Source: Odontocerum albicorne
Lineage: Eukaryota > Arthropoda > Insecta > Trichoptera > Odontoceridae
DNA: 64,000 nucleotides
Direction of reading: 5' to 3'
Assembly (NCBI GenBank): GCA_949825065.1
Contig: OX463845.1
Span: 29,077,315-29,141,314 of the forward strand
The notes below the pieces were generated by a model. The model was not told the origin of the DNA and searched no databases. It saw only the letters and a list, made by a program, of their open reading frames with translations. Every line of letters starts with the position of its first letter. The stretch's first letter is position 1. Positions 1-64,000 of this stretch are shown here, piece after piece. The position numbers were made by a program, and so were the translations under genes.

Positions 1-279
1 TTGAGAAAAGATGCCTTAGAAGGATGATGACCATTTACGTATGATGGGTAAATTGAAAGGGACACTGAACAAAATATAGCGACAGGTAACAAGGTAAACG
101 AATCACTCAATATAATATACAACAACCGCCCTATATCAATGCAGCGAAAATGACAATACATAATAGTATGTTGGTTAAGTAGCGGCGAATGGAAGATGAA
201 CGTGGATTTTGCAGAAGATGGATAAAATTAAGACTAATTATGTGGATATATGTGCAGTTAGAAAAAAATGTGGAAAGTC

Positions 280-640
280 AATATATGACAAAAGGTGGAA
301 CGATGACATCAGAAATAAATAAATACATCAAAAAAATAGATGTTTTAAGTAAGATGAAGAAAAGAGCTTTACGATAGTTTGGACGTGTGAACAGAATGAA
401 TGTCTAAGGAATATACAAGTCAGAATTGCAAGGTGTGCGTGTAAGAGGCAGACCGAGGAAAACGTGACTGAATCAAATGGACCAGATTAAATGAAAGGTA
501 AGGTGAGATGTATGTATAACAGAAGATTATGCAGGGCAAATGTATGAAAGTTGTACACTTGGATAGGAAAGTCAAAGTTACTCACAAGGGGCACGGCGTG
601 ATGATATGTATACATGTACTGTGTTCCTGGTAGAAGGTAT
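280..640 (+). mobile_element. LINE-A fragment, 3' end of a non-LTR retrotransposon
   Basis: This is a degraded copy of the commonest LINE in the window, called LINE-A here. Other copies in the window read, after the reverse transcriptase, YGCETWTW, then a segment like VVEMRALRR, then WFGHVERM, GRPRKVWLDQ and RRACMRRCMDV, followed by a short tail ending near a tract like 'ggcatgatggtatgtatgta'. Here the nucleotide sequence follows that order from the 'agtaagatgaagaa' segment through 'ggcagaccgaggaaaa' to 'ggcacggcgtgatgatatg', but frameshifts and stops break the frame. It is non-functional. The 5' limit is approximate. Confidence 0.55.
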
Positions 641-715
641 AAAGTAAAGGTATTAATTAAAAGAAGGTATAAGATACTGGTAAAATACATATTCTTGAAT
701 ATCTCTCAATAAGTA

Positions 716-1238
716 TAAGGTGTTAACATAAGTTGTGTTCGTTTTTTTTTATAATTTAAAAATGAGCACCACAAGTAAAACAAAATGGTTAAAATTATAC
801 GTCATTCGAAAGAATCTTCATGAATAATATGGTTTAAGCGGTTCTCATCGAAGTCCACTGGTCATCCGGAACGCTCCATGTCTTTCTGATCGAAATTACC
901 GTCTTTGAAACGCAAAAACCATCGACGAGCTGTCCTTTCATTCATAGCATCTTTACCGTACACTTCGCAAATATCGCGAGCAGCTTTGGCAGCTTTATTT
1001 CCTCGATTGAACGCGAACAGAAGGAGGTGTCGAAAATGGTCACTTTCGTCTACTCGACATTGCATTTTGAAGGCTTGTAATCAAATAAAATAATATATGT
1101 AACGTAAAAACAAACACAAACTCTTATAGAACAGAAAATTTTCTTTCGAATGACTTATAACCTTTACCATTTTGTTTTACTTTTGGTGCTCATTTTTAAA
1201 TTTGAAAAAAAACGGACACAAATTATGTTAACACCCAA
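716..1238 (-). mobile_element. Internally deleted mariner derivative, copy 1
   Basis: A 523-bp element flanked by TA at 714-715 and 1239-1240. Its ends are inverted: the left reads TAAGGTGTTAACATAAG and the right, reverse complemented, TTGGGTGTTAACATAA. The inverted similarity runs for roughly 100 bp at each end, including the GAAAGAA and AAACAAAATGGT segments. The only coding remnant is the N-terminal part of a transposase on the minus strand. The middle and end of the gene, including all catalytic aspartates, are deleted. A second copy lies at 52060-52507. TA duplication and this N-terminus are standard for mariner elements, so mobilisation in trans is the likely mode. Confidence 0.85.
862..1065 (-). 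pseudogene. mariner transposase N-terminal fragment
   Basis: About 67 residues starting MQCRVDESDHFRHLLLF, with AARDICEVYG and TARRWFLRFKDGNFD further along. These match the paired-like helix-turn-helix region of mariner transposases in the usual order: FxxG, AARxICxVYG, then the second helix RWFxRFxxGNFD. The frame is open from the ATG at 1065 to the deletion junction near 862, shortly after DMERSG. The full protein would be about 340 residues, so four fifths is missing. It could at most bind terminal repeats and cannot catalyse transposition. Confidence 0.8.
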
Positions 1239-1429
1239 TAGAATGGATAGGACTATAGAAAATAGTCTGAACAAAATAAAAACGATTCGTTAGATCATGA
1301 CAGACATTGTTGAATACAGTATTGTCATGATACTTCAAATGTATTTCGCATTCCTTCCACGACTATGAATATAAACTAAGCTACATCACGCAAATATCAC
1401 AGGTCAAGCGGCACAAAATCAAAACTTGT

Positions 1430-1610
1430 ACTAACAATTGAAATTAACAATTCAATGTAAGAAAGGACGAACGTTAGACCGGAAGACGATATACATGAAA
1501 GCGTCTTGGCGGCAACCAGGTGTTGGATGGCTCAACGATTGGAATGTTTCTTTGGCCGCCCCATGTGGTAATAAATTTGTATCTGTGATTGCTGTGACCT
1601 TTTCGTCAAA
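1430..1610 (+). repeat. Dispersed repeat, shared with 2785-2960
   Basis: About 150 bp here is similar to 2785-2960 in the same orientation. Shared blocks include 'acgttagaccggaag', 'cgatatac' and 'ccaggtgttggat'. It probably comes from one retroelement family (possibly the end of a LINE coding region), but I do not recognise the protein. Confidence 0.5.
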
Positions 1611-1910
1611 TTTATTAACACAATACACCATATACCATACTATAAACACACCATATACTAAACCATCAATACACCATATACCTATATAGAATATACTATA
1701 CCATCAACACATCATATACCTATATACTCGTACAACACACCATATATCATACCATCAACACACCATATACCAAACCATTAACACACCCACCATATAGTAA
1801 ACCATCAATACACCATATGCCTATGTACAATATACCATACCATCAACACACCATATACCTATATCCTCTTACAATACGTTATATACCATACCATCAAAAT
1901 ACCATAAATT
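1611..1910. repeat. Degenerate tandem repeat of CACACCATATACC type
   Basis: Imperfect repeats of about 20-50 bp built from 'accatatac', 'ctatatac' and 'ccatcaacacacc'. One unit carries TACTCGTA at 1725-1732 where a sister unit near 1812 has only TA. Confidence 0.75.
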
Positions 1911-1999
1911 ATGGTACTATTTTTTTTATGTAGAAGGTACTAATTTTCATTTAATAATTAAATTTGTTGCTTTGGAATTATTTCGAGTCCACGTTCACT

Positions 2000-2560
2000 A
2001 CCGAACTTCACGTGTACTACATATGTGAATTACATACATAACATCACACCGTTTCCCTGCTGGGATAATCAAAGAAGATATAACTTTCCTATCTCGATAC
2101 ATACATTTCGCCCCTTCCACATCCATACACCTTCTCATACAGCTCATACGATTTCGAAAACTTCTTACTTTTCCTTCTTTCAACATTATCAATCATTTGA
2201 TTCAATCATACTTTGTTTGATCTTCGTCTACCAGGCCTTCCACTCACACTTGCAGTTTATACTGTTTTGTTAGTATTTATTCATTAATTCGTTCTATATG
2301 TCCAAACTATCTCAGAATGCTCTTTTTCATCTTACTCAAAACATCAGCCTTAAGTCCCGCATTCTATCATACATTGTTACTCCATGTATTCGTCTCAGTG
2401 CACGCATTTCTACAACATTTATTTGGCTTTTTCCAGTATTTTTCCACGTCCAAGTTTCACATCCATACATCAATATTAGTACTAAAATATTGTTGTTACT
2501 TATCATCTTAGTATACTTTGATAGACTGGGATCCTTAAACATATAGACTCGACCCAGTGT
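2000..2560 (-). mobile_element. LINE-A fragment, C-terminal coding region and tail
   Basis: Minus-strand frames contain VLILMYGCETWTWKN, INVVEMRALRRIHGVTMYD (2336-2542) and SCMRRCMDVEGAKCM (1998-2192), in the correct LINE order but in shifted frames. The first block is the end of the reverse transcriptase thumb region. The others form the C-terminal tail typical of endonuclease/reverse-transcriptase LINEs in insects. The 5' part is missing, as expected from truncated target-primed reverse transcription. It ends beside a 20-bp hairpin at 2529-2578. Confidence 0.75.
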
Positions 2561-2578
2561 CTATATGTTTAAGGGTCC
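2529..2578. repeat. Inverted repeat (hairpin)
   Basis: Arms of 20 nt (2529-2548 and 2559-2578) pair at 19 positions around a 10-nt loop. The left arm begins GGATCCTTAAACATAT. It lies at the 5' break of the LINE-A fragment and may be a snap-back formed at integration or repair. Confidence 0.8.
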
Positions 2579-2784
2579 AATTGACTTTGTTTCCTATCAC
2601 AAGCCGTTTGATATGACTCATAACTTTTCCATTTCTGAGAAAATACTACCTAACATAAATAGTATTATAGAATTCTTCAACTTGTTCCAATCTTCCATTG
2701 TTCACCCATGGATCGCATTTTATTTTGTGAATTCAAGGAATTTAGTTAAGACAATATAAAAAAATGACCATGATTGAAACAATT

Positions 2785-2960
2785 GACAATGCAAAGTGAG
2801 AAAAAACGTTAGACCGGAAGGCGATATACTTGGCAGCGTCTTGCAAGCAGCCAGGTGTTGGATAGCTCCACGATTGGGTTCACTTCCTCGACCACCCCAA
2901 GGAACGAGGATGCTCGTGACCGTGATTGGTGATTGTGATTGGTGTGGCCCCATTGACAAT
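2785..2960 (+). repeat. Dispersed repeat, second copy of 1430-1610
   Basis: Direct-orientation copy of the 1430-1610 repeat, sharing 'acgttagaccggaag' and 'ccaggtgttggat'. It has diverged and has no convincing continuous frame. Confidence 0.5.
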
Positions 2961-3018
2961 TTTAACGGATTTAGTGAAACAATAAAATACGGGAACCAGG
3001 TGGCTTTTAATGCTTCCT

Positions 3019-3557
3019 TAAGATTCACATCCTTAATAATTGTTTTATTGTTTTGTTATTTCTGATGTCATCAATTTTGCGTATTTTTTGTGAAAACTTT
3101 TGGTATTTATTTTTATCGTGTAGTTGTAATTTTAATTCGAACAATATATTTTTACTATTTATGGAACGCTGTTCACTTTGATTTCTTACATAAATTTATT
3201 ACTATTATAACATATGAACAAAATCTTTTAAGAACTGGATTTTTCAATCGGTATTAGGTTAAAATACATAATTGAAGATGTACTCGTACTTAATCGTAAG
3301 ATTCACATCCATAATAATTGTTTCATTTTATCGTTATTTCTGATGTCATCGATTTCGCTTAATTTTTATGGAAACTTGTGGTACTTACTTATTTTTATAT
3401 TATTATTTTCATCATGTACTATACATATTTGTAATTTTAATTCGAATAATATGTTTTTTTATTATTTATGGCTGTTTATTTTAATTTCTTTCAAAATATT
3501 GATTTACATCCACAATAATTGTTTCATTTTATTATTATTCCTGATGTCATCGATTTA
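3019..3557 (+). repeat. Three direct repeats, AT-rich
   Basis: A block starting 'gattcacatcc.taataattg' and containing 'ttatttctgatgtcatc' occurs at about 3019-3190, 3298-3490 and, truncated, 3497-3557. The copies have diverged and encode nothing recognisable. Confidence 0.75.
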
Positions 3558-3763
3558 CCATAGACGTTCACTGGACGCGATAAAGATATGGCTTTTAGTA
3601 AAGCAAATTTGTCTCGCAAAGGACAACTGAAAAATACATGGTCTATAGTTTCATCATCCAGACCACACTCGCAGCTGGGATTCTCCACAATACCCATTAT
3701 GTAAAAATGGCTAGTCACCATACAGTGGCCCGTCCTCAAACGACATATGACAGACACTTCCAT
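3524..3763 (-). mobile_element. Non-LTR retrotransposon C-terminal zinc-knuckle fragment
   Basis: The 79-residue minus-strand frame has RLRTGHCMVTSHFYIMG followed by CECGLDDETIDHVFFSCP. A leucine-arginine-threonine-glycine-histidine block, then CxC, a spacer, H and C, is the pattern found after the reverse transcriptase or RNase H domain of R1/I/Jockey-group LINEs, where the template-derived protein carries a CCHC finger. The start codon is arbitrary and the frame runs out at a truncation. No EN or RT domain is next to it, so this is a dead 5'-truncated copy. Confidence 0.65.
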
Positions 3764-3865
3764 CTTGGTTATTCTTATTATATTAAGCCTGTTGTTAGTT
3801 GTTAGATTTCGAGTCCATATTTACACTAGTTATATTATATCTCAATCTAACGTGTATTAACTTAG

Positions 3866-4110
3866 ATATATTCAATTCACACAAAATACATATATATTTT
3901 CAAAATAATAATATCATAATAAAAGGGAAATTTATATAGCGCCGTTTATAGAGCAGCTTATTTACCTAAAATGTACTGTGTATGGCCTTAGATAGATTTA
4001 ATTCACACAAAAAGATCTTAGGAAAGTAATGATACAATAGTAAAAAGACAATTTACATAGCGCCGTTAAGACCAGGCTTTCCTCAAGGACGTTCTAACTC
4101 GAAAGTTAAG
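3866..4110 (-). repeat. Duplicated LINE 3'-end-like repeat
   Basis: Two tandem copies (about 3866-3960 and 3990-4090) contain 'agcgccgtt' next to AT-rich tracts. The reverse complement, 'cttgagga...ggcgctatataaat', recurs at 28238-28315 and 46108-46170, so it is a dispersed family, perhaps a LINE 3' end with a short A/T microsatellite tail. Confidence 0.45.
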
Positions 4111-4290
4111 TCTATTCTTATTGAAAATTTTAAAATATTATTAAATATAAAATATGTTGAATGTTAGTATTGGAAGAAGCCAACATCGGTCATTCGATTT
4201 GATACTTCCCTGCATCTGCAAATGCAGGAAGAAAATATACGTCACAAATATTAAATACCAAATTAATACCACCATTTAATTGTGCTGTTT

Positions 4291-4486
4291 TGTATTATAC
4301 TTTCACTGTTTGTATACAGTACAACCTAAAGGTTTTCGTGTCATATGCCAATCACTTCCAACTAGCCAAAGTGATATTTAAGAAGCCTTAAGTGAAAAAC
4401 CAAAATTGAACCATTTTTTTTTATTTGAGCTCCTACTGAACTAATCCGCAATAGTGACGTTTCTACCAACTAGGCCACGGAGGTCG
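4291..4486 (-). mobile_element. SINE-A copy (tRNA-derived)
   Basis: Reading on the minus strand: a tRNA-like head starting 'acgacctccgtggcctag', a central part with 'cacttaaggcttctt', then a tail resembling 'ggttggaagagattgcc' and a CAAT-rich end. The A-box-like 'cctagttggtag' is kept, the B box is decayed. The family is called SINE-A here and has more than 15 copies in the window. Confidence 0.8.
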
Positions 4487-4545
4487 TGTACATTAATAAC
4501 ACTACCGCAAGCCAAAAGGTAACAACAACCTTGTAGATTGTCTAT

Positions 4546-4634
4546 TAACCAGACTGGATTTATTTTATATACAATACTTTTGGGTATCAATGGGATTCAA
4601 CCCGAAACTCCACGGTGGAAGACACATGTCCCAC
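4546..4634 (-). mobile_element. SINE-A, partial head
   Basis: Contains the reverse complement of the B-box block ('gggattcaaccc') and the middle 'aaccagactgga' motif of SINE-A. It directly abuts the MITE starting at 4639. Confidence 0.6.
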
Positions 4635-4638
4635 TATA

Positions 4639-5203
4639 CTTCGGAAATTCTAGGATGGGTCCTTTGACAGTTGACAAATTTGCCCCAATACAACCTTGTA
4701 ACGACGTTCATTAATTTTAATTATTTTATCAACTTTAATATAAGCCTCGATTCTAATAAATAGAAAGTTATTAGGTAAATACATTACAAAAAACTAACAA
4801 TAATGACAAATTAATACATCTTGTTAAAAATTAGCAAAAATGTGGCAGTTTGTTAAAATCAAATAATATTTGGTGACGTTTGTCAAAAGTCACTACGTTA
4901 GTCTGCATTGGCTAGGGATGGGGTATTCGGTAATTGGATTTTCGATTTTTTTATACCTAAAATGAAATGTTCGTAATTAGTATTAATTTATTGTGGATCT
5001 TGGTCTATTTAAAGATAGATACAAATCATACAATACATTAGAAAGTCAGTATAATGAAAATTAGGAATTAAAACGTCAGCTTAGAGAAAAACCATTTTTC
5101 AATTTATAAAAAAACTATTCGATTTGTAAAAAAAAAAAAGGTTTTACCCCATCCCTTTGAGACATGACGTTTAAAACGCCACACGACCCATCCTAGATTT
5201 TTA
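4639..5203. mobile_element. MITE-M, copy 1
   Basis: About 565 bp, alignable over nearly its whole length with 27528-28062. Both ends carry an inverted 'taggatgggtc' block. The left starts CTTCGGAAATTCTAGG after a TA at 4637-4638, while the right end is more decayed. The interior has no open frame. Short palindromes inside include 'gtgacgtttgtcaaaagtcac' (4873-4893), given here only as its position and flanks GTGAC/GTCAC. TA flanks suggest a Tc1/mariner-type transposase acts on it in trans. Confidence 0.7.
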
Positions 5204-5473
5204 CTATAACTACGCTACTAATGTCACCACGAACAATATTTGCCTATTTGTTGTACAGTTGAGTTAACTATTGCAATAAATTGGTTTATTGCTTAGTATT
5301 GTTTGAAAAACACAATCCGTGATTTCTCAAATGATTTATGGCATTTTTTCATAACACTTCGCATTTAGTCTCCGAATCTTTATCCGTGTATTCTCCCACA
5401 ATATTGTAATATGTTACTTCTGTCTTGCAGATGTCCGGTGGACGGATAGTATTATACATGTCTCTTCTTGCAG

Positions 5474-5680
5474 TATCAGAAGATAACCAAATGTGTGTAT
5501 TTCTTTAGAAATATTCTTCAAAAAGCACACATGCCCCCCGAAAACAAGAAGAAAAATATGGTGACTGTTTTGGAAACGGAACATAGAAGCAATATGGTGT
5601 GCTTGGAATATGTCGAACACGTGATGGAATATTTTTGTGAGAAGCAAATATCTATATTTTTTTTATTTGAATACTTCTAA
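5474..5680 (+). other. Coding-like frame, possible exon
   Basis: After a strong acceptor-like sequence ('catgtctcttcttgcag', ending 5473), a frame runs YQKITKCVYFFRNILQK, then VLETEHRSNM and CLEYVEHVMEYF before a low-complexity phenylalanine run. A GTGAGA donor-like site at 5636 would end an exon at 5635. The EYVEHVMEYF segment weakly resembles the helix that opens the cyclin box in B-type cyclins (EYVxxIxxYL). That is a resemblance only. A second acceptor-like site, with an ATG right after it, is at about 5430 but its frame stops. It may be a gene fragment, a pseudogene or chance. Confidence 0.3.
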
Positions 5681-5792
5681 GTATATGGGAATCCAAAATT
5701 CATAGTAGACCATGAGATTTCTTTGCACAGTTATTAGTATTTGATATGGTTGTAGAATATATACCTGTATTGAGAAAATTTAAAAATTAATC

Positions 5793-5990
5793 AGTGTATT
5801 ACACTTTCGTTGTATATTGTATTATTTTATTACACTTTTATTGTATTTATTACAGCTTGGTGGACTTATTGCCATGTGGCAATCTCTTCCAACCACCCAG
5901 AGAGATGTTCAAGAGGCCTAAAAATCAGGGTCGGACCAGCATTCCCTGGGTCGGAAGACTAGCGTCTTAACAACTAGGCCACGGAGGTTG
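5793..5990 (-). mobile_element. SINE-A copy
   Basis: Tail ('attacactttcgttg') at the left, then the conserved 'gccatgtggcaatctcttcc' block, then the head 'caactaggccacggagg' at the right. About 200 bp, full length, decayed B box. Confidence 0.8.
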
Positions 5991-6109
5991 TTTACAATAT
6001 AACTTTGCAAATCGACATTATTATGCTAAAAAGACCCAATCCATAAGACCGTTTTTTTATTTATTTGAAACAATAAATATCGAAATAATGAGTTCTGGTA
6101 GACTCACAA

Positions 6110-6380
6110 AATAAATTTCATCATCATCATCGTTGTCAACCTGGGTCGATCCACTGCTGGATGAAGCTCTCCCCAAGTCGACTCCAAACAATAAGGTTTT
6201 TCGCTCGTTAGTGCCATGTGATGTTGCGATGCTTCTTAATTTCATCCATCCAGTGTACTTTGAGTCTTCTTCTGGACCTCTTCATTCCTCTTGGGTACCA
6301 CTGGATTATTTAGGATGTCCATCAGGAATGACATTATGTCTACAGCTTAAACTATATATGTCTATAAATAAATATTGATG
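6110..6380 (-). mobile_element. RTE-like LINE 3' end
   Basis: On the minus strand a frame ends ESFIQQWIDPG followed by a stop and then an ATG/GAT trinucleotide run. Many insect endonuclease/reverse-transcriptase LINEs end in GEAYVQQW...G-stop and a short microsatellite, so this is the extreme 3' end of such an element. Upstream parts are out of frame. Confidence 0.6.
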
Positions 6381-6595
6381 TAAGAGGTACGCCGAGAAAA
6401 AATGGATAGATATAGTTATCAAAATTTGGGCTTCAGGGAAGAAAACAAGTATGATAAATAGAACATCATGTATGGCTCGATGTATAAGTGTGAATGAGAT
6501 AAATGCTATCAGTATAGATATCAGTTGTGGAGAGCTGTCATCTTTGACTACCCCAAAAAGTGATGTAGAGTAATGGTATGTATATATTTAAACTA
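6365..6595 (+). mobile_element. LINE-A fragment (3' end)
   Basis: Begins in the 'gtaagaggtacgccgagaaaa' segment (GRPRK in intact copies), continues through 'catgtatggctcgatgtat' (RRACMRRCM) and ends at the GTATGTATAT tail. Several frameshifts. Confidence 0.55.
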
Positions 6596-7180
6596 TCGAA
6601 AAGATTTAATAGGTCGATTATGTATACGAACAATATCAAACCCTTCAATTCATACAAACCCATACACATAGGTAAGATTTTTCCTCAATGACTTCAGAAC
6701 AGGTTAAATATGGGTTTTTCCTTTTTGCGGGATTGCGGTCAAATTGTCTATAATTTTAATAGCCTTAAAAATATCAGTTGAAAAAGCACTAAATTTAAAA
6801 AAAAAATTATATTTTTTTGGAAATCCGCCTAGCATAAAATATTCATGTTTCCACTGTGTTTTAATGGTGCGTTTCATGGAAATTAAGAGTAATATAAAAT
6901 TCGATGAAATCATAATCATAATAAATACATGACTTACACAGCAATAAAATATAATATTTAACTATGAATAAAAAAAGCAATATTTAAGTGTCATTAAATA
7001 AATTCAGGTGGGGTGATCTCAAATAAAATAAAAACTGGAAGCTAACAAGAGTGTAAAGAAAACAAAACTTCGGGACAGTTTTTAATAGGTTCTGTTTCAA
7101 ATCAACAACCTATTTTTCAAACTCCAAGGCGTAACATAAATGCTCCGATGATATTAAGGAAGCTAATTATTATATTTTTT

Positions 7181-7706
7181 TAACACAAACATATCTATTA
7201 ATATGTATTAGTATTATCGTTTTATTAAAGTATGAAATGTAAAACTGGAAAAAAATGTATAATTTTTGAGTTTATATACAATAGTTAAATACAAATTTAA
7301 TATTTTTATGAATATTTCAAATACGATATACCAAAATCAATTTTGAATTAAATTTATTCTTCGCGAGTAATTCGATTTATTAAACATTGTAATTACTTTT
7401 CACAAACATATCTGTATTAGTAATTATCGTTTTGCTCAAGTATGAAATATAAAACTGGATAAAAATGTTTTTTTTTTAGTTTATGTACAATAGTTCAATA
7501 TTCATCGTTTTATTAAAATGTGAAATATAAAAATGTGTAATTTTTGAGTTTATATATTGTATACATATCCAATACAATAGTTACATATAGTACAAATTTA
7601 TTTTTTTATGAATATTTCAAATACGACATACTTACCAAAAACAATTTTGAATTAAATTTGTTATTCGCGAATATTTCGATTTATTTTACATTGTAATTAT
7701 TTTTCT
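7181..7706 (+). repeat. AT-rich direct repeats
   Basis: A block with 'cacaaacatatct', 'gtatgaaat.taaaactgga', 'atgaatatttcaaatacga' and 'aattttgaattaaattt' occurs at about 7181-7400 and 7401-7706. The second copy holds a further internal duplication of the 'atcgttttattaaa' part. Non-coding. Confidence 0.8.
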
Positions 7707-7832
7707 TAATAGAATGAAGTGAAGTCAGAGAAATCGTAGAATATCGAGATAGGAATGTCGGGAGTTATGCCCTCTCTACCTACCCAGACAGGCAAATAGT
7801 GTGATGGTTTGTATGTATGATTTTTTTTTTTC
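7705..7832 (+). mobile_element. LINE-A 3' terminus
   Basis: Holds only the last part of LINE-A: 'gtcagagaaatcgtagaa', then 'cctctctacctacccagaca' and the 'gtgatggtttgtatgtatg' terminus. Confidence 0.65.
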
Positions 7833-7854
7833 TTTGATATGCTTTGATTTATTT

Positions 7855-8233
7855 TACATTTCATTCATTGTATAACAATCTAGTGGACTTATTGTCATGT
7901 GACATTCTCGTAAAACCAACCATACAAAAATAAAAACGAAGCTAGACACAAAAAATATTTTGCGATTGTTTTAAAATAATATAAATAATAACAATAAAAG
8001 TGAGATACCATCAATCCTTGTAAGAAAGAAGTGTAGGAGAAAAGGCAAATCGGGAACGGAAAACACAGTATTACCGACTCGAAAATAAGATTTATTAAAC
8101 ATGTCAATGGCAGAGCGAGTCTAGCATTAGGTTTTAACTGGTTACAAAGTCTAACTGTATGGGTAATAAAGGGCGATGTAAAAAAAACGTAACAACGGTG
8201 AACAGAGTATGAACATGATCGGAAAGACGCCAA
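7855..8233 (-). mobile_element. LINE-C 3' end carrying a SINE-A-like tail
   Basis: A 112-residue minus-strand frame includes THTVRLCNQLKPNARLAL, which fits the RTVRLWNxLP block at the C-terminus of CR1/Jockey-group LINE proteins. After it comes an untranslated region with 'gatggtatctcacttttatt', seen also at 47760-47800 and 60955-60985. The element ends, at the left, in 'gacaataagtccactag', the same tail used by SINE-A. It appears to be the 3' end of the LINE whose enzyme could mobilise SINE-A. It is truncated, and whether it was active is unknown. Confidence 0.6.
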
Positions 8234-8239
8234 ATATTT

Positions 8240-9150
8240 TCTTAAACCTTGTATCTGTTTCTCACAAGTATCGAGAAACTAAATAAATGTTATCAGAATA
8301 TTCAAACAATATTTTAATCAAACTGTGAAACGTTAAACTATTGATAATTTATGTACAGAAGTATCTCACGAATTTTCGCAATAATAAATTTACTAAACAC
8401 AAGAATAGTATCAATCCATAGCTATTAAGTAATAAATAATAAACATTAAATATTATGAAATGCGAGTAATTTATGTCAACAAAACATTGCAATTATAATA
8501 TTGGGTTTCATTCATATTTTTGACCCTATATATAGTAATTTTGTAATATTCGTGACTCGGTTGCTTTCTTTGTAACTGTTTCAAGTACACGCCATAAAGG
8601 AATAAATCACAACAAAGGGTAGGATACGAGCAATGAGTCTCCAACTTTTGTATTCGGTGGCGGTTTATTGCTATTGTAAAGCGATTATTTAGTTTGCAAC
8701 TCAAAATTGTCAAACATATTATTTGTTTCAACATGTGGTGAGTTTCAGGGGTGCCATCAGAAACTATCATAGTATAAATAGGCCAAAACCCATACGATGG
8801 TTGTCGTCGAAGAAAGAATACGAGAATTGAATTTTGATACAAGAGAGCGAGAGAGGAATACTTGGATTCTCACCGAAAGTAATTCGAAATTTGAACCTCG
8901 GTGGGTCCGTGATAACTGAATGAATTTTAAATACCTAGCTAACAACTTTTGAACCGGTGTAAAAGGGGACGATGTATAAATGATATATATAAACAAATTC
9001 TATATTTATAAATATATATTTTCATAAATTTAGAATTTGTTTTACTTCCGTGAATATTTCACGGGCTGCAACTAGTTAGTTTCAAATATTCAATTATTAT
9101 TTTATTGATCAATGAACTATTATATATTTTTCCATTATTGAATAAAAAAA
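8240..9150. other. No recognisable gene
   Basis: AT-rich sequence. Minus-strand frames of 123 residues (8471-8842) and 79 residues (8757-8996) overlap, match no family I know and lack convincing splice sites. I take them as chance frames. Confidence 0.5.
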
Positions 9151-9157
9151 TACTTAC

Positions 9158-9205
9158 TTGTACCCCTATTGGCATGGCGTGATGGCGACGATGAATACTT
9201 GGTTA
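9158..9205 (+). mobile_element. LINE-A 3' stub
   Basis: 'tacccctattggcatggcgt' followed by GATGGCGACGATGA resembles the last 40 bases of LINE-A copies. Too short for certainty. Confidence 0.35.
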
Positions 9206-9261
9206 TTAAATAAATTGAAGCATCGTAGCTAACTCATTAGGTTACAATAACCACTAATACA

Positions 9262-9286
9262 TGCAATACAATACAATACAATACAA
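9262..9286. repeat. Pentanucleotide microsatellite
   Basis: Five or so direct repeats of AATAC (or ATACA), just outside the candidate exon above. Confidence 0.9.
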
Positions 9287-9294
9287 TGTGCTAC

Positions 9295-9478
9295 CTTGTC
9301 TGCCTACCGAACAGAAGCTTTGATATGGAAACAGTACATATTCGCATTGTTGTTGCGAACGCACTGAAGAGCATGGCCGGGGTGCGTCATAGCTTTTGTC
9401 CCAATAAATCGTGTCTTCAGACTTAGAGTAACTATAGTTAGCAGGACACAAATCGTAATCCATCAATGTACGAGTTCC
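9295..9478 (-). CDS. Candidate exon, cysteine-containing protein
   Basis: A minus-strand frame reads TLMDYDLCPANYSYSKSED, then IYWDKSYDAPRPC, SSVRSQQQCEYVLFPYQ and SFCSVGRQ. It is bounded by an acceptor-like 'aactatag' (exon start 9478) and a donor-like CAAG/gtagca (last base 9295), 184 nt in all. Its base composition is clearly less AT-rich than the flanks, and it holds four cysteines in a spacing typical of extracellular domains. I do not recognise the family. It is not similar to any transposon protein seen here. The polypyrimidine tract is poor and no partner exon was found, so it may be a relic or chance. Confidence 0.35.
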
Positions 9479-9616
9479 CTATAGTTATTGTGATTTAAAA
9501 TTGAACATAAAATATAGAGTTTAATTGTATTTAATTTTATAGAAATATGTTTATGATAAACTAATGACAAACTTAAATCGTTATGTTAGGTTATTTATAA
9601 TGAAGGATTGTTCAGA

Positions 9617-9943
9617 TTAAACAAGATTTATGTGAGACTCAAGACGGTTATGATAATAGACTAATGACAGGAGACAATATGTCTAAATTGTCGGCTATTG
9701 ATGTGACATGTAACAGTGACAAGCCTTGTTTTTTTAACTATTTGAAAATAAAAATCACTTTTTAAAGCGAAATATGTATTTAAACAAGATTTATGTAAGA
9801 CTCAACACGATTATGATAATAAACTAGTGACAGGAGACAATATGGCTGATTTGTCGACTACTGATGTGACATGTAACAGTGACAAGCCTTGTTTTTTTTA
9901 AACTATTTGAAAATAAAAATCACTTTTTAAAGCGAAATATGTC
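9617..9943 (+). repeat. Tandem duplication, unit about 162 bp
   Basis: Two adjacent copies (9617-9778, 9779-9943) share 'aaacaagatttatgt', 'gacaggagacaatatg', 'gatgtgacatgtaacagtga' and 'caagccttgtttttt'. Divergence is low (mostly single substitutions). No coding frame. Confidence 0.9.
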
Positions 9944-10319
9944 TACCACTTACTCCAAGTTTATCGTGAGGGAGTTTTTCCCCAATTCGTTGAAATTCAT
10001 TAAATAAAATATATTTTTCATAACCCTAACCGTGAAGTGGTGACATGTGTATGATGCAGTAAATTGGTGAGAAACATAAGGTAGCCATATTCAAGTTATT
10101 GAATCTAAGGGAAAAAGTATCTTACTTTGTTTTATCTCAACATTTTGTGCCGACAAAACATGAACCATTACATACAGATGTAATATATTTATACTTGTTG
10201 AAAACATTAAGCTGACAAAAAAGTTCAAATATTTTGTGAAATTTTAGTTAATCTTTAAACTCAATGTGCAGTTTTTAACTGAGTAAAATCGTTGTTCTTA
10301 GGATTTATATTAAATTTTG

Positions 10320-10545
10320 TGGAAAAAACTATGGATGATGAATTAAGCAATAAAGAAATAAGTAAAGAATGCGGATTAAAAGAAGATGCAGCTCTTAAGA
10401 TGAAAGAGAGAGCATCGAGGTGTATCGACCACATAAAAAGAATGAATGATAAAAGATTTACAAAAATCAATACAAGTGGTACAGAGAGAACAGATCTCCG
10501 CTTAATTATATATACCCTGGCATATATTATAATATATCGCATATA
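10320..10545 (+). mobile_element. LINE-A fragment
   Basis: The frame has EISKECGLKEDAALKMKE and HIKRMNDKRFTKIN, matching the IRKECGLKEDVL...WFGHVERMNDKRLTK region of LINE-A. It lies head-to-tail against a minus-strand fragment (10590-10995). Confidence 0.7.
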
Positions 10546-10589
10546 GTCATTGCAGCCATGCTTCAATATTTTTTGCAACCAACTAGATC

Positions 10590-10995
10590 AAATCACCAAT
10601 CTGTTCTCTATTGGGGTAGGCAAAGAGAACAGATATCCACTTCATTATACCCCGGTAAACATATTTCGTTTCTTCCACATCTATACACCTTATCATGCAT
10701 ACTTCTATTATAAAGGCTCCAAAATTTGATGAATTTAGCAGTGCTACGTTTCTCTAGGTCTTGCCAAACTTGTCATAAATTTAACAGTACTTGTATGGAA
10801 TATTTAAATATTATAAAATATTTTTGCGAATCTTTCATCATTCATTCTTTCTATGTGACCGAACGATACCATTGCTTCTTCCCCATAAACACTACATCTC
10901 TTTCAATCCATATTATTTCCGAATGTCATCATTCCTTATTCTGCTATACTTAATTTTTTCACACATTCTATGCAACGCTCCTAATGCTGGGACCG
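10590..10995 (-). mobile_element. LINE-A fragment, inverted to its neighbour
   Basis: Minus strand. Starts with the 3' terminal block ('ggggtaggcaaagagaacag') and extends through 'ttccacatctatacacctta' to the segment near 'atttccgaatgtcat'. Together with 10320-10545 it forms a broken inverted pair. Confidence 0.65.
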
Positions 10996-11724
10996 ATATT
11001 CAATTATGAGCAATAAACCAACATAAAAATTATGCGGCTAATAACCAACTAGAAAAGTATTCAACGGTTTAAATATAAAAAAAATAGTTCATATCAATGT
11101 GTTTTTAATTCATCATCAGTACTTGAAACACTTTGAAAAAAAAAAACAAGAAATTGTCAACAACTTGGTCAGCAGGGTTATCTGGTGGAAAAGAGATAAT
11201 TTTTTTTAATCATAAATTATTTAATAACGCAACTTGTTAGGTGCATCAGTGCATGAGGAAACATAAAACCGTTAACAGTTGTTAAACCAATGTTGTTGAT
11301 AAGGACCACTCGAAACAGACTCTAAACACTTGCACAATGTGCTCACCACGTTTCTTTTGGAGGGATGTTATGTTTTTATCATAGCCCTTTCATGCTTGTT
11401 ATCCTTCCCCACATGACCACGCATGTTTCCTGTCTTCCATCCTGGAATATCCTGGAAAAGAACCGCCGCTTGCAAACTGACAGCTGGTCGCAATATGCCC
11501 AATAGACACAAATTGCACCACAGTGTTTCAATGTCAAATGTTGACTATTTTTTATGCAAAATGACACATGCGAAATATTCTTGTGTATTTGGAAAAAAAC
11601 TACTCATTTATTTGGTTTTGCTTTGAACACGGATGCTCAAAATGTATACTAAATACCACGATTCCAAAACTATATTGTAGTTCGTAAGACACGTTTTTTT
11701 TTTCATATTATTTTTTACGGATAT

Positions 11725-12040
11725 ACCATATCATACAAGACGATTGGAGACAAAAAAAATACGCTGGACACTGTACATTATATATGATATCCGTGCTCTA
11801 GTCGGTAGGACACCTGTATTTAAACCCAGTTACGGATATGTCATACAACCAAAACATCCCAAGTCCGTTTACAAAAATTCGATGAAGGAGTAAAGTGTCC
11901 CTAAATCAGATCGATACTCCGAGCAAAAACCATCAACAGTGTGCATATCATACACCATTGGATACAAAAAAAAATACGTTGGACACTACATTATAGAGTA
12001 TCTCCGTGCTCTAGTTGGTATAACACTCGTCTTTAAGCCC
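11725..12040 (+). repeat. Tandem duplication including SINE-A head
   Basis: 'catatcataca...gattgga.acaaaaaaaa' plus the following SINE head ('tccgtgctctagt.ggta') appears at 11725-11830 and again at 11945-12040, about 220 bp apart. The 5' flank was duplicated together with the tRNA-like promoter. Confidence 0.75.
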
Positions 12041-12210
12041 GGGGGTTGCGGGTTTGATTCCCGTTGTCCACCCCGAGTTTTTAAAAAGGGTTCCTTTCTG
12101 GTGGTCACTTAAGGCTGTTTTAACACATTTCTGGTTGGCTGAAAGAAATTAAGCAAGGCACTAAACCAGCCACGTTGTATAAGTGTTATACGATACATTT
12201 TCTCATTTAA
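11998..12210 (+). mobile_element. SINE-A copy
   Basis: Head with both internal promoter boxes: 'gctctagttggtataac' (A box) and 'gggtttgattccc' (B box). Then 'tggtcacttaaggctgtttt' and a partly decayed tail. Confidence 0.8.
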
Positions 12211-12344
12211 TCTCTTCCTCATTTTTCTCAAGAATCATTTAAAAATAAAAGTAATTTCTGAATTCGAAATTCTATGTTTAATTTCTCTATTTTTAAACGT
12301 AGTATACTATATATTATAGGGGCCAAGTATATTTTTGTTATTGA

Positions 12345-12600
12345 CTCACCATGCCCCAACTGGGGAGATAACAAATCTCCTCTTTATTATATCCTGGCCC
12401 ATGTCTTTCACTTCTACTACATCATACATCTCCTATTATAAAGACTTTGCAGTATTTCATCATTCGGACGTTTCTTTTGTAAATCTTTTATAATTTATTC
12501 TTTCTACACAGCTTAACTAAAATGAATACTTACTATATTATTAATCACATGCATTTTCCCCTTATGTCCTCATTTTGTCATTCGTTTGTTTTTCCACACA
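12345..12600 (-). mobile_element. LINE-A 3' fragment
   Basis: Starts at the 3' terminus ('accatgccccaactgggg'), continues through 'acaaatctcctctttattat' and 'cttctactacatcatacat'. The coding content has decayed. Confidence 0.6.
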
Positions 12601-12660
12601 CTGAAAAATAAAAAAATGGCGCAATTCCGGTTTTGTTGAGTTATTAACAACGAGTTCGCG

Positions 12661-12668
12661 TATAAAAA
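12661..12668 (+). promoter_or_regulatory. TATA-like box
   Basis: TATAAAAA followed about 220 bp later by a donor-like site (ACG/gtaagtag at 12882). This could be a promoter with an untranslated first exon, but in a 70% AT sequence such matches are common and no downstream exon was found. Confidence 0.15.
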
Positions 12669-12984
12669 CGCTTTATTTGTTGTTCAAATGAACGCCCAGT
12701 TAATTTAATTGAACTCGAAAACAATATTCGGTTTTTACAAAAATTTTATTTTGTTTTATTTTTAAGAACATTGTTTATTTGTTTAGTTAAATATAATAAA
12801 AGTGTCTTTTCGGAAAAGTGTTTGTATATTTATTTCGATTTAAATCGCATACTTTTATTTATTTAAGTCTCATAACTACGGTAAGTAGATACGCAATAAT
12901 ATAATACTTCTTAATTTTAATTACGCAAACGCAGTAAAAACAGGTAAACTAACTAATTTGTCATTTTTTAACATCTTACTTATC

Positions 12985-13062
12985 ATATAACGGACTTTCG
13001 GTTTTAACGGACACCCTCTCGCTCGAATCAGTCCGTTAGTTATATCGAGGTTTTACTGTGTA
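12985..13062 (-). mobile_element. pogo/Tigger-like terminal fragment
   Basis: Reverse complement starts CAGTAAAACCTCGATATAAC and continues with an internal inverted 'aacggac' repeat. Ends of this type (CAGT...AACCTC...TATAACGGAC) belong to pogo/Tigger elements of the Tc1/mariner superfamily. Another CAGTAAAA lies at 12931 but the fit is weak, so this is a terminal remnant. Confidence 0.5.
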
Positions 13063-13640
13063 ATAAAAATTGGTTTAAAAACTAACATTTTACGGATTCT
13101 GATTCATTTATATTTAAAATATGAAACTCTTTCAAATACATATTCATCTGTGTACTTTCGTATTTTAAATTGTGTGAAAATAGTATTTCCAGTTGAAATA
13201 TCATTTCTAACAGACATGCACATTGATTTTGGGACGATAATTACCAAAAAATCTCATTTTTCGACTTCGGACGCAATTTTATGTCATAAATTCGACGATT
13301 TGTTATTTTACATGAATATTTTTTAAAACATTTTTTTAGTTATTCGTACCTTTATACAAGAATATGTAAATATGTTATAAAATATGGTAGGTAGAAAAAC
13401 ATTAATTTTAAATTATAGGTACCTACATGACAATCATTTATTCATAATTCCATCTTGAAATATTTTTTATTGTTCGACCATATTATCATACTACGTCTAT
13501 ACAGTAACATTAATTATAATTTATTGTAGCTGTGCACTTATTTTTATATTTTATCTTTAAACGTTCAGTTTATCAAATTTTAATTTTAGTCACCCTTGCA
13601 TGCACACGAACGACTTTATTCTGAAATTAGAGCGCTGACT
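13063..13640. other. No gene seen
   Basis: AT-rich spacer up to the tRNA gene. No open frame, repeat or recognisable element. Confidence 0.5.
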
Positions 13641-13645
13641 CATAT

Positions 13646-13718
13646 GGTCCTGTGGCGCAACGGATAACGCGTCTGACTACGGATCAGAAGATTCCAGGTT
13701 CGAATCCTGGCAGGATCG
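13646..13718 (+). tRNA. tRNA-Arg-ACG: tRNA-Arg (anticodon ACG)
   Basis: A complete 73-nt tRNA gene. The acceptor stem GGTCCTG pairs with CAGGATC (one G-U), with discriminator G. The anticodon stem TCTGA/TCAGA closes a loop CTACGGA, giving anticodon ACG at 13678-13680. The T arm CCAGG-TTCGAAT-CCTGG is perfect. Internal A box (TGGCGCAACGG) and B box (GGTTCGAATCC) are intact. There is no intron and no CCA, as in eukaryotic nuclear genes. ACG is read as ICG after deamination and decodes CGU, CGC and CGA. A T run follows at once. It is the only RNA gene here that looks functional. Confidence 0.97.
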
Positions 13719-13721
13719 AAC

Positions 13722-13740
13722 TTTTTTTTTCTTTTTTTTT
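13722..13740 (+). terminator. RNA polymerase III terminator
   Basis: A run of ten T (with a second run after one C) begins four bases after the tRNA 3' end, the standard pol III stop signal. Confidence 0.9.
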
Positions 13741-14254
13741 GTGTTAAATCGATATTTTATTTTTAATTTACTAATAATCATCTACAAAACTTTTTTATTT
13801 TACTGCATATGTGATACGACTAACATATTTTTTATACATTACAAAATTATATTATTTTAAAAAATCCCATGGTTTAAGTTAAGCAGGTATCTTGTCAAAA
13901 AAGTTGATTTTTATTATTATCAACTATTTTATATCTGTTTTTTTTAGTGATACCAAATGAACAACGTAGCCGTTAGAAAATTAATAACAACGCATTCCTA
14001 CACCACTAAATTTGCGATTCGTATACCATATAACATATGTCAACATAATGTAATATAGTATGTATATTACCCAATTTGATATAATTTGGGAAACCATTGA
14101 ATGGCTATACGAACTGTGATTTTGAAAGAAGAGCAGTAGCAGGGAAAAATGGTGGGTTATACAATGTGTTTACCAACCGAAACATTTCAAGAGAAACACA
14201 GACGGCTGCGCATAATGGAATCTTGACCCAACATTAGGATATGTAAGTGAAATT

Positions 14255-14350
14255 ACGACAAAGCAAAAAAGAGAGTTAAGATAAATGCGGTAGAAAAGAG
14301 TGTTTCGTAAAAGTTGTGTAAACAAAAAGTACGACAGAATATGAAAAAAA
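14255..14350 (+). mobile_element. Possible LINE-A fragment
   Basis: 'aagataaatgcggtagaaa' translates KINAVEKSV, similar to the INVVEMRAL block of LINE-A. Short and weak. Confidence 0.3.
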
Positions 14351-14461
14351 AAGATAAAAACAGTTTCTATCGGTTAGACCTCGTCATATGTATGTGTAAT
14401 TAAACTTCATTAAAATTAATACCCTTTACTTCAAAATCTAAATATTTTTAATGAATTATAT

Positions 14462-14661
14462 CATATTTTCATTGTATATAGAACAACCTGGCGAATTTAT
14501 TGCCATATGTCAATGGCTTCATACCGACCAGAAATATTTTCTAGAGGCCTAAAACAGCAGGAAGACTGGGAACATTCTAAAAAAATTAATGACAACGGGA
14601 ATCGAATCCGCAATCTCTAGCTTGAAAGACAAGTGTCTAACCAACTAGGCACGAAGGTCGT
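14462..14661 (-). mobile_element. SINE-A copy
   Basis: Full length on the minus strand. The B box is visible as 'gggaatcgaatcc' and the head ends 'ccaactaggcacgaaggtcg'. The tail block is 'gaatttattgccatatgtc'. Confidence 0.85.
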
Positions 14662-15134
14662 CAATATCTAAATCATACAATATATCTCGTGTTCTAAGAT
14701 TTTTTTTAATAAAAGAGAAACTACCTACAATGCCCTCGCCGCGAAAAGACAATGAATAAATAAAAAAAATCTCAGATGAGAAACGAACCCACGACCTTCC
14801 CCTGTCTGTGAAGTATTCTATTTAACAAAAGAAACATTATTCGTCTGTACATGTATTTCGAAAAACTTTTCGAAAAGCATTTAAAAAAAACACTGTTATT
14901 CGAAATGAAATGCTATTTTTGTGATTTGTTTTTTTATTCATGTACTCGTACGTTGGTACAAGAAATAAATTAACATGTTTTAGCAGTTTTTAGATTCAAA
15001 CAATATGTTTAAATGTAAACCCAACAAAGTGAAAATACTTCAGCTTTATATTATAATTGAAAAATAATTTTTTGAATGGTCTAATCTAATTTAATATTAT
15101 TACATGTGTTTTTTTCACAGTGTACTATTATATA

Positions 15135-15640
15135 TACATACTCACTATCCCTTCATTTCCCTGTTAGGGTAGGCGGAGAAGACAGAGCGCTATATTTTTA
15201 TATCACTATTTACTATTTCGCCTCCTTCACATCCATGCTTTGCCTCATATAATTCCACCTGTTTCTATAACTCCTTACCTTTCCTTCTTTAAACACTTCA
15301 TTGACTTAATAAAACTTTATTTTCTTCGTCGCCCTCTACCACGATTCCCACATATGGTTGCATTATAAAAATGTTTAGTCAGTATTTTGTCCCCTATCCG
15401 TTCAATATGTTCAAACCACCTTAACGTGCTATTTTTCATCCTCCTAAGTAATAAGTGTTCAACTCACATTCATCCTTATTAATTACAATAGTTATACCGA
15501 CACACCACATATTCTTCTCAGTGCACGCTTTTATTCGACTTATTTCATTCATTTTCTAAGTCAACGTTTCAATCTCGTTTTAAACTATCACCAAACCGTC
15601 ATACGCCCTTTTAAACCATAATTTTTGCATATCTTGAAAT
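15135..15640 (-). mobile_element. LINE-A fragment, long 3' part
   Basis: One of the longer copies. It begins 'ccctgttagggtaggcgga' and passes through 'catccatgctttgcctcata', 'ccatcgacgccctctaccac'-like sequence and 'caatatgttcaaaccacctt' to a segment matching INVVEMRAL on the minus strand. Frameshifts throughout. Confidence 0.65.
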
Positions 15641-15840
15641 CGCTTGATTTGAGCACATCTTTAATATATGTTATTAATTGTGTGTTGTATTGAACTTTTG
15701 TACTTATAAATATATAAGTTTATTTTGCTGAAATTGTCATTCGTCTGAAAAGCTTTGAGCCGTCTAAGTCGTTATTGTTTTTTTTTCTGGGGAACAAATA
15801 TTTCTAAGAAATAATGTGAATTTCTTCAAGCGTTATATAA

Positions 15841-15903
15841 TCTCTTATAATTGCATTTTTGCTTTAACAGTAATGTTAAAGCAAAAAATGCAATTATAAG
15901 AGA
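15841..15903. repeat. Near-perfect hairpin
   Basis: Arms of 29 and 30 nt (15841-15869, 15874-15903) pair completely apart from one extra T/A in a run, around a 4-nt loop. The left arm begins TCTCTTATAATTGCAT. It sits 28 bp left of the deleted transposon at 15932. Parts of the flank ('tttcttcaagcgtt') recur after that transposon at 16814. Confidence 0.9.
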
Positions 15904-15931
15904 AACAACTTAAATTTCATCAAACGTTATA

Positions 15932-16707
15932 AAGGGTCTTTCAAATTGAGCGTTTTTTTTAATTCTTGGATAAAACACATATGGCGTCTCGAAATGGTGT
16001 GGGCTGAAAAACATCTGGTGTCCCCGTGGCTGGGTTCGCCCTATATTGGTGGGGTGTATCTTGGCCGAGGGGATGCTATTAGATGAGCCCAGACCTTTTG
16101 ATAGCTTCTGTATTTAATATATTATCTGCAATTTATGTGTTTTAGAAGTGTTATTTAAATATAATCTGTACATAATATGTTGATATCAATAAACCTATTA
16201 TTTATTAACTTGCCTGGGTCTTGTGACATTTGAGAAGTTTGATGGGTCTTGTGACATTTATAAAAATGGATTCGTATACAATACAACAACGCGTTCAAAT
16301 TGTTGAATTATTTTATGCACTGTAATCTCCGGAAACGGTAATGTTAATTGGCCACCAAGATCATGTGATCTAACACCGTTGAACTATTTTTTCTGGGTCT
16401 ACGTGAAAAGCCAGGTCTATAAGGATGCCCCCCAATCAATTCCTGAGCTGAAGGTTGAAATTATTCGCGTTATTGGTGAGTTAGAACCGCAATGATGCCA
16501 AAATGTCATCGAAAATGTTGACAAAAGAGTGGACATCTGTGGAGCTGCTAGAGGTGGACATTTGGCGGATATTGTTTTTTTGTATTTAAATGTCATTATA
16601 CTACAATGGCCAATAAAAAGTTTTTTTGAAATCAAAGAAAATTATGTGTTTTATTCAAGAATTTAAAAAATTTTAATTAAAAAAACTGCTCAATTTGAAA
16701 GACCTTT
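15932..16707 (+). mobile_element. Internally deleted IS630/Tc1/mariner-type element
   Basis: About 776 bp between TA dinucleotides (15930-15931, 16708-16709). The inverted ends share 'gggtctttcaaattgagc' (left) with 'aaggtctttcaaattgagc' (right, reverse complemented), followed by T runs and 'aattctt.gataaaacacat'. Inside are the first residues and the last third of one transposase. A GC-rich stretch at about 16010-16100 differs from the rest and may be a separate insertion. Confidence 0.8.
16266..16620 (+). pseudogene. Transposase remnant, start and C-terminus joined
   Basis: An ATG at 16266 opens MDSYTIQQRVQIVELFYAL and hits a stop at 16323. After a deletion, and in another frame, the C-terminus starts at 16346: NWPPRSCDLTPLNYFFW, VYKDAPQSIPELK, a TGA at 16493, then VDKRVDICGAARGGHLADI. 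The motif WPPRSCDLTPLDYFLW holds the third catalytic aspartate in a DDE transposase family common in insects; here that D is replaced by N (LTPLNY). It has lost the first two catalytic residues, has a frameshift and an internal stop, and cannot be active. Confidence 0.8.
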
Positions 16708-16879
16708 TATATGCGTTGTATAGTCTTAGTCTCTCTTATAAGATCATTTTTTGGATTTTACACCGATAGTACAAATCATACTAGAGTGGGTTGTTGCTAA
16801 AGAAAGAACTTACATTTCTTCAAGCGTTTTATAATCTTACCGTAAATATGAATGTATTAGCACTCTAAGTGGAAAAATA

Positions 16880-17100
16880 AAACCTAGGATGCAATAAATA
16901 ACATACGTTTTAATTCTCTTCAAAATCGACTCTGCATTCGATTTGATGAAATTTCTTGCTCAAGGCTGAATCTATTTCAGGGCAGCCAATCACAATGTTA
17001 TGAAAACTCCTCCGGAAAGCGGGTCGATGCATTGTTTTGGATATCCCCACGAGCTGAGTGCATCGGACCATTGCATTGGCAGGAAAATCCAAACAGAACT
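16880..17100 (-). other. Coding-like fragment, unassigned
   Basis: All three minus frames are unusually open here and the base composition is less AT-rich than around it. One frame of 60 residues starts MDFPANAMVRCTQLVGISK. Another has FLPMQWSDALSSWGYPKQC. This suggests a decayed coding sequence with frameshifts, possibly of a retroelement. No family is recognised. Confidence 0.3.
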
Positions 17101-17182
17101 ATCTTTAGACAACGTTATAAACTGTGCCGCGATCGAGTTTAATATTTATTATTGAATTAGAAATGCGAAGATAAATACTATA

Positions 17183-17360
17183 CGACCTCCATGGTCTACT
17201 TCCGAACTCGATTCACACCGGTATCGTTTTTTAAGGGTTCTAGTCTGATTTTTACTAAAAGTCTCTTTAACATTCTGGTTGGTTGGAAGGGATTACCAAA
17301 TAACAAAGTCCTTACCATCTGATAATGTCTTCCAAGCTATGAAGTGTTATGTATTGTATT
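17183..17360 (+). mobile_element. SINE-A copy
   Basis: Starts 'acgacctccatggtctact', has a shortened head, then 'tctttaacattctggttggt' and the tail 'aagtgttatgtattgtatt'. It is followed 30 bp on by an inverted copy. Confidence 0.75.
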
Positions 17361-17390
17361 CAAGAAAAAATTAATACTATACAAAATGTT

Positions 17391-17600
17391 TTGCATTGTA
17401 TTACACTTTCGCTATATACAGTTCAACATGGCGGGTGTATTGCCAATTTGTGGCATTTTTGTCAAACAAAAAAATGTTCAAGAAGCATGAAATAAAACCA
17501 GATTGGAATCCTTTTTAAATAAATTTGGTTCCAACGGGAGTCGAACTAGTTACCACCGGGCTGGAAGACAGGCTGGCCAACTAGGCCATAGAGATCATCG
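17391..17600 (-). mobile_element. SINE-A copy, inverted to the previous one
   Basis: Tail at the left ('attacactttcgctatatac'), B box as 'cgggagtcgaact', A box as 'ggccaactaggccatag'. Together with 17183-17360 it forms a tail-to-tail pair. Confidence 0.85.
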
Positions 17601-17699
17601 TACTTATACGTATCACTAGAGTTTTATCTAAAAATTAATTTGGTTATATCATGCGAGCCATATAACATTAAAAACATACAAGTTTAAAATGAACACTGA

Positions 17700-17950
17700 A
17701 AGTTCAGTCAAAGTGGAGGTTAACACTCGTAAGCTCTTTCGCAATACAACCAAGAGAACAGAACCCAGACAGCTTCAGAACTCTGTACCGGACCGGATGA
17801 TGCAAGGCCAAGAGTGATGGATAAAAATTACACCTCGTATGCAAAGATCGTGACATCCTGCCAGCCACCTGGCGGAAGGTATTGCCTCTCTTCATAGACG
17901 CAGAAATACAGGAGATCAGAATCTATGGTCTACGAACTTATCTCGATATA
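17700..17950 (-). other. Coding-like fragment, unassigned
   Basis: About 45% GC in a 30% GC region. The 63-residue minus frame starts MKRGNTFRQVAGRMSRSLH. It may be a piece of a retroelement coding region, but no motif is identified. Confidence 0.25.
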
Positions 17951-18574
17951 CGAGTCCTATGACATCATACCAAATTGATTTGTATTGATAACAAATTATT
18001 ATACTCTGCGTTATGAGGTATTTAAAATTTGTCTCTTAATTATTTTATTGTTGATGAAACTGTGATTTTATCATCATTGATTAAACATCGTGTAATTAAT
18101 AAGATTGAAGAAAAGATCAATTAGAAAGGAGCATACATAATATTGGGAACATCATTTTTATTGCTGGGCTATGCAAGATGCGCAATATGGAATAAGCATT
18201 GAACCAGAAGGGTGTATTTTTGAAGATTGAGAAAATCGAACATGAAATATTCTGGAGAAGGTGACATAATAAGTTGGAAACGGAAATAATAATGAATAGT
18301 CAACGAAATTTAATAAACGCAGTGAAACAGTTAATACAACGAAAGTAATCATGGTTAAAACTGATGTTATTATTTTTTATTATTTAGGCAAATTAACCTG
18401 CTGAGAGTGCACTGTATTAAAAATTTTCTCATGTTTTTTGAGCAGCGTCTTAGCATTTTTTTAAACCAGAAAAAAAAGGCAAAAAATACATTGTCAAATA
18501 ATATTATATATATTCTTTACGAACTCTCCATAAATAATTATTTATTTAAAACTTTATTATAAAAAAATATAAAT

Positions 18575-19100
18575 GGCGAATTTATTGCCATGCGACAATC
18601 TCTTCCAACCAACCGGACAAGAGTTACGCAGATACGTACCATTTATTGGGTGAAAGGTTACAACGGTATATCCAAAAAGAAAAAGAAATACTTAAACATG
18701 ATAAAAAAAATACTTGCAAATGTTTCCAAAGACTCGATAAGGAGAAAGCAGATGGAAATAAACAAATAAAATATGAGTTATGGATAAATACATTTGGTTA
18801 TTCAAGAGAGATGTCTTATTTTTAAATCGCTTTTAAAAACAAATCAACAAGTGTTAAAAGTCTTACGATAATAGATAACTAAAATATAAAGATAAATCGG
18901 TTCACAAGAGTCTGATGCAATGGACAATAAAATACGATGTAATGAAGGAGGAGCGATAACCTAAAATGCCTTAAGGCAATATACACGTTTTTCAGTCCGT
19001 CTTTAATCAGAGATTTTTTATTGAGACAATTCACCCTGATGAGAGTGCTTCGAGATTTAAGAACTTTCAATTTCGCAGGAAAATAAATATTCAACAATTT
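18575..19100 (-). mobile_element. LINE-C 3' region, decayed
   Basis: Left end 'gcgaatttattgccatgcga' plus 'caatctcttccaaccaaccg' is the SINE-A/LINE-C tail. The sequence 'acaagagttacgcagatac' next to it matches the 38.6-kb copies. The minus-strand frame at 18879-19097 may be its coding end but is unconvincing. Confidence 0.4.
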
Positions 19101-19519
19101 AACTTTTCCTTTGCGATATAAAATTAAATGTTTTTTATCTCTGGTATTTGGACAACCGTAAAAAATCTCGACCTTTTCGAAATGATACGTTCGCAGGCTC
19201 CAGTTCGCAATTACAACATCAAGGCTGCGATCTCATGAAAGTCGAAGAGGTTTTTTGTGCCTTAATTAATCCCATAAATAATTAATTCAATGATTAAATT
19301 AAGATACAACAATATAATTTATATTAACATTATTCTCAGACGTAGGAAGTGCGCAACAACTTCTTGTTATTTTTCGTCGCATTTAAGAGTAATACAGTAG
19401 CAACATTTTTTTACTAAATGTTAATTTATTTCCAGAGTTCTTAAAAGGTTTTATGTCTTTAATTTAACGGAAAAATGTTCATGTCTATCTTGAACAAGTT
19501 AATGAGGAACACCATATTT

Positions 19520-19570
19520 CAGTGGTTTTCGAAGTGTGTGCCTCGGTGTCCTGAGGCGCCGTGAGATATT
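19520..19570 (+). mobile_element. hAT-like terminal motif
   Basis: CAGTGGTTTTCGAAGTGTG followed by a GC-rich stretch with 'cctgaggcgcc' resembles the CAGTGGTTCTCAAAGTG ends of hAT elements. No matching opposite end is found, so this is a remnant at best. Confidence 0.4.
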
Positions 19571-19611
19571 AAGACTTCAATAAAATGACAAAACGCATTT
19601 ATTATTCCCAT

Positions 19612-20078
19612 ATTCGAAGACAAACAATACGATAATATATTTTATAATTAGAGCTTGTTTATACTATACCTTAGGTAATGATCTTTATACTCTAACTATA
19701 TTATCTACTGTTTCATATATTTTTGCGGTTCTCGTATTCGTATTACTTGCTCTTATATTCATATTACCTGTTCTTGTATTCATATTACCTGTACTTGGAT
19801 TCATATTTGATTGCTATTTTAAATATGTTTCCTGGTTTACATTTTTACAGACGTAAATAATATATATTTATTAGCTCTTTCTATACTTAACTTTCATTGG
19901 ATATTTATGTCTTTTTTATACTGTCAATCTACGAAGGCAAACAATACAATAATATATTTAATAATTGGAGCTTGTCCATGCCTTAGGTAATGCTCTCTGT
20001 ACTCTATTATACAATATATTGTTTCAAATATTTTTGATGGTCTTGTGTTCATATTACCTGTTCTTGTATTCGTATTTA
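19612..20078 (+). repeat. Direct repeats, AT-rich
   Basis: The blocks 'acaatacgataatatattt', 'agagcttgt' and 'atattacctgttcttgtatt' occur at 19612-19830 and 19927-20078. The last motif is also repeated three times inside the first copy. Confidence 0.75.
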
Positions 20079-20079
20079 T

Positions 20080-20830
20080 TTATATATTTTACACATGACA
20101 AGAAATATATATAATTTGCGAAAATCCAACAGGTAATTTAATTTGGACATACAATTTTAATGGATCTGGGTTTGTTGCCTTTCATTTGTCGTGTCCCCAG
20201 TAAACTAGGCCTGAATCTCACTGACGACATATAGCATGAAATATCAAGTCGATAATTCTTTTCATTTTTTTATTATATAAAACCTCGTTGCACATTCTCA
20301 TCAACCTGACTAACAGTGACACTCAATTGCATATGTATACATTACGTGAATCAAATCCCTCACACTTCATCACTCCAGACAGACTAAAACGTTCATCCCA
20401 CAATATACTGCACATAATCATAAAAAAATAATTTAAAAAATACCACACTCAAGAGCTCACACAAACCTTTGCTACAAGTCATTCCTCTTGCGAGCTCAGG
20501 TATTCAAACTCCTGTCGCAAAAACAACCACGCTCCGATCAACTGCCTAAATTATTTTCCTCCTTTTGCCTTTATTGAATTCGGCACTCCATTGTATGTTA
20601 TGAGAGCTAAATAAGCATAGTGCCTTTAGGGAAAAGATGTTTTAACTCTAGGGATGATGAACATTTGATGAGCTGCCATGCGCATCACGTGTCTCTGCCG
20701 AGTCTGCATCTTCCCATCCTCTCGATGATAGTGCCAGAGAATGGATTTGAAAAGTAAATTGGCTATGTTCAGGACCCGATACTCCCTGAAAATCTTCGCT
20801 TGATTTCATCTGTTTCATTCTCGTACTATG
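20080..20830 (-). mobile_element. CR1/Jockey-like LINE, C-terminus and 3' UTR
   Basis: On the minus strand near 20575-20815 a frame reads AKIFREYRVLNIANLLF, then RQRHVMRMAAHQMFIIPRV and ALITYNGVPN. This fits the R..H..RFS..F..IP+.kT...LxYxGP.LWN pattern of CR1/Jockey C-termini. The terminal 128 bp (20080-20207) recurs in inverted orientation at 23052-23180 with few mismatches, so both are 3' ends of one family (LINE-D here). Confidence 0.6.
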
Positions 20831-21149
20831 TCGTCCTATATGTACTTGTTAAAATAAATTAAATTGTCTTCTTTCAGGATCGATTTATTGTATTATTTTA
20901 TATATTTATTTGTGATAGCAGTGGAACTTACAGACCATCCATATTTAATTTTCTCTTATTGAAAATTACTAGACAATTTTCCTTCGCACCACGATCCTTC
21001 ATTTCGTAAATTTTGCAATGATTCGCCTTTTATAATATCTGGGAATGTATTTTACCCGATCTTGCTATGATTCAGTATTGCAAACTCGTTTTACTCATTG
21101 CCTTGAAGTAAATAATAACTCTTAAAGAATTTATCATACTCGAGGGTTC

Positions 21150-21720
21150 AGTCATCGATGTTGATTATTGTGATCTTTTTATTCAGGTATTTATTTAAGA
21201 CTTCCTCATTATTCTGTAGTCTTCTGTTTATCTTCAACATTCTCAAAAATTGTTATTCTGCAGCCTACCTTGTTCCAAAACATTTCAACCAGGAAATCGA
21301 ACTTGACATTTATTTTAGTCCACACACGCATATATTATTATTTCCTCATGACACGAATGTCAATTTTCTTAGTACCTCATCGAAAAAAACTTAAGATCGT
21401 AATGATACGTCTTGGTGTTTCAAATCGGATGCGACCATGTCACACCGGTTCAATCAGTGTGTGTATATCCCACGATTTCCAGTCATTATGTCACATCCTG
21501 TCCGCATAATTAAAACGTTGACACCGCACAAAACAAGGCAAATCACACGCTTCAATTGGAACCCTTTTATTTTGAAATCACCCAAATATCCTTACAGGTG
21601 TTTCCTGTTTGCCATCGTCAGCAGGGCTAACGCGACCTCATGTGCTAAGTGTGTGAAGCACGCAGGCGAACAATCAAGGTTGATATTTGATCGTAGTTGA
21701 ATAAATAAAAAAATCTAACA
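21150..21720. other. Coding-like patches, unassigned
   Basis: Plus-strand frames of 78-87 residues overlap here. 21590-21690 is over 50% GC, and on the minus strand has ATGGCAAACAGGAAACACCT followed by GTAAGG, which looks like a start exon with a donor. The patch also has 'ctgacga...gaaac' as in hammerhead-like repeats. I could not decide between host exon and retroelement. Confidence 0.2.
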
Positions 21721-22829
21721 ATATCCTTTTAAAATTATTTGTCGCTAAAATATAAATGCTGGACGCAATAATCTATGCTATGGGAGCATCAATACATTAT
21801 TACCTTTCTTAGCTATCAAGCCCGATTCTTGAATGACATAATATCCCCTTTGTATTATAATATTAGGACTTTGAAAACCCCTGTGTTAACATCCACTGTT
21901 TTACCAACCTCAGACCTTCAATCCATCAACTTCTGTAGTTTCAATTTATATATCAAATTTTTATATACTAATAGGAAATATAGCGAACCCCTCGTTGATC
22001 CATAAACTTTTGTTTTATGCACCTGACAATTATTCAGGCCATCGTGAATTAATAACATTTTTCGGTGTCATATTCCGATGTGATACAAAAGAAAATTCCG
22101 ATGTGATATATTCTATATCTCAGTGGATATGTTGAGAATTAATCTCCTTAATAAACTTTGTCTATATACCTCAGCGACTTCACAGGGAAGCTTGAGTAAT
22201 TATTGTTCATGTTGTTATTTTTAACATTTATCTATTAAATAAATTTATTATAATTTGCATTCTTTTATGCAATTGGATACCTATATAAATTTTAAAATAA
22301 CTATATCCTTTTCAGTTATCAATGTTAAAGCTGATACTATTTTTGGTATTGTGGTGAAAGACGGTATAATAGAATATTGTTAAACAGGTCCGATTATCTT
22401 TATATTTTCTGGAGCATCAGAAGCTGAAGACGTACAAACGTTAAAGAGAATTCTAAAGCTGAAAATATAAGTAAGTTACAAAAGAACATAGTCTCCCTTG
22501 GAGGGACTTTGGTAGATACGAGTACATAAGGAAAAATAAAATATTTCACCTTTTATCAAACAACATTTTTCTCAACCACCAAAAATGTGAAAAAAAACAG
22601 GCTGATAATATAGTTTAGGCTATGGCCAAACCTGCGGACTCGAACCAAAAGATTCCACGTATAAATCGAACTGGCTGCCTCATGTTATACGTAGAACAGT
22701 AAAATAACCCGAATTCGGTCAAAATGTATGGGCGGTACTTTTCCTTGTGTTGACACTGGTCGAAATCATGCATGTGACTATCGTTTAGAAGCAAACTAAC
22801 CTAATTGGAGGATACTTATGGTGAGATAG

Positions 22830-22885
22830 GATACGATTGCCTTAGCGATGTATGGTTGTGAAACATGGCTATTAGTTTTTCAACC
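22830..22885 (+). mobile_element. Small LINE-A fragment
   Basis: 'attgccttagcgatgtatgg' and the following bases encode IALAMYGCETWLL, matching the YGCETW block at the end of the reverse transcriptase. Confidence 0.5.
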
Positions 22886-22959
22886 AACCCTTAAAACGGC
22901 AACTTCCTCGTCGTTGTTAACACTTGACTAGACATTTGACCAATTATTGTCTTCCACAG

Positions 22960-23185
22960 TATAGAAAAAAAAAACGAAAATTAGTTATTAAATTTATTTT
23001 TCAACATTTATTTTCAACATTTATCAACAACTCAGTGAGATACAGACAAAATCCTAGTTTACTGGGGACACGACAAATGAAAGGCAACAAACCCAGATCC
23101 ATTAAAATTGTGTGTCCAAATTAAATTACCTGTTGTTTTTTCGCAAATTATGTATATTTCTTGTCATGTGTAAAATAAATAAAAA
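22960..23185 (+). mobile_element. LINE-D 3' end, inverted relative to 20080-20207
   Basis: 128 bp of near-identity with 20080-20207 (reverse complement), from 'cctagtttactggggacac' to 'cttgtcatgtgtaaaataaa', ending in an A-rich tail. Coding sequence upstream is not recognisable. Confidence 0.7.
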
Positions 23186-23292
23186 AAATAAAATTGGTCC
23201 ATTTTAAACTTAAATTATTTTTTATGTTTATTATCTTTACACATATCATACTTGTTGCTTTAACTTCATCACATTAGAAAGTTTTATTTTTT

Positions 23293-23497
23293 CACTACTT
23301 TTAATACGTATCAACAACATATTTAGTTATTTTCATTACTTTTAATACGTATCAACAACATATTTAGTTATTTTTACTACTTTTGATACGTATCAACAAC
23401 TTATGTAGTTATTTTCACTACTTTTGATACGTATCAACAACATATTTAGTTATTTTCACTACTTTTGATACGTATCAACAACATATTTAGTTATTTT
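23293..23497 (+). repeat. 41-bp tandem repeat, five copies
   Basis: Copies start at 23293, 23334, 23375, 23416 and 23457. Each unit has CACTACTTTTGATACGTATC, then 'aacaacatatttagttatt'. The first two copies have A instead of G before ATACGTATC. The central GATACGTATC is a perfect palindrome. Confidence 0.95.
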
Positions 23498-23774
23498 TTC
23501 AAAACGATTTACTAAGTAACATATAACATACGTAAATTATAGAATACTATTAACGATTTCGTCTTAAAATTGATATTTTTTTCTAAAATCAAATTTTTTA
23601 AAAGAACATAAAATATTGCGACTGTTAATTGATTGAAATTCAATATTTTAGATAATAATAAAATTATCTACGTAGTCTAGTGTTGGAAAATTTGTCTCCT
23701 TTTCAAGTGTTTCGAGTTGAATTCCCGGTGACCTAAAAATGCATTTTTAACATATTTACGGCTATTAAATTTTT

Positions 23775-23935
23775 CTGGTATTCAACATCTGTTTCTTTCA
23801 AAATATCATTCCTTGACCCAATCATACTTTTCTTGGTATTACTTTCTCACACGCGTACTTGCACTATATGTTTGTTTTAGTCTTACTTCATTCATTCGTT
23901 CTACACGCCCAAACCCCCTCGAAACGTTTGTCTCG
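23775..23935 (-). mobile_element. LINE-A fragment
   Basis: 'ctttcaaaatatcattcctt', 'caatcatacttttcttggta' and 'ttcattcgttctacacgccc' match the minus strand of other copies in order (for example 38210-38340). Confidence 0.65.
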
Positions 23936-24039
23936 TAACAATACTCACACGTGCCAAGTACGTGTGCGAGTTTTTTTGCCTCTTGAGATGCGACGTGCAA
24001 TGGTGAATCGCGAGTTTGGTGCCTACTCCAATGGTTCTT

Positions 24040-25290
24040 AGCCCGAAGGATCGATTAGTCGAACCAGAGACAAAGTGTCCCCCGGCAACGCTTTCCAGTA
24101 TACCTGAATTACCAATTTGGACATGTTTCAGGGTATCATAAGAATGAAAAAGAAGATGAAATTATTATTGATGAATTTTCTTAATAATACAAAAAAACTG
24201 ATTTACGAAATAATACATTAAAATAATAGGTTATAGAATAAAAATAACATTTTTCATAAATTGTTTAATACGTATTGATCTTTTGATGCTTTCCTGTTGA
24301 CTCATTTTGACTTCCCCATCAAACCCTAGTGGAGGGTTGTATTTGATATAAAAATGTAATAAATTACACGGATAAGTGCGCACGCGCCTGTGACCCCGAA
24401 CTTCCGTTTTTAAGTTGTATTTTAGTCTCGGTGGTTATATTTTGGGATTTTCTCACGATACTGGCACAAACAAAAACATCAACATATCCGGCCCAATCGT
24501 AATTTATTCAGATTAATACAATTTGTTGCACGTGCACATCATGAATCCTCTATTCGTGTATTTATTTATACTTCTATGTTATTTCAATAAAGACAAACAC
24601 TGAAAGCAGTTTACTATTAGTAAGAATTTAAATGAGTAGATGTCTTATATCGCGCATTTTCAGTGTTCTTTGTGATACTTTTTTACAATTTTAAAAATGC
24701 TGCGGCAATAAAGACAGTAAGTGGTTTTTTACGTGAGATTAAAGAACTAGAACTGCGATAAATAAAAATATTACACGTTTCTTGATAGCAATATAGTATG
24801 TACATATATATCCTAAAATTGCACATATGTGTTAAGACAATGGAAAAAATAATACATTTGACAGAGAATCTATCAATCGGTCTGGACACATCTCTTAACA
24901 TCCTCCCAATCAAGATACACCCCCACCAATAGGAGGTGGATTGGATGAGTTCGTTTTATGGTTAAAAAACCGCTAGGCTGTACAGCACACAACACACAAA
25001 GAAAGTTCAATACAATACGAAAGTGGAGCAACGAGTATGTTATTTCTTTCATATATTATTTTGTTATTCATTTACAGATATCCGATACATTTTTTCTGTA
25101 GTAAATAAATCGTTTAGATTTAAAAGCTTAGGAAATCAATATGAGCATTACATTGATTATTTAAACTACCAATACGAAGTCGAAATCAACCGCTAAAACG
25201 TCAGATATTTTTCAGCCCACGCCCTTGTGCACGTAAATTATAATAAAAATATATTAAATAAGCAGTTACAATAATTCTAAACTCAAAAAT
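24040..25290. other. No gene seen
   Basis: AT-rich spacer before the intact mariner. The 76-residue minus frame at 24683-24913 has no recognisable motif. Confidence 0.45.
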
Positions 25291-25298
25291 ATATAATA

Positions 25299-25329
25299 TT
25301 AGGTCCTTACAAATGAAATTGGCGTTTTG
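25299..25329 (+). repeat. mariner left terminal inverted repeat
   Basis: 31 bp, next to TA at 25297-25298. Transposase binding site. Confidence 0.95.
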
Positions 25330-25486
25330 CCGTACTGGCAACTTTGATCTCAAATATCTTCTCTTTGGTTAGGAATTCCAAATTAAAATTTATACAGCTC
25401 TTTACTCAAGTATTTGTGTTTCGAAAATTAAAATTATTTGTTTTTTCCTCAATTGTTTTTTTTCTTTGCGTCACTCAGTTTACAAA

Positions 25487-26506
25487 ATGGAAAACTTGAA
25501 ATATCGCGTTATTTACGAGTACGAGTTCCACCGTGGCACCAGTGCTGCAGAAACGGCTCGAAGGATTAATGATGTGTATGGCAACGGTGCCGCAAAAGAA
25601 AACACAGTGCGTTTTCGGTTCCAACGTTTTCGTTCTGGAAATTTCGACCTGCAGAAGAAGCCCCGTGGACGGCCGGAGACCAAAGTTGATAATGAAGAAT
25701 TGAAGGCTATTGTGGAAGCGGATCCATCGCAAACCACGTCCGAGTTAGCTGCAGGCTGCGGTGTTAGTGATAAAACTGTTTTAATCCACTTGAAGCAAAT
25801 TGGGAAGGTGAAAAAGCTTGAAAGGTGGGTACCTCACGAATTGAGTGAAGCAAATCAACAAACGCGCGTTGACTGCTGCGTTGCATTACTCAACCGGCAC
25901 AATAATGAAGGGATTTTGAATCGAATCATTACCTGTGATGAAAAGTGGATCCTGTATGATAATCGGAAGCGCTCATCGCAATGGCTGAACCCTGCCGAAC
26001 CAGCCAAACCATGCCCCAAGCGAAAATTGACTCCAAAAAAGTTACTTGTGAGCGTTTGGTGGACTAGTGCTGGTGTCGTTCACTACAGCTTTCTTAAATC
26101 TGGCCAGACGATTACGGCAGATGTCTATTGTCAGCAACTGCAAACCATGATGGAAAAGCTAGCTGCTAAACAACCGAGGCTGGTTAATCGCTCTAGGCCA
26201 CTGCTGCTTCATGATAACGCTAGACCACACACTGCACAACAGACGGCTACCAAATTAGAAGAGCTTCAATTGGAATGTCTAAGACATCCACCGTACTCTC
26301 CGGACCTTGCCCCAACAGATTACTATTTTTTTCGAAATTTGGATAACTTCTTGCAAGGGAAAAAATTCAACTCCGATGGGGCAGTCCAAACCGACTTCAA
26401 AGATTTTATTGATTCCCGTCCGAATGTTTTTTTTAGTAAAGGGATCGATGAACTACCTATGAGATGGCAAAAGTGCATAGATAGCAATGGTACATACTTT
26501 GATTAA
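25487..26506 (+). CDS. mariner transposase, intact
   Basis: 339 residues. The frame also opens seven codons earlier, but only with TTG (25466), so I take the ATG at 25487, which has A at -3 and G at +4. N-terminal DNA-binding part: AAETARRINDVYG (about 20-32), FRFQRFRSGNFD (about 43-54), GRP linker at 61-63 and a second helix-turn-helix at about 84-108. Linker WVPHELSE lies at 114-121. Catalytic D,D34D triad: D151 (TCDEKWI), D243 (LLHDNARPH) and D278 (SPDLAPTDYYFF), with exactly 34 residues between the last two. The protein cuts and pastes the element at TA sites in the nucleus as a dimer. Length, motifs and the end (CIDSNGTYFD) are normal, so it may be active or only recently inactive. Subfamily was not assigned. 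Confidence 0.97.
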   Translation: MENLKYRVIYEYEFHRGTSAAETARRINDVYGNGAAKENTVRFRFQRFRSGNFDLQKKPRGRPETKVDNEELKAIVEADPSQTTSELAAGCGVSDKTVLIHLKQIGKVKKLERWVPHELSEANQQTRVDCCVALLNRHNNEGILNRIITCDEKWILYDNRKRSSQWLNPAEPAKPCPKRKLTPKKLLVSVWWTSAGVVHYSFLKSGQTITADVYCQQLQTMMEKLAAKQPRLVNRSRPLLLHDNARPHTAQQTATKLEELQLECLRHPPYSPDLAPTDYYFFRNLDNFLQGKKFNSDGAVQTDFKDFIDSRPNVFFSKGIDELPMRWQKCIDSNGTYFD

Positions 26507-26553
26507 ATAAATATATTATATTAAAAAAAAATCAACTTTATGTTCCTCCCAAA

Positions 26554-26584
26554 CAAAACGCCAATTTCATATGTAAGGACCTAA
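26554..26584 (-). repeat. mariner right terminal inverted repeat
   Basis: 31 bp, next to TA at 26585-26586, one mismatch to the left end. Confidence 0.95.
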
Positions 26585-27177
26585 TATATTCACTATCCAC
26601 CATAACATTGATGCCGCCTATACTGCCTGAGATATGTGAGCACGTATTCAATGTACTAAGGATGAATAATAAAGTCTAGAAAAGTTCGAATAAAAAAACC
26701 TTTTTCCATGCTTACGAGACATAGAGCTTATCGGTCTCCATAGTTAAGATAATGATGATTTATTCTTTAGCATGGTAAGTGACAGTGCGCAATCACAAGG
26801 TCGCCTTAATTACTTTTGCATGTAATGGAACGTTTAAAACTTTTCTTTAAAAGCTTCCTTATTTTAACTACTACGAGTATAATACTCACACTCTGCCGTC
26901 ACATCCTTACACATTCTTGAATTCCTCTCTCTCACATGCATACATGTCATTCTAGTAATTCTATACACATCACAATCTCATCACCACATCACATTATGTC
27001 CAACAACTCATTATGACACTGTCTATATTCGCACTAGTTAATGACTTGTACTAGTATGTGATGACTTCCAAAACCTCCTCACTCCTCGCTCTTCCTCTGT
27101 TAAATATCTACCTTGTAACATATTTAATATCCGTGTTTGATTTCAGTCTTAACATAATAATGTGATTGCTAACTGGT

Positions 27178-27232
27178 GACCCGGAATGGCGAGGAGATCC
27201 TCGACTACGGGACCCAGCAATGACGGTAATAT
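27178..27232 (+). mobile_element. SINE-B tail (5' truncated)
   Basis: 'ggaatggcgaggagatcctc' then 'gactacgggacccagcaatg' equals the 3' module of SINE-B at 32645, 34975 and 62500. 'ctggtgacccgg' just before it resembles the primer-binding region after an LTR, so a solo LTR to the left is an alternative. Confidence 0.55.
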
Positions 27233-27333
27233 ATGTTGTATCTGGCATTCTCTTCGAATCAACAAGAAAAACATTAAATAAATCTTAATTGAAAACCAAA
27301 TAAAACCCCTTTAAAAAAACGTTTTCAACAGGA

Positions 27334-27392
27334 AACTATTCCGCAACCCCCGGATCACAAGACAGATATCTTGCCAACTAAACTAGAAAGGA
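27334..27392 (-). mobile_element. SINE-A head fragment
   Basis: 'ccgcaacccccggatcacaa' and 'gacagatatcttgccaacta' are the reverse complement of the SINE-A head. Confidence 0.55.
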
Positions 27393-27527
27393 AAATTTGT
27401 ATTCGTATATAGGAAAATGGGAAATTCCCTTTTCTCCACCTTCAATTACTTTCCGCAATACATGACACAACGTATGAGTAGTATAACGGAGTTAATCAAA
27501 ATGTGAACGGATTTATTTTCTACTATA

Positions 27528-28062
27528 CTTGAGAAAATGCAGCATGTCCCTGTGACAGTTCACAAATTTGCCCCAATACAACCTTGTAACGACGTTCAGT
27601 AATTTTGATTATTTTATCAACTTTAATATGAGCCTCGATTCTAATAAATAGAAAGTTATTTAGGTAAATGCATTACATAAAACTAATAACAATGGCAAAT
27701 TAATACATCTTGTTGCAAATTAGCAAAAATGTGGCAGTTTATTTAAATCAAATAATATGTGGTGACGTTTGTCAAAAGTCACTACATTGGCTAGGGATGG
27801 GGTATGCGATAATTGAATTTTCGATTTTTTTATACCTAAAATTAAATATTCGTAATTAGTATTAATTCATAGTGGAGCTTGGCCTATTTAAAGATAGATA
27901 CAAATCATACAATACATTAGAAAGTCAGTATAATGAAAATTAGGAATTAAAACGTCAGTTTAGAGAAAAACCATTTTTCGATTTGTAAAAAAACGATTTT
28001 ACCCCATCCCTTTGAGACATGACATTTCAAATGTCACAGGGACCATCCTACATCTTCTCAAG
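27528..28062. mobile_element. MITE-M, copy 2
   Basis: 535 bp with TA at 27526-27527 and 28063-28064. Inverted ends of about 35 bp: left CTTGAGAAAATGCAGCATG, right (reverse complement) CTTGAGAAGATGTAGGATGG, both leading into 'tccctgtgaca'. It aligns along its length with 4639-5203. No coding frame. Confidence 0.85.
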
Positions 28063-28237
28063 TATAGACATATTTATTATATTGTTGATGAAATTTTATA
28101 TTACATTGACGACTATTATAGAATCAGCAGGTTTATGCTTGTAGTACTAAGGATTACTTAAAATAATCTAAAATGAAGGTTATTTTGTAAGGCTATCTAA
28201 TTATAAGCTATAATGAAGATTTCTTTATTTAATTCAC

Positions 28238-28315
28238 TCACGAACTTAAGCGCCCTTGAGGAGAGTCTACTCTCTAAACGGCGCTGTATAAAATGTAATT
28301 TTTATATTTTTATCC
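28238..28315 (+). repeat. Dispersed repeat with GGCGCTATATAA-type end
   Basis: 'gcgcccttgaggagagtcta' followed by 'ctctaaacggcgctgtataa'. The same block is at 46108-46170 and, inverted, at 3930-4100. Confidence 0.5.
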
Positions 28316-28319
28316 CAAA

Positions 28320-28960
28320 AGTGACTTGCCATAATACTAAATATGTACAGTTTTGATATTTTAATTGACCAACCAGAATGAATGTATCGCAAAAAATATA
28401 TACCTACTCGATATCGGAGATTATCTTTTATTACATCCAAAAGATCACACATCAACGGGTTGGTTGACACAGATGGATACAAAAGAGTGTGCAAATAATA
28501 TAAAGGGCATACAAATAGTGCAATTTACTCGTGGGAACATCCATTGCGAAACCATATTCACTCAAATCCTGTTTCGATCTGACCCTCGCAATACACCTAC
28601 ATCAGAATCATCCCAATACAACACATTCAATACTCACAACACAGACTTTTTCTGATTTTCATTTCAACAACAATCAGAATCAGATTTAGTACTATACTAA
28701 GGCCTATTTAGTTAGGCTACCCCCGTACCATTAAAAAGGCAAGCTTAACAGATGTGTACTGCAGGTGTCCCACATTTTAGCATCAATGGGAAAGTCCTAT
28801 AAAGAATATTGTACAATATAACAATCAAAAGGGTGTACTTCCAAAAGATCAAAACCACATAAAGTACATTAAAATATCAAATTATACTAGAGGTTGTGTA
28901 AGAGTGACGCAAGGATTATATTAGCTTAAAGGGTGTTTTTTAACTTACGTCATATTTATT
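28320..28960. other. No assigned gene
   Basis: Contains a 96-residue plus-strand frame (28365-28655, start MTNQNECIAKNIYLLDIGD). Composition is mildly coding-like, but no family is recognised and no clear splice sites flank it. Confidence 0.3.
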
Positions 28961-29430
28961 CAAATTTTCTGGATTATAAGCGGTCATGGTCTTGAAATAG
29001 TTTTCTCACGATGGCCGAATCACATTTTTTAAAGGCAGCCAGGTGTTTTGGCGATAGTGACAGAACTGGAAAGGGCGATGCGGTGCCCTGTAGTGTGAAA
29101 GGGACGGCCCGATTTGTTTATTATGTATGAATCTTTGATTGCGGGTATTTTTTTTGTTTTATCCCCTCCTTTCCATTGGTGAATGGGGACGGTGGTCCGT
29201 GGAATGCCTACTTTAATTTTGAATAATACGAGTCACAAATCGTGAACAGCCGAACAATTTAAATAAAATAAAATCAAATAATATACTCCACCAGCTTTTT
29301 TATGTTGTATCTCAGATCCCGAAGGACATTTTAGGTGAACTGCGATTTTTTAGTGTAATTATTACAATTGGCAATCCCTCATTAGAGTGATTGAAAAATA
29401 TTATATAAGGCAATATGTTCACAAAGTAAA

Positions 29431-29937
29431 TACAACACATCTTTAGATGTTCTCAGTTGATGAGAGATTAGAATGAACGATACGGTAGACAATCAATTGT
29501 GATCGATTGTAATTGTTAGCCATCCTGCAGATTGAACAGGCCTTTCGCTGAGTACTATTGCAGTGAGTACAGCATGGCTCCAGATGTTCTCAATTGATGA
29601 GAAGTTAGAATGGACGATACGATAGGCTATCCCTTGTGATCGATTATAATTGTCAGCCATCCTGCAGACTGAAGACGTATTTCAACAGGTAGTACAACAT
29701 GTATACAGATGTTCTCAATTGATGAGAGGTTAGAATGGACGATACTATAGAATATTCCTTGTAATTTACTATAATTGTCAGTCATCCTGCAGATGGAAGA
29801 CGTCTTTCATTAGGTAGTACTGCAGTGAATACAACATGCATTTAGATGTTCTAAATTGATGAGAGGTTCGAATTGGCGATACGATATGACATCCGTGTGA
29901 TCGACGATAATTGTCAGCTTTTCTGCAGGATGATGAC
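29431..29937 (+). repeat. Four tandem units of 124-137 bp
   Basis: 'agatgttct.aattgatgagag' marks unit starts at about 29445, 29582, 29706 and 29843. Each unit continues 'gaatggacgatacgata' and 'ataattgtcagccatcctgc'. Divergence is moderate. Confidence 0.9.
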
Positions 29938-29992
29938 GCATGTGTGTGTGTGTGTATGTGTGTGTGTGCGTGTGTGCGCGTATGTGTGCGTG
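29938..29992 (+). repeat. TG microsatellite
   Basis: (TG)n with interspersed TATG and CG steps, directly after the tandem repeat. Confidence 0.95.
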
Positions 29993-30857
29993 ATCTATAT
30001 ATTTACCAATACACCATAGGTAGCATTATCGTTGACAATACCTATTAAACTTTTATTATTGGTATGTAGATGTTTTAACGGACTCAGACATCATTGTAGC
30101 TAAATTTATTTTATATTTTATCTGTCTTTGGGATTGAAGTAGCTTTATATTGTAATTGAAATTGATTTATATTTTAAGATATTAATTAAACCAATTCACT
30201 CATTTCACTTTTCATTGATTCAGTATTTTTGGGTAATACAGACAAAACAACTTAATATTTTAATTATTTTTACGCAGTCTGAGGGAACGTCATTTTATAC
30301 TTACTATCTCTTAGCTTATTTAAAGGCTATATTATTCAATACACTTAAGTGGTTATATTTTTTTTACGAATTTTGTTTTTAACTCAGCGTCGTGTCGTTA
30401 ATTTGAGTTTTAATAGACCGGTGCGCAGATGAAGGTTAGCGTATACTTTTTACGAGATGCGACAGGAAAGGCTTTTTTTCTTGTTTGTTTTGTCCACTCT
30501 ACAATTAGGGGATCACTAAGCATTGAGGCTATTAAGGGAACTTAATGAGGGCAGGTAATGAAGTGGGTACACAGGAATCTCATTCATCAAGATAGCCAAA
30601 ATTATTTTCCCAGACTGGTATATTTAACATGATATGTTAAGACATACCAAGGGATGGCACATACAATCTTTCATCGATTTTTTAGATATGTTTATTGATT
30701 ACTTACTGGGGACTTAAATGGATCCGGCTACCGACTAAAAGGAATGTAACCAAATCACTTTTAATTGGTACTTGGTATCATGAACGCTATATTAGGCCAA
30801 TTTGGGGTCTACAACAGTTCCAGCGCATCATTTTTGACGTTTTCCTCATAATGAAGT

Positions 30858-31073
30858 TGTAGTATCTCTTTACCTATCTCCTTCCTCCAGGATGTTCAAC
30901 AAGAATATATTTGTAGTATCTCTTTACCTATATCCTCCCTCCAGGGTGTCCAACAAGGATATATTTGTAGTCTCTCTTTATCTATCTCCTCCCTCCAGGG
31001 TGTCCAACAAGGATATATTTGTAGTATCTTTACCTATCTCCTCCCTCGAGGATGTCCAATAAGGATATATTTG
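30858..31073 (+). repeat. 54-bp tandem repeat, four copies
   Basis: Starts at 30858, 30912, 30966 and 31020. The unit reads 'tgtagtatctctttacctat' then 'cctccctccagggtgtccaa'. It is a strongly pyrimidine-rich strand. Confidence 0.95.
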
Positions 31074-31319
31074 GGTTGGGACCCATGCTTCCTCCCATTA
31101 TTTAAACATGGCAAGTACATCTGAGTCGTAGCTTTATATGGATGAAACTTGGAAAGTCTGGAAGATGTCATAAAGTTGTCATAAGAATCTCCAACCTGTA
31201 CTGATCCAATATACACATAATTGTTATGTGTAAATTGATCAGTTTTTTTTCTAATAAAATATTTCCTGTGTACTTAAAATGAAACTGTATTTTGAACAAA
31301 TACAAAATGCATTATGAAA

Positions 31320-31650
31320 AATTTGAGGAGTGTTAATGTATGAAAGAAGGGGAAACGCAGACATCAGAAATTAATGTTTTAAATAAGATTAAGAACCGAG
31401 ATTAAAGATAGTTTGGACATGTGGAGAGAGAATGGATGACAAAAGAATGACGAAGCGAGTATACAAGTCAGAAGAGCAAGGTGATTTTAAAATAAGGTAA
31501 AGTGTGAAATATGCATAACTAAGATTGACTATGACGAGATGTATGATGAAGTCGAAAGTTATGTGATTAGATTGAAATGTTTGGAGATCTGTTCTCTCTG
31601 CCTACCCCGTAAAGAGGCATGACGTGATTATATTTCTATATGTAACTACA
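31320..31650 (+). mobile_element. LINE-A fragment
   Basis: 'agatagtttggacatgtgg' (FGHVE), 'tgacaaaagaatgacgaag', then the terminal 'gttctctctgcctaccccgt' and 'ggcatgacgtgattat'. Frames are broken. Confidence 0.65.
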
Positions 31651-31739
31651 GAAGTAGTATTTTTATTTTATTTTTTTAACTGATTTTGAACAATTTAAAA
31701 TAAATAAGGGCAATCCCAATTTGTAGACGATGAGATATC

Positions 31740-32040
31740 TCCATCCATCCAAGACACCCGTGGGCAAGTAGGAAAGACGTGTGTCTTCCAGAACAGGAGT
31801 TAAGAGTCCATTTCCGTTGGTACCCAGATATACCAATGAAAATAAACCTGCTCAATTATCCAATAGGGGCTATAATACAGATGCATAGGAAGGAGGTAGA
31901 CTGTCGTGCTCTGTGAAAGACGAGCTGGAGAAGAGATGCCGTAAACAGAAGTTGCGACAGATCCTGAAAACATCCAAGGTCTATCCTGGATTATAGAGCT
32001 GGATAACCCCATCTCATCAGACCTATCCTGGTTTAAGCCA
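31740..32040 (-). other. Coding-like fragment, unassigned
   Basis: About 45% GC. The 70-residue minus frame (start MGLSSSIIQDRPWMFSGSV) and the alternative frame containing DLGCFQDLSQLLFTASLLQ are both open. Probably a decayed retroelement coding segment. No motif recognised. Confidence 0.25.
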
Positions 32041-32087
32041 ATATTTTTTATTTATTGCCAACATTTATCAAAATCTATTTTTTTATT

Positions 32088-32300
32088 GACGACCTCCGTG
32101 ACTTTTTTGATATGGCGCAAGTCACCCAACACGGAGGTTATCGGTTTCAGTTTCCGCTGCTACCCAAATTTTATTTTCCAATTTAATTTCCCCTCTAGGT
32201 TTGTTTAACATATTTCTGGTTAATTGGAAAAAGTTGCTATTTGGCAATTAAACAGCCAATTAAACAGGTTGTACTGTAAACAACGAAAGTGTAATACAAT
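32088..32300 (+). mobile_element. SINE-A copy
   Basis: Starts 'gacgacctccgtgacttttt' and ends 'caacgaaagtgtaatacaa'. The B box is decayed ('cggtttcagtttccg'). Confidence 0.8.
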
Positions 32301-32387
32301 AAAAAAATCGAATTTGATACTATATTACCATCATGCCATGTCCCAATCAGAGTGGGCAAAGACAACAGATCTCCAGTTCATCCATTG

Positions 32388-32712
32388 AGGTGCATGATCG
32401 TGCGGTAGCGCACTGGATTTCTATGTGAAAGGGCACTGGTTAGAACCTCGCGCTGTGTTACTTCCCTAGAATGAATGATACAGATATTTTTTTCCGCCTT
32501 GTATGCCAATGATCTAGGTCATATCTGTGTTTCCAAAATAAAAACCTGCCGATGTTCTCCGATCTTCCCACTTTGGTGTGCAATCGGATTCAGTACAGGG
32601 GTGTAAAAAAACATCACGGCACAGCTTCATTTTCCAATTGAATTGGCTTTGGAATGGCGAGGGAATCCTCGACTACATGGCCCAGCAACGACGATCCTGA
32701 CACCTGGATTTC
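32388..32712 (+). mobile_element. SINE-B copy
   Basis: tRNA-like head ('gcggtagcgcactggattt', B box 'ggttagaacctcg'), a middle with 'gatgttctccgatcttcc' and 'gtgcaatcggattcagtac', then the 3' module 'ggaatggcgagggaatcctc'. About 325 bp. Same order at 62172 and, inverted, at 34968. Confidence 0.8.
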
Positions 32713-33309
32713 ACTTCTGTCACGTCCATACCCCTCGTCTTGCATACTCTCCTATCATGAAAAATTGCATTAATTCCTTTTTTTGTCATACAATGTTTTA
32801 CACACACTCAACTCAACGATCTCATTTCTGCCATTTTCATAACTGTTTTGCCTATATATCTATAATGTATTCCACACTATCCACGACAGCTACAATATAT
32901 CTAATACATCTTCCGCAAAAATAAATTAGGTCATAAAAAAGTCGAAAATACTTTGAGATGTTTTGTAACAATAAATTATAATGCATCAACAATAAATATC
33001 ATCGCCCTTCTTTATTGTGCCAGACTAACCCCTATTAGGGTACTCCACCCAGTGCGCAACCCCTGGACCACGGAGAGTTCCGCAGATTTAAACTTACGGC
33101 TTGCTGCAGTTTAGAAGGTACTTGGTTCAATTTCACATAAAATTTGTAAGGGTGTTTCCTTTTCATTGCTGGGTGTATTGTATTCATTGTACCGGGAAAT
33201 GGCAGGTTGGTATGTGGCGTAAACAAGATTATCCCGAAACACACTGCTTCTCAAACTTCAATTTATTTATTTTACATTTATTATTTTAAAAAGCCCTCCC
33301 TTTAATAAG

Positions 33310-33470
33310 TCCCCTTTAATAAAAGCAAGGAAGTGTGGTTAGATCAAGTTAATGATATTTTGAGAAAAAGAAATGTATGAAGGAAGACAAATCGTTGGAG
33401 TTGTAGGATAAGGTGTATGGGTGTGTATGATGAAATAGAAAAGTATGGCACTCTGTGTGGTATGATAGTA
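33310..33470 (+). mobile_element. LINE-A fragment
   Basis: 'gtgtggttagatcaagttaa' (VWLDQVN), 'tgatattttgagaaaaagaa', then 'ggataaggtgtatgggtgtg'. Lacks the 3' terminus. Confidence 0.65.
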
Positions 33471-33639
33471 TATAATAAACACCTAACTAGACGTCCCGTC
33501 ATAAGCAGGCTGGTTTCACAAAAATAATAATTTAATGTTTCATATGCAAATCTTACATATGCGGGAGGGTTGTTGAGGTGGTTGTGATATGTGGAATGGT
33601 TGGGTGATGAAAGACTTACTATTTTTTTTACGATGTATG

Positions 33640-33862
33640 CATGAGTGGGACGGCCGAGAAAAGTATGGTTGCAGAAAGTGAATAAAGTTTTGAAAGTCGG
33701 AAAGGTATGAAGTAAGAGAAACAGAAGGAGCTGTATGAGAATAAGTATGGATATGGAGGAGATGAAGGAAGTTTGTCATAATACGAAAATTTGGCGAACT
33801 GTTCTCTCTGCCTACTCCAACAGGAAAATGGCATGATGGTAAGTATGTATACAAACTAAAAT
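33640..33862 (+). mobile_element. LINE-A 3' end, tail-to-tail partner
   Basis: Runs from 'gtgggacggccgagaaaagt' to the complete terminus 'ctctctgcctactccaacag' and 'gcatgatggtaagtatgtat'. The next element (33875 on) is the same end inverted. Confidence 0.75.
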
Positions 33863-33874
33863 AATATTAATATT

Positions 33875-34200
33875 TCGTACCATCACATCATTTTCCTGCC
33901 GGGGTAGGCAGAGAGAACAGAACAACGACTTTCCCATATCGACATATATAGTTCAACTCTCCTACACCCATACACCTTCCCATGCAACTTCTATGATATC
34001 TCTGACGTTCTACGTTTACTTCTTTCAGAATATAATACACTTGATCTAACCATACTTTCCTTGATCTTTCTCTACGACACCTACCACTCACATTTACGCT
34101 GTATATTGTTTTGTCTTTATTCATTCAGTCTTTTTATATGCCCAAACTATCTCAGAGTGCTCTTCTTCACTGAAATTAATACATCAGCTTTAGTTTTTGT
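33875..34200 (-). mobile_element. LINE-A 3' end, inverted partner
   Basis: Minus frame 33888-34124 holds SGRCRRERSRKVWLDQVYY, then ILKEVNVERQRYHRSCMGRC and the terminus. This is the LINE-A C-terminal region. The two 3' ends lie 12 bp apart. Confidence 0.8.
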
Positions 34201-34209
34201 AATATTTAA

Positions 34210-34960
34210 ATACAAAAAAATTTAATAATTAAATATTGTGTCACTTATAAGAAACAATAAAATACTCGTACTTCTAGAATTCGAAGAATCAATTCAATTA
34301 TTGTTTTAATTAGCAATCTTTCTAAATTATACTCATACTTTGAGAACCTCAAAAGTTGTACAAAATTTACCGAAATGTGGTCGTGTAGGAACTATAAGGC
34401 GAAATGGACGTAATTACCCAAATAGGGCCCAATCGTCATTTTACCTATTCTAATATGTTATATTATAATTGAGGAAATGTCTCACTGCTTTCTCAAGGCT
34501 TGTATAGCCAAAAAAAATATAAGGAATTCAATAATAAAATACTCATTTAAAAGACGTGATATTTTAGCACATATCATACAAGCCTGGTCCTTGCTTTAGC
34601 GACATGTCAAATAAACCAAAATAATGTGTTTTGTGGATTGAGTACTTTTTGCACCTGTACGTCTGGATATTTTTTGTTGGGCATGACCGAAATTATTCTT
34701 GACAAATTAATTTATATGGGCAATTCAAAGTTGAATATTTTCAGTGTATGACTTACTTCATTAAGAAATTCTAGGGTGTATCGACTTAAATTGGGCATAC
34801 ATATTTGCAAAAAACATCCATTACGCATTTTGCCTTTTTTGTGATGATAAAGAAAACATGATGGATGAAAAATTTTGACGGAATTTGTGAAATACGAGTA
34901 TATATATTTTTACTGATACTTTTACATATAAGCGATAAAATATTTTTTAAGCCTACCTGC
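34210..34960. other. No gene seen
   Basis: AT-rich spacer. Two TACTCGTA/TACGAGTA octamers (34263, 34893) are the only notable feature. Confidence 0.5.
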
Positions 34961-34967
34961 AGTTCAA

Positions 34968-35340
34968 TTCGTCGTCGTTGTTGACCCTCGTAGTCGAGGA
35001 TCCCCTCGCCGTTCCAACATCATTTCAATTGGAAAGCTAAGCTATGCAGTAGAATTTTGTTTCTTTTTTTTTATACCTTGAAGTGAGTAAGCCATTGCAC
35101 TCCAGCAAAATTATAAGCCACGCCGCTGTGCTGGATCCGATGACACTCCGAAGTGAGACGATCGGAGTACGGATTTTTTCATTTTGTTTATTTTAATGAA
35201 AACATATTATGTATGTTAGATATCTTTTTACTCCCGAATACTAGGTGGAAAAAATGCCTGTGTCATTCGAGGGGTACAGTACGGGGATCGAACCGGCAAC
35301 CTTCCTAACAGAAGTCCAGCGCAAATACTCAATATAAACA
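34968..35340 (-). mobile_element. SINE-B copy, longest
   Basis: On the minus strand: head with B box 'ccggttcgatccccg' at the right end, an A/T-rich middle, a self-complementary block around 'ctccgatcgtctcacttcgg', then the 3' module 'ggcgaggggatcctcgacta' and 'cgacgacga' at the left end. About 370 bp. Confidence 0.8.
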
Positions 35341-35664
35341 CATTTTTAATTAATATTGTTCTATTGTCGTTTTGTAGGTATTATGAAACATTTAATTATC
35401 ATGTAGCAATGCTTCCAAACAACCAGATATATTTAAAATTCAAAAAGTTAAATGCATAAAAAACGATCTAAGACTCGAAAATCAAATCTGGAACCACAAG
35501 GGGAGAAGAAAAGCCATTACGTCGTCATTTTAACGCAAGATAAAATGAAAAAGTATTACTTCTACATTAAAAATATATTTCATAGCAACCCACTTTCATA
35601 ACAAAATGTCGAAAGAGCTCGACTTAAATATCTAGCGAGATTTCATAATGAGAAGCATAAATAT

Positions 35665-35935
35665 TATAAAGAGTTATTTCGCAATCTTGAGATGGTTTGG
35701 ACATATCGAAAGAATTAATTCGGTAAGACAAATAAAAGTGTAAAGTCTGAAAGTAATAGCGCACAAAAAAATGTTGAAGGAAGAATAGGACTAAGGGAAA
35801 TGTGAGTTGGAGATATAGAAGAGCTGATATAACGAGATGTGTTAGTGTGGACATGGCCAAGGCTGTTTGGATAGTAATATGTAGAGTTCTGTCCTTTTTG
35901 CATATCCCAAAAGGGTTACGGTGTCATAATATGCG
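35665..35935 (+). mobile_element. LINE-A fragment
   Basis: 'cttgagatggtttggacata' (LRWFGHI), then 'gagttggagatatagaagag' and the terminus 'gcatatcccaaaagggttac'. Frames are broken. Confidence 0.6.
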
Positions 35936-36329
35936 TTTATAACATAACACGATAATTACTACGCTGCGCTAAATGAATGTTTTAATCGAATCCAAAATGA
36001 GCACAATATTTTCTTTAATCGAAAAGCAATTGCAAAAATTCAACGGTTTTAAGAGTGACAGCGGATATAAGAATGTAATTTAATATGTGAATATAAAATT
36101 AAAATTGCATTTTCTCGTAAGGAAGATTCAAAAGTAAGCAGATAAACGGATATGCTTATATAAAAAAAAATTACATCCCTCCGAAATGAATACTGCCTTA
36201 ATAAAAACAATGAAGGTTGTAGGGTATCCCTGAAGATAAGCAGGCTGGTCACGGAGTTGGGAGCGGTAGGCTTCTATATTGTGCAGGTGCGGCGATCCTT
36301 TTGTTCTAACTCCATCTCGGGGTTCCGTG

Positions 36330-36470
36330 GGAAAGAATCAAAGCAAGTGGAGCGAAATTCCTACAGGAGGAATTTTTACCAAAAAAATGGACGAAGGACG
36401 CGGTGACAGATATCTACAAGTAGTGAGCTGGGCATATAACTCGGATGTCCGGAACATGCTGAGAGTTTAA
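36330..36470 (+). mobile_element. Possible RTE-like LINE fragment
   Basis: 'tgagctgggcatataactcg' resembles the KWAGHxAR block of RTE-type C-termini, preceded by 'ggtgacagatatctacaag'. Weak. Confidence 0.25.
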
Positions 36471-36870
36471 AACTTGTTTTTATTTATTTAATTTGAAAAC
36501 GTTAAAATCTTATCCATGTATTTTTTTATGAAATATTTTATCGTTTTCTTGGTTCATATGAACCACATTTTTAAGACACTTCTCTACTTCTTATATGGAT
36601 CGTGACTTTGATCATGAATTCCAAAATGGTAGTTGAGGGTAAGATTCCTGTTTGAACCTATTTTTTTTAAATTCCTGTCTGGATTTCCATTCAGAACTCT
36701 TCAACATATTTTTCGTTGGATGGAAGAGACTTATAAATGCAATAAATCATTCAATTAAGAAAAGTTAAATAAAATACATTTTGGTCCATCAGACTTCAAA
36801 TTCTTAAAACTTCAAATTATGACATAAGTGAGGAAAACAATTTTTTTGAGATTTGCTTATCCTTATATAT

Positions 36871-37268
36871 ATTTCTGGAACTTTAAATTGCTTATCGTCA
36901 CATATTTCTGAAACTTTTAATTGCTTATCGTCACATATTTCTGAAACTTTAAATTGCTTATCCTCACATATTTCTGAAACTTTAGATAACTTCTATGGCA
37001 TTTTGGTAAAGAGGTACAAGTCATCAATTACTTATTTGTCAGTTTGAAGTTTTGCAACACTTGTATTCCTGAAATACAGACCTCAGGTAAATTTTAAAGG
37101 TAAACTTTGAATATATAAATTATTTATGTATTCAAAGTTTACCTTTAAAATTTACCTGAGGTCTGTATTTCAGGAATACAAGTGTTGCAAAACTTCAAAC
37201 TGACAAATAAGTAATTGATGACTTGTACCTCTTTACCAAAACACCATAGACTTATTCTCACATATTTT
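36871..37268 (+). repeat. 33-bp tandem repeat interrupted by a hairpin element
   Basis: 'atttctg.aacttt' starts units at 36871, 36904, 36937 and 36970, and after the hairpin again at 37264 ('atttttggaac'). Removing the hairpin plus one ACTT rebuilds a unit of exactly normal length. Confidence 0.9.
36993..37249. mobile_element. Foldback (hairpin) element with 4-bp target duplication
   Basis: 257 bp. Arms of 121 nt (36993-37113 and 37129-37249) are reverse complements with two mismatches, around a 15-nt loop. Termini CTATGG/CCATAG. Flanked by ACTT at 36989-36992 and 37250-37253. No coding capacity. Four-base duplications occur with Sola, Chapaev and related transposases; which one applies is unknown. 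Confidence 0.85.
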
Positions 37269-37271
37269 TGG

Positions 37272-37385
37272 AACCTATAATGATATGTGTGAGTGTGGAC
37301 GAGGCAAAAACGGTTTGAATTGAAATGTGTTGAGGTATGTCCTCTCTGCCTACTCCAAAACGGACATGATGTCATACATGTATAA
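37272..37385 (+). mobile_element. LINE-A 3' terminus
   Basis: 'atatgtgtgagtgtggacga', then 'gtcctctctgcctactccaa' and 'ggacatgatgtcatacatg'. Confidence 0.65.
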
Positions 37386-38064
37386 CATTACTCGATAATG
37401 AGTACGCCGCGCAATCTCACACGTGGTATTTTTTCCTAAATATTTTTTTATGCGGAATGTGACCAACATTATTGTCACAATTTTTTGATCTTAGGCATCG
37501 CTCAGCTTGAACGAGAATTAAGTTTCCTCTACTAGCTTCTATGGACCACTTTAAATTAGAACCGTACGTTAGTTATAAAATGGTAAATTCAAACTCAACT
37601 GAAGCAAATTCTCACGACTCCAAGGCATGACGGCTCAATGTCAGAATTTCTCCCAGATGGAATCGATCCATGTGATTAGTTCCACATATCAGATTTCCCA
37701 ACCGATTTCTGCGGTCAGATCATTCTCATGACTTTCAGAATGGTGAACGAGATAGTATTTATGTAGGTCTCCACATCGTGAAAAGTTCAGAAGACTTAAA
37801 AGTAGATGCAACCTTATACGTTTGGTGCAAAAAATACGAGTATGATCTGAGTACAGGATAAGTGACAAATTGTATAATATGAAATAATTTTTTTTCAAAA
37901 TATTCGTTCTTGTTTAAGTCAACATTCAAAAAGTACATTCATTATCTGGCTCCTGTGAAGTCTACTCCGTGTTAAAAATGTAAAAGACATTATTTATGAT
38001 CTCATTTTTTTTATTTATACATGTATTATATGTGGTTATGCATGATATTGACGGACTTATTATA

Positions 38065-38545
38065 AATACTCATACGTGCCATCACGTAAGCAGAGAGGAC
38101 AGAGCGCCACACATTATTATTATATATAACATACCTTCTTTGCCTCTTCTACATTATTACACCTTATCATATTGTACAGCTCCTACGATTTCTCTGACTG
38201 TTTACATTTCCTTCTTTCAAAATATCATTCACTTGATCCAACCATACTTTCCTTGGTCTTGCTAACACACCTTCCACTCACATTTATATTATATATTTGT
38301 TTTGTTAGTCTTTCTTAATTTTTTTAGTCTACATGCCATAACCATCTTAGAATGCTCTTCTTCATCTTACTTAACAATTAAGCCTTAAATTCACATACAT
38401 CCTTAATCGTTTCATTGCGTGCTCTGTCATACATTGCCACCCCATGTATTCTTCTAAAGTGCACGCATTTCTACAGCGCTTAATCGGCTCCTTTCAGTCT
38501 TTATCCACGTCCACATTTCCATGCCATACAGTTAGTACTAAAATA
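38065..38545 (-). mobile_element. LINE-A fragment, long 3' part
   Basis: From the terminus 'gccatcacgtaagcagagag' through 'tcatattgtacagctcctac', 'ccatactttccttggtcttg' and 'ttagaatgctcttcttcatc' to the INVVEMRAL-coding region ('gtattcttctaaagtgcacg'). It is one of the best preserved copies at the nucleotide level, but has no continuous frame. Confidence 0.7.
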
Positions 38546-39075
38546 CATTTTACAACTATAAATGGTAAATTTTATTTATTTAGCACTTCATTGCATAAAT
38601 GTTTCTAGGCCTGCGCTACTCTAATCCAACCAACCAGACAGGAGTTACACATGTTGCGAAGTTTGCTGGCTAAGAGACTACAAAGTATTTAGATAAGAAA
38701 CAAACTAAAAAAATACACGAAAAAAGTGAGCATGAAAATTATTGATAGAATAAAGAAAACATACAAAACATTCCATACAGTTAGTACTAAAATACATTTT
38801 ATGCCATACAGTTATTTCCATGCCATACAGTTAGTACTAAAATACATTTTACAACTATAATTGGTAAATTTTATTTATTTAGCACTTCATTGCATAAATG
38901 TTTATAGGCCTGCGCTACTCTATTCCAACCAACCAGACAGGAGTTACACATGTTGTGAAGTTTGCTGGCTAAGAGACTACATAGTATTTAGATAAGATAC
39001 AAACTAAAAAAATTCACGAAAAACATGAGCATAAAAAATATTGATAGAATAAAGAAAATATACAAAACATTATTT
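38530..39075 (-). repeat. Tandem duplication of LINE-C tail, period 300 bp
   Basis: Two copies (about 38530-38775 and 38822-39075) share 'agttagtactaaaatacat', 'agcacttcattgcataaatg', 'ccaaccaaccagacaggagt' and 'ctggctaagagactaca'. They differ by few bases. The motif order matches LINE-C 3' ends on the minus strand. Confidence 0.85.
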
Positions 39076-39235
39076 AATGAAAGAAAATAAAATGCGAAAT
39101 AGGAAAGACACGCTATTTAATTAAAGAGAAATGTAATGATTTTGATTTTGAAGCAATCCAATGAAACGCAAGACAGCAGCTTGTAACTGGTTCCAGAATC
39201 TAACGACATGGAAAGTAAATCATTTCGGTAACTTA
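39076..39235 (-). mobile_element. LINE-C C-terminal coding fragment
   Basis: The minus strand encodes VVRFWNQLQAAVL near 39170-39215, the counterpart of TVRLCNQLKPNAR at 8 kb. It joins the tail units to the left. Confidence 0.5.
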
Positions 39236-39289
39236 GTATAAAAGGAAAAGTAAACACGATATATGGGTGAATGGTTAGAGCAGCTTAAA

Positions 39290-39960
39290 GGAATTCTGCT
39301 ATTTAGGTAGTATTTTCTCAGACAATGGAGGAGTTACGAGATATATGGAATGGCGTGTAGCGAGAATGGGGCATTAAAACATAATAGAAGAAGCCAATGG
39401 GGCATTAAAACATAATATATATACTCGAATCGGACAGTTTCAAAATCTGCAAAGATGATAGTCCAACAGTATTCTAATACAATCTTTGATGTATCATATT
39501 GAAACGCGAACGTGGAAAAATACTGAAAGGAGCCGTTTAAATGCTTTAGAAATGCATGAACTTAGAAGAACGCATAGGGTGGCAATCTTTGACTGAATAC
39601 GGAATGAAATGATTATAAATGAATATGAATTTAAGGCTGATGTGTTAAGTAAGATGAAGAAGAGTATTCTGAGATGGTATGGGCATGTAGAACAAAAAAA
39701 TAAGAAAGACTAACATAAAAAATATATAGTATAAATATGAGTGGAAGGTGTGTTAGAGCAAGACCAAGGAAAGTATGGTTGGATCAAGTGAATGATATTT
39801 TGAAAGAATGAAATGTCAAAAGTCAGAGAAATTGAAGAAGATAGAAAGGTGTTTGGATGTATTTGAGTCAAAAGATGTGTGACTCAATAGGAAAGTCTTG
39901 CGCTCTCTTCTCTCTGCCTACATTGACAGTGGAACGGCATGATGGTATGTGTATACATAA
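39290..39960 (+). mobile_element. LINE-A, longest coding remnant
   Basis: Reads through the reverse-transcriptase end: an FRYLGSIFSDNGG-like segment at about 39300, then 'tttgatgtatcatattgaaa' where copies have YGCETW, ALEMHELRRTH, 'gagatggtatgggcatgtag' (RWYGHV), GRCVRARPRKVWLDQVNDI and the terminus 'ctctgcctacattgacagtg'. Many stops. It shows the 3' half of the element in order. Confidence 0.7.
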
Positions 39961-40010
39961 AAGTATGAAAAAAATATAAAGAATCTTGACAAGAAAAGTT
40001 AATAATAGAA

Positions 40011-40212
40011 CGACGACTCCGTGCCCTTGTTGGTTATACACTTGATTTCAACCTGTAGGTTGTAGGTTCAATTCCCGTTGGTACCCATATTTTTCTAAAG
40101 GATTTATGTCTAGTTTGACTTTAGGCCTTGTTATTTTTTTTATTGGTTGTAGAGATTGCCACGTGGCAGCAAATCCACTAGGTTGTCCTATATTCAACTA
40201 AAAGTGTAATCT
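40011..40212 (+). mobile_element. SINE-A copy
   Basis: 'cgacgactccgtgcccttgt' head, B box 'ggttcaattcccg', then 'ttggttgtagagattgccac' and 'aaaagtgtaat'. It is followed directly by TACTCGTA at 40212-40219. Confidence 0.85.
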
Positions 40213-40264
40213 ACTCGTAAAACTAAACAACAAAAATAATCTAGTAATAGCTTTCTGCAATACG

Positions 40265-40375
40265 ATTTTCGTATAATACCGATTATAGTATAATACCGAT
40301 TTTCAACAATGTTTTAATAAAATTGTCGTATAATACCGATTTTCAACAATGTTTTAATAAAATTGTCACTATTGT
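40265..40375 (+). repeat. Tandem duplication, unit 52 bp
   Basis: 'cgtataataccgattttcaa' and 'caatgttttaataaaattgt' occur twice in a row, with a further partial copy before them. Confidence 0.9.
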
Positions 40376-40667
40376 AAAATTTTAAAACCAGTTTAACCAA
40401 AACAACAACATATTTCTTAAACTTGATGTAATAAACACTTGGGACAGTTCAAAAAGATAATGAGAGAGGTGAATAAATTAATATTCATCTCAAAAAGGTG
40501 CTCGTTACGGTTGTCACTTCATTGAAGGCATAATAATATATCTGCAACGCCAGGGAAATTAATACGAGTAACATTGTTACTCATGAGCATATGTTACTTA
40601 AAAAGCTAATTAATTTTGCAAAGGCTACTCTGTTGGGCTTGATGTTAAAATTAAATGGAACTGTCAG

Positions 40668-40740
40668 AACTTACAAGGTCTTGTACAGTGGCATATCTTA
40701 TAGGTTGTATAAGATATGCCACTGTACAAGACCTTGTAAG
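40668..40740. repeat. Snap-back hairpin at array edge
   Basis: Perfect 34-nt arms ('acttacaaggtcttgtacag' then 'tggcatatcttata', and their reverse complement) with loop GGTTG. The left arm contains the same 'gtacagtggcatatct' block as the array units that follow. Confidence 0.9.
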
Positions 40741-41490
40741 TTATAATGGACCTAGAAACCTTGAAGGAGATTCAAATAAAGCCACATTATAGTATTTCAC
40801 TAAATTACTTAAGAATATTACAGATTAGAAATATCGATGATCTTCGGCAAAAATTACATTTGACAATTTTGTTCAGTGGCATATCTCATAGTTTTGCATG
40901 GTGAATCTAAAAACCTTGAAAGAGATTCAAATAAAGCCACATTATAGTATTTCACTAAATTACTTAAGAAATATACAGATTAGAAATATCAATGGTCTTC
41001 GGCCAAAATTACATTTGACAATTTTGTTCAGTGGCATATCTCATAGGTTGTATGGCGATTCTAAAAACCTTGAAAGAGATTCAAATAAAGCCACATTATA
41101 GTATTTCACTAAATTACTTAAGAATATTACAGATTAGAAATATCGATGGTCTTCGGCAAAAATTATATTTGACAATTTTGTACAGTGGCATATCTCATAG
41201 GTTGTATGGTGAATCTAAAAACCTTGAAAGAGATTCAAATAAAGCCACATTATAGTGTTTCACTAAATTACTTAAGAATATTACAGATTAGGAATATCGA
41301 TGGTCTTCGGCAAAAATTATATTTGACAATTTTGTACAGTGGCATACGAGTATCTCATAGGTTGCATGGTGAATCTAAAAACCTTGAAAGAGATTCAAAT
41401 AAAGCCACATTATAGTATTTCACTTAATTACTTAAGAATATTACAGATTAGAAATGTCCATGGTTTTTGGCAAAAATTGTATTTGACAAA
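40740..41490 (+). repeat. 154-bp tandem array, five units
   Basis: 'gattcaaataaagccacatt' marks units at about 40769, 40924, 41079, 41233 and 41393. Each holds 'cactaaattacttaagaata' and 'gtggcatatctcataggttg'. The fourth interval is six bases longer because TA became TACGAGTA at 41345-41352. Short frames across units repeat the same peptide, which only reflects the period. Confidence 0.95.
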
Positions 41491-41624
41491 TGTCTCTTAA
41501 TTTATACATTTATATATTTATCAAGCCCACAGTGTACCTTATGAAGAAATATTATTTAAAACAATGTTTCATAAGAGAACACGATGATGTTAAAAAAAAA
41601 AGATAATAAAAATAATAGTATCGT

Positions 41625-42075
41625 CTTACCTTCACCACTCATCCCTATCACGACCACATTGTATCCAGTTGTACCTGACTAATTTTCTGATGTCGTTCGA
41701 CCATCTTGATAGGTTTTTTGGTACACTTCTTTTCCGTGTCTTTGGTCGCCCCTTTTCATGATATGTAGACCAAGCATTTTCTGGGTCTATATATCAGTGG
41801 TACAACCGGCAATGTGCCCTGCTCTATTCCACCTCTGGGTGGTTACCTTTTTAGAAACATCTACAATTTTGATCTGCTGCCTTATCCATTCATTCGTCTT
41901 CTAGTCCCGTAATGAGATATAACATACAGCATTATTATATCCATGTCCCTCTGAATCACCTTGAACTTATGTATTATTTGATTTGTGGTCTCGAGCCCAT
42001 ACTCGTATGCCAATACTAGGACGACACATCAATCTAATAGACCTTTCTCTAGGTATATCTAGCACATCGGAGACT
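41625..42075 (-). mobile_element. RTE-like LINE C-terminal region
   Basis: The minus strand near 41640-41765 encodes RPKTRKRSVPKNLSRWSND, then IRKLVRYNWIQCGRDRDEWW. This is the GRPxxRWxDDIxxxxGxxWxxxAxDRxxWR block at the end of many insect endonuclease/reverse-transcriptase proteins. The rest (to 42075) has the expected order but broken frames. Confidence 0.65.
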
Positions 42076-42109
42076 TTGGATTGAAGGATTTTTTAATATA
42101 ATAATTTTT

Positions 42110-42880
42110 TTAACATACAAATGTATATAGATGTAATCATACACAAAGGAACCAACTTATACTTTACCTGCTCTGAGATAATTGAGGAAATATTTTACTA
42201 TTGGGACAATAAAGTCATCAGAAATATAGGCTTGCATGGAAAAAAAAAATTATTAGAGATAGTGAATTTAATTTTCGAATATCCATTTTGATATTTTTTG
42301 GAAATATTGGATTGATATTTTTTTCAATATATTAAAGAAACAAAAAAATAAATAAAGTGAGTTGGGTCGTTTTGCATAATTACGTCTTATGCACAAATAA
42401 AGCTTCATAAAACAGTATCAATGCTTCTAAACTATGTAGAGAAATTGAGTTAAAATGATTATATTTATGATATTATTTGGTAAAAGAATACAAATAAAAG
42501 GAGGAGGAAAAATGAACAAATAAAATAATAATGTAAAGCGATCATTCTCTATTGAGTATAAACAGGAATGACATAATATTTATTAAGAAAGCACAGTTTT
42601 GACATATCAAACTCGTGATTCCAATAGAAAAAAGTTCTAAATTATTTTCTTTTTTTTTCTTTTTTCTTTTTTCTTTTATTTATTTAATTTACGACACAAA
42701 AGAGTTTGTTTATTTACAAATGCACATATATGACAAGTTATACAAGTACTTAAAATTATTGACAAAAAATACAAAACTTTATCTTAAACTAACATATGAT
42801 ATGTGAGTAGATACAAAAAGCAGTAGTAATAATAAAAAAGCTATTACGAAGTCGTTGTTTAAAATTATTCAATATTATGT
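42110..42880. other. No gene seen
   Basis: Very AT-rich, with T-rich microsatellite (42650-42680). Frames are low complexity. Confidence 0.5.
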
Positions 42881-42884
42881 ATTT

Positions 42885-43367
42885 CTAATTTGTTTTTATC
42901 AAACACTGTTTATTCCACTTTTCATAACGTTACAACCCTACCGGTTTCAAGGCTTTCCCCTCATCGTCAGGGGAGCACATACTAGACTGAATTATGTTCG
43001 AACTGGTACCGACATACACGCTTCTAACGGTAAACATTCGGGTTGGGGTCTGTGGGTGGAGGGAGGGAGGAGACAACCTCAGCGAGCAGGGACCAGATTC
43101 TAAGTTAGTGCATCGGTGTGAACATCTGGCAAACTCGTATATTCCAAGAATCGCGCCACTGCTCGCTGAGGTTGTCCCCTCCCTCCCTCCACGGATAGTC
43201 CACAACCCTAATGTTTACCGTTGATAGCGTTGTTGATATGTCGGTACCACTTGGAACAGAATTAAGTCTTGTTTGTGCTCCCCTGATGATGAGGTGAAAG
43301 CCTTGAAACCGGTAGGGTTATACCTTTATAAAAAGTGAAATAAACAGTGTTTGATAAAAACAAATCA
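42885..43367. mobile_element. Large palindromic element
   Basis: Arms of about 210 nt are inverted copies: outer 'tttgtttttatcaaacactg', then 'accctaccggtttcaaggct', then 'gtttaccgt' and the innermost 'gagggagggagg' / 'cctccctccctc' with 'gctcgctgaggttgtc'. Arm identity is high but imperfect. The right arm includes CTGATGATGAGG...CCTTGAAACCGG, which resembles the CUGANGA/GAAA core of hammerhead ribozymes in Penelope-like elements. A smaller relative is at 51225-51420. Confidence 0.7.
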
Positions 43368-43425
43368 CAATGTTTGTAAACCTCCACAATGTTAAGGCCT
43401 TAACTATAAATAATAAATTAATATG
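43368..43425 (+). repeat. Extension shared with 51421-51475
   Basis: Beyond the right arm both palindromic elements share about 55 bp, for example 'cacaatgttaa.gccttaac' and 'tataaataata'. The family is therefore longer than the palindrome. Confidence 0.65.
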
Positions 43426-44109
43426 TATATTAAATTCATATATTATATTATAAGGTAATAGGCATGTTCGATATCTTATATTACAACCATGCAGTTTAAC
43501 GTTTTTCATGTCGCTTCTTAAAGATCCGTGTGAAATAACAGTTCATTCATTGATTTATTCATATAGTATCCCTCAATATATTCAAATTGATGATGCGGAC
43601 ATGTTGACGAGCATGGCCAGGATAAAACATTGTCTAGGACTCAGTAATCGAGCCTTTGAGTTGAAAATCACTGGAGTTGGCAAGTAGCTCCCAGTTTGCT
43701 ATGTCTCGTGTTGGAAATACTACCGCACGTGGACAAGCAACAACACCGATACACATCTAGCACGTGTGAGTACTGTTATCAGACCTACTCTTCAATCAGA
43801 CTTGTACCTTTTTTTTTTTTTTTGAGAATCACCAGGATTCTAACTCAAAAACTTTAGGTGGAAGATCGACGACTTACCAAATAACCACAAGGAAGTTTAA
43901 ATTCAAATAAGAAACTATCTGAAAATCAAATGAACCCTGAAGAGGGTGTCACCATGAAGTGGAAATGCTTAGCAGATATGCTAAATATTGAATAACTGCC
44001 ACTGCTGGTGATACAAATATGACAATAAGCAATCAGCTATACCGTAGATTGCAAATTCCCACTTAAAAAATACAATATTGTACTATGTGATAAAAAATAA
44101 AGAAGTGTG

Positions 44110-44470
44110 AACATTAGGAAAGAATGTGAATAGAAAGAAGTGAAGTGCCTAAATTTAAAAATAGAACATTGAGATGGTTCATACTGGTAGAGAGAATGAA
44201 TGATGGAAAGATTAACAAAAATAATCTACACGAGTTATTCTACTGTTGCTTTATTTGGATCTTTAAGAAGCGACAGAATAATGAAATATACGAGAAATTT
44301 GAAAAAACCTTTTAAAACGTAAAACGAGAAAAATAATTGAATTCTGAAAGAAATAAGAGTAAACAGCATTTATAATAGGAGAGAATGCATGACATGGCTG
44401 AAACAGAAGATGTGTGCCAGGATAGCATGAAGTGTCGATCTATTATCTCTGCTAACAAACACCATTAAAG
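44110..44470 (+). mobile_element. LINE-A fragment, interrupted
   Basis: 'acattgagatggttcatact' (LRWFxxV), 'gagagaatgaatgatggaaa', about 90 unrelated bases, then 'gaattctgaaagaaataaga' and 'gatgtgtgccaggatagcat'. Decayed. Confidence 0.45.
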
Positions 44471-44937
44471 GAATTGATGGTGATTATTCTTTGGAACAAT
44501 TTAATATCAAATTTAAACAATTAATATAATACTGTGTTGCAACACTGCAATCAGTCCCGAATAGCTACTCCTTACAAACAAGGGTAGACCAACAAATACA
44601 CTTTACAAGTAGCAGCCAGCAAGAAGTAAGTAGAAAGAACAGCAACTGGAGATCAGAATAAATCAGCGGCCGGTGCAGCCGCTGACATATTTGGGCAGCG
44701 CCGCCGCAACATGTGGTCAGCCATAAATGGAGACGTTGCCCGGCATCATGTCTTTAGCTCTGCTCGCTACTCGCTACTAACTCGGACTTCGTTAAAAAAT
44801 ATCCATTTGGCGACAGTCTCTGGTCTTCCTTCACAGAACTTCCCATATGCTTTCCAAATAAAACATAGAAATAATGAGAAAAAAATGGTAACACAAACTC
44901 CGTAACCTGGCGGCAGAAACCTTGTTCTGAGGATTAT

Positions 44938-45146
44938 ATTTGTGGCCTGGTTGGTAAGACGCTTGTCTCCCGACCCGGGGGGTGCGGGTTCGATTCTCGC
45001 TGGGACCCAGATTAAAAAAAAAGATTCCAGTCTAGTTTTCCTTCAAGGCCTCTTTAACGACTTTCTGATTTGTTAGAAGAGATTTCCCCATGGCAATAAG
45101 CCCGCAATGTTGTACTGTATACAACAAAGGTGTAATACAATACAAT
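44938..45146 (+). mobile_element. SINE-A copy, well preserved
   Basis: A box 'ggcctggttggtaagac' and B box 'gcgggttcgattctcgc' are both nearly intact, followed by 'ccttcaaggcctctttaacg', 'gaagagatttccccatggca' and 'gtgtaatacaatacaatg'. A promoter-competent candidate. Confidence 0.9.
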
Positions 45147-45287
45147 GTGTTTCATATACACATTTTAACAATATCCATTTGATTGGAAAGGTTATAAAAA
45201 TGATGGTTATATTCCAAACAAAAAGACATGTCATGTCGAGAATTGAATATACTCGTACAATATAACCTGTTAAATTTAGTATCGTTT

Positions 45288-45515
45288 TTCAATATCGGTG
45301 AGTGGAAGGCGTGGTAGAGAAATATCAAGGAAATAATAATCGGACTGAATGATTAATGGTATTTTGAAAGAACAATCGTAGGAGCTGTATGAGAAGGTGT
45401 ATGCATGTGGGAGAGGTGAAATATGTGTGAAGAGATAACAAAGTCTGGCGTTATGTCTTCGCTGTCTACCCCAACAGGAAAACGGTATAATAGTATATAC
45501 GTACGTATGTATCAA
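45288..45515 (+). mobile_element. LINE-A 3' end
   Basis: 'gaaggcgtggtagagaaata' to the terminus 'ctaccccaacaggaaaacgg' and 'gtatatacgtacgtatg'. Confidence 0.65.
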
Positions 45516-45539
45516 TATCGGTTTTGTGATATATGTAAG

Positions 45540-46100
45540 TTGTTTGCGCGCGCTGGCGGAGCTAGGAGAGTGCGCGCGTTTGGCAGCGTTGCTCTCGGTT
45601 GACACAGCAGGTGAACCCATTACACTACGTTTCCAGAGCTCAGAATAATATGCGCCAACGAGAATTCACCGCATCACAGCTTACGATAGATTTATTAAGT
45701 ATAAGCTGTTGCACTTCCGAAAATACACAGTCTTGACCGATTAAACCCAAAGTTGCGATGGCGAGGATGTCCAAGTGTTAAGGCGGTCGGCAGGTTCCAT
45801 CTGATGTATTCTTTCACTTGGCAGATTCGTATAGAAGATTTTTTATGCCTTATAACATTCAAATGATGTATGCTAAGTAGTTTATAAGCTTTCGAAATTC
45901 AAATTAAATAAGGTCTAAGAGTAAAACCATTCCAGAAGTGAATACACTTCGAATCGAGTCAGAGACAATATACTATTACTAAAACTGCTGTTAAATGTTA
46001 CTACCCTCAATCAAATAATTCCAAACCTTCCGAGACCCTTCAAACATATTGACAATTTATCTAGTTTATTTTATTTCAATCACTGGATGGAAATCATTTA
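45540..46100. other. No clear gene; tRNA-like fragment at 45760-45815
   Basis: 45541-45625 is GC-rich (CpG-containing 'gcgcgcgctggcggagct'). At 45760-45815 'ggatgtccaagtgttaaggc' resembles the 5' half of a class II tRNA, followed after about ten bases by 'ggttccatc', too soon for a real tRNA. Confidence 0.3.
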
Positions 46101-46107
46101 AATTTTC

Positions 46108-46170
46108 AACCCTTGAGGAGAATTTGCTCTATAAATGGCGTTATATAAATTATCGTTTTATTATTATGTT
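46108..46170 (+). repeat. Dispersed repeat with GGCGTTATATAA end
   Basis: 'cccttgaggagaatttgctc' and 'tataaatggcgttatataaa', as at 28238. Followed by ATTATTATG. Confidence 0.5.
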
Positions 46171-46179
46171 AATATGAAA

Positions 46180-47740
46180 TGAAACATCACCAGCTTCGTT
46201 CAATATTGCCACAAGATGTCCCAAACTGAGTTTTGTTGCTTCTAAGAGTTTCAATACAGATCAATGGTGCTTCGTCTCGAATAGATACGTTACTGAAACA
46301 TTATTATTTTTTTCAAATCGATTAGAAAACCGCATTCTTATACGAAAAAAAAACTTTTTTGATTATTTTAACATAAATTGTTTTACATTCAAGGTGAGCA
46401 TTAGAAGATGATAAACAATAATTGCAAAAAAACTTAATCAAATATAGTAGAAAATAAACAAACCAAGATATTATCCATATTCAAATATCAATTTTGAATA
46501 ATAGCAATTAATGAAACATAAAAAAAAAACTAAAATAATTTAACTCAAGTTCCCCGATCACGGATTCACAGCATAATGAAATTCGAGATTGATTAGCATA
46601 CAACCTTATTTGGTGAGGATTATTTGGGGAAATGTATTCGGCGCAATTTACATAACGATGCAAAGTTTTAAGGAAATTGACTCGAGCCTCAAGAACAAAG
46701 TCTGAAGATATGTTAAAAAGATGTAGTAATCTGGAATTGTTTGTTTAGTATAAAGTTTGAGTATAATTGGCGGACGTAATGGATGGAAAAACAACTTTGT
46801 GATGTAACATACATACATCCTATCACGTTGTGACGTTAAGGGTAGCCATATATGGCAGATCTCCACAATTTTGTATCTACGAAATATAGTAAGCTTTATC
46901 TCATTTATATCCCTCATCACATGTTACATTGTTTGTGATATGTATACTTCTTTCATTTACCTTAAATAAACTATATCTACTCTTTCTATTCTTCCCTCGG
47001 TCTTCATATTCCTCACTTTCCATTTATTACGCAATGATTGGGGATGTTTTTCAATCAGGATTACATATGTTCATTTGAAAATTTTATTGTGAAGGTATTT
47101 TTCTCAGAATCACATATGTGTATAGTTGCTGAAGCGTTGTGTATCTTGTTCAACATGATCTTTATCGGAAGAATTTCTGTGTCAGATAAACTGAAGCGCC
47201 ATGGATGTTTGAATATTGTGTATTTATATTTACAGTTATTTATTAGTTCTGTTTTTATTATTTTCAGCATGGTTGAAGATTGGTTTTGTAAATGGGCTGG
47301 CCATTATTTTTTTTGGGTTTATATTTCCGAATTTTAAAATATTAATGTGTTTAACTGTTTGTATTCTTTTCCAAATCGTTTATTGATATTTAATTCTGAT
47401 TTGGTTTTCCTATACGTATTGAGTGGATGAATTACTCGTATGCCAGCGAATTGTTGTTTCTTTTTTTTTCAAACGGATTTTCTTAGTGTGTATGTTGTTT
47501 TATGAGAGTCCTTCTATGCGCAAGATGCAACCATGAACATTGGCCTGCTGTGCTTGCTATGTGGAGATATGTGTGTGTTTATTTCGATTGTAATTTTATA
47601 CAAATCATGTTAATGTTTATACCTTGTTACATCGTTTGTTTTGCATTTGTGTGAACTAAAATTTTAAAATGTATTATTTTAATGATCGAAATCGATTGTA
47701 CAGTAAATAAAATAAGTTACAATGCCGCAAAAAATATTTA
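46180..47740. other. No gene seen
   Basis: AT-rich. Frames of 90 and 99 residues (46648-46920 minus, 47038-47337 plus) are hydrophobic and low complexity. No motif or splice structure convinces me. Confidence 0.45.
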
Positions 47741-47744
47741 AATA

Positions 47745-47985
47745 ATGAGTTACAGACAATATAAATAACATATATAAAAGCGAGATATCATCAATCGAAT
47801 GAAACAAGAATGAATGTTAAATGGAAATTGGTAATAAAACAAGTTACCTTATTCTTATAAAATGCTTTCTTGAACAAAGAGTTATACCGTATCTGATTAC
47901 AGACGTTGGGATTTTGAAGAATGGAAATTCCATTTAGTTTGAAAGCACTTCCTGATTGAATCCTTACATGGATTAAATGAAATAA
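47745..47985 (-). mobile_element. LINE-C 3' fragment
   Basis: 'aagcgagatatcatcaatcg' is the reverse complement of the LINE-C 3' UTR block ('gatggtatctc' at 8 kb). The adjoining minus frame (47791-48018) would be the coding end, diverged. Confidence 0.45.
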
Positions 47986-47989
47986 TGAC

Positions 47990-48445
47990 TTGTCAATATA
48001 CATCATCATCAACCTCACGCCATGTTCTCAGAGGGGTAGGCAGTGATAACAGATTTCCACTGCAATATATACCGACATACATCTTTCGCTTCTGCTACGT
48101 CTATACAATTTGTCATACACACTCTCATAAAGGCTTTCACTATTCCTTCTTTCAAAATTTGGTTATGTCAAGATTTTCTAATCTTCCTGAATTCCTTATA
48201 CTACTCGTATATAATATTTTTATAAATGTTTCATCATTCATTTATTCAACGTGACCGAACCATGTCAATACTCCTTTTTTGATCTTAAGTACGAGTATTG
48301 CATCTTCTTTCGATCCACATTCTTTCCTAATGTCATAATTTATTACATAATTTATTATTTGGTCATACATTGTTTTTTCATATATAATATGCAACACTCT
48401 CATTTCTACCACATTTATTTTACTTGCATCACTTCTTGACAAGTC
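47990..48445 (-). mobile_element. LINE-A fragment with two octamer insertions
   Basis: Minus frame 48242-48442 has SKINVVEMRVLHIIYEKTM, then YDIRKECGSKEDAILVLK and TWFGHVE, the LINE-A order. TACTCGTA at 48202-48209 and TACGAGTA at 48290-48297 lie inside. The latter adds six bases relative to 10320-10545. Confidence 0.75.
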
Positions 48446-48470
48446 GAAATTTTACTTTCATTGCATTGTA

Positions 48471-48657
48471 TTATTGTATTAAATTTTCGTTGTAAACAGT
48501 ACAACCTGGAAGACTTATTGCCATGTGACGATCTTTTCCTATCAAACAAAAATATGTTAAAGAGGCCTTAAGTGAAAACCAGACTGGAATATATTTAAAA
48601 AAACACTAAGTTCCAGCTGGGAGACGTCTTAACAACTAGGCCACAGAGGTCGTCAAT
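48471..48657 (-). mobile_element. SINE-A copy
   Basis: 'ttattgccatgtgacgatct' tail, 'ccttaagtgaaaaccagact' middle and 'aacaactaggccacagaggt' head. Part of the B-box region is deleted. Confidence 0.85.
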
Positions 48658-48659
48658 AT

Positions 48660-49480
48660 GTTAGAAAGAAGATTCCATTTTTTCAGCTTTGCTTGAAATT
48701 CTACTTGGAAAGCAAAGAGTTATCATAATCGTTGTGATTTCGTAGGACGAGAATACAATTATCTTGCCAAATAACAATTCCTAATTGAACTATTACATGT
48801 ATTAATGAGAATATTGAATTGTTATGTCTGAATATTTAATTAACATGAACTTCAAATGTGGCACTCTCAGATTGTGATTATCCCAACATATTGTTTATGA
48901 ACCAAAAATTAAGTATTTTTTTAATAAACTTTTACTTGAGTAACTGAGATTAATTGTACCCGAGAGACCAGCTTCATAAATAGACATAATATAAAAACTC
49001 ACGTCCCCGGCAGTGCACATAAAAATTCTCGAAGCAATTCTTCGATTCGTTTATTTTTCTGTATATGTTTTAAAAAAACTATACTAATTGTAAATATCTC
49101 CAAATACGTACAAATAACACACCAAATAGGGACAAATAGTACTAAATAACCATTTAGAGTACACAATTTACTATAAAACGCTTTCAGAACTTCTATTTTT
49201 GGAATAGAAATTACAATATATATCCGATAAATGTACTATGTACGCATTTGATTCCTTTACATAATACAAGGATTTTTACAAAAAAAAAATTTTCATTGTA
49301 AAACATACTACCTTTATAAGTAAATGCCTGTAGAAATGTAATCAAGTAAGAAATGGAAAAGAAGTATTGGTCAAGTGTCAAAATAAAACAGATTTTTTTC
49401 GAGTATAGATTTAAGGATGGTTATTATACGTACAGTAATATTTATTGGATAATAAACGCTACACGAGATTTGAGACGCTG
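48660..49480. other. No gene seen
   Basis: AT-rich spacer without repeats or frames of note. Confidence 0.5.
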
Positions 49481-49484
49481 GTTG

Positions 49485-49710
49485 TTAATTGAAGTATTGA
49501 GGAACGACGAACAAGAGGATTGTGTCTAGCTAAGTATATAGACCAAATCAAAGAAATAGCTAATTCCTCATTCAGTGCTTCATTCATCATGGCTCCTGAC
49601 CGGGAGTAGTGGAGACGAATCATTCACTCAGTTCCAGATTCATCAGGGAACCACGAACCACGACGTTCAGCCATAAAGCAACGTGACTAATACGAAGAAA
49701 ACTAAATGAA
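49485..49710 (+). mobile_element. RTE-like LINE C-terminus
   Basis: Plus frame: LAKYIDQIKEIANSSFSAS, then FIMAPDRE, a stop, WRRIIHSV and later RRSAIKQRD. It fits the RWxDQIKxI...AQDREKWR...H pattern ending in QRDYEE of insect LINE proteins. Confidence 0.6.
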
Positions 49711-49851
49711 ATCTTACTGAAATTATATGGTTTGGCATATTTATTCTATAGTATACAATGTTGCGTGTTTATTACCATATTTAGCATAGCTTATAACGGA
49801 AGGACTACCAACAACAAGGAAGGTTAAACAAAAGGCAAATGAAGTGCGTAC

Positions 49852-49872
49852 TTCAGTGGTTCTAAAATCGTA
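49852..49872 (+). mobile_element. Possible hAT terminus
   Basis: CAGTGGTTCTAAAATCGTAG resembles hAT terminal repeats, but there is no partner end. Confidence 0.2.
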
Positions 49873-50340
49873 GACTCGGTTAATGATACTGTATACAATG
49901 TTGTCTCCGAACTACTCGTTTCAACATGCACCCGTTATCAGTAAGTATGTTAAGAGTCCCGTAACTGAAAAATGACGAAAAATTTTTTGACCTTTTCATA
50001 ACTGGATCATCCAATTAAAATAATGCAATGACTGACTCATGACGGTTACTTAAGAACACTAGTTCTTGTCATACAACAAAGTAACATTATTTAATTTCAT
50101 CACAAACTCAAGAAGTATTGTGACAAAAGCACAAATAAAGTAATTATAATTTTGTATATAGTTTGGTAACGATAAATAACCACAGATTCAAAGATACAGT
50201 TTTTAGACTCATCTAAACATTTTATTTTAAGTGCAAAAGTGTTGCGAAGATAAGAAATGTTAATCAATTCAATGAGAATTGTTAATAATTCAATGTGTTA
50301 AGAAATTATAATAATTTCATTTTTTAATCCTAACAAATTA

Positions 50341-50545
50341 ACGACGACCTCCGTTGCCTAGTTGGTAAGACACTTATTCTCAATCCGGAGGTTGCGGGTT
50401 CAAATCCTAGCCTAGTTTATTTTAAATGGATTCCATTCATGTTTTCACTTAAGGCATCTTTAATATATTTCTGGTTGGTTGAAAGAGATTGCCACATGGC
50501 AATAAACCCGCCAAGTGGTACTGTATACAACGAAAGTGTAATAAC
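50341..50545 (+). mobile_element. SINE-A copy, well preserved
   Basis: Starts 'acgacctccgttgcctagtt' with A box 'ctagttggtaagaca', B box 'gcgggttcaaatcct', then 'ttcacttaaggcatctttaa', 'gattgccacatggcaataaa' and 'cgaaagtgtaataac'. The complete module order defines the family. Confidence 0.9.
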
Positions 50546-50549
50546 ATAG

Positions 50550-51220
50550 GCGATTTATAAGAATTTCTACGCAGTTATGAAAACGTCATTGAAGCACCAT
50601 TTTTTTGTAGCTCTTTTCAAAGCATAAATTACAAATTTGAACTACAAATATCTTTATTTGAACCAAGACTTATACACTGAAAAAATCCATATTAAGAACT
50701 TGTGAAAGAAGATATACACTTAGTACACCATTCCGAATTCAGTTGAAACGTAGAATAGTGGTAAAAAACTTCGTTTCGATGCTTTTCAGTGTCATGGTTT
50801 GGTTGTTACTACCATTTTAGGAAACATCCCCGCTCATGAATTCAATTTTGGACATGTCCACATTCGTCTGGTCGCTGTTATTCAGAATGTGAGAAATATG
50901 TCGAGATTTTCGGATGTATTCCCATGGAAAACAATATAAAGACTCGAGAACACAGCTGTGTAACGGTGTAAAACTCATTAAAAACGGTTCAAGTTAACCG
51001 ATACTTTATGAGTCACGTTATTATAAAGCTGTTAAGATAAAATATAAAATTTGAAAAATCCGATATCAATCAACGGACATGGTATTGTGACAGAATCTGA
51101 ATAAAAAATAAACAGTTACACTATTTAATCAAGGTTTAACATGTATAAAAATAAAACATACTTTTTATTGTCATCAAATTTTCTACAAACTTGAGTTTGT
51201 TTCTTGAAAATTTATAAAGA
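50550..51220. other. No gene seen
   Basis: AT-rich spacer. No frame over 60 codons. Confidence 0.5.
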
Positions 51221-51224
51221 AAGT

Positions 51225-51420
51225 AATTTGTTTTATTAACACTGTTTATTCCACTTTTTGTAACGGTATAATCTTACAGGTTTCAAGGCTTTCACCTCAT
51301 CATCAGGGGAGCACAGACAAGGTATTGTTTGTGCTCTCCTGATGATGAGGTGAAAGCTTTGAAACCGGTAGGGTTATACCATTACAAAAAGTGGAATAAA
51401 CAGTGTTTGATAAAACAAAT
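51225..51420. mobile_element. Small palindromic element, relative of 42885-43367
   Basis: Arms of about 90 nt: 'cactgtttattccacttttt', 'caggtttcaaggctttcacc' and 'tcatcatcagg.gagcacag', with an 8-nt loop near 51321. The inner part of the large palindrome is missing. Two CTGATGATGAGG/GAAACCGG-type blocks face each other. Confidence 0.75.
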
Positions 51421-51474
51421 TACAATGTCTTCAAATCTTCACAATGTTAATGCCTTAACTATAAATAATATATT

Positions 51475-52010
51475 ATAAAGAAAGCTTTTGATGGGATGAG
51501 AAGACAAATAATTGTGTTAGTCTATAAGACCTATGTTAGACATTTGATAAAAATGGATTGCCAAATATGGAACGCTTATTTTATGAAAGACGAAGAAGAA
51601 AGCTTCTAAAAATAATTCAAAGACGAGCGACAAATATTCCATGATATCTGACTAATCCGACTTACGAAGATAGAATGCGTTTATTGAAGTAGCCTATTCT
51701 GTAACAATGACGAAATTTTGGAGACTTTGATTGAGTGTTATAAGATCTTGAAAAGTCGTTATGATTGCTCAGAATTCCGCCAACAAATGTATTTTAACCA
51801 AAACACACATCTGAGAGAACATCAGTTTTAACTGTTGAAAAGCAAATTCCATAGTTATCCAATGAACCATTGTTCTGCTAACCGAATTTTGAGATCTTGG
51901 AACAAACAAGCCTGGACAAGTTTCTACACAAAAACCCAGAAATACTGGTTAAAGACAGTTCAACTTGATGAAGACAGCTCATGTTATATGCTGTCTGTTT
52001 ATAATGATAT
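51475..52010 (+). mobile_element. CR1-like LINE, reverse-transcriptase C-terminus
   Basis: Across frameshifts the plus strand gives LVYKTYVRHLIKMDCQIWN (CR1: LYxxLVRPxLEYxxxxW), then a KIIQRRAT-like segment, ILETLIECYKILKSRYD and, at the end, MNHCSANRILRSWNKQAW (CR1: FxxRVxxxWNxLP). Domain order and spacing fit the last 170 residues of a CR1-clade reverse transcriptase. Stops and frameshifts make it a pseudogene. Confidence 0.7.
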
Positions 52011-52059
52011 GATAATAATAATTTCATACAATTAGACATAATTCATCAATATCTATCTA

Positions 52060-52507
52060 TTGGATGTTAACATAAGTTGTATCCGTTTTTTTTTTTCAAT
52101 TTAAATATGGTATGGTTTAAACAGTCCCCATCGAAGTTCACTGGTCGTCCGGAAGGCTCCATGTATTTCAGATCGAAATTACCATCGACGAGCTGTCCTT
52201 TCTTTCATAGCATATTCACAGTACACTTCGCAAATATCGCGAGCAGCTTTGGCAGCTTTATTCCCTCGATTGAACGCGAACAGAAGGAGGTGTCAAAAAT
52301 GCTCACTTTCGTCTACTTGACATTCCATTTTGAAGACTTGTAATCAAATAAAATAATATACGAGTATGTAACGTAAAAGCAAACACAATATATTTTAGAG
52401 CAGAAAATTTTCTTTCGAATGACGTATAACCTTTACCATTTTGTTTTACTTTTGGTGCTCATTTTTCAATTTGGAAAAAAACGGACCCAACTTATGTTAA
52501 CACCTAA
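52060..52507 (-). mobile_element. Internally deleted mariner derivative, copy 2
   Basis: 448 bp, TA at 52058-52059 and 52508-52509. Ends: TTGGATGTTAACATAAG and (right, reverse complemented) TTAGGTGTTAACATAAG. The interior is the same N-terminal transposase remnant as 716-1238, but with a TAA-type stop and frameshifts. A TACGAGTA at 52359-52366 replaces the TA of copy 1. Confidence 0.85.
52130..52329 (-). pseudogene. mariner transposase N-terminal fragment, broken
   Basis: Minus strand: a start followed by CQVDESEHF, a stop, HLLLFAFNRGNKAAKAARD, ICEVYCEYAMKERTARRW and a stop. Homologous to 862-1065 but shorter in the RFKDGNFD part. Confidence 0.75.
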
Positions 52508-52509
52508 TA

Positions 52510-54430
52510 TATTTAAGAATAAACAAAAAAAAATATGAATATCAAAATATTCCACATTCCTTATTTCAATGCAATCCTCATCTTCATTGCCATTTTCCAT
52601 GAGATTTGTCATTGTTAAAGTTTTACTGTTATTCAAATGTTCAGTGCAATATTCCTCTAGGAACTCTTAAACAATGCGATTGTCTATGAGGAACTATCAT
52701 CAATAATATTATTCTATATTCCGGACAGACCGTTTCGGTTTACCAGGGTTTTCAGGCAGGAGATCCACAACTACAAACTATGATTTTTTTCGCCTTTTTG
52801 TGCGATTCACAGATTATGAACGACATTTTCAACTGTTTTAAAGGGAGTCTTAAATATAATGTATCAAGTTCTAAAATTTCATGTTGTACAATAGTATTTT
52901 CAATTCTGGAGCGTTTGTATTTGGTGTTTCGGAGCTATTTATTGCTTTATCAGTTTTCACCGTATTTTTTCTAGGTATCATTTTCTCTTCGTATCTGTCT
53001 TTTTAAAAAAAGATAAAAAGTGAATGAAGATAGATAAGTATTATCCAACATCAAAAGTAGAAAGTTTTAGTATTTTGGATGTATAATGGGAGGAGAAAAA
53101 AATGACATCCGTTAACTGATATTGCAAAGGAAAATTCTCGACAGAAGTACGAGAAACAGATACATCTCATGGTTGAAGAACTTCCGGAAGTAGTTTCAAT
53201 GTGGTATCACATATTTGTTCAGAGCTACAGCTTCAAAGGTCAAGATAGCCACAATAATCGCCAACTTCCGAATGGGAGAGGATCTTACAAGATGAAAAAT
53301 ATAGAACTTTTCTTAAATGAAATAATGGTGTGTCTTATATTAAAATGTAATATAATATTTATTTTGCTCTATCACGAACGGGATTAACCATAAATCCATA
53401 TGACATCATACAAAATAACAAAAATTACGTCATTTAGACGAAAATAACAAAAGCACCCAATAAACAAAAAAGAACAATCTCGATCTAATAAGGCACTAAC
53501 AACCCAAATAAACAACAATCTATATTGAAAACAAAACACATAACTCCCAAGGACGTTAATATTACAAAATACCACCTTAACGAAATTTGCAATTTTTTTT
53601 GTGAATTTTTATCATATCTGATATCTCTATCGGAATGTCTCACACTTGTCCAGCGTATAATAACATATGCCTTGGGTATTTATTCTGCTATAATTAATAT
53701 AGCGCCTAAAAACTAGTTCTGTTTTATTGACCGACACTTCATCAATCAGTTGGTAATCATATATTTTGCTTCCGAACCCATTAAAAAGTTAATGGCTTAT
53801 TGCTATTTTATTTCATGATAATACAGTCTATTATAAGTTCAACACTATTCAAGTTCATTCAAATAAAAAAACGAACCTTAGCCAATTTTAGATATGATAT
53901 ACACATTTTATTTTGACACCTCTTTTCCTTGACGCGAAATAAATCTGAGGTACCCCACATTATTTTGTTAATACATGTTATATTGATCTTCATATCTTAT
54001 TTTTTTGCTAAGGCAATTTATCCTGGAGAGAGTGTCATGTGCCATTTGTAAGATTAATTATATGGGGACAGAAATAATACTCTTTGAATAATACACAAGG
54101 ATTTTTTAATCTGGTGTGTTTTATGCCAGGAAAAATTCTGTATGTTGATAACTTTATTGTATAATATGTTACATACATTTTGGAAACACAGCTATAGTAT
54201 GTCCAGTAATTTCGCCTTTTTTGGTGGTCCACTGGCAATGGGAAGATTTGCGTCATTTTCTCCTCCTAACTCCTTGTGGACAAAACACCAATGTTGGTAT
54301 ATTGCAAATTGATTAATTCTTTATGTATAACATTTTTTTTATTCAAATTGACCTTATTAATAAATTATGTGACCTCAAAGGCGCTTCAAATGTATAATTT
54401 TTCTAAAAATGGGAATAGAACCTATGATTA
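52510..54430. other. No gene seen
   Basis: AT-rich. Several frames of 60-75 residues without motifs. No repeats recognised. Confidence 0.45.
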
Positions 54431-54440
54431 TTTATACATC

Positions 54441-54886
54441 AAGCCTATTTATACATCAACATATTCTTTGGATTGGCAGAGATAACAATGAAGATTATTT
54501 ATACATCAACATATTCTTTGGATTGGCAGAGATAACAATCAAGATTATTTATACATCAACATATTCTTTGGATTGGCAGAGATAACAATCAAGATTATTT
54601 ATACATCAACATATTCTTTGGATTGGCAGAGATAACAATCAAGATTATTTATACATCAACATATTCTTTGGATTGGCGGAGATAACAATCAAGATTATTT
54701 ATACATCAACATATTCTTTGGATTGGCAGAGATAACAATCAAGATTATTTATACATCAACATATTCTTTGGATTGGCAGAGATAACAATCAAGATTATTT
54801 ATACATCAACATATTCTTTGGATTGGCAGAGATAACAATCAAGATTATTTATACATCAACATATTCTTTGGATTGGCAGAGATAAA
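54441..54886 (+). repeat. 50-bp minisatellite, nine copies
   Basis: Unit begins 'aagattatttatacatcaac' and continues 'atattctttggattggcaga'. Full copies start every 50 bp from 54491 to 54841, preceded by one partial copy. Only two substitutions are seen in the complete units (54490, 54678). Confidence 0.98.
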
Positions 54887-55423
54887 AAATTTCTAAGACT
54901 TTCTATCCATGTGTACAGTTTTCGACTCGTCCACATATATACAACCCTTCATACGTGCTATTCTGTTTTTTATATAATACTTCTTGCCATTCTCTCGATT
55001 AAAGTTTCTTCAACTATTTTCCTCGGTTTAGCTTTCCTCGTTTTAATTAATTTCAGACGTATATATTTGTTTCGTAAATATTTCGTAACACACTTTCAAT
55101 GTGGTCAAATCATGAATACTAAAAATATTCGTATTATTATTGTACGACAAATTCATTTAAGTAAGTTTTTAACGTTATTAAGTATAAGGCAAATTGTAGA
55201 TATATACTAGAAAAGTTTGTAAAATACCTTTATCTAGAAATGGTTTGCTTATCAATATATTGATCATATAATAGATTTGAAAACTTACATAACGTATGAC
55301 GCTGGCCATCGATTGATGAGTTTATTTAATTTGTATTTGTTTTTATTATTGTCGTATGGCATATTTTTTTACTCTACATCAGAAATGTTGATCCTCTATC
55401 TTTAACTCAACTGTAAATCAATT

Positions 55424-55480
55424 GGACGGTAAGTTGGAAGAGATTGCCTCTTGGTAATAAACCTGCTATTTGTGCACTGT
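55424..55480 (+). mobile_element. SINE-A/LINE-C tail fragment
   Basis: 'aagttggaagagattgcctc' and 'ttggtaataaacctgc'. Confidence 0.6.
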
Positions 55481-55639
55481 AAAATAAATTATCAAATAAA
55501 TACTACGCAACAAAAGTATCAGCTTTTACACTTATGGTAAGTTTGAGAAGATTATGAAATCAATACATTTCTTGGCTCACTAATTACACATACGGATTCC
55601 AGAAAAGTCTTAGATTCCTAATTCTGTGTTGCAAAAAAC

Positions 55640-55841
55640 AAAATGAAAATTGTACTTCCCGTTCTTGAAAGGTTTTGCGTCCGTATCCCTAGATTTGGCA
55701 GCCCTGTATGTTGTATCATGCAGCTCCCCACATAACGAATTGAGAGAACATCAGTTGACTACAATGTGGTCGGTAGTCTCATTATTTCTGTTAAGCGTAC
55801 GAGTATACCAAAGTGTTTGTAATAAGGAGAAACTAAGTTAG
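55640..55841 (+). other. Coding-like frame before a tandem repeat
   Basis: The plus frame contains FASVSLDLAALYVVSCSSP, HNELREHQLTTMWSVV and SLFLLSVRVYQ. Composition is coding-like with a hydrophobic stretch. An acceptor-like 'cccgttcttgaaag' precedes it. Its end overlaps the first unit of the 107-bp repeat and has an octamer insertion. Not recognised. Confidence 0.25.
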
Positions 55842-56350
55842 GGCATATACTAGGTATCTGTCTATAATTTCCCATGCACCCGCACCGCACGTAAATCTGT
55901 TATTTAAGTGTACACCCACGTTTCTTCAATAAGGAGAAACTAAGTTAGACCATACGCCAGTTATCTGTATGTATGTTTCTGCATGCACCCACACCACACC
56001 TGAATCTGTTAAGTGTACACCAAAGATTCTTCAATAAGGAGAACTAAGTTGGATCATACACATACACAGTACTCTCTCTTTATGTTTCCACATGCACCCG
56101 TACCACACCTGTATATAATAGTACATCAAAGTTTCTTCAATAAGGTGAAACTAAGTTGGATCATACACATACACAGTACTCTCTCTTTATGTTTCCACAT
56201 GCACCCGTACCACACCTGTATATAAATAACAGTACATCAAAGTTTCTTCAATAAGGAGAAACTAAGTTGGATCATACATTAGTTTTATATCTGTATGATC
56301 TCACATTAATTCACGCCGCACCTGAATCTGTAAATTGTCACCAAAGTTTA
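55790..56350 (+). repeat. Five tandem units of 102-111 bp
   Basis: 'aataaggagaaactaagtt' at 55821, 55928, 56030, 56139 and 56250. Units also share 'gcacccgtaccacacctg' and 'ttaagtgtacaccaaag'. Confidence 0.9.
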
Positions 56351-56382
56351 TTCTATAATATCGTACTTGCCGTTGTCTACAG

Positions 56383-56553
56383 TTCCCACCGTCTGATGCG
56401 AGTCTGTCCATGCTCTGGCAGTTAGCCAAAAGGGACGTTGAGATTTCAGACGTTGATGTGATGGCTCGTTTAACTCTTAGTGGATCGATAGTCCCATATT
56501 TCGAGACAACTTTCTATACAACTTCGCACCGCAGGTGTGGGGTTTTAAAATAA
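56383..56553 (+). CDS. Candidate terminal exon
   Basis: After a good acceptor ('acttgccgttgtctacag', ending 56382) a frame with no ATG requirement runs 56 codons to TAA: FPPSDASLSMLWQLAKRD, VEISDVDVMARLTLSGSIV, PYFETTFYTTSHRRCGVLK. The other two plus frames stop early. Base composition is far less AT-rich than the surroundings. The family is not recognised. The minus strand is partly open too, so a decayed LINE segment is an alternative. Confidence 0.35.
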   Translation, partial: FPPSDASLSMLWQLAKRDVEISDVDVMARLTLSGSIVPYFETTFYTTSHRRCGVLK

Positions 56554-56559
56554 GTTAAA

Positions 56560-57750
56560 ATGTAAAAGTAATCAAATCGTATTTATGATAACTAACCTTT
56601 GGGAGAATATAGAGAATAACATGATAATGAAGAAAACATTTTCTAGGTGTTTAAAAAAGGCATTTATATAAACTTATTTTTTTCTTGTTGCAATAGATTC
56701 ATGATTTTTTCCTGCATTATTCCTGGTATGTGGAGTGCCAGCTTTCATTCATCTCTTTCAAGGTCTGCTTTGTGGTCAACTTTCTATGGGGCAGACATCT
56801 TCTCTGCCTTCCACATCTTATGATTTCTTCGGTTTCCCACATTTTATTATTTATCATTCTCTCTCTGAGTGTTTTACCAGTTATAATACATAGTAAACCC
56901 TTAATGTCTGATGTTCCAAGGAATACAATCGTATCAACTCCAGTTTAATAATATAAATTATAATACAAATTATTACAAATACATGAATATCATTTGAAGA
57001 AGACAAAATTAATTAGCAAAAATTATACATATTGCCAAATCTTCTATCCAAAATAATAATAAACAAAAACATTAAATACGGTTTCACTATAATCAATTCC
57101 GCCTTGACACTTGAACCCGTAACCTTTCGTTCCGACAACAGGTGCAAGAGATTGAGGTATTTTTTTACAAAATATGTTTCTTCTTCTAATCGCTAAATTC
57201 GCAACAAATGTGGCTATAAATCTGGGGATTACACGAGATAGATGACACGAAGTTATTAGAGGATATTAAATAAATTTGTGGACATAGGTTAACATTTAAA
57301 CTTTAAGTCAGAGTTATATCATCAAATTATTTATTAGCATGTCTCAACAAAACTCATCAATTCATAAATCACGCACTTTTGTGATGTAAATTTGTTTCTA
57401 ATGAATTATAATTTAAGATGGTTTTGAGGATCAAGAATCTCATCCGTAACAATTGCTTTATATTTTTACTATTAAAGGAAAGAAATTACACCGTTTCTTA
57501 GCTCAATGTTTATTATGTTGCTCAACTGTTTATTGTGTTGCTACTTAGCATCCCTGTTGATCTGACCTTCAGTGCAGAGCTCACTGATTGAAGTGAGTGT
57601 GCAGTCGTCTAGGTGCATACTTTATTAGATAAAACAAAAATAATGTGAAAATCGATTGTCTTTTGAAAATATATTTTTTTACCCTGTGTTAAGGTGAAAT
57701 CGCATAAAAAGAAAACGCTTAAACCGGGGAAAAGGTATACTTACGTAAAT
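56560..57750. other. No gene seen
   Basis: AT-rich. 57105-57150 has a tRNA-like 'acttgaacccgtaacctt' (reverse B box), perhaps a SINE remnant. Confidence 0.4.
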
Positions 57751-57754
57751 AAAT

Positions 57755-57860
57755 ACAAACCATCACGTCGTTACCTTTCGCCACAGATGACAAAACACTG
57801 TACTCTCCATCACGACATATGATACTTCCTTCGCATTTTCTATTTTACTTATTTTTCATT
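57755..57860 (-). mobile_element. Possible LINE-A 3' stub
   Basis: 'aaaccatcacgtcgttacct' and 'atgatacttccttcgcattt' are weakly similar to the LINE-A terminus on the minus strand. Confidence 0.3.
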
Positions 57861-58030
57861 TCCACGTGTTACAACTACACACCATTATGCCACTAAAATA
57901 CTGGTGTGATCCACTACTAAACATAATTGACATTGTTTGGTTCAAGTATGTGTATGTACTTGGGTTACCTTTTTTCCTATGACACTTCATCGATTTACTG
58001 TTATAAACAGCATTGACAACAATATTGTAT

Positions 58031-58165
58031 TATGTTATTTTACACTTCCGTTGTATACAGTAATACCTGGCGAGATTATCGTCATCTATCGTCAACGATA
58101 TCTTAAGTGAAAATCAAACTAAAACTATTTTTAAAGTTAACTGAGTTTCAACGGAAATCGAACCC
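58031..58165 (-). mobile_element. SINE-A, partial
   Basis: Tail 'acacttccgttgtatacagt', middle 'cttaagtgaaaatcaaact' and B box 'ggaaatcgaaccc'. The head is lost. Confidence 0.7.
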
Positions 58166-58530
58166 GTTTTTATAATTAATTAGAATTAAAGATCTTTATG
58201 GTGTTATTGGTGGTATCTTGAATAAGATTTCAGCAGAAATTGAGCCCGGTACCTCCAAATTGGTTGGCAAATACGCAAAACTACTAACTGGTATGGACTC
58301 AACAAAAATGTATACATTGGTAATAATTTTTTATTTGTAATCAACATATATTATATGTTATGTTATCCCTTCAGTTTATATCTGGTCACATTTTGCTCTT
58401 CTAAATTTGGTTTAAATTGGCTAAGTTTGGTTGAATGCGTTCCTTTTTTCTGCTTAAATGTTATTAAATAAATTAGAAAATCCTTTCAAATCCAAATCCA
58501 AAATTATTCGTCAAAAAGAAAAAAAAACCA

Positions 58531-58712
58531 AAGCCTTTTATCATAAGGTACTCGTAACGAGTGTACATTGGTGATGTTGGTAGCAACGCACCAATTTCAC
58601 TAAATATAATTTCACTAAAAAAAAAAACGAAAGCCTTTTATCATAAGGTACTCGTAACGAGTGTACATTGGTGATGTTGGTAGCAACGCACCAATTTCAC
58701 TCAATATAATAT
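58531..58712 (+). repeat. 100-bp tandem duplication containing the octamer
   Basis: 'aagccttttatcataaggta' starts at 58531 and 58631. Both copies hold TACTCGTA followed by ACGAGT, so ACTCGT-A-ACGAGT forms a small inverted repeat. Confidence 0.95.
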
Positions 58713-58794
58713 ATAATGTATTATTACACTTTTGTTATATATTACCATATAATAATGAATATCTTATAATCAATCAAAAATAAACCGAAAATAA

Positions 58795-59092
58795 TTTAAA
58801 CAAAATTGCAATCCCAATCTGGACCAGCGTCTTACCAACTAGGTAGCGGGGGAATGCTGTATTCTGTAAACAAATATTAACTTAAAAATAAAATTTTAGT
58901 TCTTTGTTTTATTATATTTTATAGTATTCTATGGGTAGTTCTCATAAATGTCTATTCAATCAAGTCATTGTATTGTATAACGTATTTTTGTATAAAGTAC
59001 TACCTGGCAGAGTTTTCTGATACGTGACAACCTCTTACAGCCAACCAGTAAGATATTAAAGGAACCTGAAGGGAAACCCAGACTGACACCGT
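58795..59092 (-). mobile_element. Two SINE-A fragments
   Basis: 58795-58856 is a head ('cgtcttaccaactaggtagc'); 58971-59092 is a tail with 'gcagagttttctgatacgtg' and 'gaagggaaacccagactga'. The pieces are in the reverse of the order expected for one minus-strand copy, so they are two fragments. Confidence 0.5.
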
Positions 59093-59447
59093 ATTTATTG
59101 TATAAAATTAATTTCTTTATTTTATATTTGATACATGTTTAACCCAATTACATTAAATAAAATGCATAATGTAAAAAAAATCAAAAGAAAAAAAAATAAT
59201 ACTTACTTACTAATAAGAACATTGATTACTCATGCTTCTCTGTGAAATTACTCAATTATGCACACAAAATTTTTTGAGGAGATCAATCCTCAATTTATCA
59301 ACTGAGATATGTAAAATATCAATATCGGAAAGTCGTTCAACAAGGTTATTCCGTGTGCGAGTGGTGACGCTTTTAATAGTTCAGTTCGTGAATATGGCAC
59401 CGAAAACAATCATAATTCACAATGGCGTAAATAATTGTCAGGTATAT

Positions 59448-59515
59448 TAAACAAATCGGGTATCAAACCCGCAACTTCCGGGTTGGAAGACAGATGTCGT
59501 GCCATGACTATCATC
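59448..59515 (-). mobile_element. SINE-A head fragment
   Basis: 'gggtatcaaacccgcaactt' and 'ccgggttggaagacagatgt' are the reverse complement of the B-box half of the SINE-A head. Confidence 0.6.
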
Positions 59516-59659
59516 AAAAGCTTTTCTTTCTAATGTCATGTAATCAGCCGCCATCAACTTTAGTTTATTGATTAATATCTGCAGTCGTTAAACTTGGTAA
59601 CTACCGTTTTTCGAACTCACTAGTTTTATTGTTTCAAGTATGTGCATGTCTTATTTCAG

Positions 59660-59740
59660 AGAAGACACGGCACGTTGACGGGTATGACCGATTGAACCAC
59701 CTTACAATTCCCACAAGAAAAGAGACGTGGAGGAAAGCTT
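59660..59740 (+). CDS. Candidate internal exon (+)
   Basis: 81 nt between a strong acceptor (catgtcttatttcag) and a consensus donor (gtaagt). One frame is open and reads KTRHVDGYDRLNHL, then TIPTRKETWRKA, with phase 1 at both ends. The RLxxLxxPTR...TWRK pattern loosely resembles the short repeats of THEG-type testis proteins, which is a weak similarity. The minus strand of the same bases is also open and could be the last exon of the minus-strand candidate gene at 59870-60163, so only one of the two readings is likely. Confidence 0.35.
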
Positions 59741-59869
59741 GTAAGTAACATAGTTTCGAGATAAAAAGATCATCTTAAAATATCACCTCAACTTAATCCT
59801 TCAACAATTGTATAATATAAAGGGCCTTTAAAATAATACACTTAAGAATCATTAAAGCAAAACGCTTAC

Positions 59870-59969
59870 CTGGCCGCCTAAGCCACTTTATTTCTGAAAC
59901 ACGTTTGTGCAGGTGTTCAGCCGACATTGTGTCGCCAAAGCTTAAAGGTCCACACAGACTCTTCACATG
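59870..59969 (-). CDS. Candidate exon B of a minus-strand gene
   Basis: 100 nt between an acceptor with a long pyrimidine tract (ctttttttctttgtgcc, then aactcaag) and a consensus donor CAG/gtaagc. The frame runs HVKSLCGPLSFGDTMSAEH, LHKRVSEIKWLRRP, and the ATG inside (59927, context CACAATGT) could itself be the start. Phase 0 at the 5' end fits exon A, and phase 1 at the 3' end. Family unknown. Confidence 0.4.
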
Positions 59970-60092
59970 CTTGAGTTAAGCAGTAAGGCACAAAGAAAAA
60001 AAGTATAAATTTAAACATGTTACTTAAAACATTACTTTTAAAAATATTTTTATATTTCTTATAAGTTGGTTATATGTCACGATCCAGCTCAC

Positions 60093-60163
60093 CTGGTGGA
60101 ATTTGAATGAATCACGAACAGTTCGTCTTTGGCGCCGGTATTCAAGAAACACAATAAAATGAA
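60093..60163 (-). CDS. Candidate exon A of a minus-strand gene
   Basis: 71 nt, acceptor gagattttcag, donor CCAG/gtgagc. The frame compatible with exon B reads HFIVFLEYRRQRRTVRDSFK then FHQ. A second frame is also open. The intron to exon B is 123 bp, a common size in insects. Confidence 0.35.
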
Positions 60164-60169
60164 CTGAAA

Positions 60170-60800
60170 ATCTCACACAGTATATAAATTAGAACGATTA
60201 CTTCACCACACAAAGAGCTATTTTAATATTATATATAAAATATTTACTATATACGTCAATGTTAGCACTTTTTAGAAAATCCTCTTATTTATAGAATACT
60301 TCAAGTAAATAATTTTAATTACGTTCCTTGGAGTTTTATTATGCATTACGGAAAAGAAATTAGTAATTTTATCTGATTTCATTAATATATTAGCATTCTG
60401 AGATTTTTAGAATCGTTTTCTATTTATTAATGTAAATATTTTTATATTTAATAAACTTAAGTTGAAACCAGATTTTAAACGCTGTTTATATGTATATATA
60501 CTTCATGTATCGTTTGTTGTTCTCTGTAGTAATTATTTAAATAATATATTTTTTTCTAGTCTTTAGTTGGTTTGGCGCCACATGATTAGCCTTTGAATAT
60601 TTATTCCTGTTATTACTATGTAAGTAAACGGTGAAATAATTTAATAGATTTACATGCTGTAACTTGCTTAACCAATCTAAATAATTCAACGTTTTTTTCC
60701 AGTAAATCAAAGTTTATTTTAAGTAGCTTTTATTTTTCATCCACAATGAAATCTTCAAAAATGATTGTGCACAGTGGAGTGCTAGTACAACATTGTTTAT
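60170..60800. other. No gene seen
   Basis: AT-rich, no frame or repeat of note. Would be the upstream region of the minus-strand candidate gene. Confidence 0.45.
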
Positions 60801-60804
60801 TTAA

Positions 60805-60990
60805 CACATCATTGTATTACAACTTGGTAGACTTATTGCCAGTTGGAAATCTATTCCAACCATCCATACATAAAGGAATTTACATGGTCGAAACAAACAT
60901 TCATATCATTATTTATTTATGCTAAATTTATGAACAATACACATAATAAAAATAAAAGTGAGATATTATCAATCAAAGAAATATGGGAAG
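60805..60990 (-). mobile_element. LINE-C 3' end
   Basis: 'tggtagacttattgccagtt' tail at the left and 'aataaaagtgagatattatc' (3' UTR block as at 8 kb) at the right. Confidence 0.55.
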
Positions 60991-60999
60991 GATGCGAGA

Positions 61000-61412
61000 G
61001 ACAATGGAAAAATTGGGAATGAAACACGTCACATTCCAATTTGGGTCCATGGAAGTGAAGCATTGGCATTGAAAAGGATTGATAAGAGAATAATAAATGT
61101 GGTAACAATACAGACCTTAAGTAAAATATCAGGTATTACAATGTTTGACAGAGTAAGAAATTGTCATTAAAATGATACATGTCAGAGACGGCCGTAATAT
61201 GTAAAAAAATAAATGCAGAGCGAGGAAAAGCTGGAAGCAGATAGTTGAAGAGTTAAAGGTAAGGTAAGAAGTATGATAAACAGGAGAGCATGTATGACGA
61301 GATATATAGATGTGGGCATGCGAAAATTGTATACATGAATAGAAAGGCTTGGATATGTGTCCTCTCTACCTATTCTTAAAGGGACATGACGTGATAGTAT
61401 GTATATATGAGA
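61000..61412 (+). mobile_element. LINE-A fragment
   Basis: 'gggtccatggaagtgaagca' (YGSEA-like), 'aataaatgtggtaacaatac' (INVV), ITMFDRVRN, then 'aaagctggaagcagatagtt' and the terminus 'cctctctacctattcttaaa' and 'catgacgtgatagtatgtat'. Several frameshifts. Confidence 0.65.
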
Positions 61413-61448
61413 CAATAAATTTACTATCCTAATAATTTATTCCAATAA

Positions 61449-61567
61449 AATGGTACATAAATCAAATTAAGACTGCAGCGGGATCTTCTTTGGTATCAAG
61501 ACTCAGCTTAGCTCGAAGAAGAATCTTTGATAATGTTGATGCAGTTAATGGACACGAAGATGTTTAG
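61449..61567 (+). other. Short coding-like frame
   Basis: WYINQIKTAAGSSLVSRLS, then LARRRIFDNVDAVNGHEDV and a stop. Composition is coding-like, but no acceptor is evident. Not recognised. Confidence 0.25.
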
Positions 61568-62171
61568 TGATTAGATAAGAACGAAAAAGAAGTTGAAATA
61601 TGTTTTAGTCTTCCAATAACCCATTTGTTTCGCTGTAGCAACACATTACTTAAAAATGTATTATATATTATATTTATTAACGTTATTATTATATTTTAAT
61701 GTAACTTGCATTTAAATGCACTTATTACAGAATCATGAATTTTAATGATTTTTTTCTGACAAATTATTTTCAACAATCTAATAAATGGTCACAATAGAGT
61801 TTTGAAATCTCGACTACCTTGATTTCAAGATTGAATCCGTTTATCGAAAACGTCAAAAAACTTGTCCTGATAATCTGCATGTGTATATAAATCGATCTCG
61901 CTCCAATAAATCTAATGCACTTCTAATGTGCAATCAATGCGCTTAATAATATACAAATTTGAAAGTCTTACCATTTTTTTTTATTTGCTCTTGTAATTTG
62001 GTTCTTATGCACTTGCAACATACTCGTATATATTAAAAAAATGGTTAAACACCTTGAATCATATGACATGTTGACGTGCCAACTATTTCTTGTAAATCGC
62101 ATTGTATCATTCCAGATAGTCGCAGTTACGTTTTATGGCCGGAATGGTTATTTTCCACTATTTTTTTAGTA

Positions 62172-62552
62172 CATGGTTTTGACACGGTACAACAATTGTA
62201 AAGCATTGGACTTCTGTGCGGAAAGTCGCCGGTTCGAGTCACGCACTGTGCTACTTCGCTCGAATGATAGAGGCATTTTTTTTCGCCAAGTATTGAGTGG
62301 TATAAGGATACCTATGATTTCGATTATAAATATTATTTAAAAAAAAACTGTCGGTGTACTCCGATCATCTCATTTCCGTGTGCCATCGGATTCAGTATCG
62401 CAATGTGTCCGGTAAGTTTGCTGGAATGCAATGTCTCATTTACTTCACAACCAATCTACACGACACGACACACCTTCACTTTTCAACAGAATTGACATTG
62501 GAATAGCGAGGGGATCCTTCACTTCGAGCCCCAACAACGACGACATCTGGTG
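62172..62552 (+). mobile_element. SINE-B copy
   Basis: Head with B box 'gccggttcgagtcacgc', middle 'gtcggtgtactccgatcatc' and 'gtgccatcggattcagta', 3' module 'gaatagcgaggggatccttc' and 'caacaacgacgacat'. 380 bp. Confidence 0.85.
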
Positions 62553-62559
62553 GGCTTGT

Positions 62560-63290
62560 GTTATACATATTTTTCTCTAACCAACCAGCTCATCTTATTA
62601 ACTGTTTTAATCCATGACAGATTTTTAAAAATATATTCCTTTAAATTTGAGTAAAAAATAAATAAATAACCAATCTCTATAAATAAGGAAAGGGACTCAT
62701 TCAATGATAAACAAGTGAAACAAAGTATAATTAGAATGAAAGGATATTTTGAGTAATATATTTTTTCCAATTTTCTCTTAAACGTAAATAAGGAAGGTTC
62801 ACATCAGATAAATCTTGGAAGATCTTTGCGCCGAGTTAATCGCAAATGACGATCTGTAAAATGTAGTTTTTGGTACGCAAAGAAGCCACATCCTGATCGA
62901 AGAAAACGGCCGTGTTCTGAAAGAAACGTGATGGTTTTGCGAAGATGTGATGGAAAATTGGAATTGTTAAGCATGCAAAGTAATGTTGACAGAACGTGCA
63001 CTATACCATATTCTCAATTCTCCTAGACGCTGATGTATAGATTGTGCCAATAGCATATTTTGCTGGGTCAATACTCCATTTCATGGGTGAGTTCCAACTG
63101 TCTCGCTGGTCAAGCAGTAATCACCATCAGTTATTTTTTACTGTGCAGTATTCTTCGGACCATGTGTCCGAAGAATCGCAGTGTTAATTGGTTTTACCAG
63201 TGCACCGCTCTTCTTTTTTTACGTCATTCTTTTACTGGAATCCACTTTCAACTAATATTAGACTCGCTCCGTCATTGGCATGTAGAATAA
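62560..63290 (-). mobile_element. Non-LTR retrotransposon C-terminal remnant
   Basis: Minus frames in order: MKWSIDPAKYAIGTIYTSA (about 63020-63090), LRKTITFLSEHGRFLRSG and LRLTRRKDLPRFI (62804-63001), then FTFKRKLEKIYYSKYPF (about 62740-62800). This fits the AAYAIxxI...LP..I...FKxxLKxYL order of Jockey/CR1-type C-termini. Frameshifted and dead. A hairpin with 11-nt arms lies at 63150-63176. Confidence 0.5.
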
Positions 63291-63458
63291 ACTCTTAATT
63301 TTATGCCAGTTATGTTACATGCTTCATTCCCAATTTTCCTTTCCTCTCAACCATGCTATTATTTTTCTTTGGACTGGTTGTTATTTATATTGTTCATGAA
63401 TTTTGTACAAATTAATTACAATTTGAAGAATCTTTGCGACCATATAACTTTCTTAATT

Positions 63459-63515
63459 GACATTGTCTGGTAAGTTGGAAGAGATTGCCATCTGGAAATA
63501 TCCCCGCCCGATTGC
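63459..63515 (+). mobile_element. SINE-A/LINE-C tail fragment
   Basis: 'gtctggtaagttggaagaga' and 'ttgccatctggaaatatccc'. Confidence 0.55.
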
Positions 63516-63770
63516 TATTGGGAACATCTTGGAAAATTTACCGCTTTTTCCTAATATACAATATAAGATACACCCTTGCTTCACACCCTTTTTACTATAG
63601 AAAACACGCCATAAAATATACATATTATTGATTGGTTTTACTGTCGAACTTGTTATTATTTTAATTAATGGTTAAAATAGTGCTAAGAACCTGGCTAACA
63701 TAAATACTTGAAGCGCTCATGGAGTGACATGAATCACAAAATAGCATTAGAAAACTTTCTAGTTGTTTCA

Positions 63771-63998
63771 TTTCTTGTATTGTATTGTACACCACTTTTT
63801 TGTACAACCTGGCGATATTGTCGTGTGGAAATCTCTTTCAACCACCCAGAAAGATGACAAGAGATCTTAAGTGAAAACCAGACTGGATTATTTTATGATA
63901 TAAATTGGGTTGCATCTGGAATCAAATTAGCAACCACCAGATTGGAAAACTTACGGAAGACCACTAGGCGTCTTACCAACTAGGCTACTGAGATTTAA
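63771..63998 (-). mobile_element. SINE-A copy
   Basis: Full length at the window edge. Tail 'tgtacaacctggcgatattg', 'ccttaagtga'-like middle ('tcttaagtgaaaaccagact') and head 'cgtcttaccaactaggctac'. Confidence 0.8.
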
Positions 63999-64000
63999 AA

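Follow-up and report, generated by a model that had tools for sequence, protein, structure and literature searches.

Recurrent TA-flanked octamers in the caddisfly Odontocerum albicorne as probable transposon excision scars, with a young mariner as candidate source

Introduction

Why should one eight-base word, TACGAGTA or in its other orientation TACTCGTA, recur 22 times in 64,000 nucleotides of caddisfly DNA (the window, meaning the whole of the stretch analysed)? A preliminary description of the window had proposed that the word arises when six bases are gained at a TA, as would happen if a TA-targeting transposon on its departure left four of its terminal bases behind, and that the element responsible would be distinct from mariner. 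Here the word is considered in the window, in samples of the genome and in the whole assembly, together with its possible origins.

Abundance of the octamer

Every one of the 22 starts listed in the preliminary description is exact (12 TACTCGTA and 10 TACGAGTA; Table 1), and the 2 to 3 copies that it expected by chance compare with Markov expectations of 1.7, 1.85 and 3.3 at orders 2, 3 and 4. Among window 8-mers with at least 8 copies the octamer ranks first in over-representation at all three orders, with GGCAGAGA practically level with it at order 4 only, and 200 order-3 simulations of the window gave a mean of 1.9 and a maximum of 8. The genome-wide excess that had been set as a check is present: the assembly (1.287 Gb) contains 381,502 octamers (190,749 and 190,753 in the two orientations) against 30,151 occurrences of the reversed word (15,070 and 15,081), a 12.7-fold excess that is larger than the window alone could show. 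The surplus comes to about 350,000 copies, one per 3.7 kb, which overstates the number of independent events somewhat as tandem arrays hold some of the octamers. Both orientations of the retained end are equally frequent, a weak test in that any unbiased word gives the same.

The octamer's excess also dominates among 8-mers across the stretches read. Of all TA-N4-TA words compared in 293 kb, TACGAGTA exceeds expectation by the widest margin (90 versus 6.9, log10 P -65.6; -6.1 for the next-best word), and in a 194-kb sample 71 of the 122 occurrences of TACGAG continue directly with TA. The flanks vary from site to site, there being 88 distinct flank pairs among 90 octamer sites.

Gain of six bases at TA

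An aligned paralogue was found for 16 of the 90 sites, with the octamer shared by duplication at 4 and the comparison ambiguous at 2. At all 10 of the others the octamer is absent from every aligned sister, and 8 of these have a sister exactly six bases shorter, with a bare TA in 6. Where the comparison can be made, then, six bases were gained, mostly at a TA, as had been proposed, rather than being ancestral and lost. A plain gain of six bases does not account for two of the 10. Among the less clean comparisons, L001:9688 has a sister four bases shorter, and five or eight letters are absent from the sisters at L014:947. Other letters were found at L030:884 in 5 of 15 alignments and at L042:1795 in 3 of 18.

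The individual comparisons offered in the preliminary description are of unequal quality. Those for 41345 (against three sister units) and 52359 (against 946-1240) are clean gains from TA to TACGAGTA. At 55798 the sister unit is without the six bases but is more diverged (73%), and at 48290 the insert is absent from the LINE sister, though the alignment is loose (71-73%) and the sister is without a clean TA. For 1725 a poorer alignment (75%) does have the six-base gap, but the closest sister (85%) is of the same length and differs by substitutions. The site at 25514, already suspected of being coincidental, is so: it sits in a mariner ORF and is also present in another copy of that mariner (L008). 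Setting aside 1725, 25514 and 58649 leaves 19 window sites, and paralogues are available for a minority of them.

Table 1. Octamer sites in the window
Feature	Position	Strand	Remarks
TACTCGTA	1725..1732	+	ambiguous; substitutions against the closest sister unit, six-base gap in a poorer alignment
footprint TACTCGTA	3281..3288	+	octamer match
footprint TACTCGTA	14943..14950	+	octamer match
footprint TACGAGTA	22517..22524	+	octamer match
octamer within mariner ORF	25514..25521	+	common to another copy in L008; coincidental, no footprint
footprint TACGAGTA	26872..26879	+	octamer match
footprint TACTCGTA	34263..34270	+	octamer match
footprint TACGAGTA	34893..34900	+	octamer match
footprint TACGAGTA	37835..37842	+	octamer match
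footprint TACTCGTA	40212..40219	+	octamer match; one diverged alignment (75%) without gap at the site
footprint TACGAGTA	40563..40570	+	octamer match
footprint TACGAGTA	41345..41352	+	bare TA in three sister array units
footprint TACTCGTA	42000..42007	+	octamer match
footprint TACTCGTA	45250..45257	+	octamer match
footprint TACTCGTA	47433..47440	+	octamer match
footprint TACTCGTA	48202..48209	+	octamer match
footprint TACGAGTA	48290..48297	+	diverged LINE paralogues (71-73%) without insert, but no clean TA
footprint TACGAGTA	52359..52366	+	bare TA in sister repeat 946-1240; bare CA in two more distant sisters
footprint TACGAGTA	55798..55805	+	sister tandem unit (73%) without the six bases
footprint TACTCGTA	58549..58556	+	in 100-bp tandem unit
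duplicate of 58549 site	58649..58656	+	one event copied by tandem duplication
footprint TACTCGTA	62021..62028	+	octamer match

Target preference and age

Taking the six bases out of the octamer leaves a TA with a palindromic ATA-TA-TAT preference, which is as for a TA-targeting cut-and-paste transposon. The flanks of 69 collapsed sites match this motif, which was chosen from the same sites on which the match was scored, at 3.36 of 6 positions, versus 2.19 for all TA and a highest value of 2.75 among 20,000 random draws. Words one mismatch away from the octamer are not in excess overall (131 observed versus about 136 expected, the table having been summed by hand), so that the word has decayed little and the scars are young; one such word, TTCGAGTA, is 2.3-fold up (15 versus 6.6). 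The three-base mariner scar TACGATA shows no excess, either genome-wide (163,859 versus 165,820 controls) or in 293 kb (27 versus 34.3), and in the same 293 kb the mixed repair products TACGCGTA (3 versus 1.7) and TACTAGTA (3 versus 5.0) are not in clear excess.

The octamer as a probable excision scar

The best explanation overall, and one held with considerable confidence, is that the octamer is as a rule the repaired scar of a TA-targeting cut-and-paste transposon with ends TA-CGAG...CTCG-TA. The four-base footprint envisaged in the preliminary description is well supported by the genome-wide excess, by the gain in paralogues, by the TA-centred palindromic preference and by the lack of a three-base footprint. 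The octamers are judged to be genuine excision footprints, and it is their scale and candidate source that are new. The transposase would cut each element strand four bases inside its 5' end, cleavage leaving each flank with a 4-nt 3' overhang, CGAG; pairing would take place between the outer C and G of these overhangs, and the two central mismatches would be repaired together from one strand to give either CGAG or CTCG.

A mariner family as candidate source

Which element has departed so often? We infer, with moderate confidence, that the main source was a young mariner, here termed family A, whose ends read TACGAGGC[A/G]TATCCAGAAAGTAAGTGTAC. The search of the assembly for CGAG-ended elements that had been suggested gave 15,908 ends with at most one mismatch to the sequence beginning TACGAGGC (control 0), matching the retained bases. 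The end divergence is estimated at about 1%, two copies are 95.9% identical over 632 bp, and the family survives in some 8,000-16,000 copies, which would amount to about 30 scars per surviving copy. Its transposase is that of a mariner (PF01359), with the DD34D spacing of 34 residues from second to third D by hand count on a partial translation (L044). The L003 copy, the only one read at both ends, has TA on both sides, one of its ends being TACTAGG instead of TACGAGG. None of the copies read is full-length. Of the exact ends, 86 of the 100 listed are without an exact partner within 1.5 kb, so that many copies are decayed or truncated. No locus was observed with one allele filled and another scarred.

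That the source must be distinct from mariner does not follow, the abundant young family with the right ends being itself a mariner. For a mariner, a scar of four bases would be out of the ordinary, and with no excess of TACGATA family A would be an atypical one. Other CGAGG-ended mariners may have contributed to the scars; CGAGG is found in other mariner-like ends (L028, L035 and L001) in the 290 kb read. That an atypical mariner with a four-base cut, its excisions resolved by end-joining over gap repair, left some 350,000 young and almost undecayed scars is a proposition on which we stand evenly balanced.

Alternative explanations

Could the octamers be something other than inherited excision scars? 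If a mariner-like transposase removed TA-flanked germline DNA from the soma in a developmentally programmed manner, and the assembly were of scarred soma, then scars in their hundreds of thousands, nearly identical and little decayed, would be accounted for; yet thousands of family A ends are still in the assembly, and the scars at 58549 and 58649 were duplicated along with their tandem unit, so that those at least are inherited, and we hold programmed removal to be very improbable. Little decay would also suit a functional or selected motif such as a protein binding site, a reading made scarcely credible by single copies, among otherwise similar repeats, that have gained exactly six bases in unrelated flanks, and by a target preference that extends outside the octamer as it does for TA insertion. 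Just as hard to credit is an origin in chance, base composition, assembly artefact or the spread of one octamer-bearing repeat. There are tandem copies among the sites, and when six-base indels between paralogues are tallied without bias the octamer takes no better than second place (3 of 21 sites) or fourth (3 of 50), but its flanks are distinct and it outnumbers the reversed word 12.7-fold genome-wide, which is at odds with such an origin.

Minos scars have CGAG or CTCG between two TA. Minos, a Tc1-like element of Drosophila hydei, adds the same six bases, four terminal bases between two TA, and the rival that deserves most attention accepts the scars while attributing them to another CGAG-ended element (a Minos-like Tc1, another mariner or a lost one) with which family A shares its ends only. 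This we consider a real but rather unlikely alternative. A Minos end primer starts TACGAG (PMC3680223) and the footprint is reported as 6 bp (PMC10992017, PMC3386967); a length of four bases is closer to Minos than to a canonical mariner, the 290 kb read contain several distinct mariner-like ends with CGAGG, and near-matches to the Minos end with at most two mismatches number 3,433 genome-wide versus 1,861 for controls. Against this, the exact end TACGAGCCCCAACC is not among the genome-wide matches listed, which start at one mismatch, and the recurring near-Minos word TACGAGCCCAAACM (401 versus 6) accounts for only part of the near-match excess. In 2 of the 3 copies read, TACGAGCCCAAACM was rejected as an element end, homology continuing into the flank upstream of TA, and by eye it reads as LINE-like coding sequence. 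The best matches to the Minos protein are 26-43% identical (124 matches, with 118 of 31,425 candidates scored). Of 30 Tc1-like loci (PF01498) read, from 150 scored among 1,568 candidates, 20 gave inverted ends of three families (TACACT, TACAGT and TACAGA), none of them CGAG, and 10 gave none of these. Minos itself is unsupported as source, whether by end pattern or by a close transposase among the candidates scored. Its scars, besides, are known as single laboratory events, whereas here there are about 350,000.

Relation to known mariners

Mariners canonically leave a footprint of three bases, a form that is not in excess here. Family A, with its PF01359 transposase, is like Hsmar2 and the Rhodnius Rpmar elements in its CGAGG ends; these mariners have terminal TACGAGG, and TA duplication is described as general in mariners (PMC3770610, PMC4678618). 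Hsmar2 footprints are given as non-canonical (PMC3770610), those of the Tc1/mariner superfamily as 2-4 bp (PMC7913693) and that of Sleeping Beauty as three bases, TAG(T/A)CTA (PMC2874221). Sleeping Beauty and other Tc1/mariner elements share with the present case the joining of ends after excision, with TA, a few terminal bases and TA as its product, but Sleeping Beauty retains three bases versus the four, CGAG, seen here.

Implications and a mariner in the window

In laboratory crosses, excision footprints are as a rule scored one by one, and several hundred thousand scars would make a genome-wide record of an event normally studied in that way. If the explanation is true, the genome is a readable ledger of transposition and double-strand break repair: it would allow direct measurement of the rate of element departure and of the route of break repair, show whether repair of the two central mismatches is joint, map former element positions and reveal the effect of six-base in-frame insertions on genes. 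Should the source be a mariner, its cleavage geometry would be unlike the textbook three bases. Among the titles and abstract openings of the open-access matches listed there is no report of genome-wide excision scars at this scale; plant DNA transposon excision or recent activity appears there on a smaller scale (PMC1925063, PMC4423477).

The window has a mariner of its own (25299-26584), rejected as source with ends that read TTAGGTCCTTACA. The best relatives of this mariner are a sequence designated 'lgn' (90%) and one from Bombyx mori (83%).

Abundance and geometry of the octamer

All 22 octamers (TA-CGAG-TA or TA-CTCG-TA, six bases beyond a bare TA) that the preliminary description had placed in the window are present. 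The octamer is its top over-represented 8-mer, among words with at least 8 copies, at Markov orders 2, 3 and 4 (expected counts 1.7, 1.85 and 3.3), with GGCAGAGA almost its equal at order 4, and the highest octamer count in 200 order-3 simulations of the window was 8. The excess extends genome-wide: the assembly (1,287,057,991 bases) has 381,502 copies, both strands counted, against 30,151 of the reversed control word, i.e. the octamer read backwards. The surplus of ~351,000 is equivalent to one per 3.7 kb and, if every surplus octamer is a six-base gain, to ~2.1 Mb of added DNA. A 194-kb sample, the window plus thirteen 10-kb stretches (L001-L013), has 71 with 5.2 expected; 293 kb has 90 with 6.9 expected, this set being non-random as it includes 30 loci picked for Tc1-like genes and one for a Minos match. 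Excision footprints of this kind are already known; what appears to be new is how many of them one genome carries and how fresh they are, no account of comparable scars being among the matches listed from the open-access literature.

Among all TA-N4-TA words in the 293 kb the octamer is far ahead (log10 P -65.6, the next being -6.1). A canonical mariner with CGA ends is expected to leave the three-base word TACGATA, which has no genome-wide excess (163,859 against 165,820 for its control). The bases retained are thus four, CGAG or on the opposite strand CTCG, as had been proposed. Were excision to leave 4-nt 3′ overhangs, their outer bases would pair with the inner two mismatched, and repair from one strand would give either form. 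Independent repair of the inner mismatches would yield TACGCGTA and TACTAGTA, of which the small counts in 293 kb (3 against 1.7 and 3 against 5.0, respectively) give no clear sign.

Gain, independence and age of the scars

Is the octamer gained or lost? An alignable paralogue was found for 16 of the 90 sites. Four of these are shared ones (the tandem pair 58549/58649; 25514 and its counterpart in L008), and two, L030:1018 and L033:1019, align to each other with octamers shifted and decayed, both being ambiguous. At the remaining 10 the octamer is absent from every aligned sister, and at 8 at least one sister is exactly six bases shorter, with a bare TA at six, including the gains earlier described at 41345 and 52359. 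The case made for 48290 stands as to the six bases, its sister having no bare TA, and that for 55798 fits gain, with a sister at 73% identity. Within the multi-copy families at L030:884 and L042:1795 the octamer is the exception, which favours gain. An unbiased tally of six-base indels ranks the octamer second in a first set (3 of 21 sites) and only fourth in a larger one (3 of 50), and by itself would not have picked it out.

Features and octamer sites (bare positions, window; L-numbers, further stretches of the O. albicorne assembly with position after the colon; G000:C1, contig coordinates in the genome-wide octamer listing)
Location	Feature	Detail
13645-13719	Candidate tRNA-Arg (acg)	Predicted under bacterial setting
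25299-26584	Mariner	Uninterrupted 339-aa transposase frame; TTAGGTCCTTACA... inverted ends next to TA; relatives in Bombyx mori (83%), Pieris, and a further sequence at 90%
36992-37250	Near-perfect palindrome	Arms 129 nt, 98% complementary, 1-nt spacer
40752-41489	Tandem array	154-bp unit, 4.7 copies
54438-54885	Tandem array	50-bp unit, 9 copies, 98%
41345; 52359; L002:7723; L011:5343	Octamer	Sister six bases shorter, bare TA
L030:884	Octamer	As preceding; at most 3 letters left in 10 of 15 alignments, other letters in 5
L042:1795	Octamer	As preceding; TA or GTA left in 14 of 18 alignments, TA----TA in 1, other letters in 3
48290; L002:6754	Octamer	Sister six bases shorter, AG or TC instead of TA
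L001:9688	Octamer	Sister four bases shorter; no simple six-base case
L014:947	Octamer	Eight letters missing in sisters in 10 of 11 alignments, five in 1; no simple case
G000:C1:51271-51608 and 59263-59963	Octamers	Recurring at 66-bp and 99-bp spacing
L044:1-2020	Tc1-like gene	TACACTAGCGG... end at 1997-2020; adjoins 3′ end of family A mariner (end 639)

Flanks are distinct at 88 of the 90 sites, the exceptions being the tandem pair and 25514. The doubt raised earlier about 25514 as a footprint is borne out by its position inside a mariner ORF and its presence in the L008 copy. Tandem duplication has multiplied some scars, as the regularly spaced octamers of G000:C1 indicate.

With the insert removed, 69 distinct sites have a palindromic preference, ATA-TA-TAT, around the TA. 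Their mean match is 3.36 of 6, somewhat favourable as the motif was derived from the same sites, yet the gap to 2.19 for all TA is still large (maximum of 20,000 random draws, 2.75). In the 194-kb sample one-mismatch words have no overall excess (131 against about 136 expected, summed by hand), with one such word, TTCGAGTA, at 15 against 6.6. Given this and 66 excess exact copies, we infer scar decay of at most a few per cent per site.

Candidate sources

The known element with a scar like the octamer is Minos, a Tc1-like element of Drosophila hydei, the founding study of whose excision is said to be that of Arca and others in 1997. Published accounts give its footprint as 6 bp (PMC10992017, PMC3386967) and an end primer starting TACGAGCCCC (PMC3680223). 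Alleles left by excision that had gained 4, 6 and 8 bases are reported in PMC6980720. No exact Minos end is among the genome-wide matches listed. Near-matches exceed the control (3,433 against 1,861), and since the recurring, non-terminal TACGAGCCCAAACM (n = 401) accounts for only part of that excess, a Minos-like end with several differences may be present. Tc1-like proteins scored against Minos (118 of 31,425 candidates) have 26-43% identity.

Elements with CGAG ends, which had been anticipated, are present as a young mariner family, family A, whose transposase, read in part, is of the mariner type (PF01359); its relatives occur in aphids (74-82%) and an ant (64%). The family's ends, TACGAGGC[A/G]TATCCAGAAAGTAAGTGTAC, occur 15,908 times genome-wide at no more than one mismatch, the control being 0; from the density of the exact ends listed, and assuming that the listing gives every exact end in order, ~12,000 are exact, which implies ~1% divergence. 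Two partly read copies have 95.9% identity over 632 bp, and one end of the L003 copy is TACTAGG. Among 100 exact ends listed there are seven pairs, 871-1275 bp apart and each joining an A-type to a G-type, the other 86 having no exact partner within 1.5 kb. With the matching four bases, TA target and fitting age we lean slightly towards family A as the source, although its excision geometry would be atypical of mariner; no locus with both filled and scarred alleles was seen in the assembly data read. Should family A prove to be the source, its four-base scar would also appear to be new for a mariner; mariners with CGAGG ends are already on record (PMC4678618, PMC3770610).

The Tc1-like gene of L044 and its neighbouring family A mariner appear from their sequences to be nested or adjacent. 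TACATGTA, which we take to be the two-base Tc1-type scar, is about twofold up in the 194 kb (14 sites against 6.9 expected, the palindrome counted once), and these sites could be scars of CAGT-ended Tc1-like families.
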